64,000 nucleotides of DNA from Neoconidiobolus thromboides FSU 785 (Eukaryota > Entomophthoromycota > Entomophthoromycetes > Entomophthorales > Neoconidiobolaceae), in NCBI GenBank assembly GCA_025603075.1, contig MU626295.1, positions 1 to 64,000 of the forward strand. Reading direction: 5' to 3'. Of the stretch, positions 1 through 64,000 are shown piece after piece. The position numbers were made by a program, and so were the translations under genes. The notes under the pieces are model-generated. The model was not told the origin of the DNA. It worked only from the letters and a program-made list of their open reading frames with translations, and did no database searches. Within the stretch, counting starts at the first letter, position 1. The number at the start of each line of letters is the position of its first letter.

Positions 1-94
1 TTTACACGCATCACTAATTTTAATTGGATTAAATAAAAAGTAACCAATTAAGGTCTAAAGTTACATAATTTACCAAATAAATCAACTCCAAAAA

Positions 95-103
95 TATATA
101 AAG
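95..103 (+). promoter_or_regulatory. Possible TATA box of the F-box gene
   Basis: TATATAAAG lies about 40 bp before the ATG at 139. In such AT-rich DNA the match may be chance. A similar TATA-to-ATG spacing is seen before the P450 gene at 60580. Confidence 0.3.
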
Positions 104-138
104 TAGAAAAATAAGTTGTTTTATAGATTTTATTTACA

Positions 139-1470
139 ATGTCTATTCAATTCGATCATTTACCTATTGTTTTATTAGAAGATATATTCAAATTACTGGA
201 TCCAACTAAACTATTTGACTTACGCTTTTTAAACAAATACTTATTTAATATTGCAAATAATACAATTAAATATAATTTATCTTATTCAATTTATTATTAT
301 AATGTGAGTAATCAATATAGAGTATACCAACAAAACTTTATTGAACAAAATGGAACAATGATGAAACATATATATTTATATGATGACAACCTCAAATTAT
401 TAAATAAATGTCCTAATATAACATCGTTAGAGATTGATGATCGAGGCGATGACTTTGATTATGATGAAGATACTGACTATATTGATGAACATATTGAATT
501 TAGTATTAAAACAAATCTAACAAAACTAAAAAAGTTAGTTATTTATAACAACAATATCGTCGGTTATTTGAAGTTATTTAATAATTATCTCAATCAAATT
601 GAAATAATTGAATTAAGGGAAATATATAAAGACCATGGATTTGGAATAAATATCGATAATATAGTTAAACACCTTATCCCTAATAAACTAAAGTCATTAA
701 CATTAGATATTAATGAATTAAGCCCTCATATATTAAATGTAATAAAAACAAAGTTTGTTAATCTAAAAGAGTTAGATTTAGCATGGTGTAATTTCCATGA
801 TACCCCGATTAACCTTAATCCCAATGTCAACTTTGCATCTCATTTAAAATTAAAAATTGAAGGATGTTTTGGTAATAATTTTAATATTGAGTTCCTTGGT
901 AATTTAAATTGTCTAAAGCAAATAGAATTGAAAGATACATCCACTTATTTGTTTGATACGTGTAGTGATATTAAACTGATTGAAAAAGACAATTTATTTG
1001 TTTCGGGAGAATCAAATTTCAATATGCCAATTGATCATTATCTGACAAAATTAGCCTACTCAAAACAATTGTATGTTTATAATCTATCTGCACCTTTATT
1101 TAATATACTTCCATCATTACCAAATATGCTACATCTTTTTATTGGTCATTTATCAATGAATTATTATTATTCAAGTCATAATTTTGATTTAAATGAGCCT
1201 AGTAAATATAAAGTTGACTTTATAAAACAAATTACAGTTATTCAATTGGATCTATATCTGGATGAGTTTCTTTCGTTTTTATCATTTTTTCCAAATCTTC
1301 AAGTTATTAAAATTCGATGCTTTAAGTTGGTAATAAGAGAATCGACTGTTACCTATAATCCACCTACTTCTTTACTTCTTATTACCTCTATTCCATATAA
1401 GCATGATCCAGAACTCTATCGAGCATTAGATCAGATTTTTAAAATGAATTGGATAAAGTATGGACTATAA
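139..1470 (+). CDS. F-box/LRR-like protein, intact, single exon
   Basis: A 443-residue protein with no intron. Residues about 5-45 resemble an F-box (LP-x3-LEDIFKLLDPTKLFDLRFLNK), the domain that docks to Skp1 in SCF ubiquitin ligases. The rest is leucine- and asparagine-rich with irregular repeats of the kind found in F-box/LRR receptors, including TSLEID, LKSLTLDINEL and LKELDLAWC. A degenerate inverted copy lies at 3411-4905, and other relics of the family lie at about 18.1 and 59 kb, so this is a member of an expanding and decaying family. The substrate cannot be told. The ATG at 139 aligns with the start of the dead copy. Confidence is high for the family and low for function. Confidence 0.85.
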   Translation: MSIQFDHLPIVLLEDIFKLLDPTKLFDLRFLNKYLFNIANNTIKYNLSYSIYYYNVSNQYRVYQQNFIEQNGTMMKHIYLYDDNLKLLNKCPNITSLEIDDRGDDFDYDEDTDYIDEHIEFSIKTNLTKLKKLVIYNNNIVGYLKLFNNYLNQIEIIELREIYKDHGFGINIDNIVKHLIPNKLKSLTLDINELSPHILNVIKTKFVNLKELDLAWCNFHDTPINLNPNVNFASHLKLKIEGCFGNNFNIEFLGNLNCLKQIELKDTSTYLFDTCSDIKLIEKDNLFVSGESNFNMPIDHYLTKLAYSKQLYVYNLSAPLFNILPSLPNMLHLFIGHLSMNYYYSSHNFDLNEPSKYKVDFIKQITVIQLDLYLDEFLSFLSFFPNLQVIKIRCFKLVIRESTVTYNPPTSLLLITSIPYKHDPELYRALDQIFKMNWIKYGL

Positions 1471-1596
1471 CTGAATTGTTTTACTTGCTATTATTGTAGT
1501 TACAATAGTGACATGATAAATTCTTTGATGTTAATGATAGATTCTAAACAAAGGGATCCTGATGCTTAGCTCTAATATTATTATTTAAAATAAAGA

Positions 1597-1694
1597 TGAA
1601 GATGTGTTTTTTCATTCAAGAATTTTAGTAACAATCTTTCCACTGAAATAGCGCTTAAAAAATGGAATAGTAATGAAATCAAAAAACATCCACA
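1597..1694 (+). repeat. Short TIR element (MITE-like), copy 1
   Basis: Matches the family consensus TGGGGATGT...ACATCCCCA with a degenerate left end (TGAAGATGT) and an intact central AGCGCT. It lies just downstream of the F-box gene and 97 bp before copy 2. Confidence 0.8.
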
Positions 1695-1791
1695 TATGTT
1701 AAATATCAACAAAACGTTTAAAAAGCTTCTTTCAGTTTATTTTTTAGCTTTTATCTTACTCTCTTCTTAATAATTTTAATAAAAAAATATA

Positions 1792-1889
1792 TGGGGATGT
1801 GTTTTTCCATTTAAGGATTTACTAACAATTTTTCCACTCAAGCAGCGCTTAAAGATGGAAAAAGTAATGAAGTCAAAAAAACATCGCCA
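1792..1889 (+). repeat. Short TIR element (MITE-like), copy 2
   Basis: Flanked by TA on both sides, with left end TGGGGATGT, right end ACATCGCCA and central AGCGCT. Same orientation as copy 1. Confidence 0.88.
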
Positions 1890-2068
1890 TATTAAAGTGT
1901 TCTCCTTAAATCATAACTATATATTTTTAATTGATTGGCTAATATCCATGATGTTAATAAGCTCCTTATTTTATTTATTAACTCATAATCTATCTCGGTT
2001 AAATCCTTAAATTACCCTAAGAAATAATACGACATCTTATTCCTTTTAAAAAAATACAATTTTTTAAC

Positions 2069-2977
2069 ATGAAATCTAATTTACAACAAGTAATTCCTAC
2101 CAAACTTTAATTAAATATGAGTAAATTATATTTTCGTTAGATTCTCAAACAAAGTCAACGTTTATTTCAAAGCAGCACTAGAGCTTTTATAAAAGTTGGG
2201 CAAGAGTTATCAACTAAGTCAGTGCATTTAAACTCACCAGCAACTGAGATTAATTTATTTGAGCATTTTAAACAATATCCTTTAGCTATTTTATTTGGTG
2301 TTCCAGGTGCTTTTACTCCAGGTAAACTCACAATTCATTTTTAATCTATCCTATAATAATGTTGTTAGGCTGTTCCAAAGTAAAATATAAATTACTTTGT
2401 ATTCTAAATACAATTTGAAATTAAAATTATAATAGTCTCATTTGCCAAGTTACCTTGAAAATTATGAACAATTAAAACAAAAAGGAGTTGAAGAGATTGC
2501 TTGTTTATCTGTTAACGATGCTTTTGTTATGCAAGCTTGGGGCGAAGCAAATAATACTGATAAAAAGGCAAGTTAGACCATGAATAATAGTTCGGTTCAT
2601 TTTATCTAAACCTTCAATTAGATCACCATGTTTGCCGATGTAAATGCTGAAGCTGTTAAGGATATGGATTTACAATTTGACCTTCCTGGTAAATTTTAAC
2701 TGATACCATTATTGTTTTATTTTAAAATAAGATATAGTTTTAGGCGGTATTCGCTCCAAAAGATTTGCTATGATTTTGAAGGTAGGATTTAATTTTAATT
2801 TGTTTACATTTAATTTATTTTAATTTTATTTAGAATGGTAAAGTGGACCAACTCTTTGTTGAGGTAAACTTTTATGACTTATTTATTATTTACGATTACT
2901 CATTAATTATTTTGTTTTAGCCGGATAATACTGGACTTTCAAATACCTTAGCTAAACATGTTTTAGAGAAATTATAA
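2069..2977 (+). CDS. Prx5/AHP1-type peroxiredoxin, 8 exons, probably mitochondrial
   Basis: Thiol peroxidase of the Prx5 (AHP1) family, which reduces H2O2 and alkyl hydroperoxides. Exons: 2069-2089, 2141-2321, 2369-2379, 2436-2567, 2622-2688, 2738-2781, 2834-2863 and 2921-2977, giving 180 residues. The peroxidatic cysteine is in GVPGAFTPGCSKSHLP, whose CSK comes from an 11-nt micro-exon. LGGIRSKRF and the C-terminal LFVEPDNTGLSNTLAKHVLEKL are typical of the family. Residues 1-22 are rich in Ser, Gln, Lys and Arg and have no acidic residue, so import into mitochondria is likely. The intron at 2568-2621 has a GC donor (GCAAGT). The first exon is short and the least certain part. The gene lies between the intact and dead F-box copies. 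Confidence 0.9.
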
Positions 2978-4081
2978 ATGGTTAGACATTTTGCACGTTT
3001 GTTTTATCTTTACTTTTTTATTTAATTTATTTGATGTTTATGTTTCAATAAAATTAACACAATGCTCTGCTGTGTTATCAAAGAGGACATTTTAAAGTCC
3101 TTTCCTAACAGAATAAACTTATTGAAAGGAATTCAGGGGGTCACTTGTTTTGATAAAAATTTCGATTTTATGTTTTGTTAACAAAACAAAATGTGTTTGT
3201 TATTTATTATAAAGCTATAATAATAACCAAAGTTTATAAAGGTCGTTTTAACTACAGGCCTTTGATTTTGGTATTAGTAATCAACAAGTTTACCATATTT
3301 TAATCACTTCAAGTGTTAACAACAAAAGCAGCATTATTTGATAATTATTGAGATTACTGATCTTTTGTTTGTAACTACCATACTAATAAAGACATTAAAG
3401 CAATTATATTTTAATATTTTATCCAATTTATTTTGAAAATTTGGCCCAATGCTTGATAGGGTTCTAGATCACATTCGTATCGAATACAAGCAATAAGAAG
3501 TAAAGAAGTAGGAATATTGTAGGTAACAGTTGATTGTCTCATTTTCAAATCAAAGTATGGGGACTTTAATAACTTGAAGGTTTGAAAAAAATGATAAAAA
3601 ATCATCCAGATAAAGATTTAATTAATTAACTGTAATTTACTTTATAAGGTCAAGTTTATATTTATCAGTTTCACTTAAATCAGACTTTTGAAATAAACTA
3701 TTATTATCAATTGATAAACGACCAACAAAAACATGCCATATATTTGATAATAATGGAAGTACGTTGAGTAAACCTGTAGACAGATGATGTACATACGATT
3801 GCTTTGAGTCAATTAGTTTCATCAAATAATAGTTAATTGGCATATTGAAGTTTGACTCTACTGAAATAAATAAATTGCCTTTTTCATTAGTTTAATATTA
3901 ACATACATATCAAATAAATAGTTGGAATCATCTCTCAATTCTGTTTGCTTTAAACAATTTAAATTACCAAGGAACTCGATATTAAAGCCATCATAAAAAT
4001 ATCTTTCAATTTTTAACTTTAAAGGAGACACAAAACTGACATTGGGGTCGAGATTAACTAAGGATTATTAAAACCACTATA

Positions 4082-4180
4082 TGAAAATGTTTTTTTGGTT
4101 TCATTACTTTTTCCATTTTTTGAGTGCTACCTGAGCGGAAATTTTATTAGCAAAATTCTTAAGCAAAAAACACATTCCTA
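4082..4180 (-). repeat. Short TIR element, copy 3, inside the dead F-box gene
   Basis: Minus orientation, flanked by TA. The central hexamer has decayed to AGTGCT. It interrupts the dead gene at the site matching TTTAGCATGGTG of the intact paralogue (around 776-787). Confidence 0.88.
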
Positions 4181-4758
4181 TATGCTAAATTTAGTACTTT
4201 TAAATTTAAAAACTTTGTTTTTATTATATCTAATCCACTAAGCTTTATAATAAAGTTTAATGTTAACGAATTCAACATATTAGGATTAAAATATTCAACT
4301 ATATATTCAATACATCAAGTTCATTAAACCTGATTCTTTCCATTAATTCAATTGTTTCAATTTGATTGAGATAACTATTAAATAGCTTTAGATAGCCGAT
4401 AATATTGTTGTTATAAATAACTAACTTTTTTAGTTTTGTTAGATTTGTTTTAATACCAAATTCGATGTGCTGATTAATACCTTCATAATCAAAGTCATCA
4501 TTATAACTATCAATCTCTGACAATATTATATTAGAACAATTAATGATTTAAAACTTATCATCATATAAAATTAAATGTTTCGTTATTTCTCCATTTTGTT
4601 CAATAAAATTTTGTCAGTATGTACTATATTAATTACTCTCAATATAATAGATTGAATAATATAAATCGTATTTAATTGTATTGTTTGCAATATTAAATGA
4701 ACATTTATTTAAAAAGCGCAAATTAAATTGTTTAGTCGAATCTAATAATTTGAATATA

Positions 4759-4859
4759 TGGGGATGTATTTTTGTGTTTAAGAATTTTGCTAACAACTTT
4801 TCCACTCAAATAGCGCTTAAAAGATAGAAAAAGTAATGAAGCCAAAAAAAACACCCTCA
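4759..4859 (+). repeat. Short TIR element, copy 4, inside the dead F-box gene
   Basis: Left end TGGGGATGT, right end ACACCCTCA, central AGCGCT, flanked by TA at 4757-4758 and 4860-4861. The intact paralogue has an uninterrupted GATATATTCAAA at the same place. Confidence 0.93.
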
Positions 4860-5272
4860 TATCTTGTAATGAAATAATAGGCAAACGATTGAGTTGAATG
4901 GTCATTTTAAATAAATTTATAAAGAGTCAAAACGAATTTTACATTGATTACGTATAAATGTTCTTTTCAAATTTTAATACTAATTTCCATGCAAAAAAAA
5001 ACTACAGAAACTTATGAAAAATACTAATGTTCAATATAAATAAAAATGATAATTCTCAATGGCTTACATTATAACTATCAGCAGTAATACATTCTATTCA
5101 ATGTGTTTATACTGTTATTTTATCACAATTAAACTAAATTTAAATAAAACTATGTAAACTATAAGTAAATTAGCATTTAAGAAATTTCAAAAACTATCAT
5201 AACACAGTAAACCAAGCTACATAAATATAAAAAACAAAATTTTAATATAAAAAATTACTCTATAAAATTAAA

Positions 5273-6576
5273 TTAAAGCTCAATTTCGTCTGGATTTTCA
5301 TCCGGACCATTGGCTTGATTATTGTCTGGTTCGTCCTCTGATATCACTTCTGGGATATCTTTTATAATATCTACAACTTTATCCACTTCAATCTTATCAT
5401 AATCATTATATTTTGGTACTTTTGAATTATTATTTGGTTTTGGCTTGATATTTAAATCTCTTTCTAAAGCTTCAATATCACTATCATCATTAGTAAGCCC
5501 AATAGATTTTAATTTTGGTGATGAATCATTGACTGGTAAAATTGGGCTAATATTTAAATTATCGGGCATTTCATGGTATACATGTATGGTAGGAAATTCA
5601 TAAAATCTAATATGAGATAAAGCTTGTTGCAATGGCGTATCTGAATCAAGTTGGTAGAAAGTAGGGGTTTTGGCCTAAAAATATAAATAATGGTTTCATA
5701 TTATACAAAAATCGCTTACGTTGGTATTTATTTTTGAAATAAAGTAGTATAATTCTATACTTTGAGTTAATATGCTACTACAAGGATGTTCTTTGACTGA
5801 TTTTAACATTTTGATATCATCCGAATTTTTGCTACTGTTAACCTTTGATCGAATTTTTGATTCGAATAATTCATCCAATGTTTCTATACCCTTATTATAA
5901 TGAGTTACTACTTCAATATCCATTTTATCATTAATTATAAGTTTCCAAGTGATAGTCCAAAATGACGTATTCTCCCTTAATTAAAGTTAATATGCCTCTA
6001 ATTTAAGTTGTTAAAATTACCTATAGCACCAAAAGGAGCGATTAAGCTTAGCTTTAAGCATACCTTTACTTAAGCTCATAGCTTTAATATTAAAGGATTC
6101 TAATTTTTTATTTAACAAGTTTAGTTTCTTATTATAATTGGTATTTTTAAACTCGGCTTTATGATGAAGCTCTCTTTCTGAATTTTCCGCTATCCTTGTA
6201 ACTTCTGTTAAATATTTATAATCTAAAATCTTCAGTTATATATATTTTGTTGTACCAATATATTACCATTTAATAAACTATTTTCATCCAATTTAGCCTT
6301 TGGCAAGAACTCAAAATTTGCCTTTTTACCACTGCATTTATTACGAGCTTTATGAGTTTTAACACACTCCACGCAACATGTTTTCATCAAACAAGCTGGG
6401 CATTTATATTTAAAATCCTCTTTTTTACATACTTCACACTTAGTATCATCAATAATTTGACCAATACTAGTTATATAAACTTCGTTTTTTTTATTTGGTT
6501 GGTCTCTTATCTTGATTTCTCCTTCCTGTATCGGTATAGTCGTTTCTTCAGACTCAAATAATGGAAAAAAAGACAT
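5273..6576 (-). CDS. BCD1: Box C/D snoRNP assembly factor, BCD1/ZNHIT6-like
   Basis: BCD1 is a nuclear HIT-zinc-finger protein needed to build box C/D snoRNPs for rRNA methylation. Exons on the minus strand: 6576-6267, 6222-6021, 5975-5720 and 5674-5273, giving 389 residues with introns of 44-45 nt. Residues about 47-84 form the zf-HIT module (CEVC, then YKCPAC, TCCVECVKTH and C). DYKYLTEVTR follows directly, then GMLKAKLNRSFW and FWTITWKL, which match the family core. The end of the conserved part, FYQLDSDTPLQQAL...EFPTIHV, is the usual BCD1 C-terminal signature. An acidic tail follows. The start is 396 bp from the divergent PPR-like gene, so they may share a promoter region. Confidence 0.85.
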
Positions 6577-6972
6577 TTTATTAAAAGAGGTTTTATTAGC
6601 TACATGAAATTCTTGAAATTTGTGCTCAAAGAAATTCTCAAAGCTGCAAAAAAGGTTTTATGTACTTTGAATTTTTGCGTTAAGTAAAATTTGCTTATAA
6701 AATAAGCTTACAAAGAAGTGCGATCTTATTATAAAGATTAGATACAAATTGTAAAAGTAATAAAATAAATACAGTAAATTAATTTTTATATATACTGGTC
6801 CTTTAATTAGTTTTTATTCACTTAATTTTATATTCTAAAATTGATTGAACTTAATTATAGTTAGGGAATGAAACTAGTTAAAAACTCCCATCTAAACAAA
6901 TAGGATCAATTCTAAAGCTACTCGATTTTACACAAAAAAACAATTAAACTTTTTTAAATTATTTAGAGTTTT

Positions 6973-8382
6973 ATGAAAATAATAATTCATCAATTGAAAC
7001 ATAAATTAACCAAAATACGTTATGAATCCATTATAATTGATAAATACAGGTACATAAATCAAATTTTTAACATCAAAGCAAGTTTCAATTATTCTTCTAT
7101 CGCCACAAATAGTATTAATATAATAAAAAATAACGATGTTGATTCAAGCCTGATATCAAAGAAAAACGTGGAATTTTATAATGAATGTGTTAATATAAAA
7201 GCAAGCAGTGAAAACAGACTTGATGATTCTGATACAGATTTAAAAATCATTAGCTATATCCAAGGTTTAAAGAAATTCCCTAATTATAATCAATTTTTTA
7301 AATTCATAAAGAAAAAACAAGGTAGAATAACTATCGATGGGTATCATAATAAAAGTAAAGAAGAGATTGATCAAACTTATGTCAATGTTTCAAATCAACT
7401 GTTTAATGCAAGTAAGAGTACTATTAATTCATTTGATAGCTTAATCCTATGTAAACAACTAGAATATAAACAGTTAAAATTTATCTATTTTTACATAAAA
7501 GAACATAACGTAAAACTAGCAGGGAGTACGTACTACAAACTAGCTCACCAAGCATTAAGAATTAAAGATTTTAGTTTTTTTTATAAACTATTAATGGATC
7601 AATTTTATGATGGCAATTTACTAGATGAAAAGCAACTTGAATCATTTAACTTATTACCTCCTGCTGATCGTAGTTTTATTTATCAAACAATAGGTCTTAA
7701 TCTATTTAAATCTGTTAACAATTATTTAATAACTAGTTTTATAACAAATTGCACCATTAAAAATTTAGAAAATGTCACTATCTATAATGAATTAAAAGAT
7801 AGCATCAACCTACCATCCAATGTTTCAAAAAACCGATTACTTCATTTGATTAAATTTTCAATTAAGGCATGTGATGTGAATCAAGTAGAAATGTATTACA
7901 ACATAGCTATTAAGCAAAAGGAATCTATAGACGAAACGCTTTATGTAAGTTTATTTAAAATATACTCACTTGGAGGGTATGGAAAGAAAGCGAATAAAAT
8001 ATGGAGTTTAATACCCAAGAATCATCCAGCTTATGCGTCGACTGCTTCATTGGCCTTAGATAATTGCTATCTCTATTTGGATTTACAAACATTAAATGAA
8101 ACTTTTGAACAAATTCGACATCATACTCACATCGAAACCAATCATTATACCTCTTATTTAGAAGGTTTAGTTCAATTTCAACAATATGAAAAAGCAACAG
8201 AAATATTTATTAAGGATTTATGTATAGATAGAATTTGTAAACCGAATCCAAAAACATTTCAAAAATTGGTCGTTTCTATTAAAACTATTGCGGTTAGAAA
8301 TGATGACAGAAACCTTCTTCACCTAGTTAAAAGGATCCTTGTTGCTTATAAATTATACCTTCAATCTAATCCCTCTCATTAA
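6973..8382 (+). CDS. PPR-like protein, probably mitochondrial
   Basis: A 469-residue, single-exon protein. The first 40 residues are basic and hydrophobic with no acidic residue before Glu18 (MKIIIHQLKHKLTKIRY), as in a mitochondrial presequence. The C-terminal half has helix-pair repeats of about 35 residues that look like pentatricopeptide or TPR-type units, such as YVSLFKIYSLGGYGKKANKIW and HYTSYLEGLVQFQQYEKATEIF. Such proteins usually bind organellar RNA. I cannot name the orthologue. It is transcribed divergently from BCD1. Confidence 0.7.
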   Translation: MKIIIHQLKHKLTKIRYESIIIDKYRYINQIFNIKASFNYSSIATNSINIIKNNDVDSSLISKKNVEFYNECVNIKASSENRLDDSDTDLKIISYIQGLKKFPNYNQFFKFIKKKQGRITIDGYHNKSKEEIDQTYVNVSNQLFNASKSTINSFDSLILCKQLEYKQLKFIYFYIKEHNVKLAGSTYYKLAHQALRIKDFSFFYKLLMDQFYDGNLLDEKQLESFNLLPPADRSFIYQTIGLNLFKSVNNYLITSFITNCTIKNLENVTIYNELKDSINLPSNVSKNRLLHLIKFSIKACDVNQVEMYYNIAIKQKESIDETLYVSLFKIYSLGGYGKKANKIWSLIPKNHPAYASTASLALDNCYLYLDLQTLNETFEQIRHHTHIETNHYTSYLEGLVQFQQYEKATEIFIKDLCIDRICKPNPKTFQKLVVSIKTIAVRNDDRNLLHLVKRILVAYKLYLQSNPSH

Positions 8383-9236
8383 GAAATAAAAGTGCTTTTA
8401 GTTATTTTGTTTTCCTTATTGTTTTTTCTGCTCATTCAAAATTTAATTCTACTTACTTTAGATTAACTTTTATTTAAATATTTGATGTTTTCGTTAATAG
8501 GTCTGCGATTTTGTAGAATACACAATAGTGTATAAGTTGATCCCCTTTTTTAATAAGTATAATTGAGTTATTCTAATATAAAATGCATTTGATTACGCCG
8601 AAGTATTTAAAATTTGCTATCAGATATTACATATCACTAAAGATCTCGGTTTCAACTGTCTTTATTATCACAAAGTTGAGAAACCGTCTTGTGACAAATT
8701 TGTGTTTTACACCATCATCAAAGCCTTTCGGAACCCAATTCTGACTTATCTCAAGTACTTCATTTTTGTTTTTGCTCGCTTTCTTTCCTACTTCATTCAA
8801 CTTGTGAATATCTTCTCTCATTACTGTTTTTTTATCAATTTTCCATTCAAGCTACTAAAACCTGGATCATTTACACATATTTTTCTAAACTATCAGTTGA
8901 TAGTACACCTACTGCACCTCAAACTGCCTCTATTTTAGTTCATACCTGGATTGATATGTGCAAAATTGGATATAAAATAGTTAAATATATTTTACCATGG
9001 TCCAAAGCAGACGCCATTAAATTATAGTATCTTCTTTCACATACTTCGTTTTTATCTACCCTCTTTTTTTCCCCTCTTTTTACTTCCCTTTATTTTTAGC
9101 TTGTACATTCATAAATGAAACCCTTAAGATTGTCGATTCTTTCGGGATTTGAAAAAAACAATTTATTTAAAGTATTGTCTTTTAGGAATAATTAGCATTT
9201 TTTAAAATATGTAGATTCACTTTTATTATCATCATA
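8383..9236. other. Gene-poor stretch with one weak coding-like tract
   Basis: No gene recognised. On the minus strand, 8627-8821 is open and less AT-rich than its surroundings (KLNEVGKKASKNKNEV, then WVPKGFDDGVKHKF). I find no upstream exon or domain to support it, so it may be a relic. Confidence 0.3.
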
Positions 9237-9337
9237 TGGGGATGTATTTTTGTATTTAAGAATCTTACTAACAAATTTTCCACTTAAATAGCACTTAAAA
9301 AATGGAAAAAATAATGAAGTCAAAAAAGATACTCCCA
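9237..9337 (+). repeat. Short TIR element, copy 5
   Basis: Flanked by TA, with left end TGGGGATGT and right end ATACTCCCA. The central hexamer is AGCACT, a CpG transition of AGCGCT. Confidence 0.9.
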
Positions 9338-10356
9338 TATATTCATTGTAAATTTCATATCTTAATAAAGTATGACATCTTATTTGTTTAAATAATTTTT
9401 ATCGTCTGTTTTTATAAACCTACACCCTTTTTTAAGCATACCTCTATATACTTTTATTTTAATTATTACTACTTATCCCTACAATATAAAACTAGCTAAA
9501 AATACTGAAATGACTCCCAGTTACTGCTTTTGACTCTTTATTTTTTTTCAGGGAATTAACAATGAACTAAACTTAAATATGTTTTAGATCTATTTTATTT
9601 TCAAAAGCAAAAATAGTATAGTTTGGTCTCCTTTATTGTAAGTACTGTACTCGTTTCTTATATCGATGGCTATCATTCTCCCATTTATATCTTACTCTTA
9701 TTTACTAATATTAGACTTTTTCATTCAAGTATTTAAGAACTAATTAGCTTATTTGAAATTTAAGTGAAAAAGGCTATTTCCAAAATCGAATATCAAAAAA
9801 TCACTTAATATTTAATTATAAACTGATGCTTATGAAATATCATTTGTTTTATTATGTTTCATTAGAAATAAACAGACTCAAAAGTATATTTACTTTTATC
9901 AAATATTTTAATAAAGGCTGAATAACTTCATTTTAATTATATTCACTAATATTTTGAATCCAGTCAATGGTAAGTACTAAGTATGAGCACATGGAGAAAT
10001 TTAATCCAGTAAAGGCATTTATTTGAGTGATCTTCCAAAATGAACAAATATTTTATTTGGCAAGTTTTAATGTTATACAGCTCTAGTGTTAAATAATGTT
10101 ATATTCTTATCTATCTACTGCTTATTTCATTTGACTGATTCTTATTTTTAATTTTTTCCAATTTGTAATAAATTAATATATAATTTTATTTTATCTTATT
10201 TTATTCTATTTAAAAATATCACATAGCCCTATTGTTTTAAAATGGGTTTTATTATTGTAAATAATATTGCCCAAACTATTTAATAGATTTAAAACCAACA
10301 ATAGCCTAGAACTATTCCTTAGAAGAAGCGTGGAATTAAACGATTTTATTAGTATA

Positions 10357-10454
10357 TAGGGGTGTTTTTGGTTTCATCACTTCTTCCATTTTTTAAGTGC
10401 TATTCAAGTGAAAAAATTGCTAGTGAAATTCTTAAACAAAAAAATACATCCCCA
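10357..10454 (-). repeat. Short TIR element, copy 6
   Basis: Minus orientation, flanked by TA, with ends TAGGGGTGT and ACATCCCCA. The central hexamer has decayed to AGTGCT. Confidence 0.88.
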
Positions 10455-10798
10455 TAGAAATCTTATTAATCTTATTACTTGGTATTTAATACTCAGTACT
10501 TATAATTTGATGTTCTTTATTTTTTGCTATCATTACTCATTAATAATATTCATTAAAGCCCATTATAATAAGCAATGATACCAATATGTGATTGTTTTAT
10601 TCAGTAAAAATTGATTTCAAGTTTATGATATTAATGTTTGGGCATTTAATCTCTTAATATAAAATAGCTTTAATATTTATTTTTAAAGTATTTTTAAGTC
10701 GAGAAATGATCTACCAAAATTTATTAATTTGATATTCAGAAATTGTGTAATTAAATAATAAACACTTTAGTAATAGCAATAATAATACTTTTATTCTT

Positions 10799-10832
10799 AT
10801 ATATAATATATAATATATTATATATTATATAC
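10799..10832. repeat. AT palindrome
   Basis: A run of only A and T that is a near-perfect inverted repeat (TATAATATATAAT and its complement around a central AT). It could extrude as a cruciform. Similar simple AT sequence is common in such genomes. Confidence 0.6.
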
Positions 10833-11558
10833 TACTATTTTTAATTTAGCTAGTTTTTGAATAACATAATATCAATTTATTGGAAGTTACCTTTGATTAT
10901 TATTGACAAAGGCGTTAGATTAGTTTCTAACATATATTTTCTATAATAATAAACTCAAGCTATTTTAAACTTAACTAAAATAATCAAAGTATTTCAAATA
11001 TGATGTAAATTTTTAATAAATATTTAAATTTAATTGGTCTATTTTGATTTAAATGATTAGTTGATGGGTAGTTTGAAACGGAATTGAATGCTACCAAATA
11101 TAGCGTTTATTATGTCTTGAATTGATAATTTCTCAATCTCTCCATCAAATGTTTCTAACAAATAATTGCTTTCAAAGGTGAAATTAAGTAATCCATTTTT
11201 AGTTGAAAAAATCCAAACGCTCTCAAAATTTGCTATACTCTTTTAGGTTAGGGTGTATTAAATTTGAATTACTTTATATGTTACTTTCCCTTAAGTTAAG
11301 TGCCTCATACAATACAAATCTGATGTTAAATTATTTTAAAACGTACTTAATAGTATCTTAATTTTAATTAGTTGGTTGAGTATTTGCTTATAAACTCCTG
11401 TTAAACTTAGATTCAAATATACTATAAATACCTGTTAAAAATTAATCTAATCGAAGTTTTTATTTTTAAACTTAACTATACTCTTTTAAGTTTAACTTAT
11501 TTACTAAAGAGATTAAACATTAAAACTTAATTTTATTATCTTCACCTAAATTTGAAAT

Positions 11559-12305
11559 ATGGATAGCGAAACAAATACTAGCTTACAATGCACCAGTGGT
11601 GAAATTGCTGAATTTTTTAAAAAAGAAATGGGAATAGACAATGATTTCTTTATGGAACCCTCAAGTTTACCGTATAACAATATGTTTATGGAACCAAAGC
11701 CTTTATCCCCGATTTTACCATATCACTTAGAACATGATAATTTACAGCTCCCTCCAATAGATGCGACCTTTTCTTATAGTCATCCACAATATATGCCAGA
11801 ATTATGGCAATCCAATAAAAGTGATTCAAGTGATAGTAGTATGTCAACCCCTGAAACTTTAAAAACAAGTCAATTTTCACATTCAAATATTATGTATAGT
11901 ACAATGGGACACCCTATGGAATTGTTGTATCATCCCAGCTTTTATCCAATGCACCCAGTAGCCGGACTACAAAATCATCCATTGTACACTCAACAGTACA
12001 ATGATCCAAATATGATGCAATTCCGTGTGCCTAGCGTTTACAACACAAATATGGTACCTTCAATGCCATTATCGAACCACACTTTAATGACTTCTTTTCC
12101 TTCTAAACCATTGAATCCAGCACACAAGAGGTATCGTTGTACTATTTGTGGGAAAGGGTTTTCGAGACCATCATCACTGACTACACACACTTACTCCCAC
12201 ACAGGAGAAAAACCATTCCGTTGTAACGTTGAAGGTTGTGGACGCCAATTTTCAGTTGTTTCTAATTTGCGTCGACATGGGAAAGTTCACCAATCAAGTA
12301 ATTGA
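11559..12305 (+). CDS. C2H2 zinc-finger transcription factor
   Basis: A 248-residue, single-exon protein. Two C-terminal C2H2 fingers are clear: Cys194/Cys197/His210/His214 and Cys222/Cys227/His240/His244, joined by the canonical TGEKPF linker. The first 190 residues are Pro-, Ser-, Met- and Gln-rich with no fold visible, as in an activation region. The second finger (CNVEGCGRQFSVVSNLRRH) resembles one often seen in fungal two-finger regulators. Target genes cannot be told. More than 2 kb of gene-free DNA lies upstream, so control may be complex. Confidence 0.9.
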   Translation: MDSETNTSLQCTSGEIAEFFKKEMGIDNDFFMEPSSLPYNNMFMEPKPLSPILPYHLEHDNLQLPPIDATFSYSHPQYMPELWQSNKSDSSDSSMSTPETLKTSQFSHSNIMYSTMGHPMELLYHPSFYPMHPVAGLQNHPLYTQQYNDPNMMQFRVPSVYNTNMVPSMPLSNHTLMTSFPSKPLNPAHKRYRCTICGKGFSRPSSLTTHTYSHTGEKPFRCNVEGCGRQFSVVSNLRRHGKVHQSSN

Positions 12306-13258
12306 TTGTGAGTAAAGTGTGACTATTTAATACTATTATCGTTGAATTTTTGTTATCAAAAAATGGGTTATTATTTTATTTAACCATGCTTTTTTTAATA
12401 GATAAAAATGTTTTATAAATAAAATAATATTAATTTAATTTTTTTATTTAACACACATCGATTTTAAATAATTTTTTGCTTGACTAAAGTCTATTATTCA
12501 TTATGAACTAAGTTTTCACTATTTTAATAATTTGATATTTTTATACCGTCTAGTAGTGCTTTTCTAATGTAATTTAATGTTTTTTTTTGTTTTTTAATAG
12601 AACTTAATACTTTTATTAAATTTTATATATTAATATTTTTAAAAAATGTACTTAAGCATATTCACAGGTGATTAAACTAAAAAAGTAAATTTGTCTAAAA
12701 TTCAGTTTATTTTTTTCCACCCTTAACAAAATAATTCAACAATTTTTTTCTCCAAGCTTTGATGACACATATAAACGGCAGTGCAATTAAAAATTAGTTC
12801 GTTAAACGGACTAAAATAAATAAATAGTTTCTAAGGACAATTTACTTTTAAACTCAAGTTTAGTTATAAGTTTTGAAAAGGAAAAGTCAACAGAAGGAGT
12901 TTTATTTAAATTAAAATTATATGTTACGTTATAGTTTAATTATAAATAATAAATAGATGGAATATAGTAATTTAGCCTACACTCAAAAAAATTATTAAAT
13001 GAAAAGTTCACTAAACTATTACTTTTTTAAAAATAAGTATATTCCTTTTACCCAAAAAAGATGAAATAAAAGATTGATTAAGTGAACAGAAAAAGAGGGA
13101 ACGTCAAACTTTAATAGACATAAATTAAAAAAAATTTCAAATTTGTTTCATAAAATTAATAAGATGCTTGATAGACAAGAGCTAGTTTAAAACTTTATCC
13201 TTTATTTCTTAAAAAAATAAAACTCTTATCTTTTATTCTTTATTTACTTAGAACTAGA
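12306..13258. other. Intergenic, nothing recognised
   Basis: AT-rich sequence with homopolymer runs between two plus-strand genes. I see no coding, RNA or repeat feature. Confidence 0.5.
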
Positions 13259-13792
13259 ATGTTATCTTATAATACACATAGACAAAGGAATTACTATACA
13301 AATAGCCAATCTAACTATTATCAAAATGAAAAACTTACTGTGCCCTGTTTATTATGCTCCATGGTACTTTTAGATGCAATACAGATAATTTCGCTTTATA
13401 ATCTTGAAATCAAAAACCTTACAAGTTCAAGCACAATATCATTAGCTTTATCATTGGCAACACAGATAAGCTTAGCATCCTTTATAGTGAATCTTTTATT
13501 GATAGAGCCTAGTAAAATTATATCAAAATTGCCAAAAGATATCTATGACTTGTTAAAATGTCCTTTAAAAACAATACTCTTAAGTTTGATCATGCTTTTC
13601 TTATCAAATTATGTATTTTATTTTTGTATCTATGCTATTGAATCGAGTGAGTTATTAAATAATAGTGGATTATCTGTATACTCCCTTTTTATTACTTCGT
13701 CATTCAACTCTATAGGTTGGGCTTATCTGGTTTATAATTCAGTTGATTTTGATATTTTGTTTGCTAACTCCTTAAGTAATCTCTCGTTTTAA
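13259..13792 (+). CDS. Small multi-pass membrane protein of unknown function
   Basis: A 177-residue, single-exon protein. After a polar Tyr/Asn/Gln-rich N-terminus (residues 1-27) there are about four hydrophobic stretches, near residues 28-48, 62-84, 104-127 and 138-158. Loops are short. I recognise no family motif. It converges with Vts1 on the other strand. The gene is supported by its length, ATG and composition only. Confidence 0.55.
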   Translation: MLSYNTHRQRNYYTNSQSNYYQNEKLTVPCLLCSMVLLDAIQIISLYNLEIKNLTSSSTISLALSLATQISLASFIVNLLLIEPSKIISKLPKDIYDLLKCPLKTILLSLIMLFLSNYVFYFCIYAIESSELLNNSGLSVYSLFITSSFNSIGWAYLVYNSVDFDILFANSLSNLSF

Positions 13793-14274
13793 TTTAATAA
13801 AACACTAATATTATTGTTTATTTTGGATTGTTCATGTTTTATTTAATAATTATAACTGCTTTTTAAATATTGCTCTTCTAACTTATATTATTCATTAATG
13901 TAACTACATTCTTAAACGAAGCTTTAGAATAACAATATGTTTGAACTTCAGTTTACTTTTCTTTTAAGAGATTTAGTTAATATAAAACTTTAAAAGCACC
14001 AATTGTTAATTTGATTTATGTGTATATATTTATTGAAAATGAAGAACACCGCTGTAAAGTGTACTTGCATAAATGATTTTAAGGTTGAATCTAAATTTAG
14101 AAAAAAATAAAATTTAAGGTGAAATGAAAATGGCACTTAAATTACTATTTAATCAATAGACTTAATAACGTTTAATAATAAAGTTAGACCATATTATCAA
14201 TAATCTAAAATAGATAACTAAAAATAAAATTCTTTATTTATAATAATGTAATATAATGGTTCAACCTTAATAAA
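13793..14274. other. Convergent intergenic region
   Basis: Lies between the 3' ends of the membrane-protein gene (+) and Vts1 (-). It is AT-rich with nothing recognised and probably holds both poly(A) sites. Confidence 0.5.
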
Positions 14275-15779
14275 TTATTGGCTGTCCTTAACCTCATTCT
14301 CGGTAGCTGGAGCCTCTACTTCAATTGAGATAGTTTCTTGAACGGATGTAGTAGCATTAGTAGTATCGTCAACCTTGGTTTCTGTTTCAACTGTAGTTTC
14401 AGTCTGTTCAGTCTTAGTTTCAGTCTTAATTTCAGTCTGTTCAGTCTTAGTTCCAGTAGGTTGATTTGGAATATCTATGTTCTTTTCTTTAGCTTCTTCA
14501 AGGACTTGAGCAAACACTTTAAGGAATTTACGGCGAGCTCCTAAAGCGGCAACTCCTTTCTTTTCAAGTGCTTCGTCATCAAGGACAACAATATCTTTCC
14601 AATACATGGTTTCAAAAAGATGAGTATATTTATGAAGTCTAAGAGAGCGCATCCATACTGGAATGTTTTCAAGGACAGCAAAGTCAGTTGGTTCAGCAGG
14701 TGGTTTAGGATCTTTAAAGGATTGTTTACTAGGCGTGTTTTGAGTAGAAGTTTGGCTTTGGCTATATTGAGATGGCGAGAAAGAAGGGTTATGTGGAGTA
14801 GCAGCCCAAGAGATAGGGGAGAGGCCTGGCGGAAAAGCAGGAGAGTTAAGGGACTTTAAGGCGGATTTTGGAGTCTTTGGAGTTTTTGGAGTTTTTGGAT
14901 AAGCGAAAGAACCGGTTTCAGCTTTATTTTCAACTTTCAAGTTAAGATTCTTTGGATTCTTCACCTTAGAGGGGGCCTTGCCCCAAGTAGAATCTTTAAC
15001 AAAGGATGCAGATTTAATGGATAAACTGATCGGACTATAATTTTGACTCCATTCATTAGCAGAGGCTTTTTTGACATCAAGTGCCACTGGGCGACTTGCT
15101 ACTCCACGATTAATGACTGGTTTGTATCCCATAATAGATGCATCACCAATACTTACTGATTTGGAATGACCATGTCTTCTTTTAACTCCATTTTCTGGGG
15201 CCATTAAATTGTTTCCCCCTTCAGTCTTTCCAGATGCAACTTCGTTAACAGCTAAATGAAGGTTAATAAATAAATTTTGAAAAATAATATAACTTACTTT
15301 GAAGGCCAAACTTAGGAGGGAAGGCTGGGGAAATCAAATCATGTGCTGGATCAACAGTAAGCTTTTGCAACACAGTAATAAAAAAACGTACTTGGACGTT
15401 AGTACATTGATGGAGTAAGGAAAAAAGGGCTGCAGTTCTTTCAGCTTCAGAAAGGGCAGAGAACCAATTCTCAACTGATCCAAGTTCCTCTTTAAAAGAG
15501 GAATCAAGATTGGCACGAGACATTTCTTCAAGCATTCTTTCATATTGAGCAAGATCCTCAAACCATTTATTCAATTCCTCACCTAATAAATATAAATAAA
15601 AGTATTTAATATTATGATAAATGCTTACTTTCCAAGTTAGGAGTGTTGAGTGTGCTAAGAATCTCTGAAGTAGGCTTAATTGCTAAAGCTTTTAAAGGAG
15701 CAGGACTATTTGAAGTAGAAGGTGCTTTTTCGGGTTGAGATTCAATGTTAGTTGCTTGTACCATCATATTTGCAGGCAT
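14275..15779 (-). CDS. VTS1: SAM-domain RNA-binding protein, Vts1/Smaug-like
   Basis: Vts1/Smaug proteins bind hairpins in mRNA through a SAM domain and recruit the CCR4-NOT deadenylase, so they act in cytoplasmic mRNA decay. Exons: 15779-15629, 15582-15298 and 15251-14275, giving 470 residues with introns of 46 nt. Exon 2 encodes a conserved N-terminal helical region ([18 protein letters not shown], then [18 protein letters not shown]) found in Vts1 proteins. The SAM domain is at about residues 335-400 ([42 protein letters not shown]), with the GARRK region that contacts RNA. Low-complexity Ser/Pro and TKTPKTPK segments precede it and a Thr/Glu-rich tail follows. Confidence 0.92.
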
Positions 15780-18100
15780 TTGATTAAATAGGTATATAGT
15801 TTATTAATTCGAATGATTTGTGTGTTTTTTATGCAGATCAAGCACGAATGATTATTAAAATTAAATTGGAATTAAAAATCCTTGATAAAAAAGGTTGTAA
15901 AGTTGATATAAAACTGATCTAAGTTTAAAAAGTTTTTAAATTGAAAATGAATTATCGAGGATTTTATACTTTTTAAATTAAGAACTTGTTCCATTAATAA
16001 AATTTCGATAGTTTAATTATCATTGCATATGATATTTATCAGCAAACCATTCGTTGAATATTTTGTTAATGATTCGTTTATTTGCTTAGAGCTTCTAAAA
16101 AAGTCAACTGTAGACCAAATAGATCAACATCGGAATAAAATAAATAGCAAATCAAAAAGGATTTTGTTATAAATGTGATAAATTATAACACTCCTGTAAT
16201 TATAGTTAAATATAAATGGTATAGTTAATCAATATATTTTTACTGCTGAATTTTACATATAATATTCATAATATTTTAATAATCATCTAATTAAATACTG
16301 TTAGAACAGATACATTTAAGCTTTAATTCTTAATTAAGATCTCTAAATAAATCTCATGGAATATTTAATTAAGTGATTAATTAATTTATATTCCGGATTG
16401 CAGTATTTTACACTAATAACTTTACTAAACATTAATATCAATACTAAAGTGAAATTAAGTATTTGCATAAACTTTTTACTTTGCTTTAGTATAATCATCA
16501 GCTTTAATTAAATAATTTAAAAATAAAGTACAAATTCATTATAAGCTCAATTGGTTATTCTACAAAGAGCTTAGTTCATTGATAAATGCCTTCTACCCAA
16601 ATAAAGCAACTGAATTTGATTTTCAATTAATTGAATATATTAAAAATGTTATTAAAGCAGCTTTTATAAATATAAAAGGACATCAAATAATAATACAAAT
16701 TAGTAAATTCTTATTTGGAAAGTATTTAATAGATTGTTTGATTATATTTGACTTTTTGTTACAACTAAGTGACACTTTTTGCTTATAGTATTATATTAAT
16801 CTAAATAGTATATTGATATCAAATAATAACTATGTTAATAATTTATAACTTGGTGTTAAAATCTAATTTAATTTTGCAAAATTCATTTTTATCTTTGCAT
16901 TTAGAAATCGGCTATTTTAAATGTGTTATCGCCATTTTTTTGAATAAGTGTTATATAAACTTATACTCCTCTTAAAATATTTACTTTTTGTCTTGGAGGA
17001 AGGTACGAGAACGTTATTACTATTGTTCTTATGTCCTCGCCTAGCATTAGCTGAGCAGAAAACCTTATCTTCCCTTCAAGACTTGCTAGATTTACTTCTT
17101 CCCTCATCTTCCACTAATATCTTATTTTTTATCTTTTAAGTGAACAAACCCACTGGATACTATCTATGATAAGTACGTTTTAAAAAATGACATTTTGATA
17201 CCTTCACTTGTCAAGCACTAAAATCAAAAGTTATTAACAAGAATGTGAAGCATATTAAAACAACATTTAAATAAATACAAAAGTAGTACAAGTAAATAAA
17301 AAATAAATCTTAAATAAAGTTTGATGAAGGCAAACCAGTATTCATATAAAGCCTTTACTAATTCTTAATAAAAAATTCCTTTTGTATAGAACAAATTCTG
17401 ATTGAAAAGCGGACAATCGAGTTAAAAGCACATCATAATTGACTTTCAAGGACTAACAGCTTCCCGTTAGTCTTTAAGTAAAATCTATTCAGTGAATTTC
17501 ATCCATAACTATTAATATTAGCGCAAGTATCTGGGATTAGGACTTGAGTTCTCATTTTCTACATTATGTTAACTTGCTAGATTTTTTACACCACCAAAGT
17601 TGATCCATCAAAAGAAAATCTCTCTGGACATTCAATTTCTTCGACTATTGGATATTTTATATAGTAAAAAAATTACGCTCTAAATTGGAAGTTAGACATT
17701 AAAGTTATCAGTTAATGACATAAAATCTCATTTTGGTTGATATTATTCTAAAATGTTTACTATCACCTTATTAAGATATATAGGTTTAAATAATGGATTA
17801 ACATTACAGGCTCGGGCTATTACTGAAGGATTTTCTATCAGTTTGAACTAAGAACGGCTTTTTAGAAGAAATGCCATATATTGTTCTATTACTATTATAG
17901 CAACATATACCGTTTGTAAAATTGATTATTTTGATTTTATCTAGAAATAGCATATTATAAAAATTATTAGGTTAAATAAAACAATATTTAAAAGTAGATT
18001 TTTAAATTGATTTAGAATGAAAAAAGTATGTGATGATTATATATATTATCTTGTAGTTATTATTTCCTAGACTCCTGGTACTATAACTCCGTAGATCAAA
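15780..18100. other. Gene-poor stretch
   Basis: About 2.3 kb with no gene I can support. A less AT-rich patch at about 16960-17130 is open in both directions but has no recognisable domain or exon partners. No MITE copy is present. Confidence 0.45.
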
Positions 18101-18109
18101 CCTTTGGCT

Positions 18110-18975
18110 TACATGTGTATAATTTAAATTTTGTATATTCGATATTTGAAGGTTTTTTAAACTTGAAATTCTTTCAAAGAGAGGTTCGAAAGCATCTATC
18201 CTACTAACCTAGATCTCCCTTAAACATGAAGCATCAAAAAATGAATTTATACTGTACATTTGTTTACTAAAATCAAAAGATTGAATCCTTAAACATGTTG
18301 ATTGGGCTGTATCATCATAAACGAAATCGTTTACATTTAAAAGTACCATTTTGTTAAAATCATTACCTAAAAAGCTTATAGGACCTTTATTTGACAAGGT
18401 ACCTATTAATTTTAGTACATCAAGTGAGTTAAATTATGGAGTGTTATTAAAGTTTAATGGTATTAAATAAGTATCACAATTAATTATTAACTTCTTTAGC
18501 TGCTTGAATAGCTCTTTTAATTTTACAAATCTGTTTAAATTGATTGAAACAGGTTTAATTTTAAATGCTGTAAGTTTATCGAGATCGAGTAGATTAATAA
18601 AATTATCTAAATCAAATGAAACTTTAATACTAACTGTTAAATTTTCAATTTCAGATGACAACTTTATATGCTTTATTATAATTGATTCATGTTTACTCCC
18701 TATAAGTAATATTATATTCTTTAGATAGAGCGAATAGTATGGTATTAAATCACATAATATGTTAATATAAGTTAACTTTGTATAATCATCACTTAAGATT
18801 TTTATTTTAGAGCACGGTAATAAACAATTTAATCGATCACTTTTTATATTTAAGTATTGTACATTGCTACCGTGATTCTTACAGAGAAAGCGTTGAATAT
18901 ATAAATGGATTAATGAATTCAGTTCATCTGAGTAGGACAAATGATTGTAAATGAGTTGAGTAAGTTATCTAAACA
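18110..18975 (-). pseudogene. Broken LRR protein, probably of the F-box family
   Basis: Minus-strand frame rich in Leu, Asn, Lys and Ile with LRR-like units (LKKLIINCDTYLI, LDVLKLIGTLSNKG, LLNVNDFVYD, ISSLKNLQISNIQNL). The same frame runs through at least two in-frame stops (after NNTP and after SCLREI) and a stop near the upstream edge. The F-box itself is not visible. The family assignment rests on composition and on the intact copy at 139-1470. Confidence 0.6.
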
Positions 18976-19591
18976 ATGCTTTATCTAAAATATTAAATCA
19001 ATCAATTTGTTTATGACATAAAATTAAGAGTAATACTGCTTACAATATCGGATAAGCCATCCAATTTTAAAGCGTTGATTTTAAGCTTTTAGTATACAAT
19101 AAAGATGATCATTTCTCTTTCTACCTGTAACGTCCTACAATGTTACAAATTAAATAGAAATCATATCACCTCTATTCATCTTTAGTACCTTTGCATTAAA
19201 TGCTGCAGTAAAGTTAATCAAACACTATTCATCTTTCAAGTGCTTCCGTTAAACATCCTTATACAAACCTTACTAAAACGTTAAACAATATATAGTGTGA
19301 TATAACTACGATAAGCAATAGCTTTATATATTTTTTGTTTTTATATAATGTACACAAGTTAATACTATTTAAGTAAAGGGTTTAAACTTTGATAGATTAT
19401 TTGCTTAAAAAGAATAATCAAAGTTTATTATCAGTAGTAGTCAAAAACAAAACCAATAAAACTCAGATAGTAAAAGGGATCTAAAAATCAAATAAATTTG
19501 ATATCAGTGGTTATTCTAAACCATTTTGAAATGGCATCCCTTATCTCTCAAAATATAACTTCTTACTTTGTATTAAATAAAAGACGACATA

Positions 19592-19693
19592 TTGTGGGTG
19601 TTTTTTTTACTTCATTACTTTTTCCATCTTTCAAGCACTATTTGAGTGGAAAAACCGTTAGTAAAATTCCTAGATACAAAAATATATCCCTTA
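19592..19693 (-). repeat. Short TIR element, copy 7
   Basis: Minus orientation, flanked by TA, with left end TTGTGGGTGT and a decayed right end. The central hexamer is AGCACT. Confidence 0.82.
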
Positions 19694-19928
19694 TATTATG
19701 AAATGGTGGTTTTCTACTAGTAGGGCTTTTACATCTCCCATAACTCAGTATAGTTACTTTTAATCTGTAGAACTCATATAAGGGATATCTTTGATATGTT
19801 GTCTATTTTTACAGGAGTATTCGTGAGCATGGTATTTATAATTGGTTAAAATTCACAATACATTTAAAGTTTTAAATCAAATATACAGCTTTAACCTCAG
19901 ATACTCATGCTATGCTTTGTAATAATTT

Positions 19929-20196
19929 TCATCCTATTGAAACATTATACCACTTGTTTTTCTTATTATCGCTATTTACCAACTCAAGTGGATAGATGAT
20001 CATATTCAAAACACACTCTTTCGTTCTGTTATTTAAAAACACCACAAATGACAGTCTGTCTAGCGAAATCATCACTTCAAATGCCTCATGAAATCTATAA
20101 AAACGTACACTCTTGAGCACTCATATCAACAGTTAATTTATCATTTTTAATCCTAAACCATTCTCTAGATGAAAATAGCTTAAAACGGAAGGGCAT
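19929..20196 (-). pseudogene. Frameshifted gene fragment of unknown family
   Basis: A minus-strand ATG at 20196 opens a frame (MPFRFKLFSSREWFRIKN...) that stops after QECTF. A second frame continues at once (YRFHEAFEVMISLDRLSFVV) for 55 more residues to a stop at 19929. The composition is protein-like across the break, so one frameshift in a former gene is the simplest reading. I recognise no family. Confidence 0.4.
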
Positions 20197-21183
20197 TAAT
20201 TGAATTAAGGTTGTTTAAAATACAGGTGAGTTTAAAGAGCTGATTAAAACCTCAAGCAATATTTTCCTATTTGAATTAGATTTAAGTTAACAAATCATAT
20301 TAATTAAATTTAAAAAGAAGTAAAAAATACAATTTCACAGTACTTGTCTTCAATGAACTTTACGATAAATCTAATCCGGAAAAATATTGAGCCTTGGGTT
20401 TAAATTATCCCAATCTTAGTTCTAACTAGATTCTTAATTTCTTTCGTGTATGTTTCTAATTAAAGTTTGAATCTATTGAGAAGGAATTCTATAATAAACC
20501 TTAGTATTACTATCTTCTATTAATAACTTATAATAAAAAAGGATGATTTAATACAAATGACAGTATGCTCATACCATATAAAGAATTATTTCATTTACAA
20601 AATTCTTACTATAATATCAGCTTATAGCTAGATGATAAGACGTCAAAGAAATGAACTATTTTAAGATCTAAAAGGATTTTGACAACTAAACTTTCAAAAT
20701 CAGACATTTAGTCTATCCTACCTCTACTGTTTCATACATCTGGATTTATCTTTATAAAGCGGAAAACAACTCAAATGTTGTATATGATTTGGTCGAAATT
20801 AGGCTCTCCTAAACCAGAGTGTTTCCTATATAGTATAAAAGTTACATCTTACTCTAAATGTTCCTTACTTCTTCCTCTAATAGCATTTTAAACCCAAATC
20901 ACCTCTATTTCAACTCTGATTAAATTTTCTATTCATTATTGACGCATTTGCAAGTCTCGAAATTCAATATTTTGAAAGAAAAAGTGATCTTTTTAATCTA
21001 TTTACTAGCATTCATATATTAATACTCATAATTTTGAATTATATGATAAATTTTTGCAATTTTTTATTTATGATAAGGATTGTATTATATTAAACAAAGT
21101 TAATTAATAATGAAAATGTTGTACATGTTATAAAAATAAAATAAATATTAGTATTAAGACTATTTATTATTAAAAAAAGACAA
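20197..21183. other. Intergenic, nothing recognised
   Basis: AT-rich, with no gene, tRNA or repeat copy seen. It lies downstream of the small cell-surface protein gene. Confidence 0.45.
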
Positions 21184-21489
21184 TTAATTAGCAAGATAGC
21201 CAGCAACAATAGTACCAAAGAGGGAGGCTACAAAGTTTGACTTAATTGAAAATCCGGAAGAGGTACCAGAAGTAGTAGAAACTCCACTAACAGTAGTTGG
21301 CATGTCCCCAGTTGAAGTTGAAGTTAAAGTTGAAGTAGATGCAGCATCGCCAGTAATAACAGTTGGTGATTGAGTGTCTCCCATACTAGAATTAGAGGTA
21401 TCCATTACTGAATCAGGAGAAGTATTAGAGCTATCTTGAGCAGATACTAAGGTAAGGAATACAGATACAATTAAAGTATTGAAACGCAT
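21184..21489 (-). CDS. Small secreted Ser/Thr-rich protein, likely GPI-anchored
   Basis: A 101-residue, single-exon protein. Residues 1-17 form a signal peptide (MRFNTLIVSVFLTLVSA) with a likely cut after SA. Residues about 18-80 are almost all Ser, Thr, Asp and Gly, a typical O-glycosylated stalk. The end (SNFVASLFGTIVAGYLAN) is a hydrophobic tail with small residues before it, consistent with a GPI-addition signal. Such short mucin-like proteins sit on the fungal plasma membrane or wall. No enzymatic domain is present. The exact anchor site is a guess. Confidence 0.8.
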   Translation of the reverse strand: MRFNTLIVSVFLTLVSAQDSSNTSPDSVMDTSNSSMGDTQSPTVITGDAASTSTLTSTSTGDMPTTVSGVSTTSGTSSGFSIKSNFVASLFGTIVAGYLAN

Positions 21490-22234
21490 TTTATATTGAT
21501 ATGGAATATTATATATTTTTTAAAGTTGAAGCGTTGATTTTTATTTCTTTTTATAGCTTTTCTTGGAAATATGGTGTATGCCAAGCCATTTTAAATTGAG
21601 ACATTACTGAATTAAAATTTTAAAGCTCCTTTGGCTATTTGGAATCTTATTTTATTTTGGTGTATTCTATCATGATTTAATTAGGAATATAATTGAAAAT
21701 AATAGTTTTAGTAGTTCATTCAATAGTTCTTTAGTAAATAATATTCTTTTTTATTTATTGATGGATAAAGTTAATGATCCGGCTAAGTTCAAAAGTTCAA
21801 AATTTACAGTTTAACCTTTATAGTGATAATTTCGAGCTTATTCAAAAGGATGACAATTTCTATAGGATTTGTTTATAACTATCAAAAGCTGAAGAAATAA
21901 AGCTTCAAAAAGATAGACTTCGATTGTAAATGAACTCATATCCAAGGCCTCACAACTTTAAATCGAACATCTTTTTCCAGATAACGATACTTTAAAAGTT
22001 ATTTAAGGTCATTTTATATAGTAGTCATATTTTTTCAATTGAAAAACATTCTTGATTATAAGATAGTAGATATTTTACAATTAAAATTTAGTTAGTTTGT
22101 AAAAAAGCTATATCATAACAACCTTATACTCTTACCAATTAAGATTCACAAAGAAATCAAGATTATTAAACTTACGACCTAGTAATACAAAAAATTATTT
22201 AATTCACTTAATCTTGACTTTATGTTAGTATATA

Positions 22235-22330
22235 TGGGGATGTATTTTTTTGTTAAGAATTTTACCAACAATCTTTCCCACTTAAATAGCGCTCAAAAAT
22301 GGAAAATAATGAAATCAAAAAACATTCCCA
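22235..22330 (+). repeat. Short TIR element, copy 8
   Basis: Flanked by TA, with ends TGGGGATGT and ACATTCCCA and central AGCGCT. Confidence 0.9.
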
Positions 22331-22786
22331 TATTTTATTACAATTATGTACTAAACAATTAGGTATGTTTGATTATTTTCAAATTTTCTCAACTAAATGT
22401 TAATAATTTAATATAAAATTTTAAAAAATGTATATAAAAGCTTAATATCTATATATAATGCTTCTGATTGATGGATTTTAGTTGTGATAAATTTTTTAAA
22501 TAACATATTTGGAATATAAATCCATTTGCTTACAATTTACTTTAAACTTTCATGTTTATTGAAATTCATTTATAAAATCATTAAAACTTTATTACAGTCT
22601 AAAATTTAATATATACTTAAAATAAATATTCTATAATAATATGCAGTGAAATTATCAAATAATTAAAAATATAGTTAAAAATCCTTTAAAATATATTTGA
22701 TATGCTTTCTATGCAATATCTAAAAATGATTAGAACTTTAACTTTTAAATTATTATCAAAATTTATATCTAATTCCACAAAATATA

Positions 22787-22880
22787 TGGGGATGTTTTTT
22801 TAGTTTTATTACTTTTTCCATTTTTAAGCGCTATTTGAGTGAAAAGATTGTTAGTAAAACTAAAAAAAAATACACCTCCA
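22787..22880 (-). repeat. Short TIR element, copy 9
   Basis: Minus orientation, with left end TGGGGATGT preceded by TA and right end ACACCTCCA followed by TG. The central AGCGCT is intact. Confidence 0.88.
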
Positions 22881-23715
22881 TGTTTGTATTCTTTGTTTTA
22901 TAAAAATAATAAGATATAAGACACGAAACTGACATGGTATCAAATCTAACCACTTAGACTTTTTTTATATGATTTTAAAAATGTCCCAAAAGGTAAAAAC
23001 ATCCTGAGGATATTAAAAACCTTAGTTGATCTTTTGAATTCTTTTCTAAATACAAGTACATAATCTTTGTATAAATGATAGTTTTCCAATATAATGATTG
23101 TGCTATTTTGTAGTAATTATAGAGTTTACCAATGCTGTTTAATGTAGCAAATCTGCCTATAGTCTATGCTAAGCTATAGTGGCCATTACTATATAAAAAC
23201 CTACAGCCTGCCAATTTATCATATCAGAATATTACTTCACACTGGTTTAGGTTTGGCTTCAACAAGATAAAAAGCTACACGAGAGAGTGAATTAATACTT
23301 TTATAATATCTTAGAGTAAACGCTGTTTCGAAAATTTTAAGTCTGTTATTGATGCCATTTAAAAAGTAGATAATTTTAGGTTTTTAGAGTAAAAAAATAG
23401 TTTTCAAATATTTTGTTATGTAGTTTAAGAACTTGATATTTTTCCTATGTTTGCAAACTAATATGCCTGTAGTCACTTAAGTGATACAACTAGAACTAAG
23501 AATGTTTTTAATTTCAAATTAATAATGGTTACACTAATCCACCAAAAGGCTGTCCCTATCCCTTATAATTAATACAATATCACTCTAATCAAACACCTGT
23601 AAAAGAAAATGATAATATATTATAAACAGTTTTTATCAGTAAATTTACAAATGATTATAATAACCTAATAAATATTTACAAACTCAATAAATGTACAATT
23701 ATTGTTTATTTGAAA

Positions 23716-24552
23716 TTATTCTTTAACTCCAACCAAAAGTTTCATATTCCACACCACTTTTTTAACCTCCTCCGGCTCTCCCCAAGCCTTCAAAAGTTGC
23801 TCATAATTCTCAGTAAGCGCGTCTTTCTCGGTATCCTCTTTATACAATTGCGCTGATGATCGAGTTCTAAGATAATCACAATACTGATCTAAATTTAAAT
23901 GTTTAACCGATGAAAACTGTTTATTGACTCCATCGGAATCCTTTGTATGCCACTCTGGTGTTTTAAAAGGCCAAGGGATAGTAGAATACCCTTTTTTACA
24001 ATGTTCAACCTCTATAGGGTCGTATTTTTCAAAATAATCTTTTTCAATTTGAACATGTATTTGGTTAACTTCTTTGTTAACTTCAGGGTGCCAGTAAACC
24101 CACGCTGCTATGATCCCTCCTTTTTTTAATACTTTATTAACTCGTTCATAGAATTTATCAAATGGAAACCAATGTATACCTACAGCTACAGTGATTAAAT
24201 CAACCGAGTTTGGAGCTATTAGATTGGAATCAATAGCTTCACTTGGCTCTACTTCATATCTTATATTAGGCTTTTTTATTGCTTCAGAAATTTGCTTTTC
24301 ACTTAGATCAGTGGCTATTACATTATCAAAATAATCCGCTAATAAACTTGCAGCTTGACCATTTCCAGTGGCTACATCCCTAAAGAATGATTAAAGTTTG
24401 AATTTTATTATGGACATAGTGACTTACCAAGCCAATTCTCTTTTTGTAATATTCTTTGTTAAATAATCGAACAACTCCTTTGGATGAGATGGTCTATTTT
24501 GAGCATATATTTTAGAGTGGTTAGAAAATAAATCTTTGCTTTCACTTTTCAT
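23716..24552 (-). CDS. SAM-dependent methyltransferase, paralogue A
   Basis: Class I methyltransferase resembling fungal Crg1/trans-aconitate methyltransferase-type enzymes. The substrate is unknown. Exons 24552-24428 and 24379-23716 give 262 residues. Motif I is DVATGNGQAASLLADYF, followed by VIATDLSEKQI, SVDLITVAVGIHWF and VLKKGGIIAAW, in the usual order. I chose the ATG at 24552 because the paralogue starts at the same MKSESKDLFSNHSK. An in-frame ATG at 24609 would add 19 basic residues. The divergent paralogue starts at 25002. The middle of the gene, including the intron, is almost identical to the paralogue while both ends differ. Confidence 0.88.
24114..24429 (-). repeat. Gene-conversion-like tract, copy in methyltransferase A
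   Basis: 316 bp matching 25125-25440 in inverted orientation with two mismatches seen by eye. It includes the whole 48-nt intron. Identity drops sharply at both edges. Confidence 0.85.
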
Positions 24553-25001
24553 ATTCGTAAACTTAATTTTAGTTAAAACACTTGCTAAAATTTTATTCCT
24601 TTTTAGCATTTATATAACTTTGTTAACCTTTGTCATGGTTACTTATATATAATCACTCTTGCGGAGTTATTTTTATCCTTAGTCCGTGAATTCTAAAATT
24701 GTCCTGAAGCATGGTAAGACAAATTATAAATAGTGACTCAATTTGTATAGTTTGTAATTAAAATAGTGTATTTAGACTTAGGTATAAAAAATAATTTATT
24801 TTTAATCTGATTAACAATTGTTATTAGAGCTAGAATAACATCATAAAGACATTGCAAAAATGATATATTTTATTTTTAAAATACTAAATTAAATCATAAC
24901 TTATTAATAACAAGTCATGCCACATCATACTTAAAGGAGGATGACGTTTGGTAAATAGAAAGTATAAATAACAACCGAAAATAAGAATATATTCAACAAT
25001 A

Positions 25002-25841
25002 ATGAAGAGTGAAAGCAAAGATTTATTTTCTAATCATTCAAAAAACTATGCGGTTTATCGTCCAACACATCAAAAGGATTTGATTGAATATCTAGTATCC
25101 TTTGTAAATGAAAAAAGGCTAGTATGGTAAGTCACTATGTCCATAATAAAATTCAAACTTTAATCATTCTTTAGGGATGTAGCCACTGGAAATGGTCAAG
25201 CTGCAAGTTTATTAGCGGATTATTTTGATAATGTAATAGCCACTGATCTAAGTGAAAAGCAAATTTCTGAAGCAATAAAAAAGCCTAATATAAGATATGA
25301 AGTAGAGCCAAGTGAAGCTATTGATTCCAATCTAATAGCTCCAAACTCGGTTGATTTAATCACTGTAGCTGTAGGTATACATTGGTTTCCACTCGATAAA
25401 TTCTATGAACGAGTTAATAAAGTATTAAAAAAAGGAGGGATTATAGCAGCTTGGACATATTATATACCAACAATTAATGAACAAGTTGATGAGGTACAAA
25501 ACAAAATTCACATTGAAAAAGTAAAACAATTTGAAGCTGAAGAAGTTAATTATGTAAGTAATGGATATGCTAATTTACCTTGGCCATTTAGAAAACCAGA
25601 TAATTTTCAATGTGGTGAGGATGGCGTTAACCAAAAATTTTCAGTAAGTAAAGAAATGGATTTTAATCAATATTGTGAGTTTTTTAAAACTAGTTCAGCT
25701 GCTCAATTATACTTTGAAAATAACGGAAAAGACATTATTCAAGATCACTACAATGAAATGCTTGAGGCTTGGGGTAAGAATCCATCTATTACTAGGAAAG
25801 TTACTTGGAACATTAAGCTGTTGCTTGGCGTCAAAGAATAA
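25002..25841 (+). CDS. SAM-dependent methyltransferase, paralogue B
   Basis: Divergent partner of the methyltransferase at 23716-24552. Exons 25002-25126 and 25175-25841 give 263 residues. It carries the same motif I (DVATGNGQ), DLSEKQ and HWFPLDKFYERV. The first 42 residues and the C-terminal half are clearly diverged from paralogue A (for example WTYYIPTINEQ against WVYWHPEVNKE). Different C-terminal halves hint at different substrates, since this part shapes the acceptor site in the fold. The starts are about 450 bp apart, so a shared promoter region is possible. The substrate is not known. Confidence 0.88.
25125..25440 (+). repeat. Gene-conversion-like tract, copy in methyltransferase B
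   Basis: Partner of 24114-24429. The only differences found are two C/T changes in the codons for PLDK/PFDK. Confidence 0.85.
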
Positions 25842-25993
25842 CTAATTGTATAATAAAGTTAAGTTTATTGAATTTATTTTAATTTGCTTTAGATATTTTA
25901 AATAAGAATTTAAATTAATAAAATATTATTAGTAGTAGTATATTTTTATTTCAATATATAAATTTTCATTAAAATTATTGAAATGGTATGATA

Positions 25994-26090
25994 TGAGGAT
26001 GTTTTGTTTGGTTTCATCACTTTTTCCATTTTTCAAGCGCTATTTGAGTAGAAAGATTGTTAGTAAAATTCTTAAATAAATACATCCCCA
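25994..26090 (-). repeat. Short TIR element, copy 10
   Basis: Minus orientation, flanked by TA, with ends TGAGGATGT and ACATCCCCA and central AGCGCT. Confidence 0.9.
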
Positions 26091-26362
26091 TATATGACAA
26101 AGTATATAAGAGCCTTATTTTAAATCATAATAAATGTCATATATGTTCAATCTTAATTATCTTCACATTTTCTTATATAAATGGAATAAAATATTTTAAA
26201 CTACAAGTATAATATATAAAGAGTTATATAAAACTAAACAAGTATTGAACTCATTAGGTCATTTTAATAAACCTTCAAAACAAGTTTTATAATGAAATAG
26301 ATAATTAAATTTCAATATCACTTAAAACTAATCAGAAACATAAGATTAAGACTAGCAATATA

Positions 26363-26463
26363 TGGGGACGTATTTTTGCGTTTAAGAATTTTACTAACAA
26401 ATTTTCCGCTCGAGTAGCGCTTAAAAGGTGGAAAAAGTAATGAAGTCAAAAAAATCATCCCCA
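26363..26463 (+). repeat. Short TIR element, copy 11, next to a tRNA
   Basis: Left end TGGGGACGT preceded by TA, right end TCATCCCCA followed by TG, central AGCGCT. It ends 37 bp from the 3' end of the initiator tRNA gene. Confidence 0.9.
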
Positions 26464-26484
26464 TGTCTAAAAACTAAACTAATT

Positions 26485-26490
26485 GAAAAA
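26485..26490 (-). terminator. RNA polymerase III terminator of tRNA-iMet
   Basis: On the minus strand a run of five T follows the tRNA 3' end by about 9 nt, the usual pol III stop signal. Confidence 0.6.
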
Positions 26491-26499
26491 TTAGTAAGT

Positions 26500-26571
26500 T
26501 AGCAAATGTAGGTTTCGATCCTACGACCTCGGGGTTATGAGCCCCGCGCGCTTCCTCTGCGCCAATTTGCT
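26500..26571 (-). tRNA. Initiator tRNA-Met (CAU)
   Basis: A 72-nt cloverleaf without intron. The acceptor stem AGCAAAT pairs with ATTTGCT. The anticodon loop CTCATAA sits on a GGGG/CCCC stem. Initiator marks are the A1-U72 pair, three G-C pairs below the anticodon loop and the T-loop GATCGAAA in place of TTCRA. It serves start-codon selection in cytoplasmic translation. Confidence 0.95.
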
Positions 26572-27043
26572 ATAAATTATTGACTAACAATTTCTACTTA
26601 ACCTAATTTTTATTTTTTAGTTTACAAATAAGATCTAATGTTCTTGCAAAGGATCATAAATTATACTTAGTACGAATTCTAGTCAATAAGAACTATAGTA
26701 ACTTAGTTACTTCTTTTAATTCTATTTTAGAATGGTATTTCTTTTAATCAAATAAAATATATTAAATGGCAGTTACCAAGACAGTGGAAAACTAATAAGC
26801 GGTAGAATTTTGAATAGGGTTTAATAAAAATAGACTAAAAAAAGAGGGGGTGGATAAAAAAACTGGTAAGATAAGAGATGAATAAGAGGTACACTTAGAT
26901 TGGAGGATAAGTAAAAAGAAAAGAAGGAAACTTAGAAAAGGAAATAGGACTAGGGAATCGCAACTGGTTAAGGCAAAGTATTGAATTCAATCAAAAATAC
27001 CAAGTTTTCCGTATTATGGTTCTACTAAAATTAATATTATTTT

Positions 27044-27700
27044 TTAACGACAAATTACTTCCAGTTCATTATTGAATTCATAATCATATTCATTAAGTGC
27101 CAGCACGGTCCATAATAATGTCCTATTATTTTTACTATCCATTCTTTCTTCAGAATAAACCGAATCCGTATGAAACATCCAAAAATGACCATTATTACAA
27201 GATTCTAAACAGGCAATACATGGCTGTGTTATATGATACCCAATCTCATTACCACTATAAAAATTTAAATTTAGTTTTTTTATTTTTAATTACCAGTTGG
27301 ATTTTTTTATCAACTTTATACAAATTAATTGACTTACCATCCAAGACACGCTACATTACGTATACGACACCTACAATTCGGTGTCACATAATCTTCTTCA
27401 ATCAATTGCACACTAAAACAAAATTTTAATATTTCTATTTTTTTTTCAACTAGTTGATAAATAAACGTTACGATTTAGGTGGTGCATCAGTCGAATAAAG
27501 CTCTTTTTTTGTGTCTGCTAATAGCATTGCCTAAAAGAAAATAGCGTAAGTTGAATTTGCTTAATTATCTTAAAAAATTAAATTACCTTCATTCCACGAT
27601 TACAAATATATGTTTGACACGAACTACATTTTAATATACAAACAGATTTACTACGATAATGTTGCTGTACAGATGGATTGGGATTGAATCGGAAGGGCAT
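27044..27700 (-). CDS. FAM72 family protein
   Basis: Homologue of vertebrate FAM72, a small cysteine-rich protein. In mammals FAM72A binds and lowers the uracil glycosylase UNG2. The role in fungi is unknown. Exons: 27700-27587, 27530-27472, 27412-27338 and 27254-27044, giving 152 residues, close to the 149 of human FAM72A. Conserved landmarks are CILKCSSCQTYICNRGMKAMLLADT, LYSTDAPP, CRCRIRNVACLGCGNEIGYHI, CIACLESCNNGHFWMFH and LLW near the end. Metal-binding-type CxxC pairs are kept. I quote these motifs in parts of 25 residues or fewer by position: residues about 21-45, 49-56, 71-91 and 95-111. Splice sites all fit GT-AG and the frame. Confidence 0.9.
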
Positions 27701-30140
27701 ATTGCTATTGTTTATTGTTCAATTATATAAAATACAAATTTATTTTGGATTTTAAAGTCTATGAGATTAATAAAAATTTTAAAAAATTTAATTAAATTAT
27801 TCAATTCAATGGCTTAAATAGTCAGCCCTTTTTTTTTCTCAAATGGGCTTTAAACAGTCCTATTTTCAAAAAAAATAGAAAATAGAAAATATTATTTAAC
27901 TTTTTGCATGTTTAAGGTTTAAAATGCACCTATTTTGGTTAACCTACAGCTTTGTCATAGCTCATTTGAAGCATTTAAAAAATTTAATTGCTAGTCATTT
28001 TAACTAAACTTAGTAATTTTGCTTAAGATTTAGCCTCCTTCAAAAATTGCTAATGGATTTTATTGAAATTTATGGGCGTGGATATTAACTCAATTTTTGA
28101 ACTAAAATCCTATTTTTAAAAGAATCTAATATTATTGGTCGATCTTATTGGATTTTAGCCTATCTTTAAATTTTGATTGGCCAATACTATTTTTTGTTCA
28201 AGTTTTATTAACTTTTTCTAAATTAATTAGAAACTTAAATAAAAGTTGATAACAACAGCCATCTTATTTGAAGTTAACTCATTTTAATAAAATGTTAGAA
28301 TAATTAACAGTTATTATTGTTATTTATAATTGATTGATATTAATGAATGTTAACTATTTAATGATAAAAATCATCTTATTTTGCTGCTTTTCTTTTTACT
28401 TTATTAATAAAATTAGATTCTAGTTTTCTAACAAAATGAAATTAATTCAACACCCCCTTATACTTTTATTTAAAACCATCAACCCCTTACAAATAGTTAG
28501 CAAATAATAATTGAAATTTGAGGCAATTTAAATGTTATTATTGGATTATTATCCAATCTTTCAAATGTGGGGGATATATTAGTTCTCCTTTTTTCTATAG
28601 GATTATTAATAAATTTTCACTTTACCTTAAAAGAAGTTTAAAATCAAGAAGTTTAAAATCTAATATTAAACTGTTGAAGTTCAACACTCTTATGTTAATA
28701 GAACAATGGATTACTCATTTCCCTTTTAGTTAAAGTCATTGAGTCATTGGGTTGATATAGTTTCGATTTATTTAAGCTTAGTAAATTAGTTTCAATAAAA
28801 TGGTTTATTTATTGCGAATTTATTGTTTGATTTTTAAATTGATTTTAAAATGAAAATTTATTAGGTAAAACGAAATGAATAGCTTAAATTCATAAAAAGA
28901 TCCCATTTTAACTTAATAATTAAATTTCATTATAAGTTACTATTTTAACTATTAAACATTAAGGATTGCAATGTGGTAGAAATACTTCATGTTGCTCATT
29001 TGAATTTTTCATCTTTTTGAAGTAAAATTCAACTTATTATAAAACTACGTAATTCAGATTACAATCTAACAAATCTGAATACAAAAGTTCAAATTTTATA
29101 AAACAAATTCAAGTCATAATTCTTTGTTCATTTAACTATTAAAAATATAGATTTTTAATAAACATATTACTGACAATAACAGATAGTGATTTAAAACAAA
29201 TATCTAAATTGATAAGTTTAACGTTAATTTAATAGAATAATATAGAATAACATAGAATAACATCTTGATTATCTCAAGTTTCAACATATTAATACTTTGA
29301 GAATATTTAATATAAAATGATTGTTTATTTTGCTGTAAATAAATATTTTAAATTACAATTGAGTATTTCTATTTGTTTCTAAATAAAAGAATGTTCTTTT
29401 ATTTTTTAATTGAAGAATAAAGAGTTATCTGATACACATATAATCAAGATATATATAGTTTATTATATATAATAAACATCGTATCTGTTTAAAAATTAGT
29501 ATATAATAATTATAAACATAGCATTTTAAAAGAACACTCAGGATTATATAGTTAGAGATAGAATGACTCGATGGTTAAATGATCTAATATGGTTGAATTT
29601 AAAATAATAATATTATTAGCCATTTATAAACAATAATAAAGAAACATAATAATTATATGATAAAATACAGAATTAAACTTACTAAACTAGGAATACTAAT
29701 ATTTTAATAAAAACAATCTCCATCTATTATGTTAGCTTTTTATTCTTTTATTTCGTATAACAAACATTTTTTTAATATGAACATTTTATAATATGAATAT
29801 ATTATTAATTAGTTCTATTATAATTTACCAAATAAACCCTATCTAATAAAATATTATTTACTATTAGCAATAAAATACAGTATTGTAACTTAACTCTTAT
29901 CGTAAGAGTCATCGCATCAATAATTGGTGGGATTAATCCCATTTTACCGAAAATGGCCAATGAAATTTACTAAAAAAAGAATAGTTAAAGATAACCTTTT
30001 AATTTTATTATTAAATTCAACTCAACTGACTTAAATTATAAAAAATAAGTATAAAATAAAAAGATAGTTGAACTCTGTTGGTTGTTCTCGTGTGGATTGT
30101 TAAGTTAGATAAATTATATAAAATAAAATTTTAATTGGAA
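27701..30140. other. Gene-poor AT-rich stretch
   Basis: About 2.4 kb between FAM72 (-) and NMA1 (+), which are transcribed away from each other. No MITE, tRNA or coding gene was recognised. A short tandem run of ATAGAATA-like units is near 29230-29262. Confidence 0.45.
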
Positions 30141-31312
30141 ATGAGTGAATATCAATTTCCAACTCATAGATTAGCTACCGCTTTAGAAGGTATTTCCTAT
30201 TGATTGTTATATACTTTTTATATGTTTGACTTCAATAAATAAAAGACAATCTCATTTTAAAACTCAATATTTAATTCATTTTCAACTCTACAGATGAATC
30301 TCGTACCCCATTAATATTAGTAGCATGTGGTTCCTTTTCACCAATTACTTATTTACATCTAAGAATATTTGGTAAGTATTATTTAATCTTCATCTTTTTT
30401 ATTTCTCTTAACATCCTCAAACTCATTACTAATTCATCTCCTTTTTCATAAATGTAGAAATGGCTCGTGATCACATTCAAGATTTAGGGAAATTTGAATT
30501 AATAGCAGGCTATTTTTCCCCTGTTTCGGATAAATATCAAAAAGAAGGTTTGGCTAAAAGTGAACATCGAGTCAACATGTGTCGTATGGCAGTAGATTCT
30601 ACTTCAAATTGGTTAATGGTAGACGATTGGGAAGCTAGTCAACCTACTTATCAGAGGTCTGTATTAGTACTGGATCATTTTGATAAAGAAATCAATCAAG
30701 TCAGAGGAGGGGTAGTGACTAAAAGTGGTAAGTTAGACGATAGAAGAGGAATACAATAATTGAAGTTTATTCATTATTTTGAATTTTATTAGGTATTCAT
30801 AAAAAAGTTAAAATTATGTTATTAGCTGGTGGGGATTTAATCGAATCTTTCGGTATACCGGGACTTTGGGATCCATTTGATGTAATTTTTATTTATTTTT
30901 AAATTTCATTCATTAATATAAAATATATAGTTAAATAGGATTCTTGGAGAATATGGTACAGTGGTAGTTGAAAGGACAGGAGTTGATGTTTATGGATTTT
31001 TATTAGCTAATGATAGTATTTATCAACATAGAGTAAGTTTATGTGTTATTATAGAAATAAGTCAGTTCTAATTTTTGTTTTTCATTTTGATTATTTATAG
31101 AAAAATGTAATTGTAGTTAAACAATTAATTCATAATGATATATCATCTACAAAGATAAGGTAAATTTCAATTTACTTTTTTTTAAAATAGAAAATAATTT
31201 CAATGTTTTTATTTATATTAGATTATTTGTTAAACGAGGTATGAGTATCAAATATTTATTACCAAATCAAGTAATTGATTATATTAACAAACATGATTTA
31301 TATAAACAATAA
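30141..31312 (+). CDS. NMA1: Nicotinamide/nicotinate mononucleotide adenylyltransferase
   Basis: Joins ATP with NMN or nicotinate mononucleotide to give NAD or its deamido form, the last shared step of NAD synthesis. Exons: 30141-30189, 30294-30371, 30458-30727, 30793-30881, 30931-31032, 31101-31159 and 31222-31312, giving 245 residues. The nucleotidyltransferase signature GSFSPITYLHLRIFEMARD spans the second intron. Later family motifs are GYFSPVSDKYQKEGL, RVNMCRMAVDS, the GGDLIESFGIPGLW segment and ISSTKIRLFVKRGMSIKYLLP at the end. Length is short of the yeast Nma1 because the long N-terminal extension of yeast is absent. Confidence 0.95.
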
Positions 31313-31550
31313 TAACATATTTTTTTAATACAAAACTTTTATTTATTTTTTAATATTAATTATAAACATTAATTAGATCTTTAAATCTTATTAATATTAT
31401 ACTAATTAATTTATTCAACATAAAAAATAAATATATCAACTCTCTACATTTTACTTTATTATTAATAATCTTAACATATTAAATTATAAATTTTATTAAT
31501 TTAGTCTACTTTTATACAACAATCTAATCTAGTTCAAATTCAATTTTACC

Positions 31551-33986
31551 TTAATTTCTTTTAATGAAATAAATTATTCTTTTAGATTCCAGCAACTGAG
31601 GATGTTTTTCGATTATTTTATCAAACTCAATAAAATCTTTATTTTTAGCACAACAATAAGCAAAATTTTCCAATACTTTAGTATCCCATTTATCTTCATT
31701 ATTGATAAAAACCTCCTTTAAAAACTCAAACAACTCTTTATTATTCAACGCATTTTTAATTAAACATTGATAAGGTTCATTAAATTCATTAAATTCTTTT
31801 TCTTGATTTTTAAAATAAGCAATAAAAAAAGCAGTCCCTAAATGATTTTGAATATTTTCTAATAAAATAGAATGTAATATCCCATCTTTTTTTAAATTTA
31901 ATTTACTTAATAATTCTAAAAATTTATAAACATCAGATAATCCTCCTTTAAACATATGTCTTCCAATTAAACTAGTATAATTAATTAAGTCTAATTGAAT
32001 ATTTTGTTTTTCCATTTGTAGAAAGATTTCTTTTGCTAAACTTAATTTACCAACTTTAATAAATCCTCTTGTTAATACAGAATATAATATTTTATTTGGT
32101 AATAATCCTTCCTTTTTCAATTTTAGTAAAATACTTTGCACCATATTTAAATCTTGTTTTTTTAGATAATAATTAATAATTTGTGTATATAAAGGTAAGT
32201 CCCCTTTAATATTATACTTTATCATTAAATTAATACTATTTTCAATTTCAAGATGTTGATTAGATTGAATCAAATTATGAATTAAATAAGCAAAATTCTT
32301 TAATTGAGGTGTAATACCTTGTTGATTTAACTGTAAAAAAAATTTAATTACTTGTTCATATTGTTGATTTAAAATATATTCTTTTATAATTATATTAATC
32401 AAATCTACTGTCGGATATGTTTCTGTTTCTATTATATCTAAGAAAGTTTCTACTAATAATAAATATTCCTTGTTTAAATTTAATATTCTCATTATATATT
32501 CAATACTATTCATTGTTAATGTAACTTCCATTTCTTTAGAATAATTAAACAAATCTAATGTTGAATTTAAATTTAATGTTTGACTTAATAATTTAAATCC
32601 AATTTCGAAAGTATAACTAGTTAACGGTAATTGTAATTGTTTAATATCTTGAATTAATAATAATCCGATTTCTTCCTTATTACTTTTATAATAACTACTC
32701 ATTAATTGATGATAACTTTTAATTGAATAAATCTTTTTTTCTTTTAATTCTTTGATTAGTTTAGTTGCTAACTCTAATTCTTTTTCCTCACATAAATATT
32801 TGATAATAGAATCTATTAAGTTTTCTTTTGCTAATACTTTTAATTCCACATTAACTTCACTTTCATCTATTTTGTTTAGTAATAAAAAATAATCTGGCAT
32901 CAATGGGCAATATTTTAATATCAAAAAATTAACAAAACAGTTACCATGAATAAAATTTAATTGATTTAATGGAATTTGATTTAATATTCTGTCAATGTTA
33001 TTAATTTCTTTCCTTTTTAAACAAACAGTAATTAATTGAGATTGAAATTGAGTAGATGGTACACCACCTAACTTTATAAATTGATTATAACTATTTTTTG
33101 TTTTTTCCAAATCATTATTTTTCAAATATCCTTTACCCATAGTAATAAATAAATTCTCATCTAAAATATTTCCTGTTTTATTCCTATATTTCTCCATAAT
33201 CTCTTCTGCGTCTATCATTCGATTTTGATTCACAAAAAAAGCTATAATTTTATTGAGAATGAAGGAAGGTAAACTCAAATCAAACAAATTCAAAAATAAT
33301 TTTAAATTACTTGCATCTTTTCGATCTACAAATGCCATCAATAAAGCCATTTTAACTTTATCTGAATGTGAACTCAAATTCTGTGATATTAATTTCAAAA
33401 GTTTAATACTAGTTAATGTTCTACTTTCTTTACCTAATTTTTGGATTAAAATAACTAATATTTTATCATTTAAATCCATCTGTTTTTCTTTCATTTCATT
33501 TAATAAAATCCAACATTCTTCAAACCTATTAGTGGAAGCAAAAGAATACATTAATTGTTCATAATGTTGTATATTCATTTCTTTAGATGATAGTTTATAA
33601 TCTTTAATAATCCTTAATACTCTACTAACTCTATCCTTTTCGCAGCTTTTATTCATCTGAATTAACAAATTAGTCAAATCAACACTATCTAAATACTTTA
33701 TAACCTTTGTTGAATTGTAATGATTCCAAATTTCTTCTACTTCTCCTTCTCTTTCTCCTTCTTTTACTAATTTCAAATGCTCTATATAAGATTGATTTAT
33801 TAACTCCTTCTTCTTATTCTCTAATTTTTGTAATATATCTAAATGTTTCTTTTTACTATCATTAATTAGAAATAGCTCAGTTAACTTAGGTATTTGTATA
33901 TTACTATCAATAGTTATACTTCGCTTTAAATTAAATAAAAAATTATTATTTTTTAATCCATTATTTCTGATTCTAGTTTGTAACAT
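31551..33986 (-). CDS. Large pentatricopeptide-repeat protein, mitochondrial
   Basis: An 811-residue, single-exon protein. The N-terminus (MLQTRIRNNGLKNNNFLFNL) is basic without acidic residues, as in a mitochondrial presequence. From about residue 95 to 720 it is built of PPR-type helix pairs, for example the YEQLMYSFASTNRFEECWILLNEM, YTQIINYYLKKQDLNMVQSIL and YSVLTRGFIKVGKLSLAKEIF units (each near 35 residues apart). PPR arrays bind organellar RNA and act in its processing, stability or translation. Fungal orthologues of this size include CBP1/PET309-like factors, but I cannot choose one. Starts 295 bp from the divergent ERV1 gene. Confidence 0.88.
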   Translation of the reverse strand: MLQTRIRNNGLKNNNFLFNLKRSITIDSNIQIPKLTELFLINDSKKKHLDILQKLENKKKELINQSYIEHLKLVKEGEREGEVEEIWNHYNSTKVIKYLDSVDLTNLLIQMNKSCEKDRVSRVLRIIKDYKLSSKEMNIQHYEQLMYSFASTNRFEECWILLNEMKEKQMDLNDKILVILIQKLGKESRTLTSIKLLKLISQNLSSHSDKVKMALLMAFVDRKDASNLKLFLNLFDLSLPSFILNKIIAFFVNQNRMIDAEEIMEKYRNKTGNILDENLFITMGKGYLKNNDLEKTKNSYNQFIKLGGVPSTQFQSQLITVCLKRKEINNIDRILNQIPLNQLNFIHGNCFVNFLILKYCPLMPDYFLLLNKIDESEVNVELKVLAKENLIDSIIKYLCEEKELELATKLIKELKEKKIYSIKSYHQLMSSYYKSNKEEIGLLLIQDIKQLQLPLTSYTFEIGFKLLSQTLNLNSTLDLFNYSKEMEVTLTMNSIEYIMRILNLNKEYLLLVETFLDIIETETYPTVDLINIIIKEYILNQQYEQVIKFFLQLNQQGITPQLKNFAYLIHNLIQSNQHLEIENSINLMIKYNIKGDLPLYTQIINYYLKKQDLNMVQSILLKLKKEGLLPNKILYSVLTRGFIKVGKLSLAKEIFLQMEKQNIQLDLINYTSLIGRHMFKGGLSDVYKFLELLSKLNLKKDGILHSILLENIQNHLGTAFFIAYFKNQEKEFNEFNEPYQCLIKNALNNKELFEFLKEVFINNEDKWDTKVLENFAYCCAKNKDFIEFDKIIEKHPQLLESKRIIYFIKRN

Positions 33987-34281
33987 TATGGCTCTCTCTA
34001 TATTAAATTAGTTTTTAAAAAATGGATTATCTATTGTTAAAAAAACAAAGTTTAAATTAAATTTTTCAACTACTCATCCCTTCTTAATAGTTGCAAAATT
34101 TTCAATCTTTTTTCAACTGCAATTTTCCAACTTGGTTGATTTCACTCAATAAAAATTGCTTATCCCCTCTAACCAATAAAATGTCCCATCCTTCTCTATT
34201 ACTAATACTCAAATGATTAACTCTTTAAACTGAGCACTAAAACCAAACTATTTTTAATAAAACAATACAATAATTGGCAAA

Positions 34282-34830
34282 ATGGATCCTAATGGAAAAC
34301 CGTGTCGAGTATGTTCTGATTTTCAAGGTTGGACGAAAGAGGTGAGTGGTAAATCAGCTTCCAATAAAAATTCCAATTCAACCAACAAAGATGTCAACTC
34401 CAGCACAAAAACAACGGATGATGCTACTACTATCCATGGAAGAAAATCCAATTCGACTTCTACAACTAATATCAAACATAAAGAAAAGCTCCCTTGTCCT
34501 CCAGATTATGTTGAATTAGGTAACAGCACCTGGACTTTCCTCCATAGTACTGCTGCTTATTATCCAAATCAGCCATCGGAAATTCAAAAATCATCCATGT
34601 ATAATTTATTGCAAAGTGTTTCTCAACTTTACCCTTGTCAACCATGTGCTGAACATATGCGAGAAGAAATAGTAAAAAATCCACCAAAGGTAGGGAATAA
34701 ACTAGAAGCTTCTAATTGGTTATGTTGGTTTCACAATGAAGTAAATGTACTATTAGGTAAAGAAAAGTTTGATTGTAATAGAGTATTAGAAAGATGGTAT
34801 ACTGGACCAGAGGATGGGAGTTGCGATTAA
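34282..34830 (+). CDS. ERV1: FAD-linked sulfhydryl oxidase Erv1/ALR
   Basis: Erv1 reoxidises Mia40 in the mitochondrial intermembrane space and passes electrons to cytochrome c, driving disulfide-linked import. It is a single-exon, 182-residue protein. The N-terminal shuttle pair is Cys8-x2-Cys11, followed by a flexible Ser/Thr/Asn-rich linker to about residue 70. The FAD domain starts at about 76 (LGNSTWTFLHSTAAYYP), has the catalytic pair Cys119-Gln-Pro-Cys122, the HNEVN motif at 151-155, and the structural cysteines Cys165 and Cys181. All expected residues are present. The long linker fits a fungal Erv1 more than Erv2, and no signal peptide or TM is present. Confidence 0.95.
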   Translation: MDPNGKPCRVCSDFQGWTKEVSGKSASNKNSNSTNKDVNSSTKTTDDATTIHGRKSNSTSTTNIKHKEKLPCPPDYVELGNSTWTFLHSTAAYYPNQPSEIQKSSMYNLLQSVSQLYPCQPCAEHMREEIVKNPPKVGNKLEASNWLCWFHNEVNVLLGKEKFDCNRVLERWYTGPEDGSCD

Positions 34831-35070
34831 GATATTGATTAGATTCAGTTAAAATTATTAGAGTAGTTTAAATTATAAATATAAAAATTGAAATGATTAT
34901 TTTTGTATTGTATAATATTATTAATATTAAAATAAAGTAAAATTATAAAATTTATTATTCAACCAATTTTATTTTAAAGCATCAAAAAATTCAATATATA
35001 CTTAAAGTTGGGTCAATATCAGACAACTTTAATTAATTTCATCTATTATATTCTAATTTAAAAAAACTTC

Positions 35071-37185
35071 TTAATATCTATCATTTCTACCGCCTCTAAA
35101 ATTATTTCCTCTGGAATAAGTATCATTGGAATTTCTATTACCATATGACTTATTTCTATCCATGTTTCTATTATTATTTCTATCCCTATTGTTAAATCCT
35201 CTATTATTGTCTCGTTCATTGTTACCATAACGATTCATTAACACGCTAGTGCGTTGGCCAAATTTTTTATTTTTTCGATCATTTAATTGTTTCAATGCAT
35301 TAGCTTTCACCACTTCTGGTAATTCTTCACATACTTTAACTTCCAATTTATACTCCTCATCTTCTTCTTTTAACTTTTCCATCCCTTCCATAATGTTATC
35401 TAAGCTATTATAACTGACATCAAATACAATACCACTTCCCTGCTTCAATGGAGAAATGTTACTCATTTTGACTTCTTCTGGATCCAATTTCATATTTTTA
35501 TAAATTAAATCCAATAAATCACCGGTACGATTAGTACCCTCAATAATTAATGTAATTTTACCATCCGTAGCGTCTATTAAAGATCTTGATTCGGCACCCG
35601 ATAGTGAAGGATTATTTTTAATTGAAGCTTCAAAACAAGTGGCTAATATAAGTTCTGGATTCTCTTTAATATTCTCTGGTAAATTGTTATATTGAGAAGA
35701 GATTAATTTTTTAATCTCATTATTAACGGATTTAACCCTTGAAATACTTTTCATAAAATCCTCAAAAATAGAAGCTCGGAAATCGGCCATAGTGGGTGCT
35801 CTAACAATCTTAAATTGAACCCCGGTATGTTGTTGAATTTTATGATAAATCTCAGCATCTTGCTTAGGGTTAAATAACATTACATTAGTACCAAAATTCC
35901 CTGCTCTACCAGTACGTCCCGATCGATGAATAAAGGTTTCTGGATTATTAGGTGGTTCCGCTTGAATCACCAATTCAACATTAGAAATATCTAAACCACG
36001 GGCCGCCACATCCGTTGCAACTAAGCAAGAAATTTTACCTGATTTAAAATTATTCAATGCAATTTCTCTAGAGCTTTGACTCACATCTCCATGAAGAGCA
36101 ATAGCATTAACTCCATTTAATTTATTTAAACTAGTAACTAAGGTATCACAATAACTTTTAGTTTGGCAGAACACTACACAACGTCCGCTTTTAGATAATT
36201 CCCCTTGTAAAAGACCAGCTATAGTAGTTGGTATTTGTTTATAAAGTGTAGGAATAGCCAATTGTTTCACATTTTTACTTGCTTTTAAACTTTCATCACC
36301 AACATGATCCACAGTAATATAATCCTTACTTAAATATTTACGAATTGTTTTTTTAATCCATTCAGGTAATGTAGCTGAAAATAATAAAAATTGAAATGGT
36401 TGAGCATTACCAATTGTTTCAATTCGTTGGGTACGTACACAATTAATAATATCATCCAATTCTTTTGAAAACCCAATGTCTAACATATGATCTGCTTCAT
36501 CTAATATTAATGTTTCAATTTCAGTTAATTTTAAATGCCCTTTGTTAATTAAATCTTGAACTCGGCCAGGGGTACCAACGACTATATCCACACCTTCTCT
36601 TAATTTGTTTTCTTGGGGACGATATGGAGAGCCCCCATAGATACAAAGGGTAGAATAAGAATTAGCTACTAATTTAGTTATTTCTTTTTCAACTTGAGAA
36701 GCAAGTTCTCTGGTAGGTGCTAAGATTAACACCCTTGGGGTGCGAGATCGAAGTTTATTACGTTCTAATTTTTCAATAACTGGTAAAGCAAATGCCAACG
36801 TTTTTCCAGTACCAGTTCCTATTAAAAAAAGATTTGTTATTAAAAAAAGAAGAACTCAAGAAAAAAAAAACTTACTAGCTCTACCTACTAAGTCTTTGCC
36901 TTCAACGATATGTTTAAAACAATCGGTTTGGATTGAAAACAAGGATTCAATCTTATTCTTTTTTAACGAGCTTTGAAGTAATGGGGATAAGTTTAAATCC
37001 TCCATATTAAACTCATTTTTAAATTCTTGCTGTTCATTAACTTCAATTTCTTGTGGTAATGAAGCTAATTTATTATTAGTATTGAAAGAAGCTTGGAAAA
37101 TCTTGATGTTGGAATACTTTGAGCTTCTTTTGATGCATTTAGAAGCTAAATTGAACCCCCTTTGTAAATTGATAAGTCTTAACAT
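35071..37185 (-). CDS. DEAD-box RNA helicase with GUCT-like C-terminus, mitochondrial
   Basis: ATP-dependent RNA helicase. Exons 37185-36876 and 36818-35071 give 685 residues. The ATG at 37185 opens a basic presequence (MLRLINLQRGFNLASKCIKR). An in-frame ATG at 37269 would add 28 residues. Motifs in order: Q motif FSIQTDCF, motif I ARTGTGKT, PTRELA, TPGR, DEAD (within ILDEADHMLD), SAT, ATDVAARGLD and HRSGRTGRAG. After the core comes a stretch resembling the GUCT fold of DDX21-type helicases (DATDGKITLIIEGTNRTGDLL), then a basic tail rich in Asn, Arg and Gly that should bind RNA. This arrangement recalls plant mitochondrial PMH-type helicases. A role in mitochondrial RNA splicing or ribosome assembly is inference. 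Confidence 0.92.
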
Positions 37186-37269
37186 TTGAATTTTTTTGAT
37201 ATTAAAATGAAAAGTTGAATCTTTTATTTTTTTTGAAAATTTAGTTTTCCAAAAAAGTAAGTTCAACAA

Positions 37270-38836
37270 TTCCCCAAAACTTGATATTTCTATTCTTAAA
37301 TTGTAAATTATTGTAAATTAAGAATGGTATTAAGCCAATTAAATGAATATTTTCTGAAGATTACTTCCGCATAAAGCTTAGCTCTAGAGTAAAAAGGTCA
37401 AAATCAATCTAGCAAAGTTGCTAAAATTGAAAGTAAATTCATTAAAAAATTATACTAACAACTTTTATCATTGTATTTTAAACTGATGAAATTAGAATAG
37501 TGTAAATTATGAAGAACGGCATCTACTAATAAATATTAATAATAATAAATTATATTTACTTTATATTAATAGTCAGTTTATTTTTCTTAATGATTATTGT
37601 TTTTTTATTATGAATTTTCAGAGGATAAAATTTCTAAAGTATTTTGTTTTTAAAATAATATCAAAGCCTATTAGGATTGAGGTAAAAAATTAGAACAAAG
37701 AGAGTTACCTTAGGTTTGCTTCAAACATTCTGACTTTGATTTGACTTCTTTGGACTTGGTTAGCTATACACATTACTTTCATTGTTTTTAATAGCCAATA
37801 TTTGATTTAAAAACAAAAACTTACTAATTTTTTTAAATAAAACCAGTCTTTAGGTTAATTAAAAATGACTTATTTTATTACTATAAAATAAAAGCAAAAT
37901 AAAACAATTAAATAGTTATAAAAAGATAAATGAATTCTCTATACTTTATACCTTTAATTATAGAAATACTAAAGTTTGAATTGCCACTTTAATCATGTGG
38001 GGGTGCTTTTTTTAGTTTCATTATTTTTCCATTTTTTGAGCGCTATTTGAGTAGAAAGATTGTAGCAAAATTCCTAAACAGAAAAATTCATCCTCATGTA
38101 TAAAGTAATCGAATTCGTTAAAATTGTCAATCCATTCAAAAAAACCTTATCAAAATAGCACTGTTAATTTTATCATCATACAATGGTTACTTGCCCAATT
38201 GATTTTATGCAATGATTTTCCTAATCTTTAAGAAATTGAAAACTGACATTTTCAACTGTTTTAGTTTAGTCATTATTTGAATTATGAATAATCTTATTCT
38301 TTGTTTGAACTTTTATAAGCCTTCTTTTTTTGATAGATAGAGTTTATCATATTTATAAAAAAATTTGATATTTTAATAAGTACCTCTTGATTATAAACTT
38401 TAAATAAAGTTTTTTTAAGCAAGTGACTGTTTTTTAGATTATTTGTAATCTATTGAACTGACCTTTGAGTCTGTACTCATAAGCTACCTAAAAACTTAGC
38501 TTTTAAGAAAATTAATTGAAATTTTTAGTTTCAAAATTTTGGGTGCAATAAACTATAAGTAATAACTGTTTTAACTGTTTTAGATAAGCCATGTTTTTAA
38601 TCTTATTTATCAAATTATTACAGATACATCTATCATCATTTAAGTTTGATTAGTTTCGAGTAACATATGAATAGGAACCACAAAGCTATGATATACAATC
38701 AATATATTATTAAAAATTAAAAAAGTATTAAAAATTAATAAGGAACACTAAAAAACACTAAAAAAATTAAACTTTATTATATATTACAATGGGAATGTGG
38801 TTAGTAAAAAGCGAAGCAAAAATAAAAACAAAGAAT
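37270..38836. other. Gene-poor stretch with MITE copy 12
   Basis: About 1.6 kb between two minus-strand genes. Apart from MITE copy 12 I see no feature. The first few hundred bases should hold the helicase promoter. Confidence 0.45.
37998..38096 (-). repeat. Short TIR element, copy 12
   Basis: Minus orientation with central AGCGCT. Unlike most copies it is flanked by TG on both sides in place of TA. Confidence 0.87.
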
Positions 38837-40241
38837 TTAAAGAAGTGAGTTATATACTTTTGAAAACCAGCCAGAAAGTGATGAATCTCTCAATGAATCT
38901 TGAGATGATTTAGGTGATAATATTGGTAAATGATGAGTCGGAGGTGAAAGGATAACAGGTCCTAAAGCTGGACTTTGTAATTTAGAATGCATTACACCTT
39001 CCACTTTTTCTTCTAACTGTTGTAGCCTTTGTAATGATCTTCGAACTAATACCATACCTTGTCCAAGTCTCTGGGAGGTGGATTGTATCATTGCTGTTGT
39101 TTCATCAGTTAAGCCTGATGGTGGAGGTGGTCCTGTTACTGATCTTGCCCTACTCTTATTGGAACTATGAGAATTGGACCTTGTATGATTAGCTGAAGAT
39201 GCTTTGCTTTTTGAAGACTTGGATGTGGATTGAGAATTTGATTTTGATTTAATTGATTGTTGTTTAACCGGTGAAGCCAAACAAAGTGGTGTTATAGAGG
39301 ATAGTGAAGGTTGTCGTGTTTGCCTCGTTGATGGTCCAATGCTGGGTGTATACGGTACAGTTGGAAGTAACTCAACTGATTTTACTGAAGAATTGGAATT
39401 CCTTCGAAACATTTGTGGTTTTTCTGATAAAGGTGATGTTGTTGAAGCTTCGTGTGAGTTGTAATTATATTGTTGTTCATAAGAAGGTCCAGATAATTGA
39501 GAAAAGCCGCTTATAGTTGATATTGAATCCATATGACTAAATCCTGGTCTCTCTTCATTGTCCATTAATTCTTCAAAAGAAAACTCGCTTGAGTTATCAT
39601 CATCTTCATATAATTGCGTATTTTCTACATCAATATTCAATACCTTAGACATAATTATATCATTATTCCTAAAAATTATTAAATACTTAATAAATTAAAG
39701 AGTATTCTAAACTTACTCTAAAGATATTTTTAATTCGTGAATTTGTTTCAATAGTATTTTCGTTGTAGTCCTAAAAAGAAGTATCAATAACTGTCCGTTT
39801 TTATAAAAATTAAAATAGTATATATTGATAAACCACTTACAAGTCTTCAACAATTAATGGGTGTAAATAGCTTTGAAGTTCGAGTTTTGGATAAGAGGTC
39901 CAATTAGATAAAATGGGAAAAAGAAATGCCAGATAAAGTATTTTACAATCTTCTATATCATAATCCTTATATTCTTTCCATGCTTCCCATTTCCTTATTA
40001 TAAAATTATCAGATTTCGATTCGAGGGATTGTACAAACTTTCCTTTCGACTTGATCTAATACTTGTTAGCTGAATTGATTAGTATTGAGGATTCATTTAC
40101 CTGCTTATACAATCCATAAAATATTAATTCCGATTTTATTGATACTGTTAGCTCACTTCTAATCAATGGACTTTTATACGGAGCTAACTTTATGATATTA
40201 ATTGCCAATTCAAATAGATGGGTGATTGACTTAGAAGACAT
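38837..40241 (-). CDS. Acyl-CoA-binding domain protein with long disordered tail
   Basis: N-terminal ACBP domain, which binds long-chain acyl-CoA, followed by a long Ser-rich region. Exons: 40241-40101, 40055-39841, 39770-39717 and 39668-38837, giving 413 residues. ACBP marks are LFELAINIIKLAP, SELIFYGLYKQ and RKWEAWKEYKDYDIEDCKILYL, in the family order, but the usual Pro before the Trp helix and some ligand contacts have drifted. The C-terminal 270 residues carry acidic and Ser/Lys-rich disorder, then a probable coiled coil (RRSLQRLQQLEEKVEGVMH). No C-terminal membrane anchor is seen, unlike ACBD4/5. The ATG at 40241 is used, because the codon two places earlier in the open frame is TTG. Confidence 0.8.
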
Positions 40242-41212
40242 AGTCAAAATTAAAAAATTAAAAAAGTAACTAAATAATAATGAATTAGAGAAAAGAAAAG
40301 GAAAAATAGACTAATACATACCTAAATAAATAAGTTGTGGTGAAGAGTTAAATTAATTTATAATCAGAAACAAGGATAAATTCGAAAATTATCTAACAGA
40401 ATTTAAGCTTTAAAAGATAAAAATTTTAATATGGGTGGAGAGAAACTTTATTTAAGTGGAATTTAATTTAATTTGTATCCTATCTTATCGTTCTATTTCA
40501 GTTTCAGATTGGCTGGAGATAAAAAATTCTCAAATTTTTGCAGCTTTAAATGAACGGTGAACTTATAATGAGTCATAAGTTAATTTGGCTAATAACAAAT
40601 GATATACAAAGTTACCATGATTTTCACAGGTAGCATCATCTTTAATGAGCTTTATTCCAAACTCTGGCATAAATTTATTCTTCCTTTAAGTTTGCATAAA
40701 GTATAAGATTAATAAAATAAACGTATCATTACGAAAACATAAATTTATAGATAAACTTCAAGGCGTTTGAATGATATGTTAATCACCCACTTTTAAATTT
40801 AAAAAATCAGGCAAACTTTGTAGGAAACTCTGAATATGAAAATAGATATAAACTTAATATTAAATCATAAATATTTAAGAATAAAATAGTAAACAAAAGG
40901 GTATTTATCGTCATTGATTTTCCACTAATATTATTTCATTATTATATTGATTCTATTAAACTTTTGAATAGAGAGAACAAAGTGCTTAAAATGCTATATT
41001 AACGGTGAGTTTCATCTTTAGCCATAACTGCGAAAAAAATTAAAAGTTAAATTGAGGTTTCAAGAATATTATATTCAAAAATTGTATGGAAATCATATAC
41101 TACTATCTACTTTAAATGATTTATTGTTGTTTATATTTTGAAAATCGAGGTAAATAAATTATACGATTTCGAAGCAAATCAATGATAAGTTATCAATATA
41201 ATTTTCACTATA

Positions 41213-41309
41213 TGGGGATGTGTTTTTTTATTTAAGAATTTTACTACAATCTTTCCACTCAAATAGCGCTTAAAAAATGGAAAAATAATGAAACTAAAAA
41301 ACAGCCTCA
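41213..41309 (+). repeat. Short TIR element, copy 13
   Basis: Flanked by TA, with ends TGGGGATGT and ACAGCCTCA and central AGCGCT. It abuts copy 14, sharing the TA between them. Confidence 0.9.
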
Positions 41310-41311
41310 TA

Positions 41312-41407
41312 TGAATGAATGTTTTTTTTTGGTTTCATCACTTTTTCATTTCTAATATGTTATTTTAATGGGGAAGTTAATAAAATTCTTTAAAAAAAAC
41401 ATCCCTA
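41312..41407 (-). repeat. Short TIR element, copy 14, degenerate
   Basis: Minus orientation, in inverted contact with copy 13. The right end ACATCCCTA is followed by TA. The core is strongly decayed and AGCGCT is lost. Confidence 0.75.
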
Positions 41408-42260
41408 TATTATTAATAGAATATATTAGTAATATATTATTGAATTTTAGCCCTTTTGCCTAAAATCGACTTTGACTTACTATTGTGTAGATAGCTTAAA
41501 ATAAATATAAAAGCTATTAATAATATGAAGGTTTTAATATTGTCAATAGTATTCCAAGCTTAATTTATAATGAATTTTTTATAAACAAATCTATTAATAA
41601 ATTATAAAATTACTTTTAAAAAAATACAAAAAATACAATGCTGGTTTAAAAAGGAGATTTGATTTAATATATCAAATTTATTATTATACATATTACATGT
41701 TAAAAGCAGGTGTTTAACATCTTATTTTTTTATGTATTAATAATACCAATAGTATTCATAATTTATAAATTTAGATATTAAAAAATGTTGGGTATAAATA
41801 TTTAAATTCAATTAGCCGGTTTTAGAACTTAGTTATCTAAATTTCTTTATTTAGTAATTAAATGATTGTCTTTTAAAAACCTATAAGGTCGCTCTATATT
41901 ATTTAAAGCTTTGGAGCTCTTTGAGTTAAAAATTACACACTGAATAATATGTCACAAATATAATAATATATTAAAAATAAATTCTAGAATTAAAAATATA
42001 ACTTATAGATGGAAATTAAAAACTAGTTTAGCTGAATTATAATTTTAAGAGAAAGCTTAATTGAATTTAAGCTGTAAAAATTGAAACCAGTTTAATTTGA
42101 TTTTTTACTTTCAAGGATTTCTATTTATTTATCTAGTAATCAAAAGTACTATAATTATCAAAAATGTTTTATTTAAATAAAAGTACTTATATTAATTATA
42201 TTTAGAATATTATTTAATGTTTAAAATCATATTATATCTTAAAGTTTTTATGAAGCTATA

Positions 42261-42356
42261 TGAAGATGTATTTTTTTGCTCAAGAATTTTACCAACATTT
42301 TTCCACTCAAGTAGCACTTAAAAAATTAAGAAAATGAAGTTAAAAAAATACCCTTA
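42261..42356 (+). repeat. Short TIR element, copy 15
   Basis: Flanked by TA, with left end TGAAGATGT and a decayed right end. The central hexamer is AGCACT. Confidence 0.83.
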
Positions 42357-42922
42357 TATAGTGTGAAATCTGGTACTTAGTGATTGGAGCCAAAAACAGC
42401 TATTGCTGGGTTGACTACACTATAAGTCGAAAGGTCTTAGTTTATGTGACTAAGATAGATTTAGATTATAAAGAATAGCACGTAATAGGCTATGGACTAT
42501 GTAAGACAAATAGAATAGACAATAATAATGTAAAATCTACATAAAATACTATTAAGTAAACTTAATGGCTTTATTAAATGTTCGAAATATCAGTGAATAA
42601 TTCAGTTAAAAAGCCTCGAGCTACTATACTCTAAAATCTCTTTTACACTCTGAAAAGTATAAATATCAAAATAAGATAATATTCTTTGGGATGAAGCTAG
42701 AAACCCTCATAGCAAACCAAACTAAGAGCGTGAGATTAATTGCCTCTAAACTCAAGAACGCAACAGTTTAGGTGATTATTATGCTATAATTAACCACGGG
42801 GCTGACAAAGCGATATTTCACAATAGTAAGTTTAATTAACTTCAAATAATTTTCCTATTAAAAATTATTGTGTTCTTAAATTGATATGATTAATTTAGAA
42901 TTTTTTAGTTGAATTTATTATA

Positions 42923-42958
42923 TGGGGATGTATTTTTGTGTTTAAGAATTTTATTGAT
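42923..42958 (+). repeat. Short TIR element, copy 16, left half only
   Basis: A well-kept left end (TGGGGATGTATTTTTGTG, then TTTAAGAATTTTA) preceded by TA. Homology stops before the core, so the right part has been deleted. Confidence 0.8.
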
Positions 42959-43142
42959 AAATGTAAGATGTTATTTTACTAACTTTATAATTGATTACAA
43001 TGTAATAACTGTTTAAATCATTTATATAACTAATCGTAATTTTACAATTAATTCGATTATAATTTATATAATGAATATATTTAGCTTTAAGCAATTTGGT
43101 TATTAAAAATTATAATCTTTTTAAATTCAGGTATAATTAGTT

Positions 43143-43243
43143 TGGGGATGTATTTTTGTATTTAAGAATTTTACCAGCAAATTTTCCACTCAAATAGCGC
43201 TTAAAAAATCGAAAAAATAATGAAGTCAAAAAAAACACTCTCA
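43143..43243 (+). repeat. Short TIR element, copy 17
   Basis: Left end TGGGGATGT, right end ACACTCTCA followed by TG, central AGCGCT. Confidence 0.88.
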
Positions 43244-43625
43244 TGTCATCATACAAACTATTTTCTCAACTTGATACATTAGTATTTCAGGGTATTGTAT
43301 TTTTGTTATAGCCATAATATAACGAAAATATTTTAATCAAATCAATTTTTTTGTATCTGTTTTTAGTTTCTAGTTTTAGCTCTGTACATTTTTATAAATG
43401 TAAAATTAAATACTGATCAAAAAATTTGCAAGAACTTTTGAAAAATCTAAATACTATATCAGAGATATCATTGTGATTGAAATGGCTAGTCTAAAGATAT
43501 AAATAGTTCAAGCAAGCTCTAAAACAAGCCAATAAAGTGTGTTATTTTGATGAATAATTTACGTCAATCAAATCTAAATTTAAAGCTTTAAAATAAAATA
43601 AAACTTGATCTTTTGTTTATTGAGT

Positions 43626-44709
43626 ATGTCATTTGAATCTGAAGGGACTAAAAGCAAATTGTTACTTAAAAATATTGACACATTGAGTTTTATAAGGGGA
43701 AGAAACACTAAAGCTAGAAGGCTAGAACCAATATCTCAATTGACATGTGCTGGAAACAACATAGATTGCGATAATGCTGATATAGGTAATTAAATAAAAT
43801 TTGGCTATCCATTTATTCATTTTTAGATTTTGTTACTTGTCACAACACCTATCTCGGAGAAGAATGTAATGCAATAACGCTATACTAAAAAATATTTATT
43901 AAATTGCGTATTAGTGGATTCACTGCAGTATTGGAAATGTTCAGCTGAAATGCCTACACAGTATTCATTTAAAGATACTGAAGTGTCTTGTGAAGGTATA
44001 TACTTTGGAAAAAACAATTAAAAAATTAAAAAAGTTAGGGTATTCTTATAGCGGTGATCCACATATATTGGATGGAAGCTGTGGGTTAAAATATACTTTG
44101 AATTACCATCCAGATGGTAAAAGAAAAGGAAAAGGTAATTAAAAATACACATTTAATTATTTCTAATATTTTAAGAATCTGCCAGTTCAAATGCTGCTGG
44201 TTTATTTCTAATAGTTTGGTTCGCTTTATTGTTTTTTATCATTTACAAAATATACACACAAAGGAATAACAGAACCAATAGTCCTGGCTTTAATAAGTAA
44301 ATTAAATATATTTTAAATACATTTCTTAATTTTATAGTGATGATCCAAATAATCCACCACCGCCTCCGTATAGTGAGATAGATCCTGATTATGGTAAAAA
44401 TTATTAATGAACATTTTTGACAATTTATTTTAATACGAAAAAGATAATTCAGATCATCCTAATCAATCTTCAACTTTGAGAAATATAAAGTAATACTATA
44501 TTTTATTTCAAAGTAGATATTTAAACTTTAATAGCCCAAGGTTGGGGAATTCACTATTACGTTCAAGGCAGCAAACTGGTAATATTTAAACTAGTGCATG
44601 AAGAAATTCATTATTTATTAATTTTATAGATACAGCACCCCATAGCTCATTTGAAGAGACATCTAGTAGCCATGTTTCGGATTCCTTTGCCTTTAGTAAC
44701 TCACGTTGA
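43626..44709 (+). CDS. SARAF-like regulator of store-operated calcium entry
   Basis: SARAF is an ER membrane protein that in animals damps store-operated calcium entry through STIM/Orai. Exons: 43626-43785, 43827-43865, 43915-43995, 44039-44134, 44176-44296, 44338-44393, 44444-44489, 44535-44578 and 44630-44709, giving 240 residues. Lumenal landmarks are the ARRLEPISQLTCAG segment, VTCHN, the YWKCSAEM motif, VSCEGYSYSGDPHIL and GSCGLKY, with the family cysteines. One TM helix follows (GLFLIVWFALLFFIIYKIY), then a cytosolic tail with PPPPPYSE and Ser-rich sequence. The 5' end is uncertain: a signal peptide is expected but the first ATG gives MSFESEGTK. In-frame codons just before it (LIFCLLS) are hydrophobic but lack an ATG. 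Confidence 0.85.
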
Positions 44710-45587
44710 AAATAAAAGTTTAGGATTCATAATTTTACTAACTTCACTTAACATATCATTTCATATTGCTATAGCCAATTTAATCATAAGCTCTAATTTT
44801 TACTCTAACCTTTTAGTTATTTGTGCTTTAAATAATTTATATATCTATTATAAGTCATTGTTCATGGCTAAATCAAATTGTTATTATATTTTAATATAAA
44901 AGCAGGCAATCTGATTGATTGCATTTGATAATAATATTTTATGTTTTAAAACTCATCTAAAGCATAATCTATTTTTGAACATTGTAGAAATAATATTATT
45001 AAAAGCACACCTTAGCTACTGTATAAGTATATCTCTCTAATCGAGAACTCTGCAATTTGGATAATTTTTGTCCTTTTTTATACTAAAAAATATTTCATAC
45101 TCTTTTTCTACCTTTTAAGCTAAGGACCTATGGCTCGCTAAACATTCTTTTTTATTTATATGAACGATATATAAACAAAGTTAAATACATAGTTCTGATT
45201 ATCAAATCATTAACTTCATGCCTTTATATTTCCCAAATTTGCTTAGTCCTTATACTGATTTGAACCTTCTATAAGTTAGTTTGAACATTTTGGTGTCAAA
45301 TGGAATAATGTGTATTTGATGACAAAGGAATTAATTTCAATAAACACTAAAGCTTAATGATTTCCTGTATATATTATAAAAGTAGAACTTTTCAGTTCAA
45401 TTTTATGAAAATAGGCAAATAGCTTTTAGCCACTTTGGCTTTATCGTCATCAAAAAGGACAAATATAATTGGTTAATTGTAAAATATAACAAACTACAAA
45501 ATCAATTGTAATATTATTTTAATATCTCAATTAAATAGTGATTATAATTTACTTAAACGATTACAATTTAAATTATTACTGATAGAA
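44710..45587. other. Intergenic, nothing recognised
   Basis: AT-rich DNA between the SARAF-like gene and SEC24, both plus strand. No repeat copy or RNA gene seen. Confidence 0.5.
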
Positions 45588-48500
45588 ATGTCTGGACAAC
45601 CTCCCATAAATGGTCAGCACAATAAACAACAATTTACATCCCCGCCCTATCCTGGTGGCGCAAGACCACCAACAGGGAATATACCACCCCAAGGAATGAG
45701 CAATCCACCATTTAATCCAAATAGACCACATTTGGGTCAACCAAACTTCAATCCAAATGCCAGACCAATCCCAGGGCAACCTATGCATCATCCAGGACAA
45801 TCTGTCCAACAGCCTGGCAACCGTCCTCCATTCCCGCATCAACAGATGCAAAGACCAATGCAACGTAAGATTATTCATGTATTTGTATTAATTTACTTAA
45901 TTTTTAAAAGAAAATCAACCACCAAGGCCAGGTCCACCTCAACAGCAAAATTTTAACCGAGGTATGCCTCAACCTCAACATATTTTGCCAAACCCTGTTC
46001 CAAACCAACAGAATCAAATGAATCAACTCAATAATCAGTTTAATTCAATGAATTTACAACAACAACAACAACCCGTTGTAGATGTAATAGAAAAATAATA
46101 TTATTGTAAAATTTATTAAAAGTTGTTTAGAGTAAACCGAAGGTGAGATCACGTTATGCTAATGATCCAAGTTTATCACCTGGATCTAATACGCAACAGT
46201 TACCAAATTATGGGATGTCTTCTCCTCCAGCTTCCTACCAAGCCAACCCAAACATGAATCCAGGTATGGGACAACCTTCTGGATACAATAACTTGCAAGG
46301 CGGACAAGATAAAACTGGATTCCAACAGCGCAAAGCTATAGATATCAATATGGCACCTTCAGCAGTTGAGTTTCAATTGTTGGATCAACAAGAGTATTTG
46401 AACGAACCTTATTTTACTTTAACTAAGGATATTGTTCCTAAAGCATCTTCAGATTATTGCGCTATAGATAATGGTATTATATTTAAATAGCAAGAGAATA
46501 AATGTTAATCACTAATTTAGGTAATGCCAACCCTAAATTTATGAGAATAACCACTCGTAATGTCTCTGTTTCTGGAGAGCTTCAAGAAGCTTCACATATC
46601 CCATTAGCTCTTGTAGTACAACCTCTAGCTGAACTTAGAGAAGATGAAGTAAGTTACTTAAAAGTATTTAGATATTGGTTTAAAATGATTAGATCCCAGT
46701 TCAAGAGGTTGATTTTGGTGAGCAAGGACCTATTCGTTGTACTCGCTGCAAGGCATATATAAATCCATTTGTGACTTTTGTTTCCGGAGGTCGTAAATAC
46801 TTGTGTAATTTATGTAGATTTGAAAATGAAGGTAGAATTTATCTAATTCAAACGATACAAATCCTTAAATTGCTTTATAGTTCCTGATGCTTATTTCTGT
46901 AATTTGGATATGAATGGTAGACGCCTTGATGCTGATCAAAGAGCTGAACTTAGATTCGGATCCGTTGACTTTGTAGCCACTAAGGTATATCATAAATTGA
47001 ATAATATTCTTTTACTAATTATCATAGGAATTTTGTAATCGTCCACCTGCACCAGCCAGTATTGTTTTTGCAGTTGATATTTCGTGGAATGCTGTACAAA
47101 ATGGATCACTCCATCAGTCTATTCAGGCAATTAAAAACGTCCTGTATGGACCAGCCCCAGTACAAAACGTTAAAATTGGGCTTATTACATTTGATAGAAA
47201 CGTTCACTTCTATAACTTTAATGCTTGTTTAGACCAAGCTCAAATGCTAGTTGTATCTGATTCTAACGATCCTTTTGTACCTTTATCTGATGGTTTCTTA
47301 GTTGACCCTAACGAATCTCGGTAAAATATTCTATAAATTTTGTTATTATTTTTAATCTCTTTTAGCCACGTGATTGAACCATTTTTAGAAGCTCTTCCAA
47401 CCATGTATGGTAACAACCGTACAGCCGAAGCTGCACTTGGAGCTGCTTTAACCTGTGGTCAATTAGCATTGGCTGAAACTGGTGGAAGAATCTTTGCTTT
47501 CCAAACATGTTTACCTTCTTATGGCGCAGGTGCTCTTAAATCAAGAGATAACCTTAAATTATTCGGCACTGAAAAAGAGAAAGCATTGTTCGCATGTGCC
47601 GATTCATTTTATGAAAAGCTTGGTCAAAATTGTGTAGAAAGTGGAGTATCTATTGATCTCTTTATTTCTACTAACACTTACGTTGATATTGCTACTATTG
47701 GTAATCTTAACGTTTATCTTTTTAAACTTTTATTGATGATTTTAGGCTTCCCAACAATTAAAACTGGTGGTGAGCTCTTCTTCTACCCCGGATTTGATCC
47801 CAAGAAGCATGGTATAAAACTTTCAGAAGATCTTGTTAAAGTGGCTACTAGACCATTTGGCACTAGCGGAGTTCTCCGTGTACGTTGCTCTGATGGCCTT
47901 ATAGTTGATCGTCACATCGGAAACTTTTTGATGCGTAATAGTGCCGATGTAGAACTTGGGGCATTAGATAGCGAAAAAACTATTACTGCTTTAATACAAC
48001 ATGAATCTGGAAAATTGGATGAGAAACTAGATGTATCATTCCAAGTAGCTTTACTTTATACCCGTTCTACTGGGGAAAGACGTATAAGAGTACATAATCT
48101 TTCTGTCCCAGTTACTACCCTTATGGGCAATATCTTCAAGTTTGCTGATATTGATTGTCTTATGAACGTATTAGCTAAACTCTCGGTAATGGCCAGCTTG
48201 GAAACTCCACTTAAAACAGTACGTGATAATTTAACTGAGAAGTCTGTTAAGATCTTAACTTCTTATCGTAAAAATTGTGCACAAGGCACTTCCCCAGGAC
48301 AGGTTAGACTTTGTATCCTTGTTTTAAAACGTTGCTTATCAAATTTTAGTTAATTTTACCTGAGGTCCTTAAGTTACTTCCATTGTACACCAACAGTCTT
48401 TTGAAAAACAAAGCTTTAAGAGCAGGTAAGACCATTGCTGAACTATTTATAATGTAGTGTTTAATTTACTATAAAGGCATGGATGTTTCCCTTGATTTAA

Positions 48501-49363
48501 GAGTAGCAAATCTTTTCAACTGGCTCTCTCGCTCTGTTACACAATCCCTTTTAATTTTATATCCAAGGGTAGCAGCCCTCCATACTTTATCACCTGAAGT
48601 AAGTCGTAAGTATTTTAAATATTTGATATTAAATAAAACTTTAGGTTGGTAAACCAGGGGAAAACGGACGTGTACTCCTACCCCCATTAACAAGAGCAGC
48701 TTATACTTTCCTTGAGCCTACTGGAGCCTATTTATTAGGTAAATGTGTAAAGTCATTTTTTATTAAGTCAAGTATTTAATTTATTTATAGAGGATGGCGA
48801 TCATCTTTTCTTATGGCTAGGTCGTAAAATAGATCAAGGATTTTTAAGTGCCTTGTTTGGTGTATCTGCTATAGAGCAAGTAGACCCTAACTTGGTAATT
48901 TATTTATACAAACATAATAATAACATATTAACTATAAATTGAATTTAGAATGAACTCCCACATTTGGATAACCCATTCAGCGAACAAGTTTCATCAGTAA
49001 TTAAAGCTATAAAAGAACAGAGATCTCATGGAATGAACTTACAAATTGTAAGACAACAGTTAGATGCATCCGAAGTGGAATTTTGTAACCTTTTAAGTGA
49101 AGATAAAAATCTAGACAACCCATCTTATGTAGATTATCTTTGCTTAGTCCACCGACAAATTCAAACTGAGGTGAGCCGAGTCTAATATTTCTTTTCCTAA
49201 AATATTTTGTTACTTGTTAATATAAATTTTAAAATATTCTTTAAAACGATTGTTTATCTTTGTTTTGTTTTTTACCAATTGTTTATTATTTGTGTTTATC
49301 CTCTAATATTTATTTATTTAGAGCAAACCCCCACCACCTGCACCAAAGTTCAGCTTTCATTAA
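45588..49363 (+). CDS. SEC24: COPII coat cargo adaptor Sec24
   Basis: Sec24 pairs with Sec23 in the inner COPII coat and selects cargo leaving the ER. Fifteen exons: 45588-45864, 45911-46083, 46131-46473, 46521-46648, 46693-46831, 46881-46984, 47028-47320, 47366-47700, 47746-48302, 48350-48425, 48477-48598, 48645-48738, 48791-48894, 48949-49170 and 49322-49363, giving 1002 residues. The first 200 residues are Pro/Gln/Asn-rich. Then come the zinc finger (IRCTRCKAYINPF...YLCNLC), the trunk (SIVFAVDISWNAV, GLITFDRNVHFYNF), beta-sandwich and helical domains (RVHNLSVPVTT, SLLKNKALRAGMDVSLDLR) and the gelsolin fold (DGDHLFLWLGRKID). The intron at 47701-47745 is 45 nt and free of stops. Confidence 0.96.
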
Positions 49364-49724
49364 GATTTATGATTTCAGAGTAGTTTTAGTAATTTTTAAA
49401 AGTTTATCAAAATAAAATGAATTTAAATTTTTAGATAAAATAAATGCTAGATTAATTTATGGCATATAATTTTTGCTAAATATATTATATTGTCTAAAAT
49501 ACTTATACTATACTATAGTTCATTATAGGTATAATATTTTATATTTATGTTATCGAGCATTGTCTTAGATATGTCTATTGGGTAGCATATTATTGTACAG
49601 AAGCATACGCTTTATTAGTTATAATATTACAAAAAGAATAAAATTTTAACATAAATGGATAGATACATTTATATAATTAAAAATGATTGAAAAGGCTTAA
49701 AAATTTTTTTTATTTTTCTATAAA

Positions 49725-51345
49725 ATGAACAAACGAAAAAATGAATTAAAGCCTGAGAATGAGCAAGAAGAAAAAGGAATAGTGGAAGACAATAAAAAGA
49801 TAAAGAAAGAAGAAATACCAAAGGTACCAAATAAGCCAAACCAATGTCATTTTTATGTCAAAAAGAAAAAAAGATATTGCAACATGACAGCAAAAAGAGG
49901 AGGAGATTACTGTGGAGAGCATGTTAAGTTTCAAATTGTGAACAATGACAATGGTGAAGAAGTTATCAAACGTATCCCTTGTCCATACGATGGGAATCAG
50001 TAATACTTGGTTACATTTTATATTTTAGTAAACTAATAATTAATTAGCACTGTTTTCGAAAAAGCGTTAGAAAAACATTTAAAAGTATGCAATGCACGTC
50101 CACCAGAGGTTTTTCCAGATTATTATAATAAAGATTTACATCTGGCCACAGATATAGAAAACGATGAAACCAAAAAATTATCGGAGCAAACTGAATCCAC
50201 GGTTAAAGAATTTTTGACAAACCTTAGCAACAAGGCGAACGAGTTAGTGCCAGATGTAGACGAAGAAATTTTGGATCATAATGCCTTATTCGAACAAAGA
50301 AATCTTAAAACAGATGTCAAGCATGTTGCACAGCAAGTGAGTATATTATTAAGATTAAAATAATAGTTCATTAATTTTTAGGCTTCTCTAATAGGCCATC
50401 TTGAAAAAGCAAAATTATTAAATAAGAATAATGTGTTTATAGAATTTGGTGCTGGAAAAGGTATATTTTTCAAAAAAAAAAATTCATATTAACTCAAAAG
50501 CAATAGGCGAATTATCTTTATATGTAGATAAGGCATTAAATGATACAAATCCTGAGAAAAATGATTCAAACAGTTTTGTTTTAGTAGATCGTAGTAATTT
50601 CAGATTAAAGGTAGTTATAAGTATATATAAAAAGCACTGGTTTACGTTTCTGTAGTTTGATCGCTATTTAAGTGGTGAAAAGGTTAAAGAAGATAAAGCT
50701 AAAAATCAGTTTCAGAGATTAATGATTGATATCAAAGATTTGGACTTAAATAAAGTGGAAATAATCAAAGGTCGTCCAGTTGTAGCTTATTCAAAGCATT
50801 TATGTGGCGGAGCAACCGATTTGACTTTAAAATGTTTAGCAAACTTTAAAAAAGCAGGGTAATTTTATTAACCTACTATTTTATATTAATATTAATTTTT
50901 TTATCCCTATTGTAAATTAAATAGAGGTAAAATAAGTGGAATAATAATAGCATTATGTTGTCATCATAGATGCAATTCTTCTACTTATACATCATTCGAT
51001 TATTTAAAAAAGAACGAAATTCTTCAAAGTGAACAACATATATCTTGGCTCTCTAGTATAACCTCTTGGGCTACTTGCGGAAAAAGAGTAAATTCAGAAC
51101 ACAATATAGAACATGATGATATAGAAAATGAAGTAGAGAGTAATGACGACAATAAACATTTTTCTGGTTTGTCACACCAGGAAAGAGAGTTTTTGGGATT
51201 CCAGACTAAAAGGCTATTAGATCTTGGTCGCCTTGATTATATTGTGAATCACTTAGGTTTAAAACCTCATTTAATTAAATATATCGACAAAAAACTCTCG
51301 TTGGAAAACATTGCACTTATTGCTCTTCCTAAAAGTGAAAATTAA
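49725..51345 (+). CDS. TRM13: tRNA 2'-O-methyltransferase Trm13
   Basis: Trm13 methylates the ribose at position 4 of the acceptor stem of some tRNAs. Exons: 49725-49999, 50048-50336, 50382-50460, 50507-50610, 50656-50858 and 50925-51345, giving 456 residues. It has a Lys/Glu-rich N-terminus, the CCCH finger of the family (CHFYVKKKKRYCN, then DYCGEH), a U11-48K-type CHHC finger split by intron 1 (CPYDGNHTVFEKALEKHLKVC), and the methyltransferase domain. In the last, FIEFGAGKGELSLYV is the SAM loop and YSKHLCGGATDLTLKC and IALCCHHRC are the diagnostic Trm13 motifs. All hallmarks are intact. Confidence 0.95.
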
Positions 51346-52140
51346 TATAGAAATTTGAATTCACAAATTCAATTCCATTAAATAAAAACAGAATTTAAAA
51401 GTTCGGTCTATTAATTATTAACCTTGTGTTAAAAAGAATTGCGTTTATTTCTTAATATAAATGTTCTAATCATATACTATCTATTGTAATTTTCTCCGAA
51501 AATTCTTGATTCAAAATTTTTACAACTAAACTTAGCATGAAATATAGCTTTTTTACGTACTTCAATATTATCAAATAGCTTTAAATACAATAACAAATAA
51601 ATACAACATGACAATAAATTTAATCAGCCATTTATATTCAGATATGCCACCAATTCATGTTTTAAGAATATTCGATGAACATGTTATTTCTACTGCGATA
51701 TATAATATAATAATATGAAAATATTTTGACAATAAAACTAGATCCTGGCCAATAAACGATGCCTTAATATATTACTACAGAAGAAATGGGAAGATTTACC
51801 AATCAGATTGCGTTTTGCTCATTGAAACTTGATATAACTAATTAAAGTTAAAAACTCAAAATTCAGGATAAGTTTAAATACCCCAACTCCCCTTATTCTA
51901 AAAACAACTTCTGACATTTTTTGAAAAGGTAAATCATACTTTGAAGCTTATTTTTTATCTCTGTATTAAATTGACAGTTTATAAGTAAAGCTTAATAGTT
52001 TTATATTTTTGATTTATTATAAATGGGACATACTATGCTATATACAAGTCATACTAATCTCAATTCTACAGAAATAGAAAGAAATCGTGAATAGAAACTT
52101 AAATTGAAAATACATAACAGAACTGAAAAATAACCACAAA
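51346..52140. other. Intergenic with a possible gene fragment
   Basis: Contains the weak coding relic at 51608-51833 and otherwise nothing recognised. The last part should hold the FUR1 promoter. Confidence 0.4.
51608..51833 (+). pseudogene. Possible gene fragment with in-frame stop
   Basis: An ATG opens 36 codons (MTINLISHLYSDMPPIHVLR...), then TGA, and the same frame goes on for 37 protein-like codons (KYFDNKTRSWPINDAL). No family is recognised. It may be a decayed gene or chance. Confidence 0.25.
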
Positions 52141-53058
<918 letters not shown>

Positions 53059-53414
53059 ATTTGTCTACTTTTGTAATAGATTCTAGTCGAATTAATAGAG
53101 TTGACTTTAGCATACTGTTTTCTCTAAGTGTTCTATTAAAATTAAATATTTGTTTATATATTTTTTCAAAGCAATTTCTAATTGCTGTTTAAATGGATTT
53201 TTAATAGAAGTAGTTTAAATATATCTATAAATAGCGATTGTTAAATGTAATGTGTATGTTTTTATTTTTATTGTTACTTTTAAAAGCTATTTAAATTGTT
53301 TATAAGATTAACAAATGAACAAATGTTTGAAGAGAAAGTATATTTTCACATTTAATCAAACCCATGTGATATTAAAATTAAAAAATCAAAATTAAATTTA
53401 TTTAGAAAAAATAT
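53059..53414. other. Convergent intergenic region
   Basis: Short AT-rich spacer between the ends of FUR1 (+) and the thioredoxin-like gene (-), with nothing recognised. Confidence 0.5.
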
Positions 53415-54029
53415 TTACCAAAAGCGAAAGAAATGCCACCATAAAAAGCCTTCGCTTCCTTGGTCCCAATCTTCTTTACAACTATTACCATTATACTGTA
53501 TAGCTTCTCTTCCCCAGGTAGTGACCAATTTACGAGTTTCAACATTGACGATAGTCATTGAGGGTAATAAACCTATACCAAACCTTTTCGTTATATTGGA
53601 TCTTGTTTCCAAGTCTTCAATATCAAGAAATTTCCAGTCTTTGTTTTTAGCATAATCAATAAATTGCTTACGGAGTGTATCACAAGAGATAACAATATAA
53701 CTGAACTCATCTTTATGTTCTTCTTCAAACTTGGATAAACTTGGATAAAACTTGTGACAAGGGGTACACCAAGAAGCAGTCATATAGATACCGAAATATT
53801 TTGTTTTTGGAGTGAAATCAACTAGTTTTTGTTCAAAGATTGGCTCTGCATAGTTATCTTCCTGTCCTACTTTAACTAATTCATATACCTCTTTAATCCC
53901 TAATTTTTCAAATAATACCTTTCCTTTAACGCGTAAGTTTAATTCTTCATCTCCAATTTGATTATCAATTAGCGTTACTTCGGACTGATTATCGCTTTTT
54001 ATCGCACAACTGTTGTCATTGCATTCCAT
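53415..54029 (-). CDS. Nucleoredoxin/tryparedoxin-like thioredoxin-fold protein
   Basis: A 204-residue, single-exon protein. The thioredoxin fold spans about residues 33-200, with the active site Trp-Cys88-Thr-Pro-Cys91 in KYFGIYMTASWCTPCHKF, followed by LSKFEEEHKDEF and YIVISCD, as in tryparedoxin and nucleoredoxin (Thioredoxin_8). The cis-Pro region is LLPSMTIVN. It ends in a Trp-rich tail (GFLWWHFFRFW). There is no signal peptide, so it is probably a cytosolic disulfide reductase. The substrate is unknown. Confidence 0.88.
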   Translation of the reverse strand: MECNDNSCAIKSDNQSEVTLIDNQIGDEELNLRVKGKVLFEKLGIKEVYELVKVGQEDNYAEPIFEQKLVDFTPKTKYFGIYMTASWCTPCHKFYPSLSKFEEEHKDEFSYIVISCDTLRKQFIDYAKNKDWKFLDIEDLETRSNITKRFGIGLLPSMTIVNVETRKLVTTWGREAIQYNGNSCKEDWDQGSEGFLWWHFFRFW

Positions 54030-54809
54030 TTTGTAAGCCTGTTAGTATTTGTTTCAAAGAAAGGTTAGATAGAAAGCTTTTATATTATTTCTTTAAATTA
54101 GATTCTTAGTCCTATGATTCAATGGAAATAAACCTTATTTTTTTGGTAGTATAAGTTATTAGTGAAATTGCTTTATTTGGGTTCTATTTTTAAAAAAATT
54201 ACTTGCTTTAATAAAACTATACAAACTTAGCCAATTATATGATAATGTTGACTTGAAGAATACTAGCATATTTCTTGGGTAAATTCTTTTACACAAAGTT
54301 GTTAAAATATTAATGATCAAAATTCTAATTTAATCGAAAATATAATATTTTATTAACCTATAAGTTATTAAGTAGACATACAAAGCTAAACATCTATATA
54401 AATGTTTCCCATGGGCTTTATTAAAATGACTAATGTAATACTTTAGGAGTATTTATTTTATCATTTTTATATCATTTTTCAACTTAACGAATGGTTGATT
54501 TTTGTAAAAAATAAGTATGAAAAATAGAAAAGTAGAATTCCTAAAAAGAAATATAAATAACGCAAAGCACCACAAAAGAAATTAGCACATCTCTAATCTA
54601 TTTAGGCAAAGTTTATAAACATAATATCACTTTATGTAAATTAAGTATGGTTCAATGAATAGTATAGAATGAGCTAATATTTGAAATTATATAATATGAC
54701 TTTATTTTATTTTTGCTTAAAACATTCAAAATGAAGGCAAATTTTCATTGGATAATGAGAATTTTAAAAAATCCAAAATTTAAATAAAAATCATTTTATA
54801 AATTTGAGA
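54030..54809. other. Divergent intergenic region
   Basis: AT-rich DNA between the divergent thioredoxin-like (-) and VFA1 (+) genes. No other feature seen. Confidence 0.5.
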
Positions 54810-55364
54810 ATGATTAAAGAAAATAAATGGCAATTGAGAACAACAGCAAAAGAAGATAGTTGCTTTATATGCTATAAATTAACAAACTCATGTTTAGTGC
54901 ATGCCAGTACGAATCCCCCTATAGATTGGTTTTATACTTGTTTAAATCATCTCAATGACCCTGGATTTGGTACTTTAATCAACTTAAATAAAGAAGAGGG
55001 GAAAGAAAAGAGTCCTAAACAAAGCAAAACAGATATTGGTAAAACTACTTCAAAAAAGGAAGAAACAGATAAGAACGAAACAAACAAGAGTGAAATAAAT
55101 AAGGATGAAACAAATAAGGATGAAATGAAAAAAGATGTAAAAGAGAAGGAGGAAATAAAAGATGTAAAAGGAAAAGAAAAGGAAAAGGAAGAAGAAGAGG
55201 GGGAAAGTAAAACTGAAACTAAAAAACTAATAGGCTATAAAGAATACGAATTACACAGAGACATTTTATTTTTAAGAAACAATCATTTAAAAAGAAAATT
55301 ACAAGCTAAAAGGGATGCTGAGTTGATGAAGCAATTTCCTAAAGTACCCAAAGGTTTCCCTTAA
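54810..55364 (+). CDS. VFA1: Vps4-associated protein 1 (Vfa1-like)
   Basis: Vfa1 binds the AAA ATPase Vps4 and tunes ESCRT-III disassembly at endosomes. It is a single-exon protein of about 184 residues. The N-terminal zinc-binding module has CFICYK, VHASTNPPIDWFYTC and HLNDPGF, which match the family. The middle (about residues 60-140) is a long charged Lys/Glu/Thr-rich run with near-repeats such as ETNKSEINKDETNKDE. The C-terminus (YELHRDILFLRNNHLKRK, then FPKVPKG) fits the helical Vps4-binding end. The ATG at 54810 is used. The open frame reaches a TTG two codons earlier. Confidence 0.88.
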   Translation: MIKENKWQLRTTAKEDSCFICYKLTNSCLVHASTNPPIDWFYTCLNHLNDPGFGTLINLNKEEGKEKSPKQSKTDIGKTTSKKEETDKNETNKSEINKDETNKDEMKKDVKEKEEIKDVKGKEKEKEEEEGESKTETKKLIGYKEYELHRDILFLRNNHLKRKLQAKRDAELMKQFPKVPKGFP

Positions 55365-55814
55365 ATTTAAAGTTTTAATTAATACAATAAACATTTGATT
55401 ATCTGAAATAATTTTTATGGTTATTATTATTTTTTATTAATAATCATAGTCGTTTGTTGTTTATCTTAATACAATTATAGTTACTTTATATAATTATTTT
55501 TATTAATAAATTTATCATTTTGTCTATTATAGTAATTGTTCACCTAAATGATAATCATTTCGGAGTGAACCAGCATGACTAATAAAAAAATGATAAAACA
55601 TGATTGATAAAAGATAAAAAAAGTAAGGTGTGATTGGGAGATTGAGTATATAAACCAATAAAAGCAAAGCATGAGTAGAAGTATACGTAAGTGGGGAGTG
55701 TTACAAATGATATAATTAAAGGGAATAAAAAATATGGGAATAGAGCTACAAAAACTCAAAAAAAGCATATAAATACAGATAATTACTAATTCATATTTTA
55801 AATTTAAAATCAAA
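55365..55814. other. Intergenic, promoter side of DAHP synthase
   Basis: 450 bp of AT-rich DNA with nothing recognised beyond an expected promoter. Confidence 0.5.
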
Positions 55815-57380
<1,566 letters not shown>

Positions 57381-57728
57381 CTAAAAAGAATAAGCTATGT
57401 AAAACGATAGTTTATATTTATTTTGACCATACTTATACAGTACAATAAAATATAATTCATTATATAATTGTTTTGATCCTTCTTTCAAATTTAATGATTT
57501 GTCTGTTTTATTATGTGATTATTTTCAAAAGTAATACTACAATACCTATTGGATTTATATTTAATAAAATAATATAAAATAAAGTGACATTTTTATAAAA
57601 GTTACACTACATATCTATTATTCTGTATCCCTTTATAAACCATTTGAAATTTAAAATAAAAATATTAAAACATTACATAAATCTAATGACTATGTTAAAA
57701 TTTTATGATGTTCGTAATAAATAAGATA

Positions 57729-57829
57729 AGGGGATGTTCTTTTTGATTTCATTACCTTTTCCATTTTTTAAGCGCTATTTGAGCGGAAAATTTGTTAGTA
57801 AAATTCTTAAACACAAAAATACATCCCCA
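57729..57829 (-). repeat. Short TIR element, copy 18
   Basis: Minus orientation with right end ACATCCCCA, left end AGGGGATGT and central AGCGCT. The left flank is TA. Confidence 0.9.
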
Positions 57830-58062
57830 TGAAGTGGAATAAAATAAAGCAGGAAATTAATCTATTCTAGCACCTGTTATATGTTATTTAGCCTAAGTGA
57901 GCATTAGAATACTTTTAAGCCTTTCATGAACAACTTAATCTATCCTAAGAGTACAAACCACAACAAAGTATGTAGAATTGGTAGGGCTGTAATTAATTTT
58001 TGAATCCATACTCATTAAATTAAAAACCTTAGCCTTAAATAATTTGAATTTGAGAAAAGATA

Positions 58063-58156
58063 GAGGATGTTTTTTTTGATTTCATTACTTTTTCCATTTT
58101 TTGAGCACTATTTAAATGGAAAATTTATTAGCGAAATTCTTATAAATACACCCCCG
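58063..58156 (-). repeat. Short TIR element, copy 19
   Basis: Minus orientation, flanked by TA. The ends are decayed (GAGGATGT, ACACCCCCG). The central hexamer is AGCACT. Confidence 0.82.
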
Positions 58157-58896
58157 TATAATAAGAAAAGAAATCTTCAAATATAGTATGAAAGTTCTTA
58201 AAAACATATATCTAATATAACTGTATCTAGCTGGAGTGTATATATTATTGTTAATAACATTCTCAATAGCCTTAAACTCATGAATCAATTTCTCAATGTC
58301 TTTTAATTTACCAAAATTAATAGATTCTATACTTAAAAATAAACTATATAAAATAAATATTTTTTTCTAGTAATGTTGATCGAAGAATCTAATAATTCCC
58401 TTGTAAAATATTAAAATAGGCTTATTATAACACTAATAATTTAATAAATTCTAATTAACACTATTATATGATCTGAAGTTATCCAAAATAATAAAGTTTT
58501 ATTTTCGTACTTATGTATTTTCATATTATTGTTTCCATTATAAGCCCTAAAATCTCGATTACCACTGTCTAATGCCTCTATGCATTTAAAGTGCTTCTTT
58601 AACTTGTCAGGATGTTAAACTTCAAAATTGCTCATAATATTTCCTAGGATTTCTAATTTTAAATCAAAGTTACAGTATATATAATAGCTTCAAAAATATT
58701 ACCAATAGAGAGCTTTGAGAACTCACTTGTAATACTTTCAATTAATTGGATTCTATTATAATAACATCCATCCCCTTAAGAGAAAGGTCATCATATGAAT
58801 GTATATTAATTACTATTAAATAATTTAGGTTAAACGACTAATCATTTCTCTAACATCTAAATATTATCCACGGATTTCAAACATCTTAATTTTTTT

Positions 58897-59400
58897 TTAA
58901 TAATTATAATCAGCTGAGACTATACTCAATCTTTTTAAACTTAGTAGTTCGACATTTATTTTGTAATTGTCGACATGATTGTTATTATTGTTTCTATCAC
59001 TACTATCATTATCGTTATCATTGCTTATATGATAGACACCATTGTCACTGGTATCTTGATTATTAACTTTGCTATTATTATTTAACATGAATATTATATC
59101 ATAATTTAGTGAAGTTAAATTTAAACAATAACTTGAATATTTGGTATTAATTTTATACATATTAAAACGTCTCATTAATATTCCATTTTCTTGATAAAGT
59201 ATTCTTGATAACACTAGTGTTCTATAAATTTTCTTTGATTTAGACTGAATAAGTTAAACGTGATTCAATAACTTTATCAACAGCTTCATATAAAAACTTA
59301 TTTAAAAGAGGGAGTTCAATAAACCCTACTGGATCCAATAGCCTAAAGACTTGCACCAATAATACATACAATAAATGCTCAAATTTTAGAGGTATTTTAA
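58897..59400 (-). pseudogene. Dead F-box/LRR gene
   Basis: Minus strand. An F-box-like start (IPLKFEHLLYVLLVQVFRL, then LDPVGFIELPLLNKFLYEAV) aligns with the intact gene at 139-1470. It hits TAA after RLTYSV, shifts frame, and continues as ILYQENGILMRRFNMY and LNLTSLNYD, which match QQNFIEQNGTMMKHIYLY and PNITSLEID of the intact gene. A poly-Asn/Asp run follows before the stop at 58897. No ATG is preserved. Confidence 0.7.
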
Positions 59401-59892
59401 TAAGAGATAATTAAAAGAGAAAGAAAAGATTAGATAAATCAAAATACTTCATCTGTTTCAAATTAATTTTTAATTAGTTAACTATTTACTTAGTTCACAG
59501 TCACTAATTTTTTAGATTCCAATTCTGCTAAATACTCAACCAATTTCAAAGTGCTATTTATTTTTATTTATAATATGATTTATGCCTTTTAGGTTAAAAG
59601 GAAATTTATAACAACAGTAAATGTGATCTCATTTTGTGTATTTTATATTATTTTAAATAATAAGGCTTATTATATATATAAATTATGAAAGCTATTTATA
59701 TAATGAGAATTTTGTGAGTTCTAATACAGAGTTTTCGATTAGCATTCGTTTTGTTTAAAAAGACAAATTTCTTATAGAAAAATTATTGGACTTTTAACTA
59801 TATGTTCATTTCTATTCAAATCTGCCTAAACATTCCTATTATCTATGGAGCGACTTAACAGATGAATTGAATAACTTGGTTGGAGTTGTGTA

Positions 59893-59988
59893 TGGATGTC
59901 TTTTTTATTTAAGACCTATTTAAAAAACTACATTCTATACTTTATAACGCTTAAAAAGTGAAAAAAAGAAATCAATAAAGACATCCCA
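59893..59988 (+). repeat. Short TIR element, copy 20, degenerate
   Basis: Left end TGGATGT preceded by TA and right end ACATCCCA. The core is decayed (AACGCT). Confidence 0.7.
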
Positions 59989-60186
59989 AGTGAAGAGAAC
60001 AATGACTAAATTAAAAATCACTATCATATTCCTTTAGTTTAGAATTAATAAAGTATATTCAAAGGCCTAATATATTAGGCTTTGTGGAAACTACAATAAC
60101 AATCAACTAATATGGAATCTTATTTTTGATTGAACTTCACAATATATTAAAATATATTAAAATATATTGAAGTGGGATTAGACCAT

Positions 60187-60404
60187 TTTAATCTGTTATT
60201 GAAGGGCTTCTTAACCTTTCAATATCATCTATTGAATCAAAATTTATTAGATGAAATTTAATAAAAACTAGAAATACATCACTTTTAAATAGTACGCTAT
60301 AGCTGTGACGTGAATTAATTTTAGCATCGTATTGGAAGGCTTCTTAATCTTTTAATACCGTCTAACAAAAATAACTACGTCACTTTTAAATGATAGATTA
60401 AAGA
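60187..60404 (+). repeat. Two diverged direct repeats
   Basis: Units at about 60187-60290 and 60319-60404 share ATTGAAGGGCTTCTTAA / ATTGGAAGGCTTCTTAA, then AATA(T/C)C(A/G)TCTA, and end with CTA-x-ATCACTTTTAAATAG-like sequence. The second unit has a deletion. Confidence 0.65.
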
Positions 60405-60539
60405 TAAAATTAAGATTTATAATTCAAATAATTTAATGCAATAATAATACACCAAAATGCTTCAAATTTAAACTCATTACATGAATAGTGAATAAAAAAT
60501 CAAGGGATGAAACAAGTTTTAGATTAAGGGATAAAAAAG

Positions 60540-60547
60540 TATAAAAA
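60540..60547 (+). promoter_or_regulatory. Possible TATA box of the P450 gene
   Basis: TATAAAAA, 33-40 bp before the ATG at 60580, in DNA that is otherwise A-rich. It may be chance. Confidence 0.35.
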
Positions 60548-60579
60548 GTCCAAATAATCTTACAATAAAAATTTAAAAA

Positions 60580-62175
60580 ATGATTTATTACATTTTACCA
60601 ATAATTTTAGTAGTAACTATATTTGCTTATAATTTTATTCAAAACAAAAAGGATCCGAATAATGATTTACCATCGACTGGTATCTTCAACTTAATTTATC
60701 ATGTTATAAAACAGACGCCATCTCAGATAAGAGATCAAGAGTTGTTAGTACCTTTATTTCAATCAAACAAATATATTAAGTTTTGGTTAGGAAAATGGTT
60801 TATTATGGTATCTGATTTAGATACAATTAAGAATATATTAATGGATAGCGATACATTTATTAAATTAAATCAATCAAAACAATTTAAGCGGATTATCTCT
60901 TTAGATAAAAATATAGCAGTTGTAGATGGCGATGAATGGAAAAGACATAAAAAAGTAGTTAATCCTGCATTTAAAAGAGGATGGGATATTAAAATATTTA
61001 TTAAAGTTGGTATTAAAGCGATTAATTATATGAAAAAGAATGGGAATGACTTTGAGTTAATTAAATTATTAAAGAATTCCACATTAGATAGTTTAGGTTT
61101 ATCTATTTTTGATGTTGATTTTAATTCCATTGAAGATGAAAATTGTGAAATATCAACACTTTATGTAAATTTTATTAAAGGTATCAATAATATCTGGTTT
61201 CTTTTATTCCCTTTCTTAGATAACTTACCTATCCCTTCAAGAATTCAATTAAAGAAGGATACTGATCGCTTTTGTCAATTGCTTAAAGATTTAATTAATG
61301 GAAAAAGAGAACAAATTAAAAAATATGGTGTTGATAATGTTAAATCAAGTTTACTAACTATGTTAATTCAATCTTCAGATGATAATAATAGTATATCGGA
61401 TGGGTTGACAGATGAGGAAATCATTGTAAGTTATAATTTAAGTATCTAAACTAATGTATGATACTAATTATTTAGAGTGATGTCATTGTATTTTTTATTG
61501 CTGGACATGATACTACTGCACATACTTTATCTTCCATACTATATTATTTATCAAAAGATCAAGTAAAATTAATATTTTATATTATTGATATTCAATATTT
61601 AATTTATTATTTAGGATATTCAAAACAAATTAAGAGATGAAATAATCCATGTTTTGGGAGAAAGATCTAAGAACATTAATGAAGACATTCAAATAACACA
61701 AGAAGATTTGAATAAAATGAAATATTTAGAGGCAGTTATCAATGAAGGAATGAGAATCTTACCAGTAGCCTCAATAATAACACGTCAAGTAGCTAAAGAT
61801 TATTATTTTAATAATGAAATCCAATTTAAAAAAGGACAACCATTATTGTTAAATTTAGCCTTAGCAATGAATAATGAAACTAAATTTAAACATCCAGAAG
61901 AATTTAATCCAAATCGTTTTTTAATTCAAAATGAAAAAGAAGAGATACAAATTGATAAAAAATTAACTAAAGATATGATTGGCTTTAGCGTTGGTCCTAG
62001 GATGTGTATTGGAAATCAATTTTCACTTTTGGAACAAAAAGTATTCTTGATTTTGATATTACTAAAATTTAATGTTGAGTTACCACAGGATTCTATTCAT
62101 TGTAAACATCCTATCCTCCCTGCTTTAGGGATATCTAGTCCAAAGGATCTCAAATTAAATTTTATTCCGATTTAA
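60580..62175 (+). CDS. Cytochrome P450 monooxygenase
   Basis: Haem-thiolate monooxygenase anchored in the ER by residues 1-18 (MIYYILPIILVVTIFAYN). Exons 60580-61425, 61476-61562 and 61615-62175 give 497 residues. Helix C has WKRHKKVVNPAF. The I-helix oxygen-binding motif is AGHDTT at 291-296, the K-helix ExxR is EGMR at 355-358, then NPNRF, and the haem loop is FSVGPRMCIGNQF with Cys442. The haem loop has Ser-Val-Gly-Pro-Arg where the usual form is Phe-x-x-Gly-x-Arg, so the spacing is kept. All key residues are present. It resembles CYP3/CYP5-like fungal P450s. The substrate is unknown. Confidence 0.95.
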
Positions 62176-62408
62176 TATATTTGCGTGATTTTATAACTAT
62201 AGTTATCACCATTTTTATTGTAAAATCATATTAAAATTGTATTATTTTCAATATTTTAATAAATAAATATCTATAAAATTAATTTAAAATAATTGCTTTA
62301 AAAATCAATTATTTTATTTTATTTACAAAAATGATTAAGTAATAATACTGGAATTAATAACTTACAACTTAAAAGTAATAGTATTTTTGTTAATATGAAG
62401 TCAATATA

Positions 62409-62509
62409 TGGGGATGTATTTTTTTGTTTAAGAATTTTACTAATAGCTTTTCTACTCAAATAGCGCTTAAAAATAGAGAAAAGTAATGAAACTAAAAAAA
62501 ACACCCCCA
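62409..62509 (+). repeat. Short TIR element, copy 21
   Basis: Flanked by TA, with ends TGGGGATGT and ACACCCCCA and central AGCGCT. It is one of the best-kept copies and lies 108 bp before tRNA-Arg. Confidence 0.92.
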
Positions 62510-62617
62510 TATGTTTATTTAGATTATATAAACTTATTATTCTATGAATTCAAACGTCATTATTTTAAATCAACTTGTTAAGTAAATAACAAAAACTATT
62601 CTATTAGTAACGAAGCA

Positions 62618-62690
62618 GCTCCCTTGGCCCAATGGATAAGGCATCAGACTTCTAATCTGAGGATTGCGGGTTCGAGTCCCGCAGGGAGTT
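62618..62690 (+). tRNA. tRNA-Arg (UCU)
   Basis: A 73-nt cloverleaf without intron. The acceptor GCTCCCT pairs with AGGGAGT (G1-U72 wobble). The anticodon stem TCAGA/TCTGA carries the loop CTTCTAA, anticodon TCT. The T arm is GCGGG-TTCGAGT-CCCGC. It reads AGA codons, which fits the AT-rich codon use here. Confidence 0.95.
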
Positions 62691-62699
62691 AAAAGTATC

Positions 62700-62706
62700 C
62701 TTTTTT
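62700..62706 (+). terminator. RNA polymerase III terminator of tRNA-Arg
   Basis: A run of T (CTTTTTT) begins about 10 nt after the tRNA, the usual pol III stop. Confidence 0.65.
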
Positions 62707-63247
62707 CCTTATGGAAAAGATGATTTTTATTTCATTAGTAAAATAGTTGAATCAAGGTTTAAGTTTGTTTAAATAAAATTAATGGAGTTTTATTTTAATA
62801 AACATAGTATATAAACCCTTTTAAAAGTACGTTAACAAAAAAAGTGTTCAATAAAGAAAATTGATAATTGATTCAATCAATAAATCAAAGTTTTGTATAA
62901 CTTCAAAAATAATGATGTATATAGATAGGATCGTTAATAAAAATTATTAAGGTTGATTAAGTGATGCTTTTTGGTAAATAAATTCAATTAATGCAAAAAT
63001 ATTTAAACTCGCGTTTTGAACCTATAAATTAGACGCGTTTTGGTAGAGTTTTATAGCAAAAAGTTCAACTTAAAACTTGGATCAATTCAAACAAAGCAAC
63101 TTGTTAACTCACTTTCTAAAAACAAACTTTTGAAAAAAAAGTTTTTCAACAAAATCCTTTAAATCAATCTACACTTTATCTTTTTATATATATTAACTAA
63201 CATCAACATCAACATCAAACTAATCAACATTAAAATAAATCAAAAGA

Positions 63248-64000
63248 ATGAAATCCATCTTACAAAAAGAATTCGATCGTTTTATATATGAAAGTAAAGC
63301 GTATTCCATTGATAAACCGAAGGCAAAGAGTAATCCACTTGGTAATTTCAATTACAAATCCGATATTGAGAAACAAATCATTCATGGTAAAGAGCATTAT
63401 TATGACTCTTTATTAATGAATATCGATTTAACTAAAATTGATTTAAAAGATAAAAATTTAAATATCAATGGTAATTTAATCTTATTCTCAATAGATATTC
63501 TTACTAAGATTGATTTTTTATTCCATTAGCTGCTTATTTTCCGATTGAGAATAATGATATGAATACGATAAACGTAAATAAAAAATCCAATTATCGATTT
63601 GAAGTTGTGAGTTCTTTAGGTAGAGGTGCTTTTGGGGCTACTTTTTCAGCATTAGATAAAAGTTTTAATCCACCTATACAAGTGGCTATTAAAGTACAAA
63701 TTGATCCAAAGCAAAATTATATTGGAAAAAATGTAAGTAATTAAAACAAACAAAATTAAGATAATGTTCCATTTTTAACTTGATATTTAATTTAGGAAGC
63801 AAGTGCTATTAATTGGTTATCAAGAAAGATCAATGGACGTAAGTCCTCAGGTTCCCAAAAAATTGTCAATTTAAATTTCACCTTTTATCAACAAGGGCGT
63901 TTATGTTTAGTATTAGAATTATTAGAAAATTTTCCCATATTTGAATATACATTTCCAAAAGGTTATAAAGAAAGTAAAGTAGAATGGCGACCTATAAAGA
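63248..64000 (+). CDS. Protein kinase, 5' part (runs off the window)
   Basis: Exons 63248-63470, 63530-63732 and 63796 to the window edge. The first about 110 residues have no known domain. Then comes a kinase N-lobe: the Gly-rich loop LGRGAFGATFSALD, the VAIK lysine in PIQVAIKVQ, an alpha-C segment (EASAINWLSRK) and the hinge-side FTFYQQGRLCLVLELLE. The spacing and the ELLE hinge recall CMGC kinases of the DYRK/CLK group, but the catalytic loop lies beyond the window. The substrate and exact subfamily are open. The ATG at 63248 follows an A-rich leader. Confidence 0.8.

Follow-up and report, generated by a model that had tools for sequence, protein, structure and literature searches.

The genome of Neoconidiobolus thromboides FSU 785 contains a family of elements of about 100 bp, without coding capacity, which is a MITE, as shown by its sharp ends, its duplication of 2 bp and its paralogous empty sites. 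Because of its inverted ends the MITE is a palindrome, and with a probability of about 0.8 this fold-back (palindromic) element was amplified by the transposase of another element, element B, or of a close sibling.

The window, which is the whole stretch of 64,000 nucleotides analysed, shows 21 loci of this element by BLAST, between 1597 and 62509. Nineteen of them are near full length and were recovered with an iterated nhmmer profile at E<=1e-3, and the other two are fragments, at 42923-42953 (31 bp) and approximately 59944-59989. The earlier note had described about 21 elements of 94-102 bp; the number stands, but the length range does not hold for all the loci, because two are fragments. 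Its strand split of 12 and 9 reappears as 9 and 12 relative to the BLAST query, the same numbers in the opposite convention, and the features that it described (shared ends, inner TTTTTCC/GGAAAAA pair, central AGCGCT) all recur in the consensus of 133 copies. The sequence TGGGGATGT, at no more than one mismatch, shows 32 occurrences versus 5.3 in shuffles. The features are as follows, the evidence being BLAST plus nhmmer unless other evidence is given in brackets:

127..1470, plus strand, paralogue with a 447-aa open frame, source of empty sites (ORF, empty-site comparison)
1597..1694, minus strand, MITE copy
1792..1889, minus strand, MITE copy with TA/TA flanks
3414..4757, minus strand, part of the broken F-box-like gene copy carrying the MITEs 4082-4180 and 4759-4859 (tblastn pieces, 54-69% identity)
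4082..4180, plus strand, MITE copy, TA/TA, within the broken F-box-like paralogue (nhmmer, empty-site comparison)
4759..4859, minus strand, MITE copy, TA/TA, close to where that broken paralogue starts (BLAST plus nhmmer, empty-site comparison)
9237..9337, minus strand, MITE copy
10358..10454, plus strand, MITE copy
19593..19692, plus strand, MITE copy with AT/AT flanks (BLAST plus nhmmer, flank comparison)
22235..22330, minus strand, MITE copy, TA/TA
22787..22880, plus strand, MITE copy
25994..26090, plus strand, MITE copy, TA/TA
26363..26463, minus strand, MITE copy, ~35 bp from a tRNA-Met gene
37998..38096, plus strand, MITE copy with TG/TG flanks
41213..41307, minus strand, MITE copy
41323..41407 (BLAST 41323-41405), plus strand, degenerate MITE copy, 75% identity
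42262..42352, minus strand, MITE copy
42923..42953, minus strand, MITE fragment, 31 bp, 100% to the query (BLAST)
43143..43242, minus strand, MITE copy
57729..57829, plus strand, MITE copy, 96% to the query
58063..58155, plus strand, MITE copy
59944..59989, minus strand, MITE fragment (BLAST)
62409..62509, minus strand, MITE copy, TA/TA, ~108 bp from a tRNA-Arg gene

The boundary between flank and element is sharp and the termini are inverted repeats: in the query consensus all nine terminal bases are inverted, as are 31 of 50 over the arms in an ungapped comparison. Flanks are identical at 2 bp in 97 of 135 copies and at 3 bp in two of 135, and copies with perfect ends show the 2-bp duplication in 26 of 30 cases. 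Among 375 exact-end copies, 222 have TA/TA flanks, 60 (a sixth) have TT/TT or AA/AA flanks, and nine have the discordant flanks TT on the left with TA on the right, or the complement of these, the one discordant class covered by the search. The dinucleotide AT is found in three of the 97 copies with identical 2-bp flanks. The target is A-NN-T within ANNANNTNNT. TA is thus the commonest flank, as had been claimed, but it is not universal, and TT/TT, AA/AA, AT/AT and TG/TG are also present. Sharp ends and a duplication across genomic copies, whose absence had been named beforehand as one way to refute the note, were both found, the duplication being of 2 bp and not of TA only.

Two of the window copies are inside the broken F-box-like gene (a label given by eye), whose paralogue at 127..1470 shows no match in a Pfam search. 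The MITE at 4759-4859 has its empty counterpart at 129-238 of the intact gene, with 82.7% identity and a gap-free junction, and the MITE at 4082-4180 has a counterpart without insertion at 732-844, with 72.6% identity and CA there versus TA at the copy. Further paralogous empty sites are present at loci L033 and L008, and two of the three MITEs nested in element B have gap-free empty sites.

Estimated from the sample, the genome contains about 6,164 copies (4,000-8,600), which corresponds to ~0.7 copies per gene and, at 100 bp each in an assembly of 23.1 Mb, to ~2.7% of the sequence. With this estimate of ~6,200 copies, the sharp ends, the 2-bp duplication and several empty sites, the identification as a non-autonomous MITE is upheld. 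The N. thromboides genome has been described as mostly non-repetitive, with 13.5% repeats and 8,867 genes, and each of the five genomes that were compared has repeats in the class 'Unknown' (PMC11105155); these may include the MITE, without a description of it. Among the titles and abstract openings listed in literature searches, none described this MITE or this transposase, and nothing that was found points to a role of the MITE for the host.

Element B spans 2,737 bp (C34:62610-65346) and, since three MITEs are nested inside it, measures ~2.4 kb without them. It shows TGGGGtTGTC termini, the same target as the MITE and a transposase-coding sequence. Among the matches listed, several B copies have long open frames, up to 566 aa. 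The MITE arm and the 3' end of element B, a putative autonomous element, have 33 of 45 bases in common (best E 2e-6) and are homologous, not identical. In the window, positions 41270-41317, overlapping the MITE copy 41213..41307, resemble the element B 3' end (84% over 51 columns, E 2e-6). The earlier note had seen no transposase in the window, and none of the partner family is there: tblastn of four partner-family proteins at E<=0.01 gave no match in it. A DDE transposase gene with the ends of the MITE had been proposed as the thing to look for; element B shows such related ends, but its protein matches no DDE model of Pfam.

The B transposase has a CxxC motif ahead of a D...D...D core, and the signature of its family is TD(M/L)CxxC before the core, followed by DFKEN..WSDxGxHFRS..AEHHGKSxVDGHFG. 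Relatives were found in Smittium culicis and in further sequences. The three acids are conserved in the family and probably have a catalytic role, and the predicted fold of the relatives indicates an integrase-type core with these acids. Within the families of the VIA-align lists, to which the fold comparison refers, the predicted cores have the integrase/mariner fold and fit Mos1 and integrases about equally well when superposed. At E<=1, no DDE model of Pfam matches the B proteins and seven relatives, and there is no credible Pfam match of any kind among 10 members of the family, no NCBIfam match in four members (in a library built for prokaryotes) and no match in a PDB sequence search with protein P0122. 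A PDB search with the A3 profile, made from the B-family alignment, gave eight matches at E 0.078-0.8 (ribosomal L23, GFP and others), which were rejected, and the transposase alignment, when run against viral contigs, gave four pattern hits, none of them confirmed.

Element B is the probable partner of the MITE, which was presumably moved by the enzyme of B or of a sibling, in a mode of transposition that appears to be cut-and-paste. The transposase of element B, or of a close sibling in the same genome, would have amplified the MITE by joining TGGGG ends to the palindromic AT-rich site ANNA^NN^TNNT; the cuts at the target would be staggered by 2 bp, so that a dinucleotide (TA preferred; also TT/AA, CA and AT) would be duplicated. 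This partnership is independent of whether the superfamily is new.

There is close to an even chance that the MITE and element B belong to a known superfamily that is outside Pfam or too diverged, such as an ISL2EU/PHIS offshoot with an A|NN|T target or a Sola, Academ, Novosib or IS3EU lineage, and this is compatible with the partnership. PHIS enzymes match the DDE_Tnp_4 model, and in ISL2EU a second ORF encodes YqaJ. PHIS membership by way of DDE_Tnp_4 was rejected, with zero matches in the N. thromboides genome and none in the B family, and the duplication departs from the 3-bp TWA or the A|AT|T of PHIS type, being of 2 bp with TA preferred. ISL2EU also duplicates two bases, AT, between a conserved A on the left and a conserved T on the right (A|AT|T; PMC4482050), which formally resembles A|TA|T in the MITE, but TA is preferred here and AT there. 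Within PHIS, PHISTA is exceptional in having TA duplications, and 2-bp duplications, often of TA, are also found in the fungal DNA transposons PHISTA, ESTA and Plavaka; PlavakaA, however, ends in 5'-TGT..ACA-3' versus TGGGG..CCCCA here (PMC12730594). The superfamily comparison used Pfam and NCBIfam models, while Plavaka, EnSpm and Transib were set apart by published motif descriptions: the stretch from the second to the third acid, which in those groups holds C(2)C and H(3-4)H motifs (PMC12730594), has neither of them in 10 of 10 A3 rows, two of which end before D340. Retroviral-integrase-type DDE enzymes resemble the B family in the predicted fold of the relatives, and the second-acid motif W-D-x-G-x-H-F is similar to the D-N-G motif of integrases, but the likely third acid is the D in VDGHFG (or the nearby E332), not E, and the integrase (rve) model of Pfam gives no match at E<=1 in the B family.

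A further, tentative proposal, at somewhat less than even odds, is that element B and the MITE would be founders of a eukaryotic DNA transposon superfamily not yet described, with a D-D-D integrase-fold transposase, TGGGG ends and a 2-bp A^NN^T duplication, present in Entomophthorales, the insect-gut Smittium and other sequences, and with about 6,000 estimated 100-bp derivatives in one compact genome, perhaps favouring tRNA neighbourhoods. One published criterion for assigning a transposase to a superfamily is convergence below 0.005 (PMC4455052).

The earlier assignment to TA-targeting Tc1/mariner elements was not sustained. It is very unlikely that the element is a Tc1/mariner (IS630-type) MITE moved by the DDE_3 or DDE_1 transposases of the genome, with a TA duplication and later TA decay. 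It resembles such MITEs in being short and palindromic, with TA as the commonest duplication and A and T around it; the genome contains 24 DDE_3 matches (22 above cut-off) and two DDE_1 matches, and Mos1 superposes on the predicted cores of the relatives of B. The duplication, however, extends beyond TA, and TA decay is hard to reconcile with the flanks because 60 copies are concordant for TT/TT or AA/AA versus nine in the one discordant class searched; the proteins of element B, the single transposon identified with matching ends, match neither a mariner model nor any other DDE model of Pfam. Eight DDE loci (six of the 24 DDE_3 and both DDE_1), read in 1.5-3.5 kb each, some of them stopping within a few hundred bases of the ORF, show no gene enclosed by a MITE-like end pair in the stretches read, and were rejected as partners. 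MITE-like ends are beside three of these loci (L055, L056 and L057), not as an enclosing pair. In several inspected loci the expected catalytic D is N, as judged by eye.

The ORF sample comprises the window and 15 ten-kb loci chosen by position. None of its 57 copies lies more than half inside an ORF of at least 120 aa, though such ORFs account for 34% of the bases, in agreement with the earlier observation that no copy is in an intact exon or intron, and two are in the broken F-box-like paralogue. This scarcity probably reflects selection. Four of the five tRNA genes in the same sample have a copy no more than 150 bp away (P 0.001, noticed after the fact; P 0.0009 against non-ORF positions, for the same five genes and also post hoc). 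A cross-check of 62 tRNA genes with 162 MITE positions among the matches listed shows one pair versus 0.2 expected; the 62 genes come from 63 scored of 2,109 candidates, those of the window being excluded and one being also in the sample. The proximity to tRNA genes is a lead only.

Also very unlikely is a structured non-coding element with a function of its own (as hairpin RNA, terminator or regulatory cassette), kept by selection at ~0.7 copies per gene: the consensus folds at -27.0 kcal/mol, one window copy does fold as the single hairpin formerly suggested (-20.3 kcal/mol, z -2.7), 43 of the 57 copies have an ORF on either side, the closer ORF boundary being a 3' end in 29 of them (p 0.03), and the tRNA neighbours could be read in the same way, but the alignment shows no conserved pairing, since the consensus structure from 133 aligned copies has no pairs, the 40 strongest column couplings include not one of the 34 pairs formed when the consensus is folded, the top 200 include three of these pairs versus 1.4 expected (median rank of the pairs 2,187.5 of 4,851), and clean empty sites exist. 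Compensatory changes in the GCGCT loop, a first impression, were not borne out.

One 100-bp element is present at maybe ~0.7 copies per gene in a genome reported as mainly non-repetitive. Eukaryotic cut-and-paste transposons comprise 20 or so superfamilies (PMC9587614), and a transposase family absent from Pfam and common to two zygomycete lineages might extend that list. Since the target A-NN-T is short and palindromic and leaves its dinucleotide free, it would permit a test of how enzymes of the integrase fold recognise target DNA while the duplicated bases are not fixed.

The element of about 100 bp with inverted ends is found at 21 loci of the window by BLAST, matching the count of about 21 in the earlier note; two of these loci are fragments and a profile search recovers 19 of the 21. 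Its 9-base end, allowing at most one mismatch, occurs 32 times against 5.3 in shuffles. In the assembly (23.1 Mb, 392 contigs), the genome-wide count which that note had proposed gives 375 matches per strand with both 9-base ends exact and none in the reversed control; the pattern is palindromic, so both strands tally identical copies, and at least one pair of matches overlaps. Fifteen 10-kb stretches, picked by position alone, contain 40 copies (0 to 7 per stretch), and extrapolation gives a genome-wide estimate of 6,164 copies (bootstrap 4,007-8,630). Identity to the consensus has a mean of 0.88 and a maximum of 0.96, which makes a very recent origin unlikely for most copies. None of 57 copies lies mostly inside an ORF of at least 120 aa, while such ORFs cover 34% of bases (probability 6e-11 under random placement), which suggests selection against coding insertions.

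The window and the 15 sampled stretches contain five tRNA genes: four lie within 150 bp of a copy (P about 0.001, post hoc) and the fifth, in the sampled stretch L045, is 4.5 kb from one. A genome-wide cross-check, which has little power, shows one pair against 0.2 expected (62 tRNA genes, 162 known copies).

tRNA genes within 150 bp of a copy of the element (L039 and L046 are stretches of the same genome)
26498-26572, window, tRNA gene
62617-62691, window, tRNA gene
9491-9564, L039, tRNA gene
4427-4500, L046, tRNA gene

Copies also flank both outer sides, within 0.2-0.9 kb, of an inverted pair of methyltransferase ORFs (23716-24390 and 25164-25841 of the window), which are about 80% identical over 723 columns; the Pfam search covered the first ORF. 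Another repeat, about 460 bp long and with ends TGTGAAAT...ATTTCACA, is located at 42362-42822 and in seven fetched stretches (L001, L013, L021, L023, L028, L033 and L044). In L028 it is apparently inserted in an end of the element with TCCC on both sides (by eye), which suggests that this repeat makes a 4-bp duplication.

Flanks were compared in 135 copies, left from 167 profile hits (many in loci fetched for containing a copy) after dropping seven at edges, two duplicates and 23 with unclear ends. The 2-bp duplication is present: 97 of the 135 show two identical bases on both flanks, namely TA (70), TT (13), AA (6), CA (3), AT (3) and two others. Identity over three bases is found in only two copies; the 17 that are identical over four bases are what an ATA|TAT-rich target predicts. 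The duplicated bases (0.73-0.82) are more variable than A at -3 (0.89) and T at +3 (0.87), which lie outside them; A at -6 (0.74) and T at +6 (0.70) come next, and the target is therefore ANNA-NN-TNNT. TA, reported earlier as the usual flank, is the commonest duplication and not the only one. Non-TA pairs are real duplications, because 28 of the 38 flank pairs without TA on either side are identical (8.5 expected) and, among the 375 exact-end copies, 222 are TA/TA, 60 are TT/TT or AA/AA (29 and 31) and nine belong to one discordant class (TT left and TA right, or the complement), counts that leave out the mirror discordant class, a further 84 copies standing outside these classes.

Empty sites were searched with 122 queries of flanks joined by a single duplication copy; 12 copies flanked by another copy were skipped, and several further alignments resembling chance AT-rich matches were excluded. 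The window copy at 4759-4859 has an empty counterpart with a gap-free junction in the paralogue at 129-238, and the counterpart of the copy at 4082-4180, at 732-844, reads CA instead of TA. A different repeat surrounds a copy in L033, and nine stretches of that repeat run uninterrupted, one of them showing a 1-base junction gap; in L008, a copy with CA/GA flanks has an uninterrupted counterpart within the same locus reading TA. The F-box-like paralogue at 3414-4757 is interrupted by two copies. This family, labelled by eye (Pfam on the first copy gave no match), shows three copies or fragments in the window: 127-1470, 3414-4757 and 59098-59395. The element is established as a MITE.

Its arms are complementary at 31 of 50 positions, ungapped, and it is a fold-back element. 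The single hairpin suggested earlier is obtained when one sequence is folded (consensus RNA, -27.0 kcal/mol; one window copy, -20.3, z -2.7, with 1 of 200 shuffles equally good). An alignment of 133 copies gives no consensus structure, the 40 strongest column couplings include no pair of the 34 in the stem, and no sign of selection on folding is seen.

The Tc1/mariner part of the earlier MITE reading fails on duplication specificity and on partner sequence, with six of the 24 loci matching the Pfam transposase model DDE_3 inspected. Long-ORF DDE_3 proteins are found on contigs C225, C162, C1, C18, C52 and C185 of assembly G000 (L052-L057), some clustered on the first two; several have N in place of the expected catalytic D (by eye), and the group may consist of transposase relatives that are inactive or were domesticated. 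The A|AT|T geometry described for ISL2EU in PMC4482050 is close to the MITE target, and the fungal PHISTA, ESTA and Plavaka groups, according to PMC12730594, make 2-bp duplications like that of the MITE. The transposase features tested for these groups were not found in the genome or in the family of element B, a transposase-encoding candidate partner.

This second family, with TGGGG(A/C/T)TG(T/C)CC-type ends, was found through ends lying outside MITE copies. A 279-base query gave 124 first-look candidates, and the best 40 of the 124, when scored, gave 44 matches, several at contig ends. The copy on contig C34, read end to end, has 2,737 bp, from TGGGGTTGTCC to GACAACCTCA, and its flanks, AGCATA and TATAAT, are consistent with the MITE target palindrome. 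Three MITEs are nested in it. For two of them the copy on contig C7 provides a gap-free counterpart, in one case with a junction mismatch, and the third shows a gap when its end is set at 1762, its flanks joining cleanly (by eye) with the profile-placed end at about 1770. A 453-bp element in L022 (618-1070), with B-type ends on both sides, TA flanks and a nested 100-bp MITE, is probably another non-autonomous derivative of B, and a longer one. The 3' end of B matches the 5' arm of the MITE at 33 of 45 ungapped positions, a score that no piece among 5,000 drawn at random from the genome equals. BLAST detects this likeness in the window (E 2e-6) and for copies of the MITE at L031, L037 and L045 (E between 2e-6 and 8e-5). 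From these sequences we infer that the transposase of B, or of a sibling, would have mobilised the MITE, because both have homologous ends and a common unusual target in the same genome.
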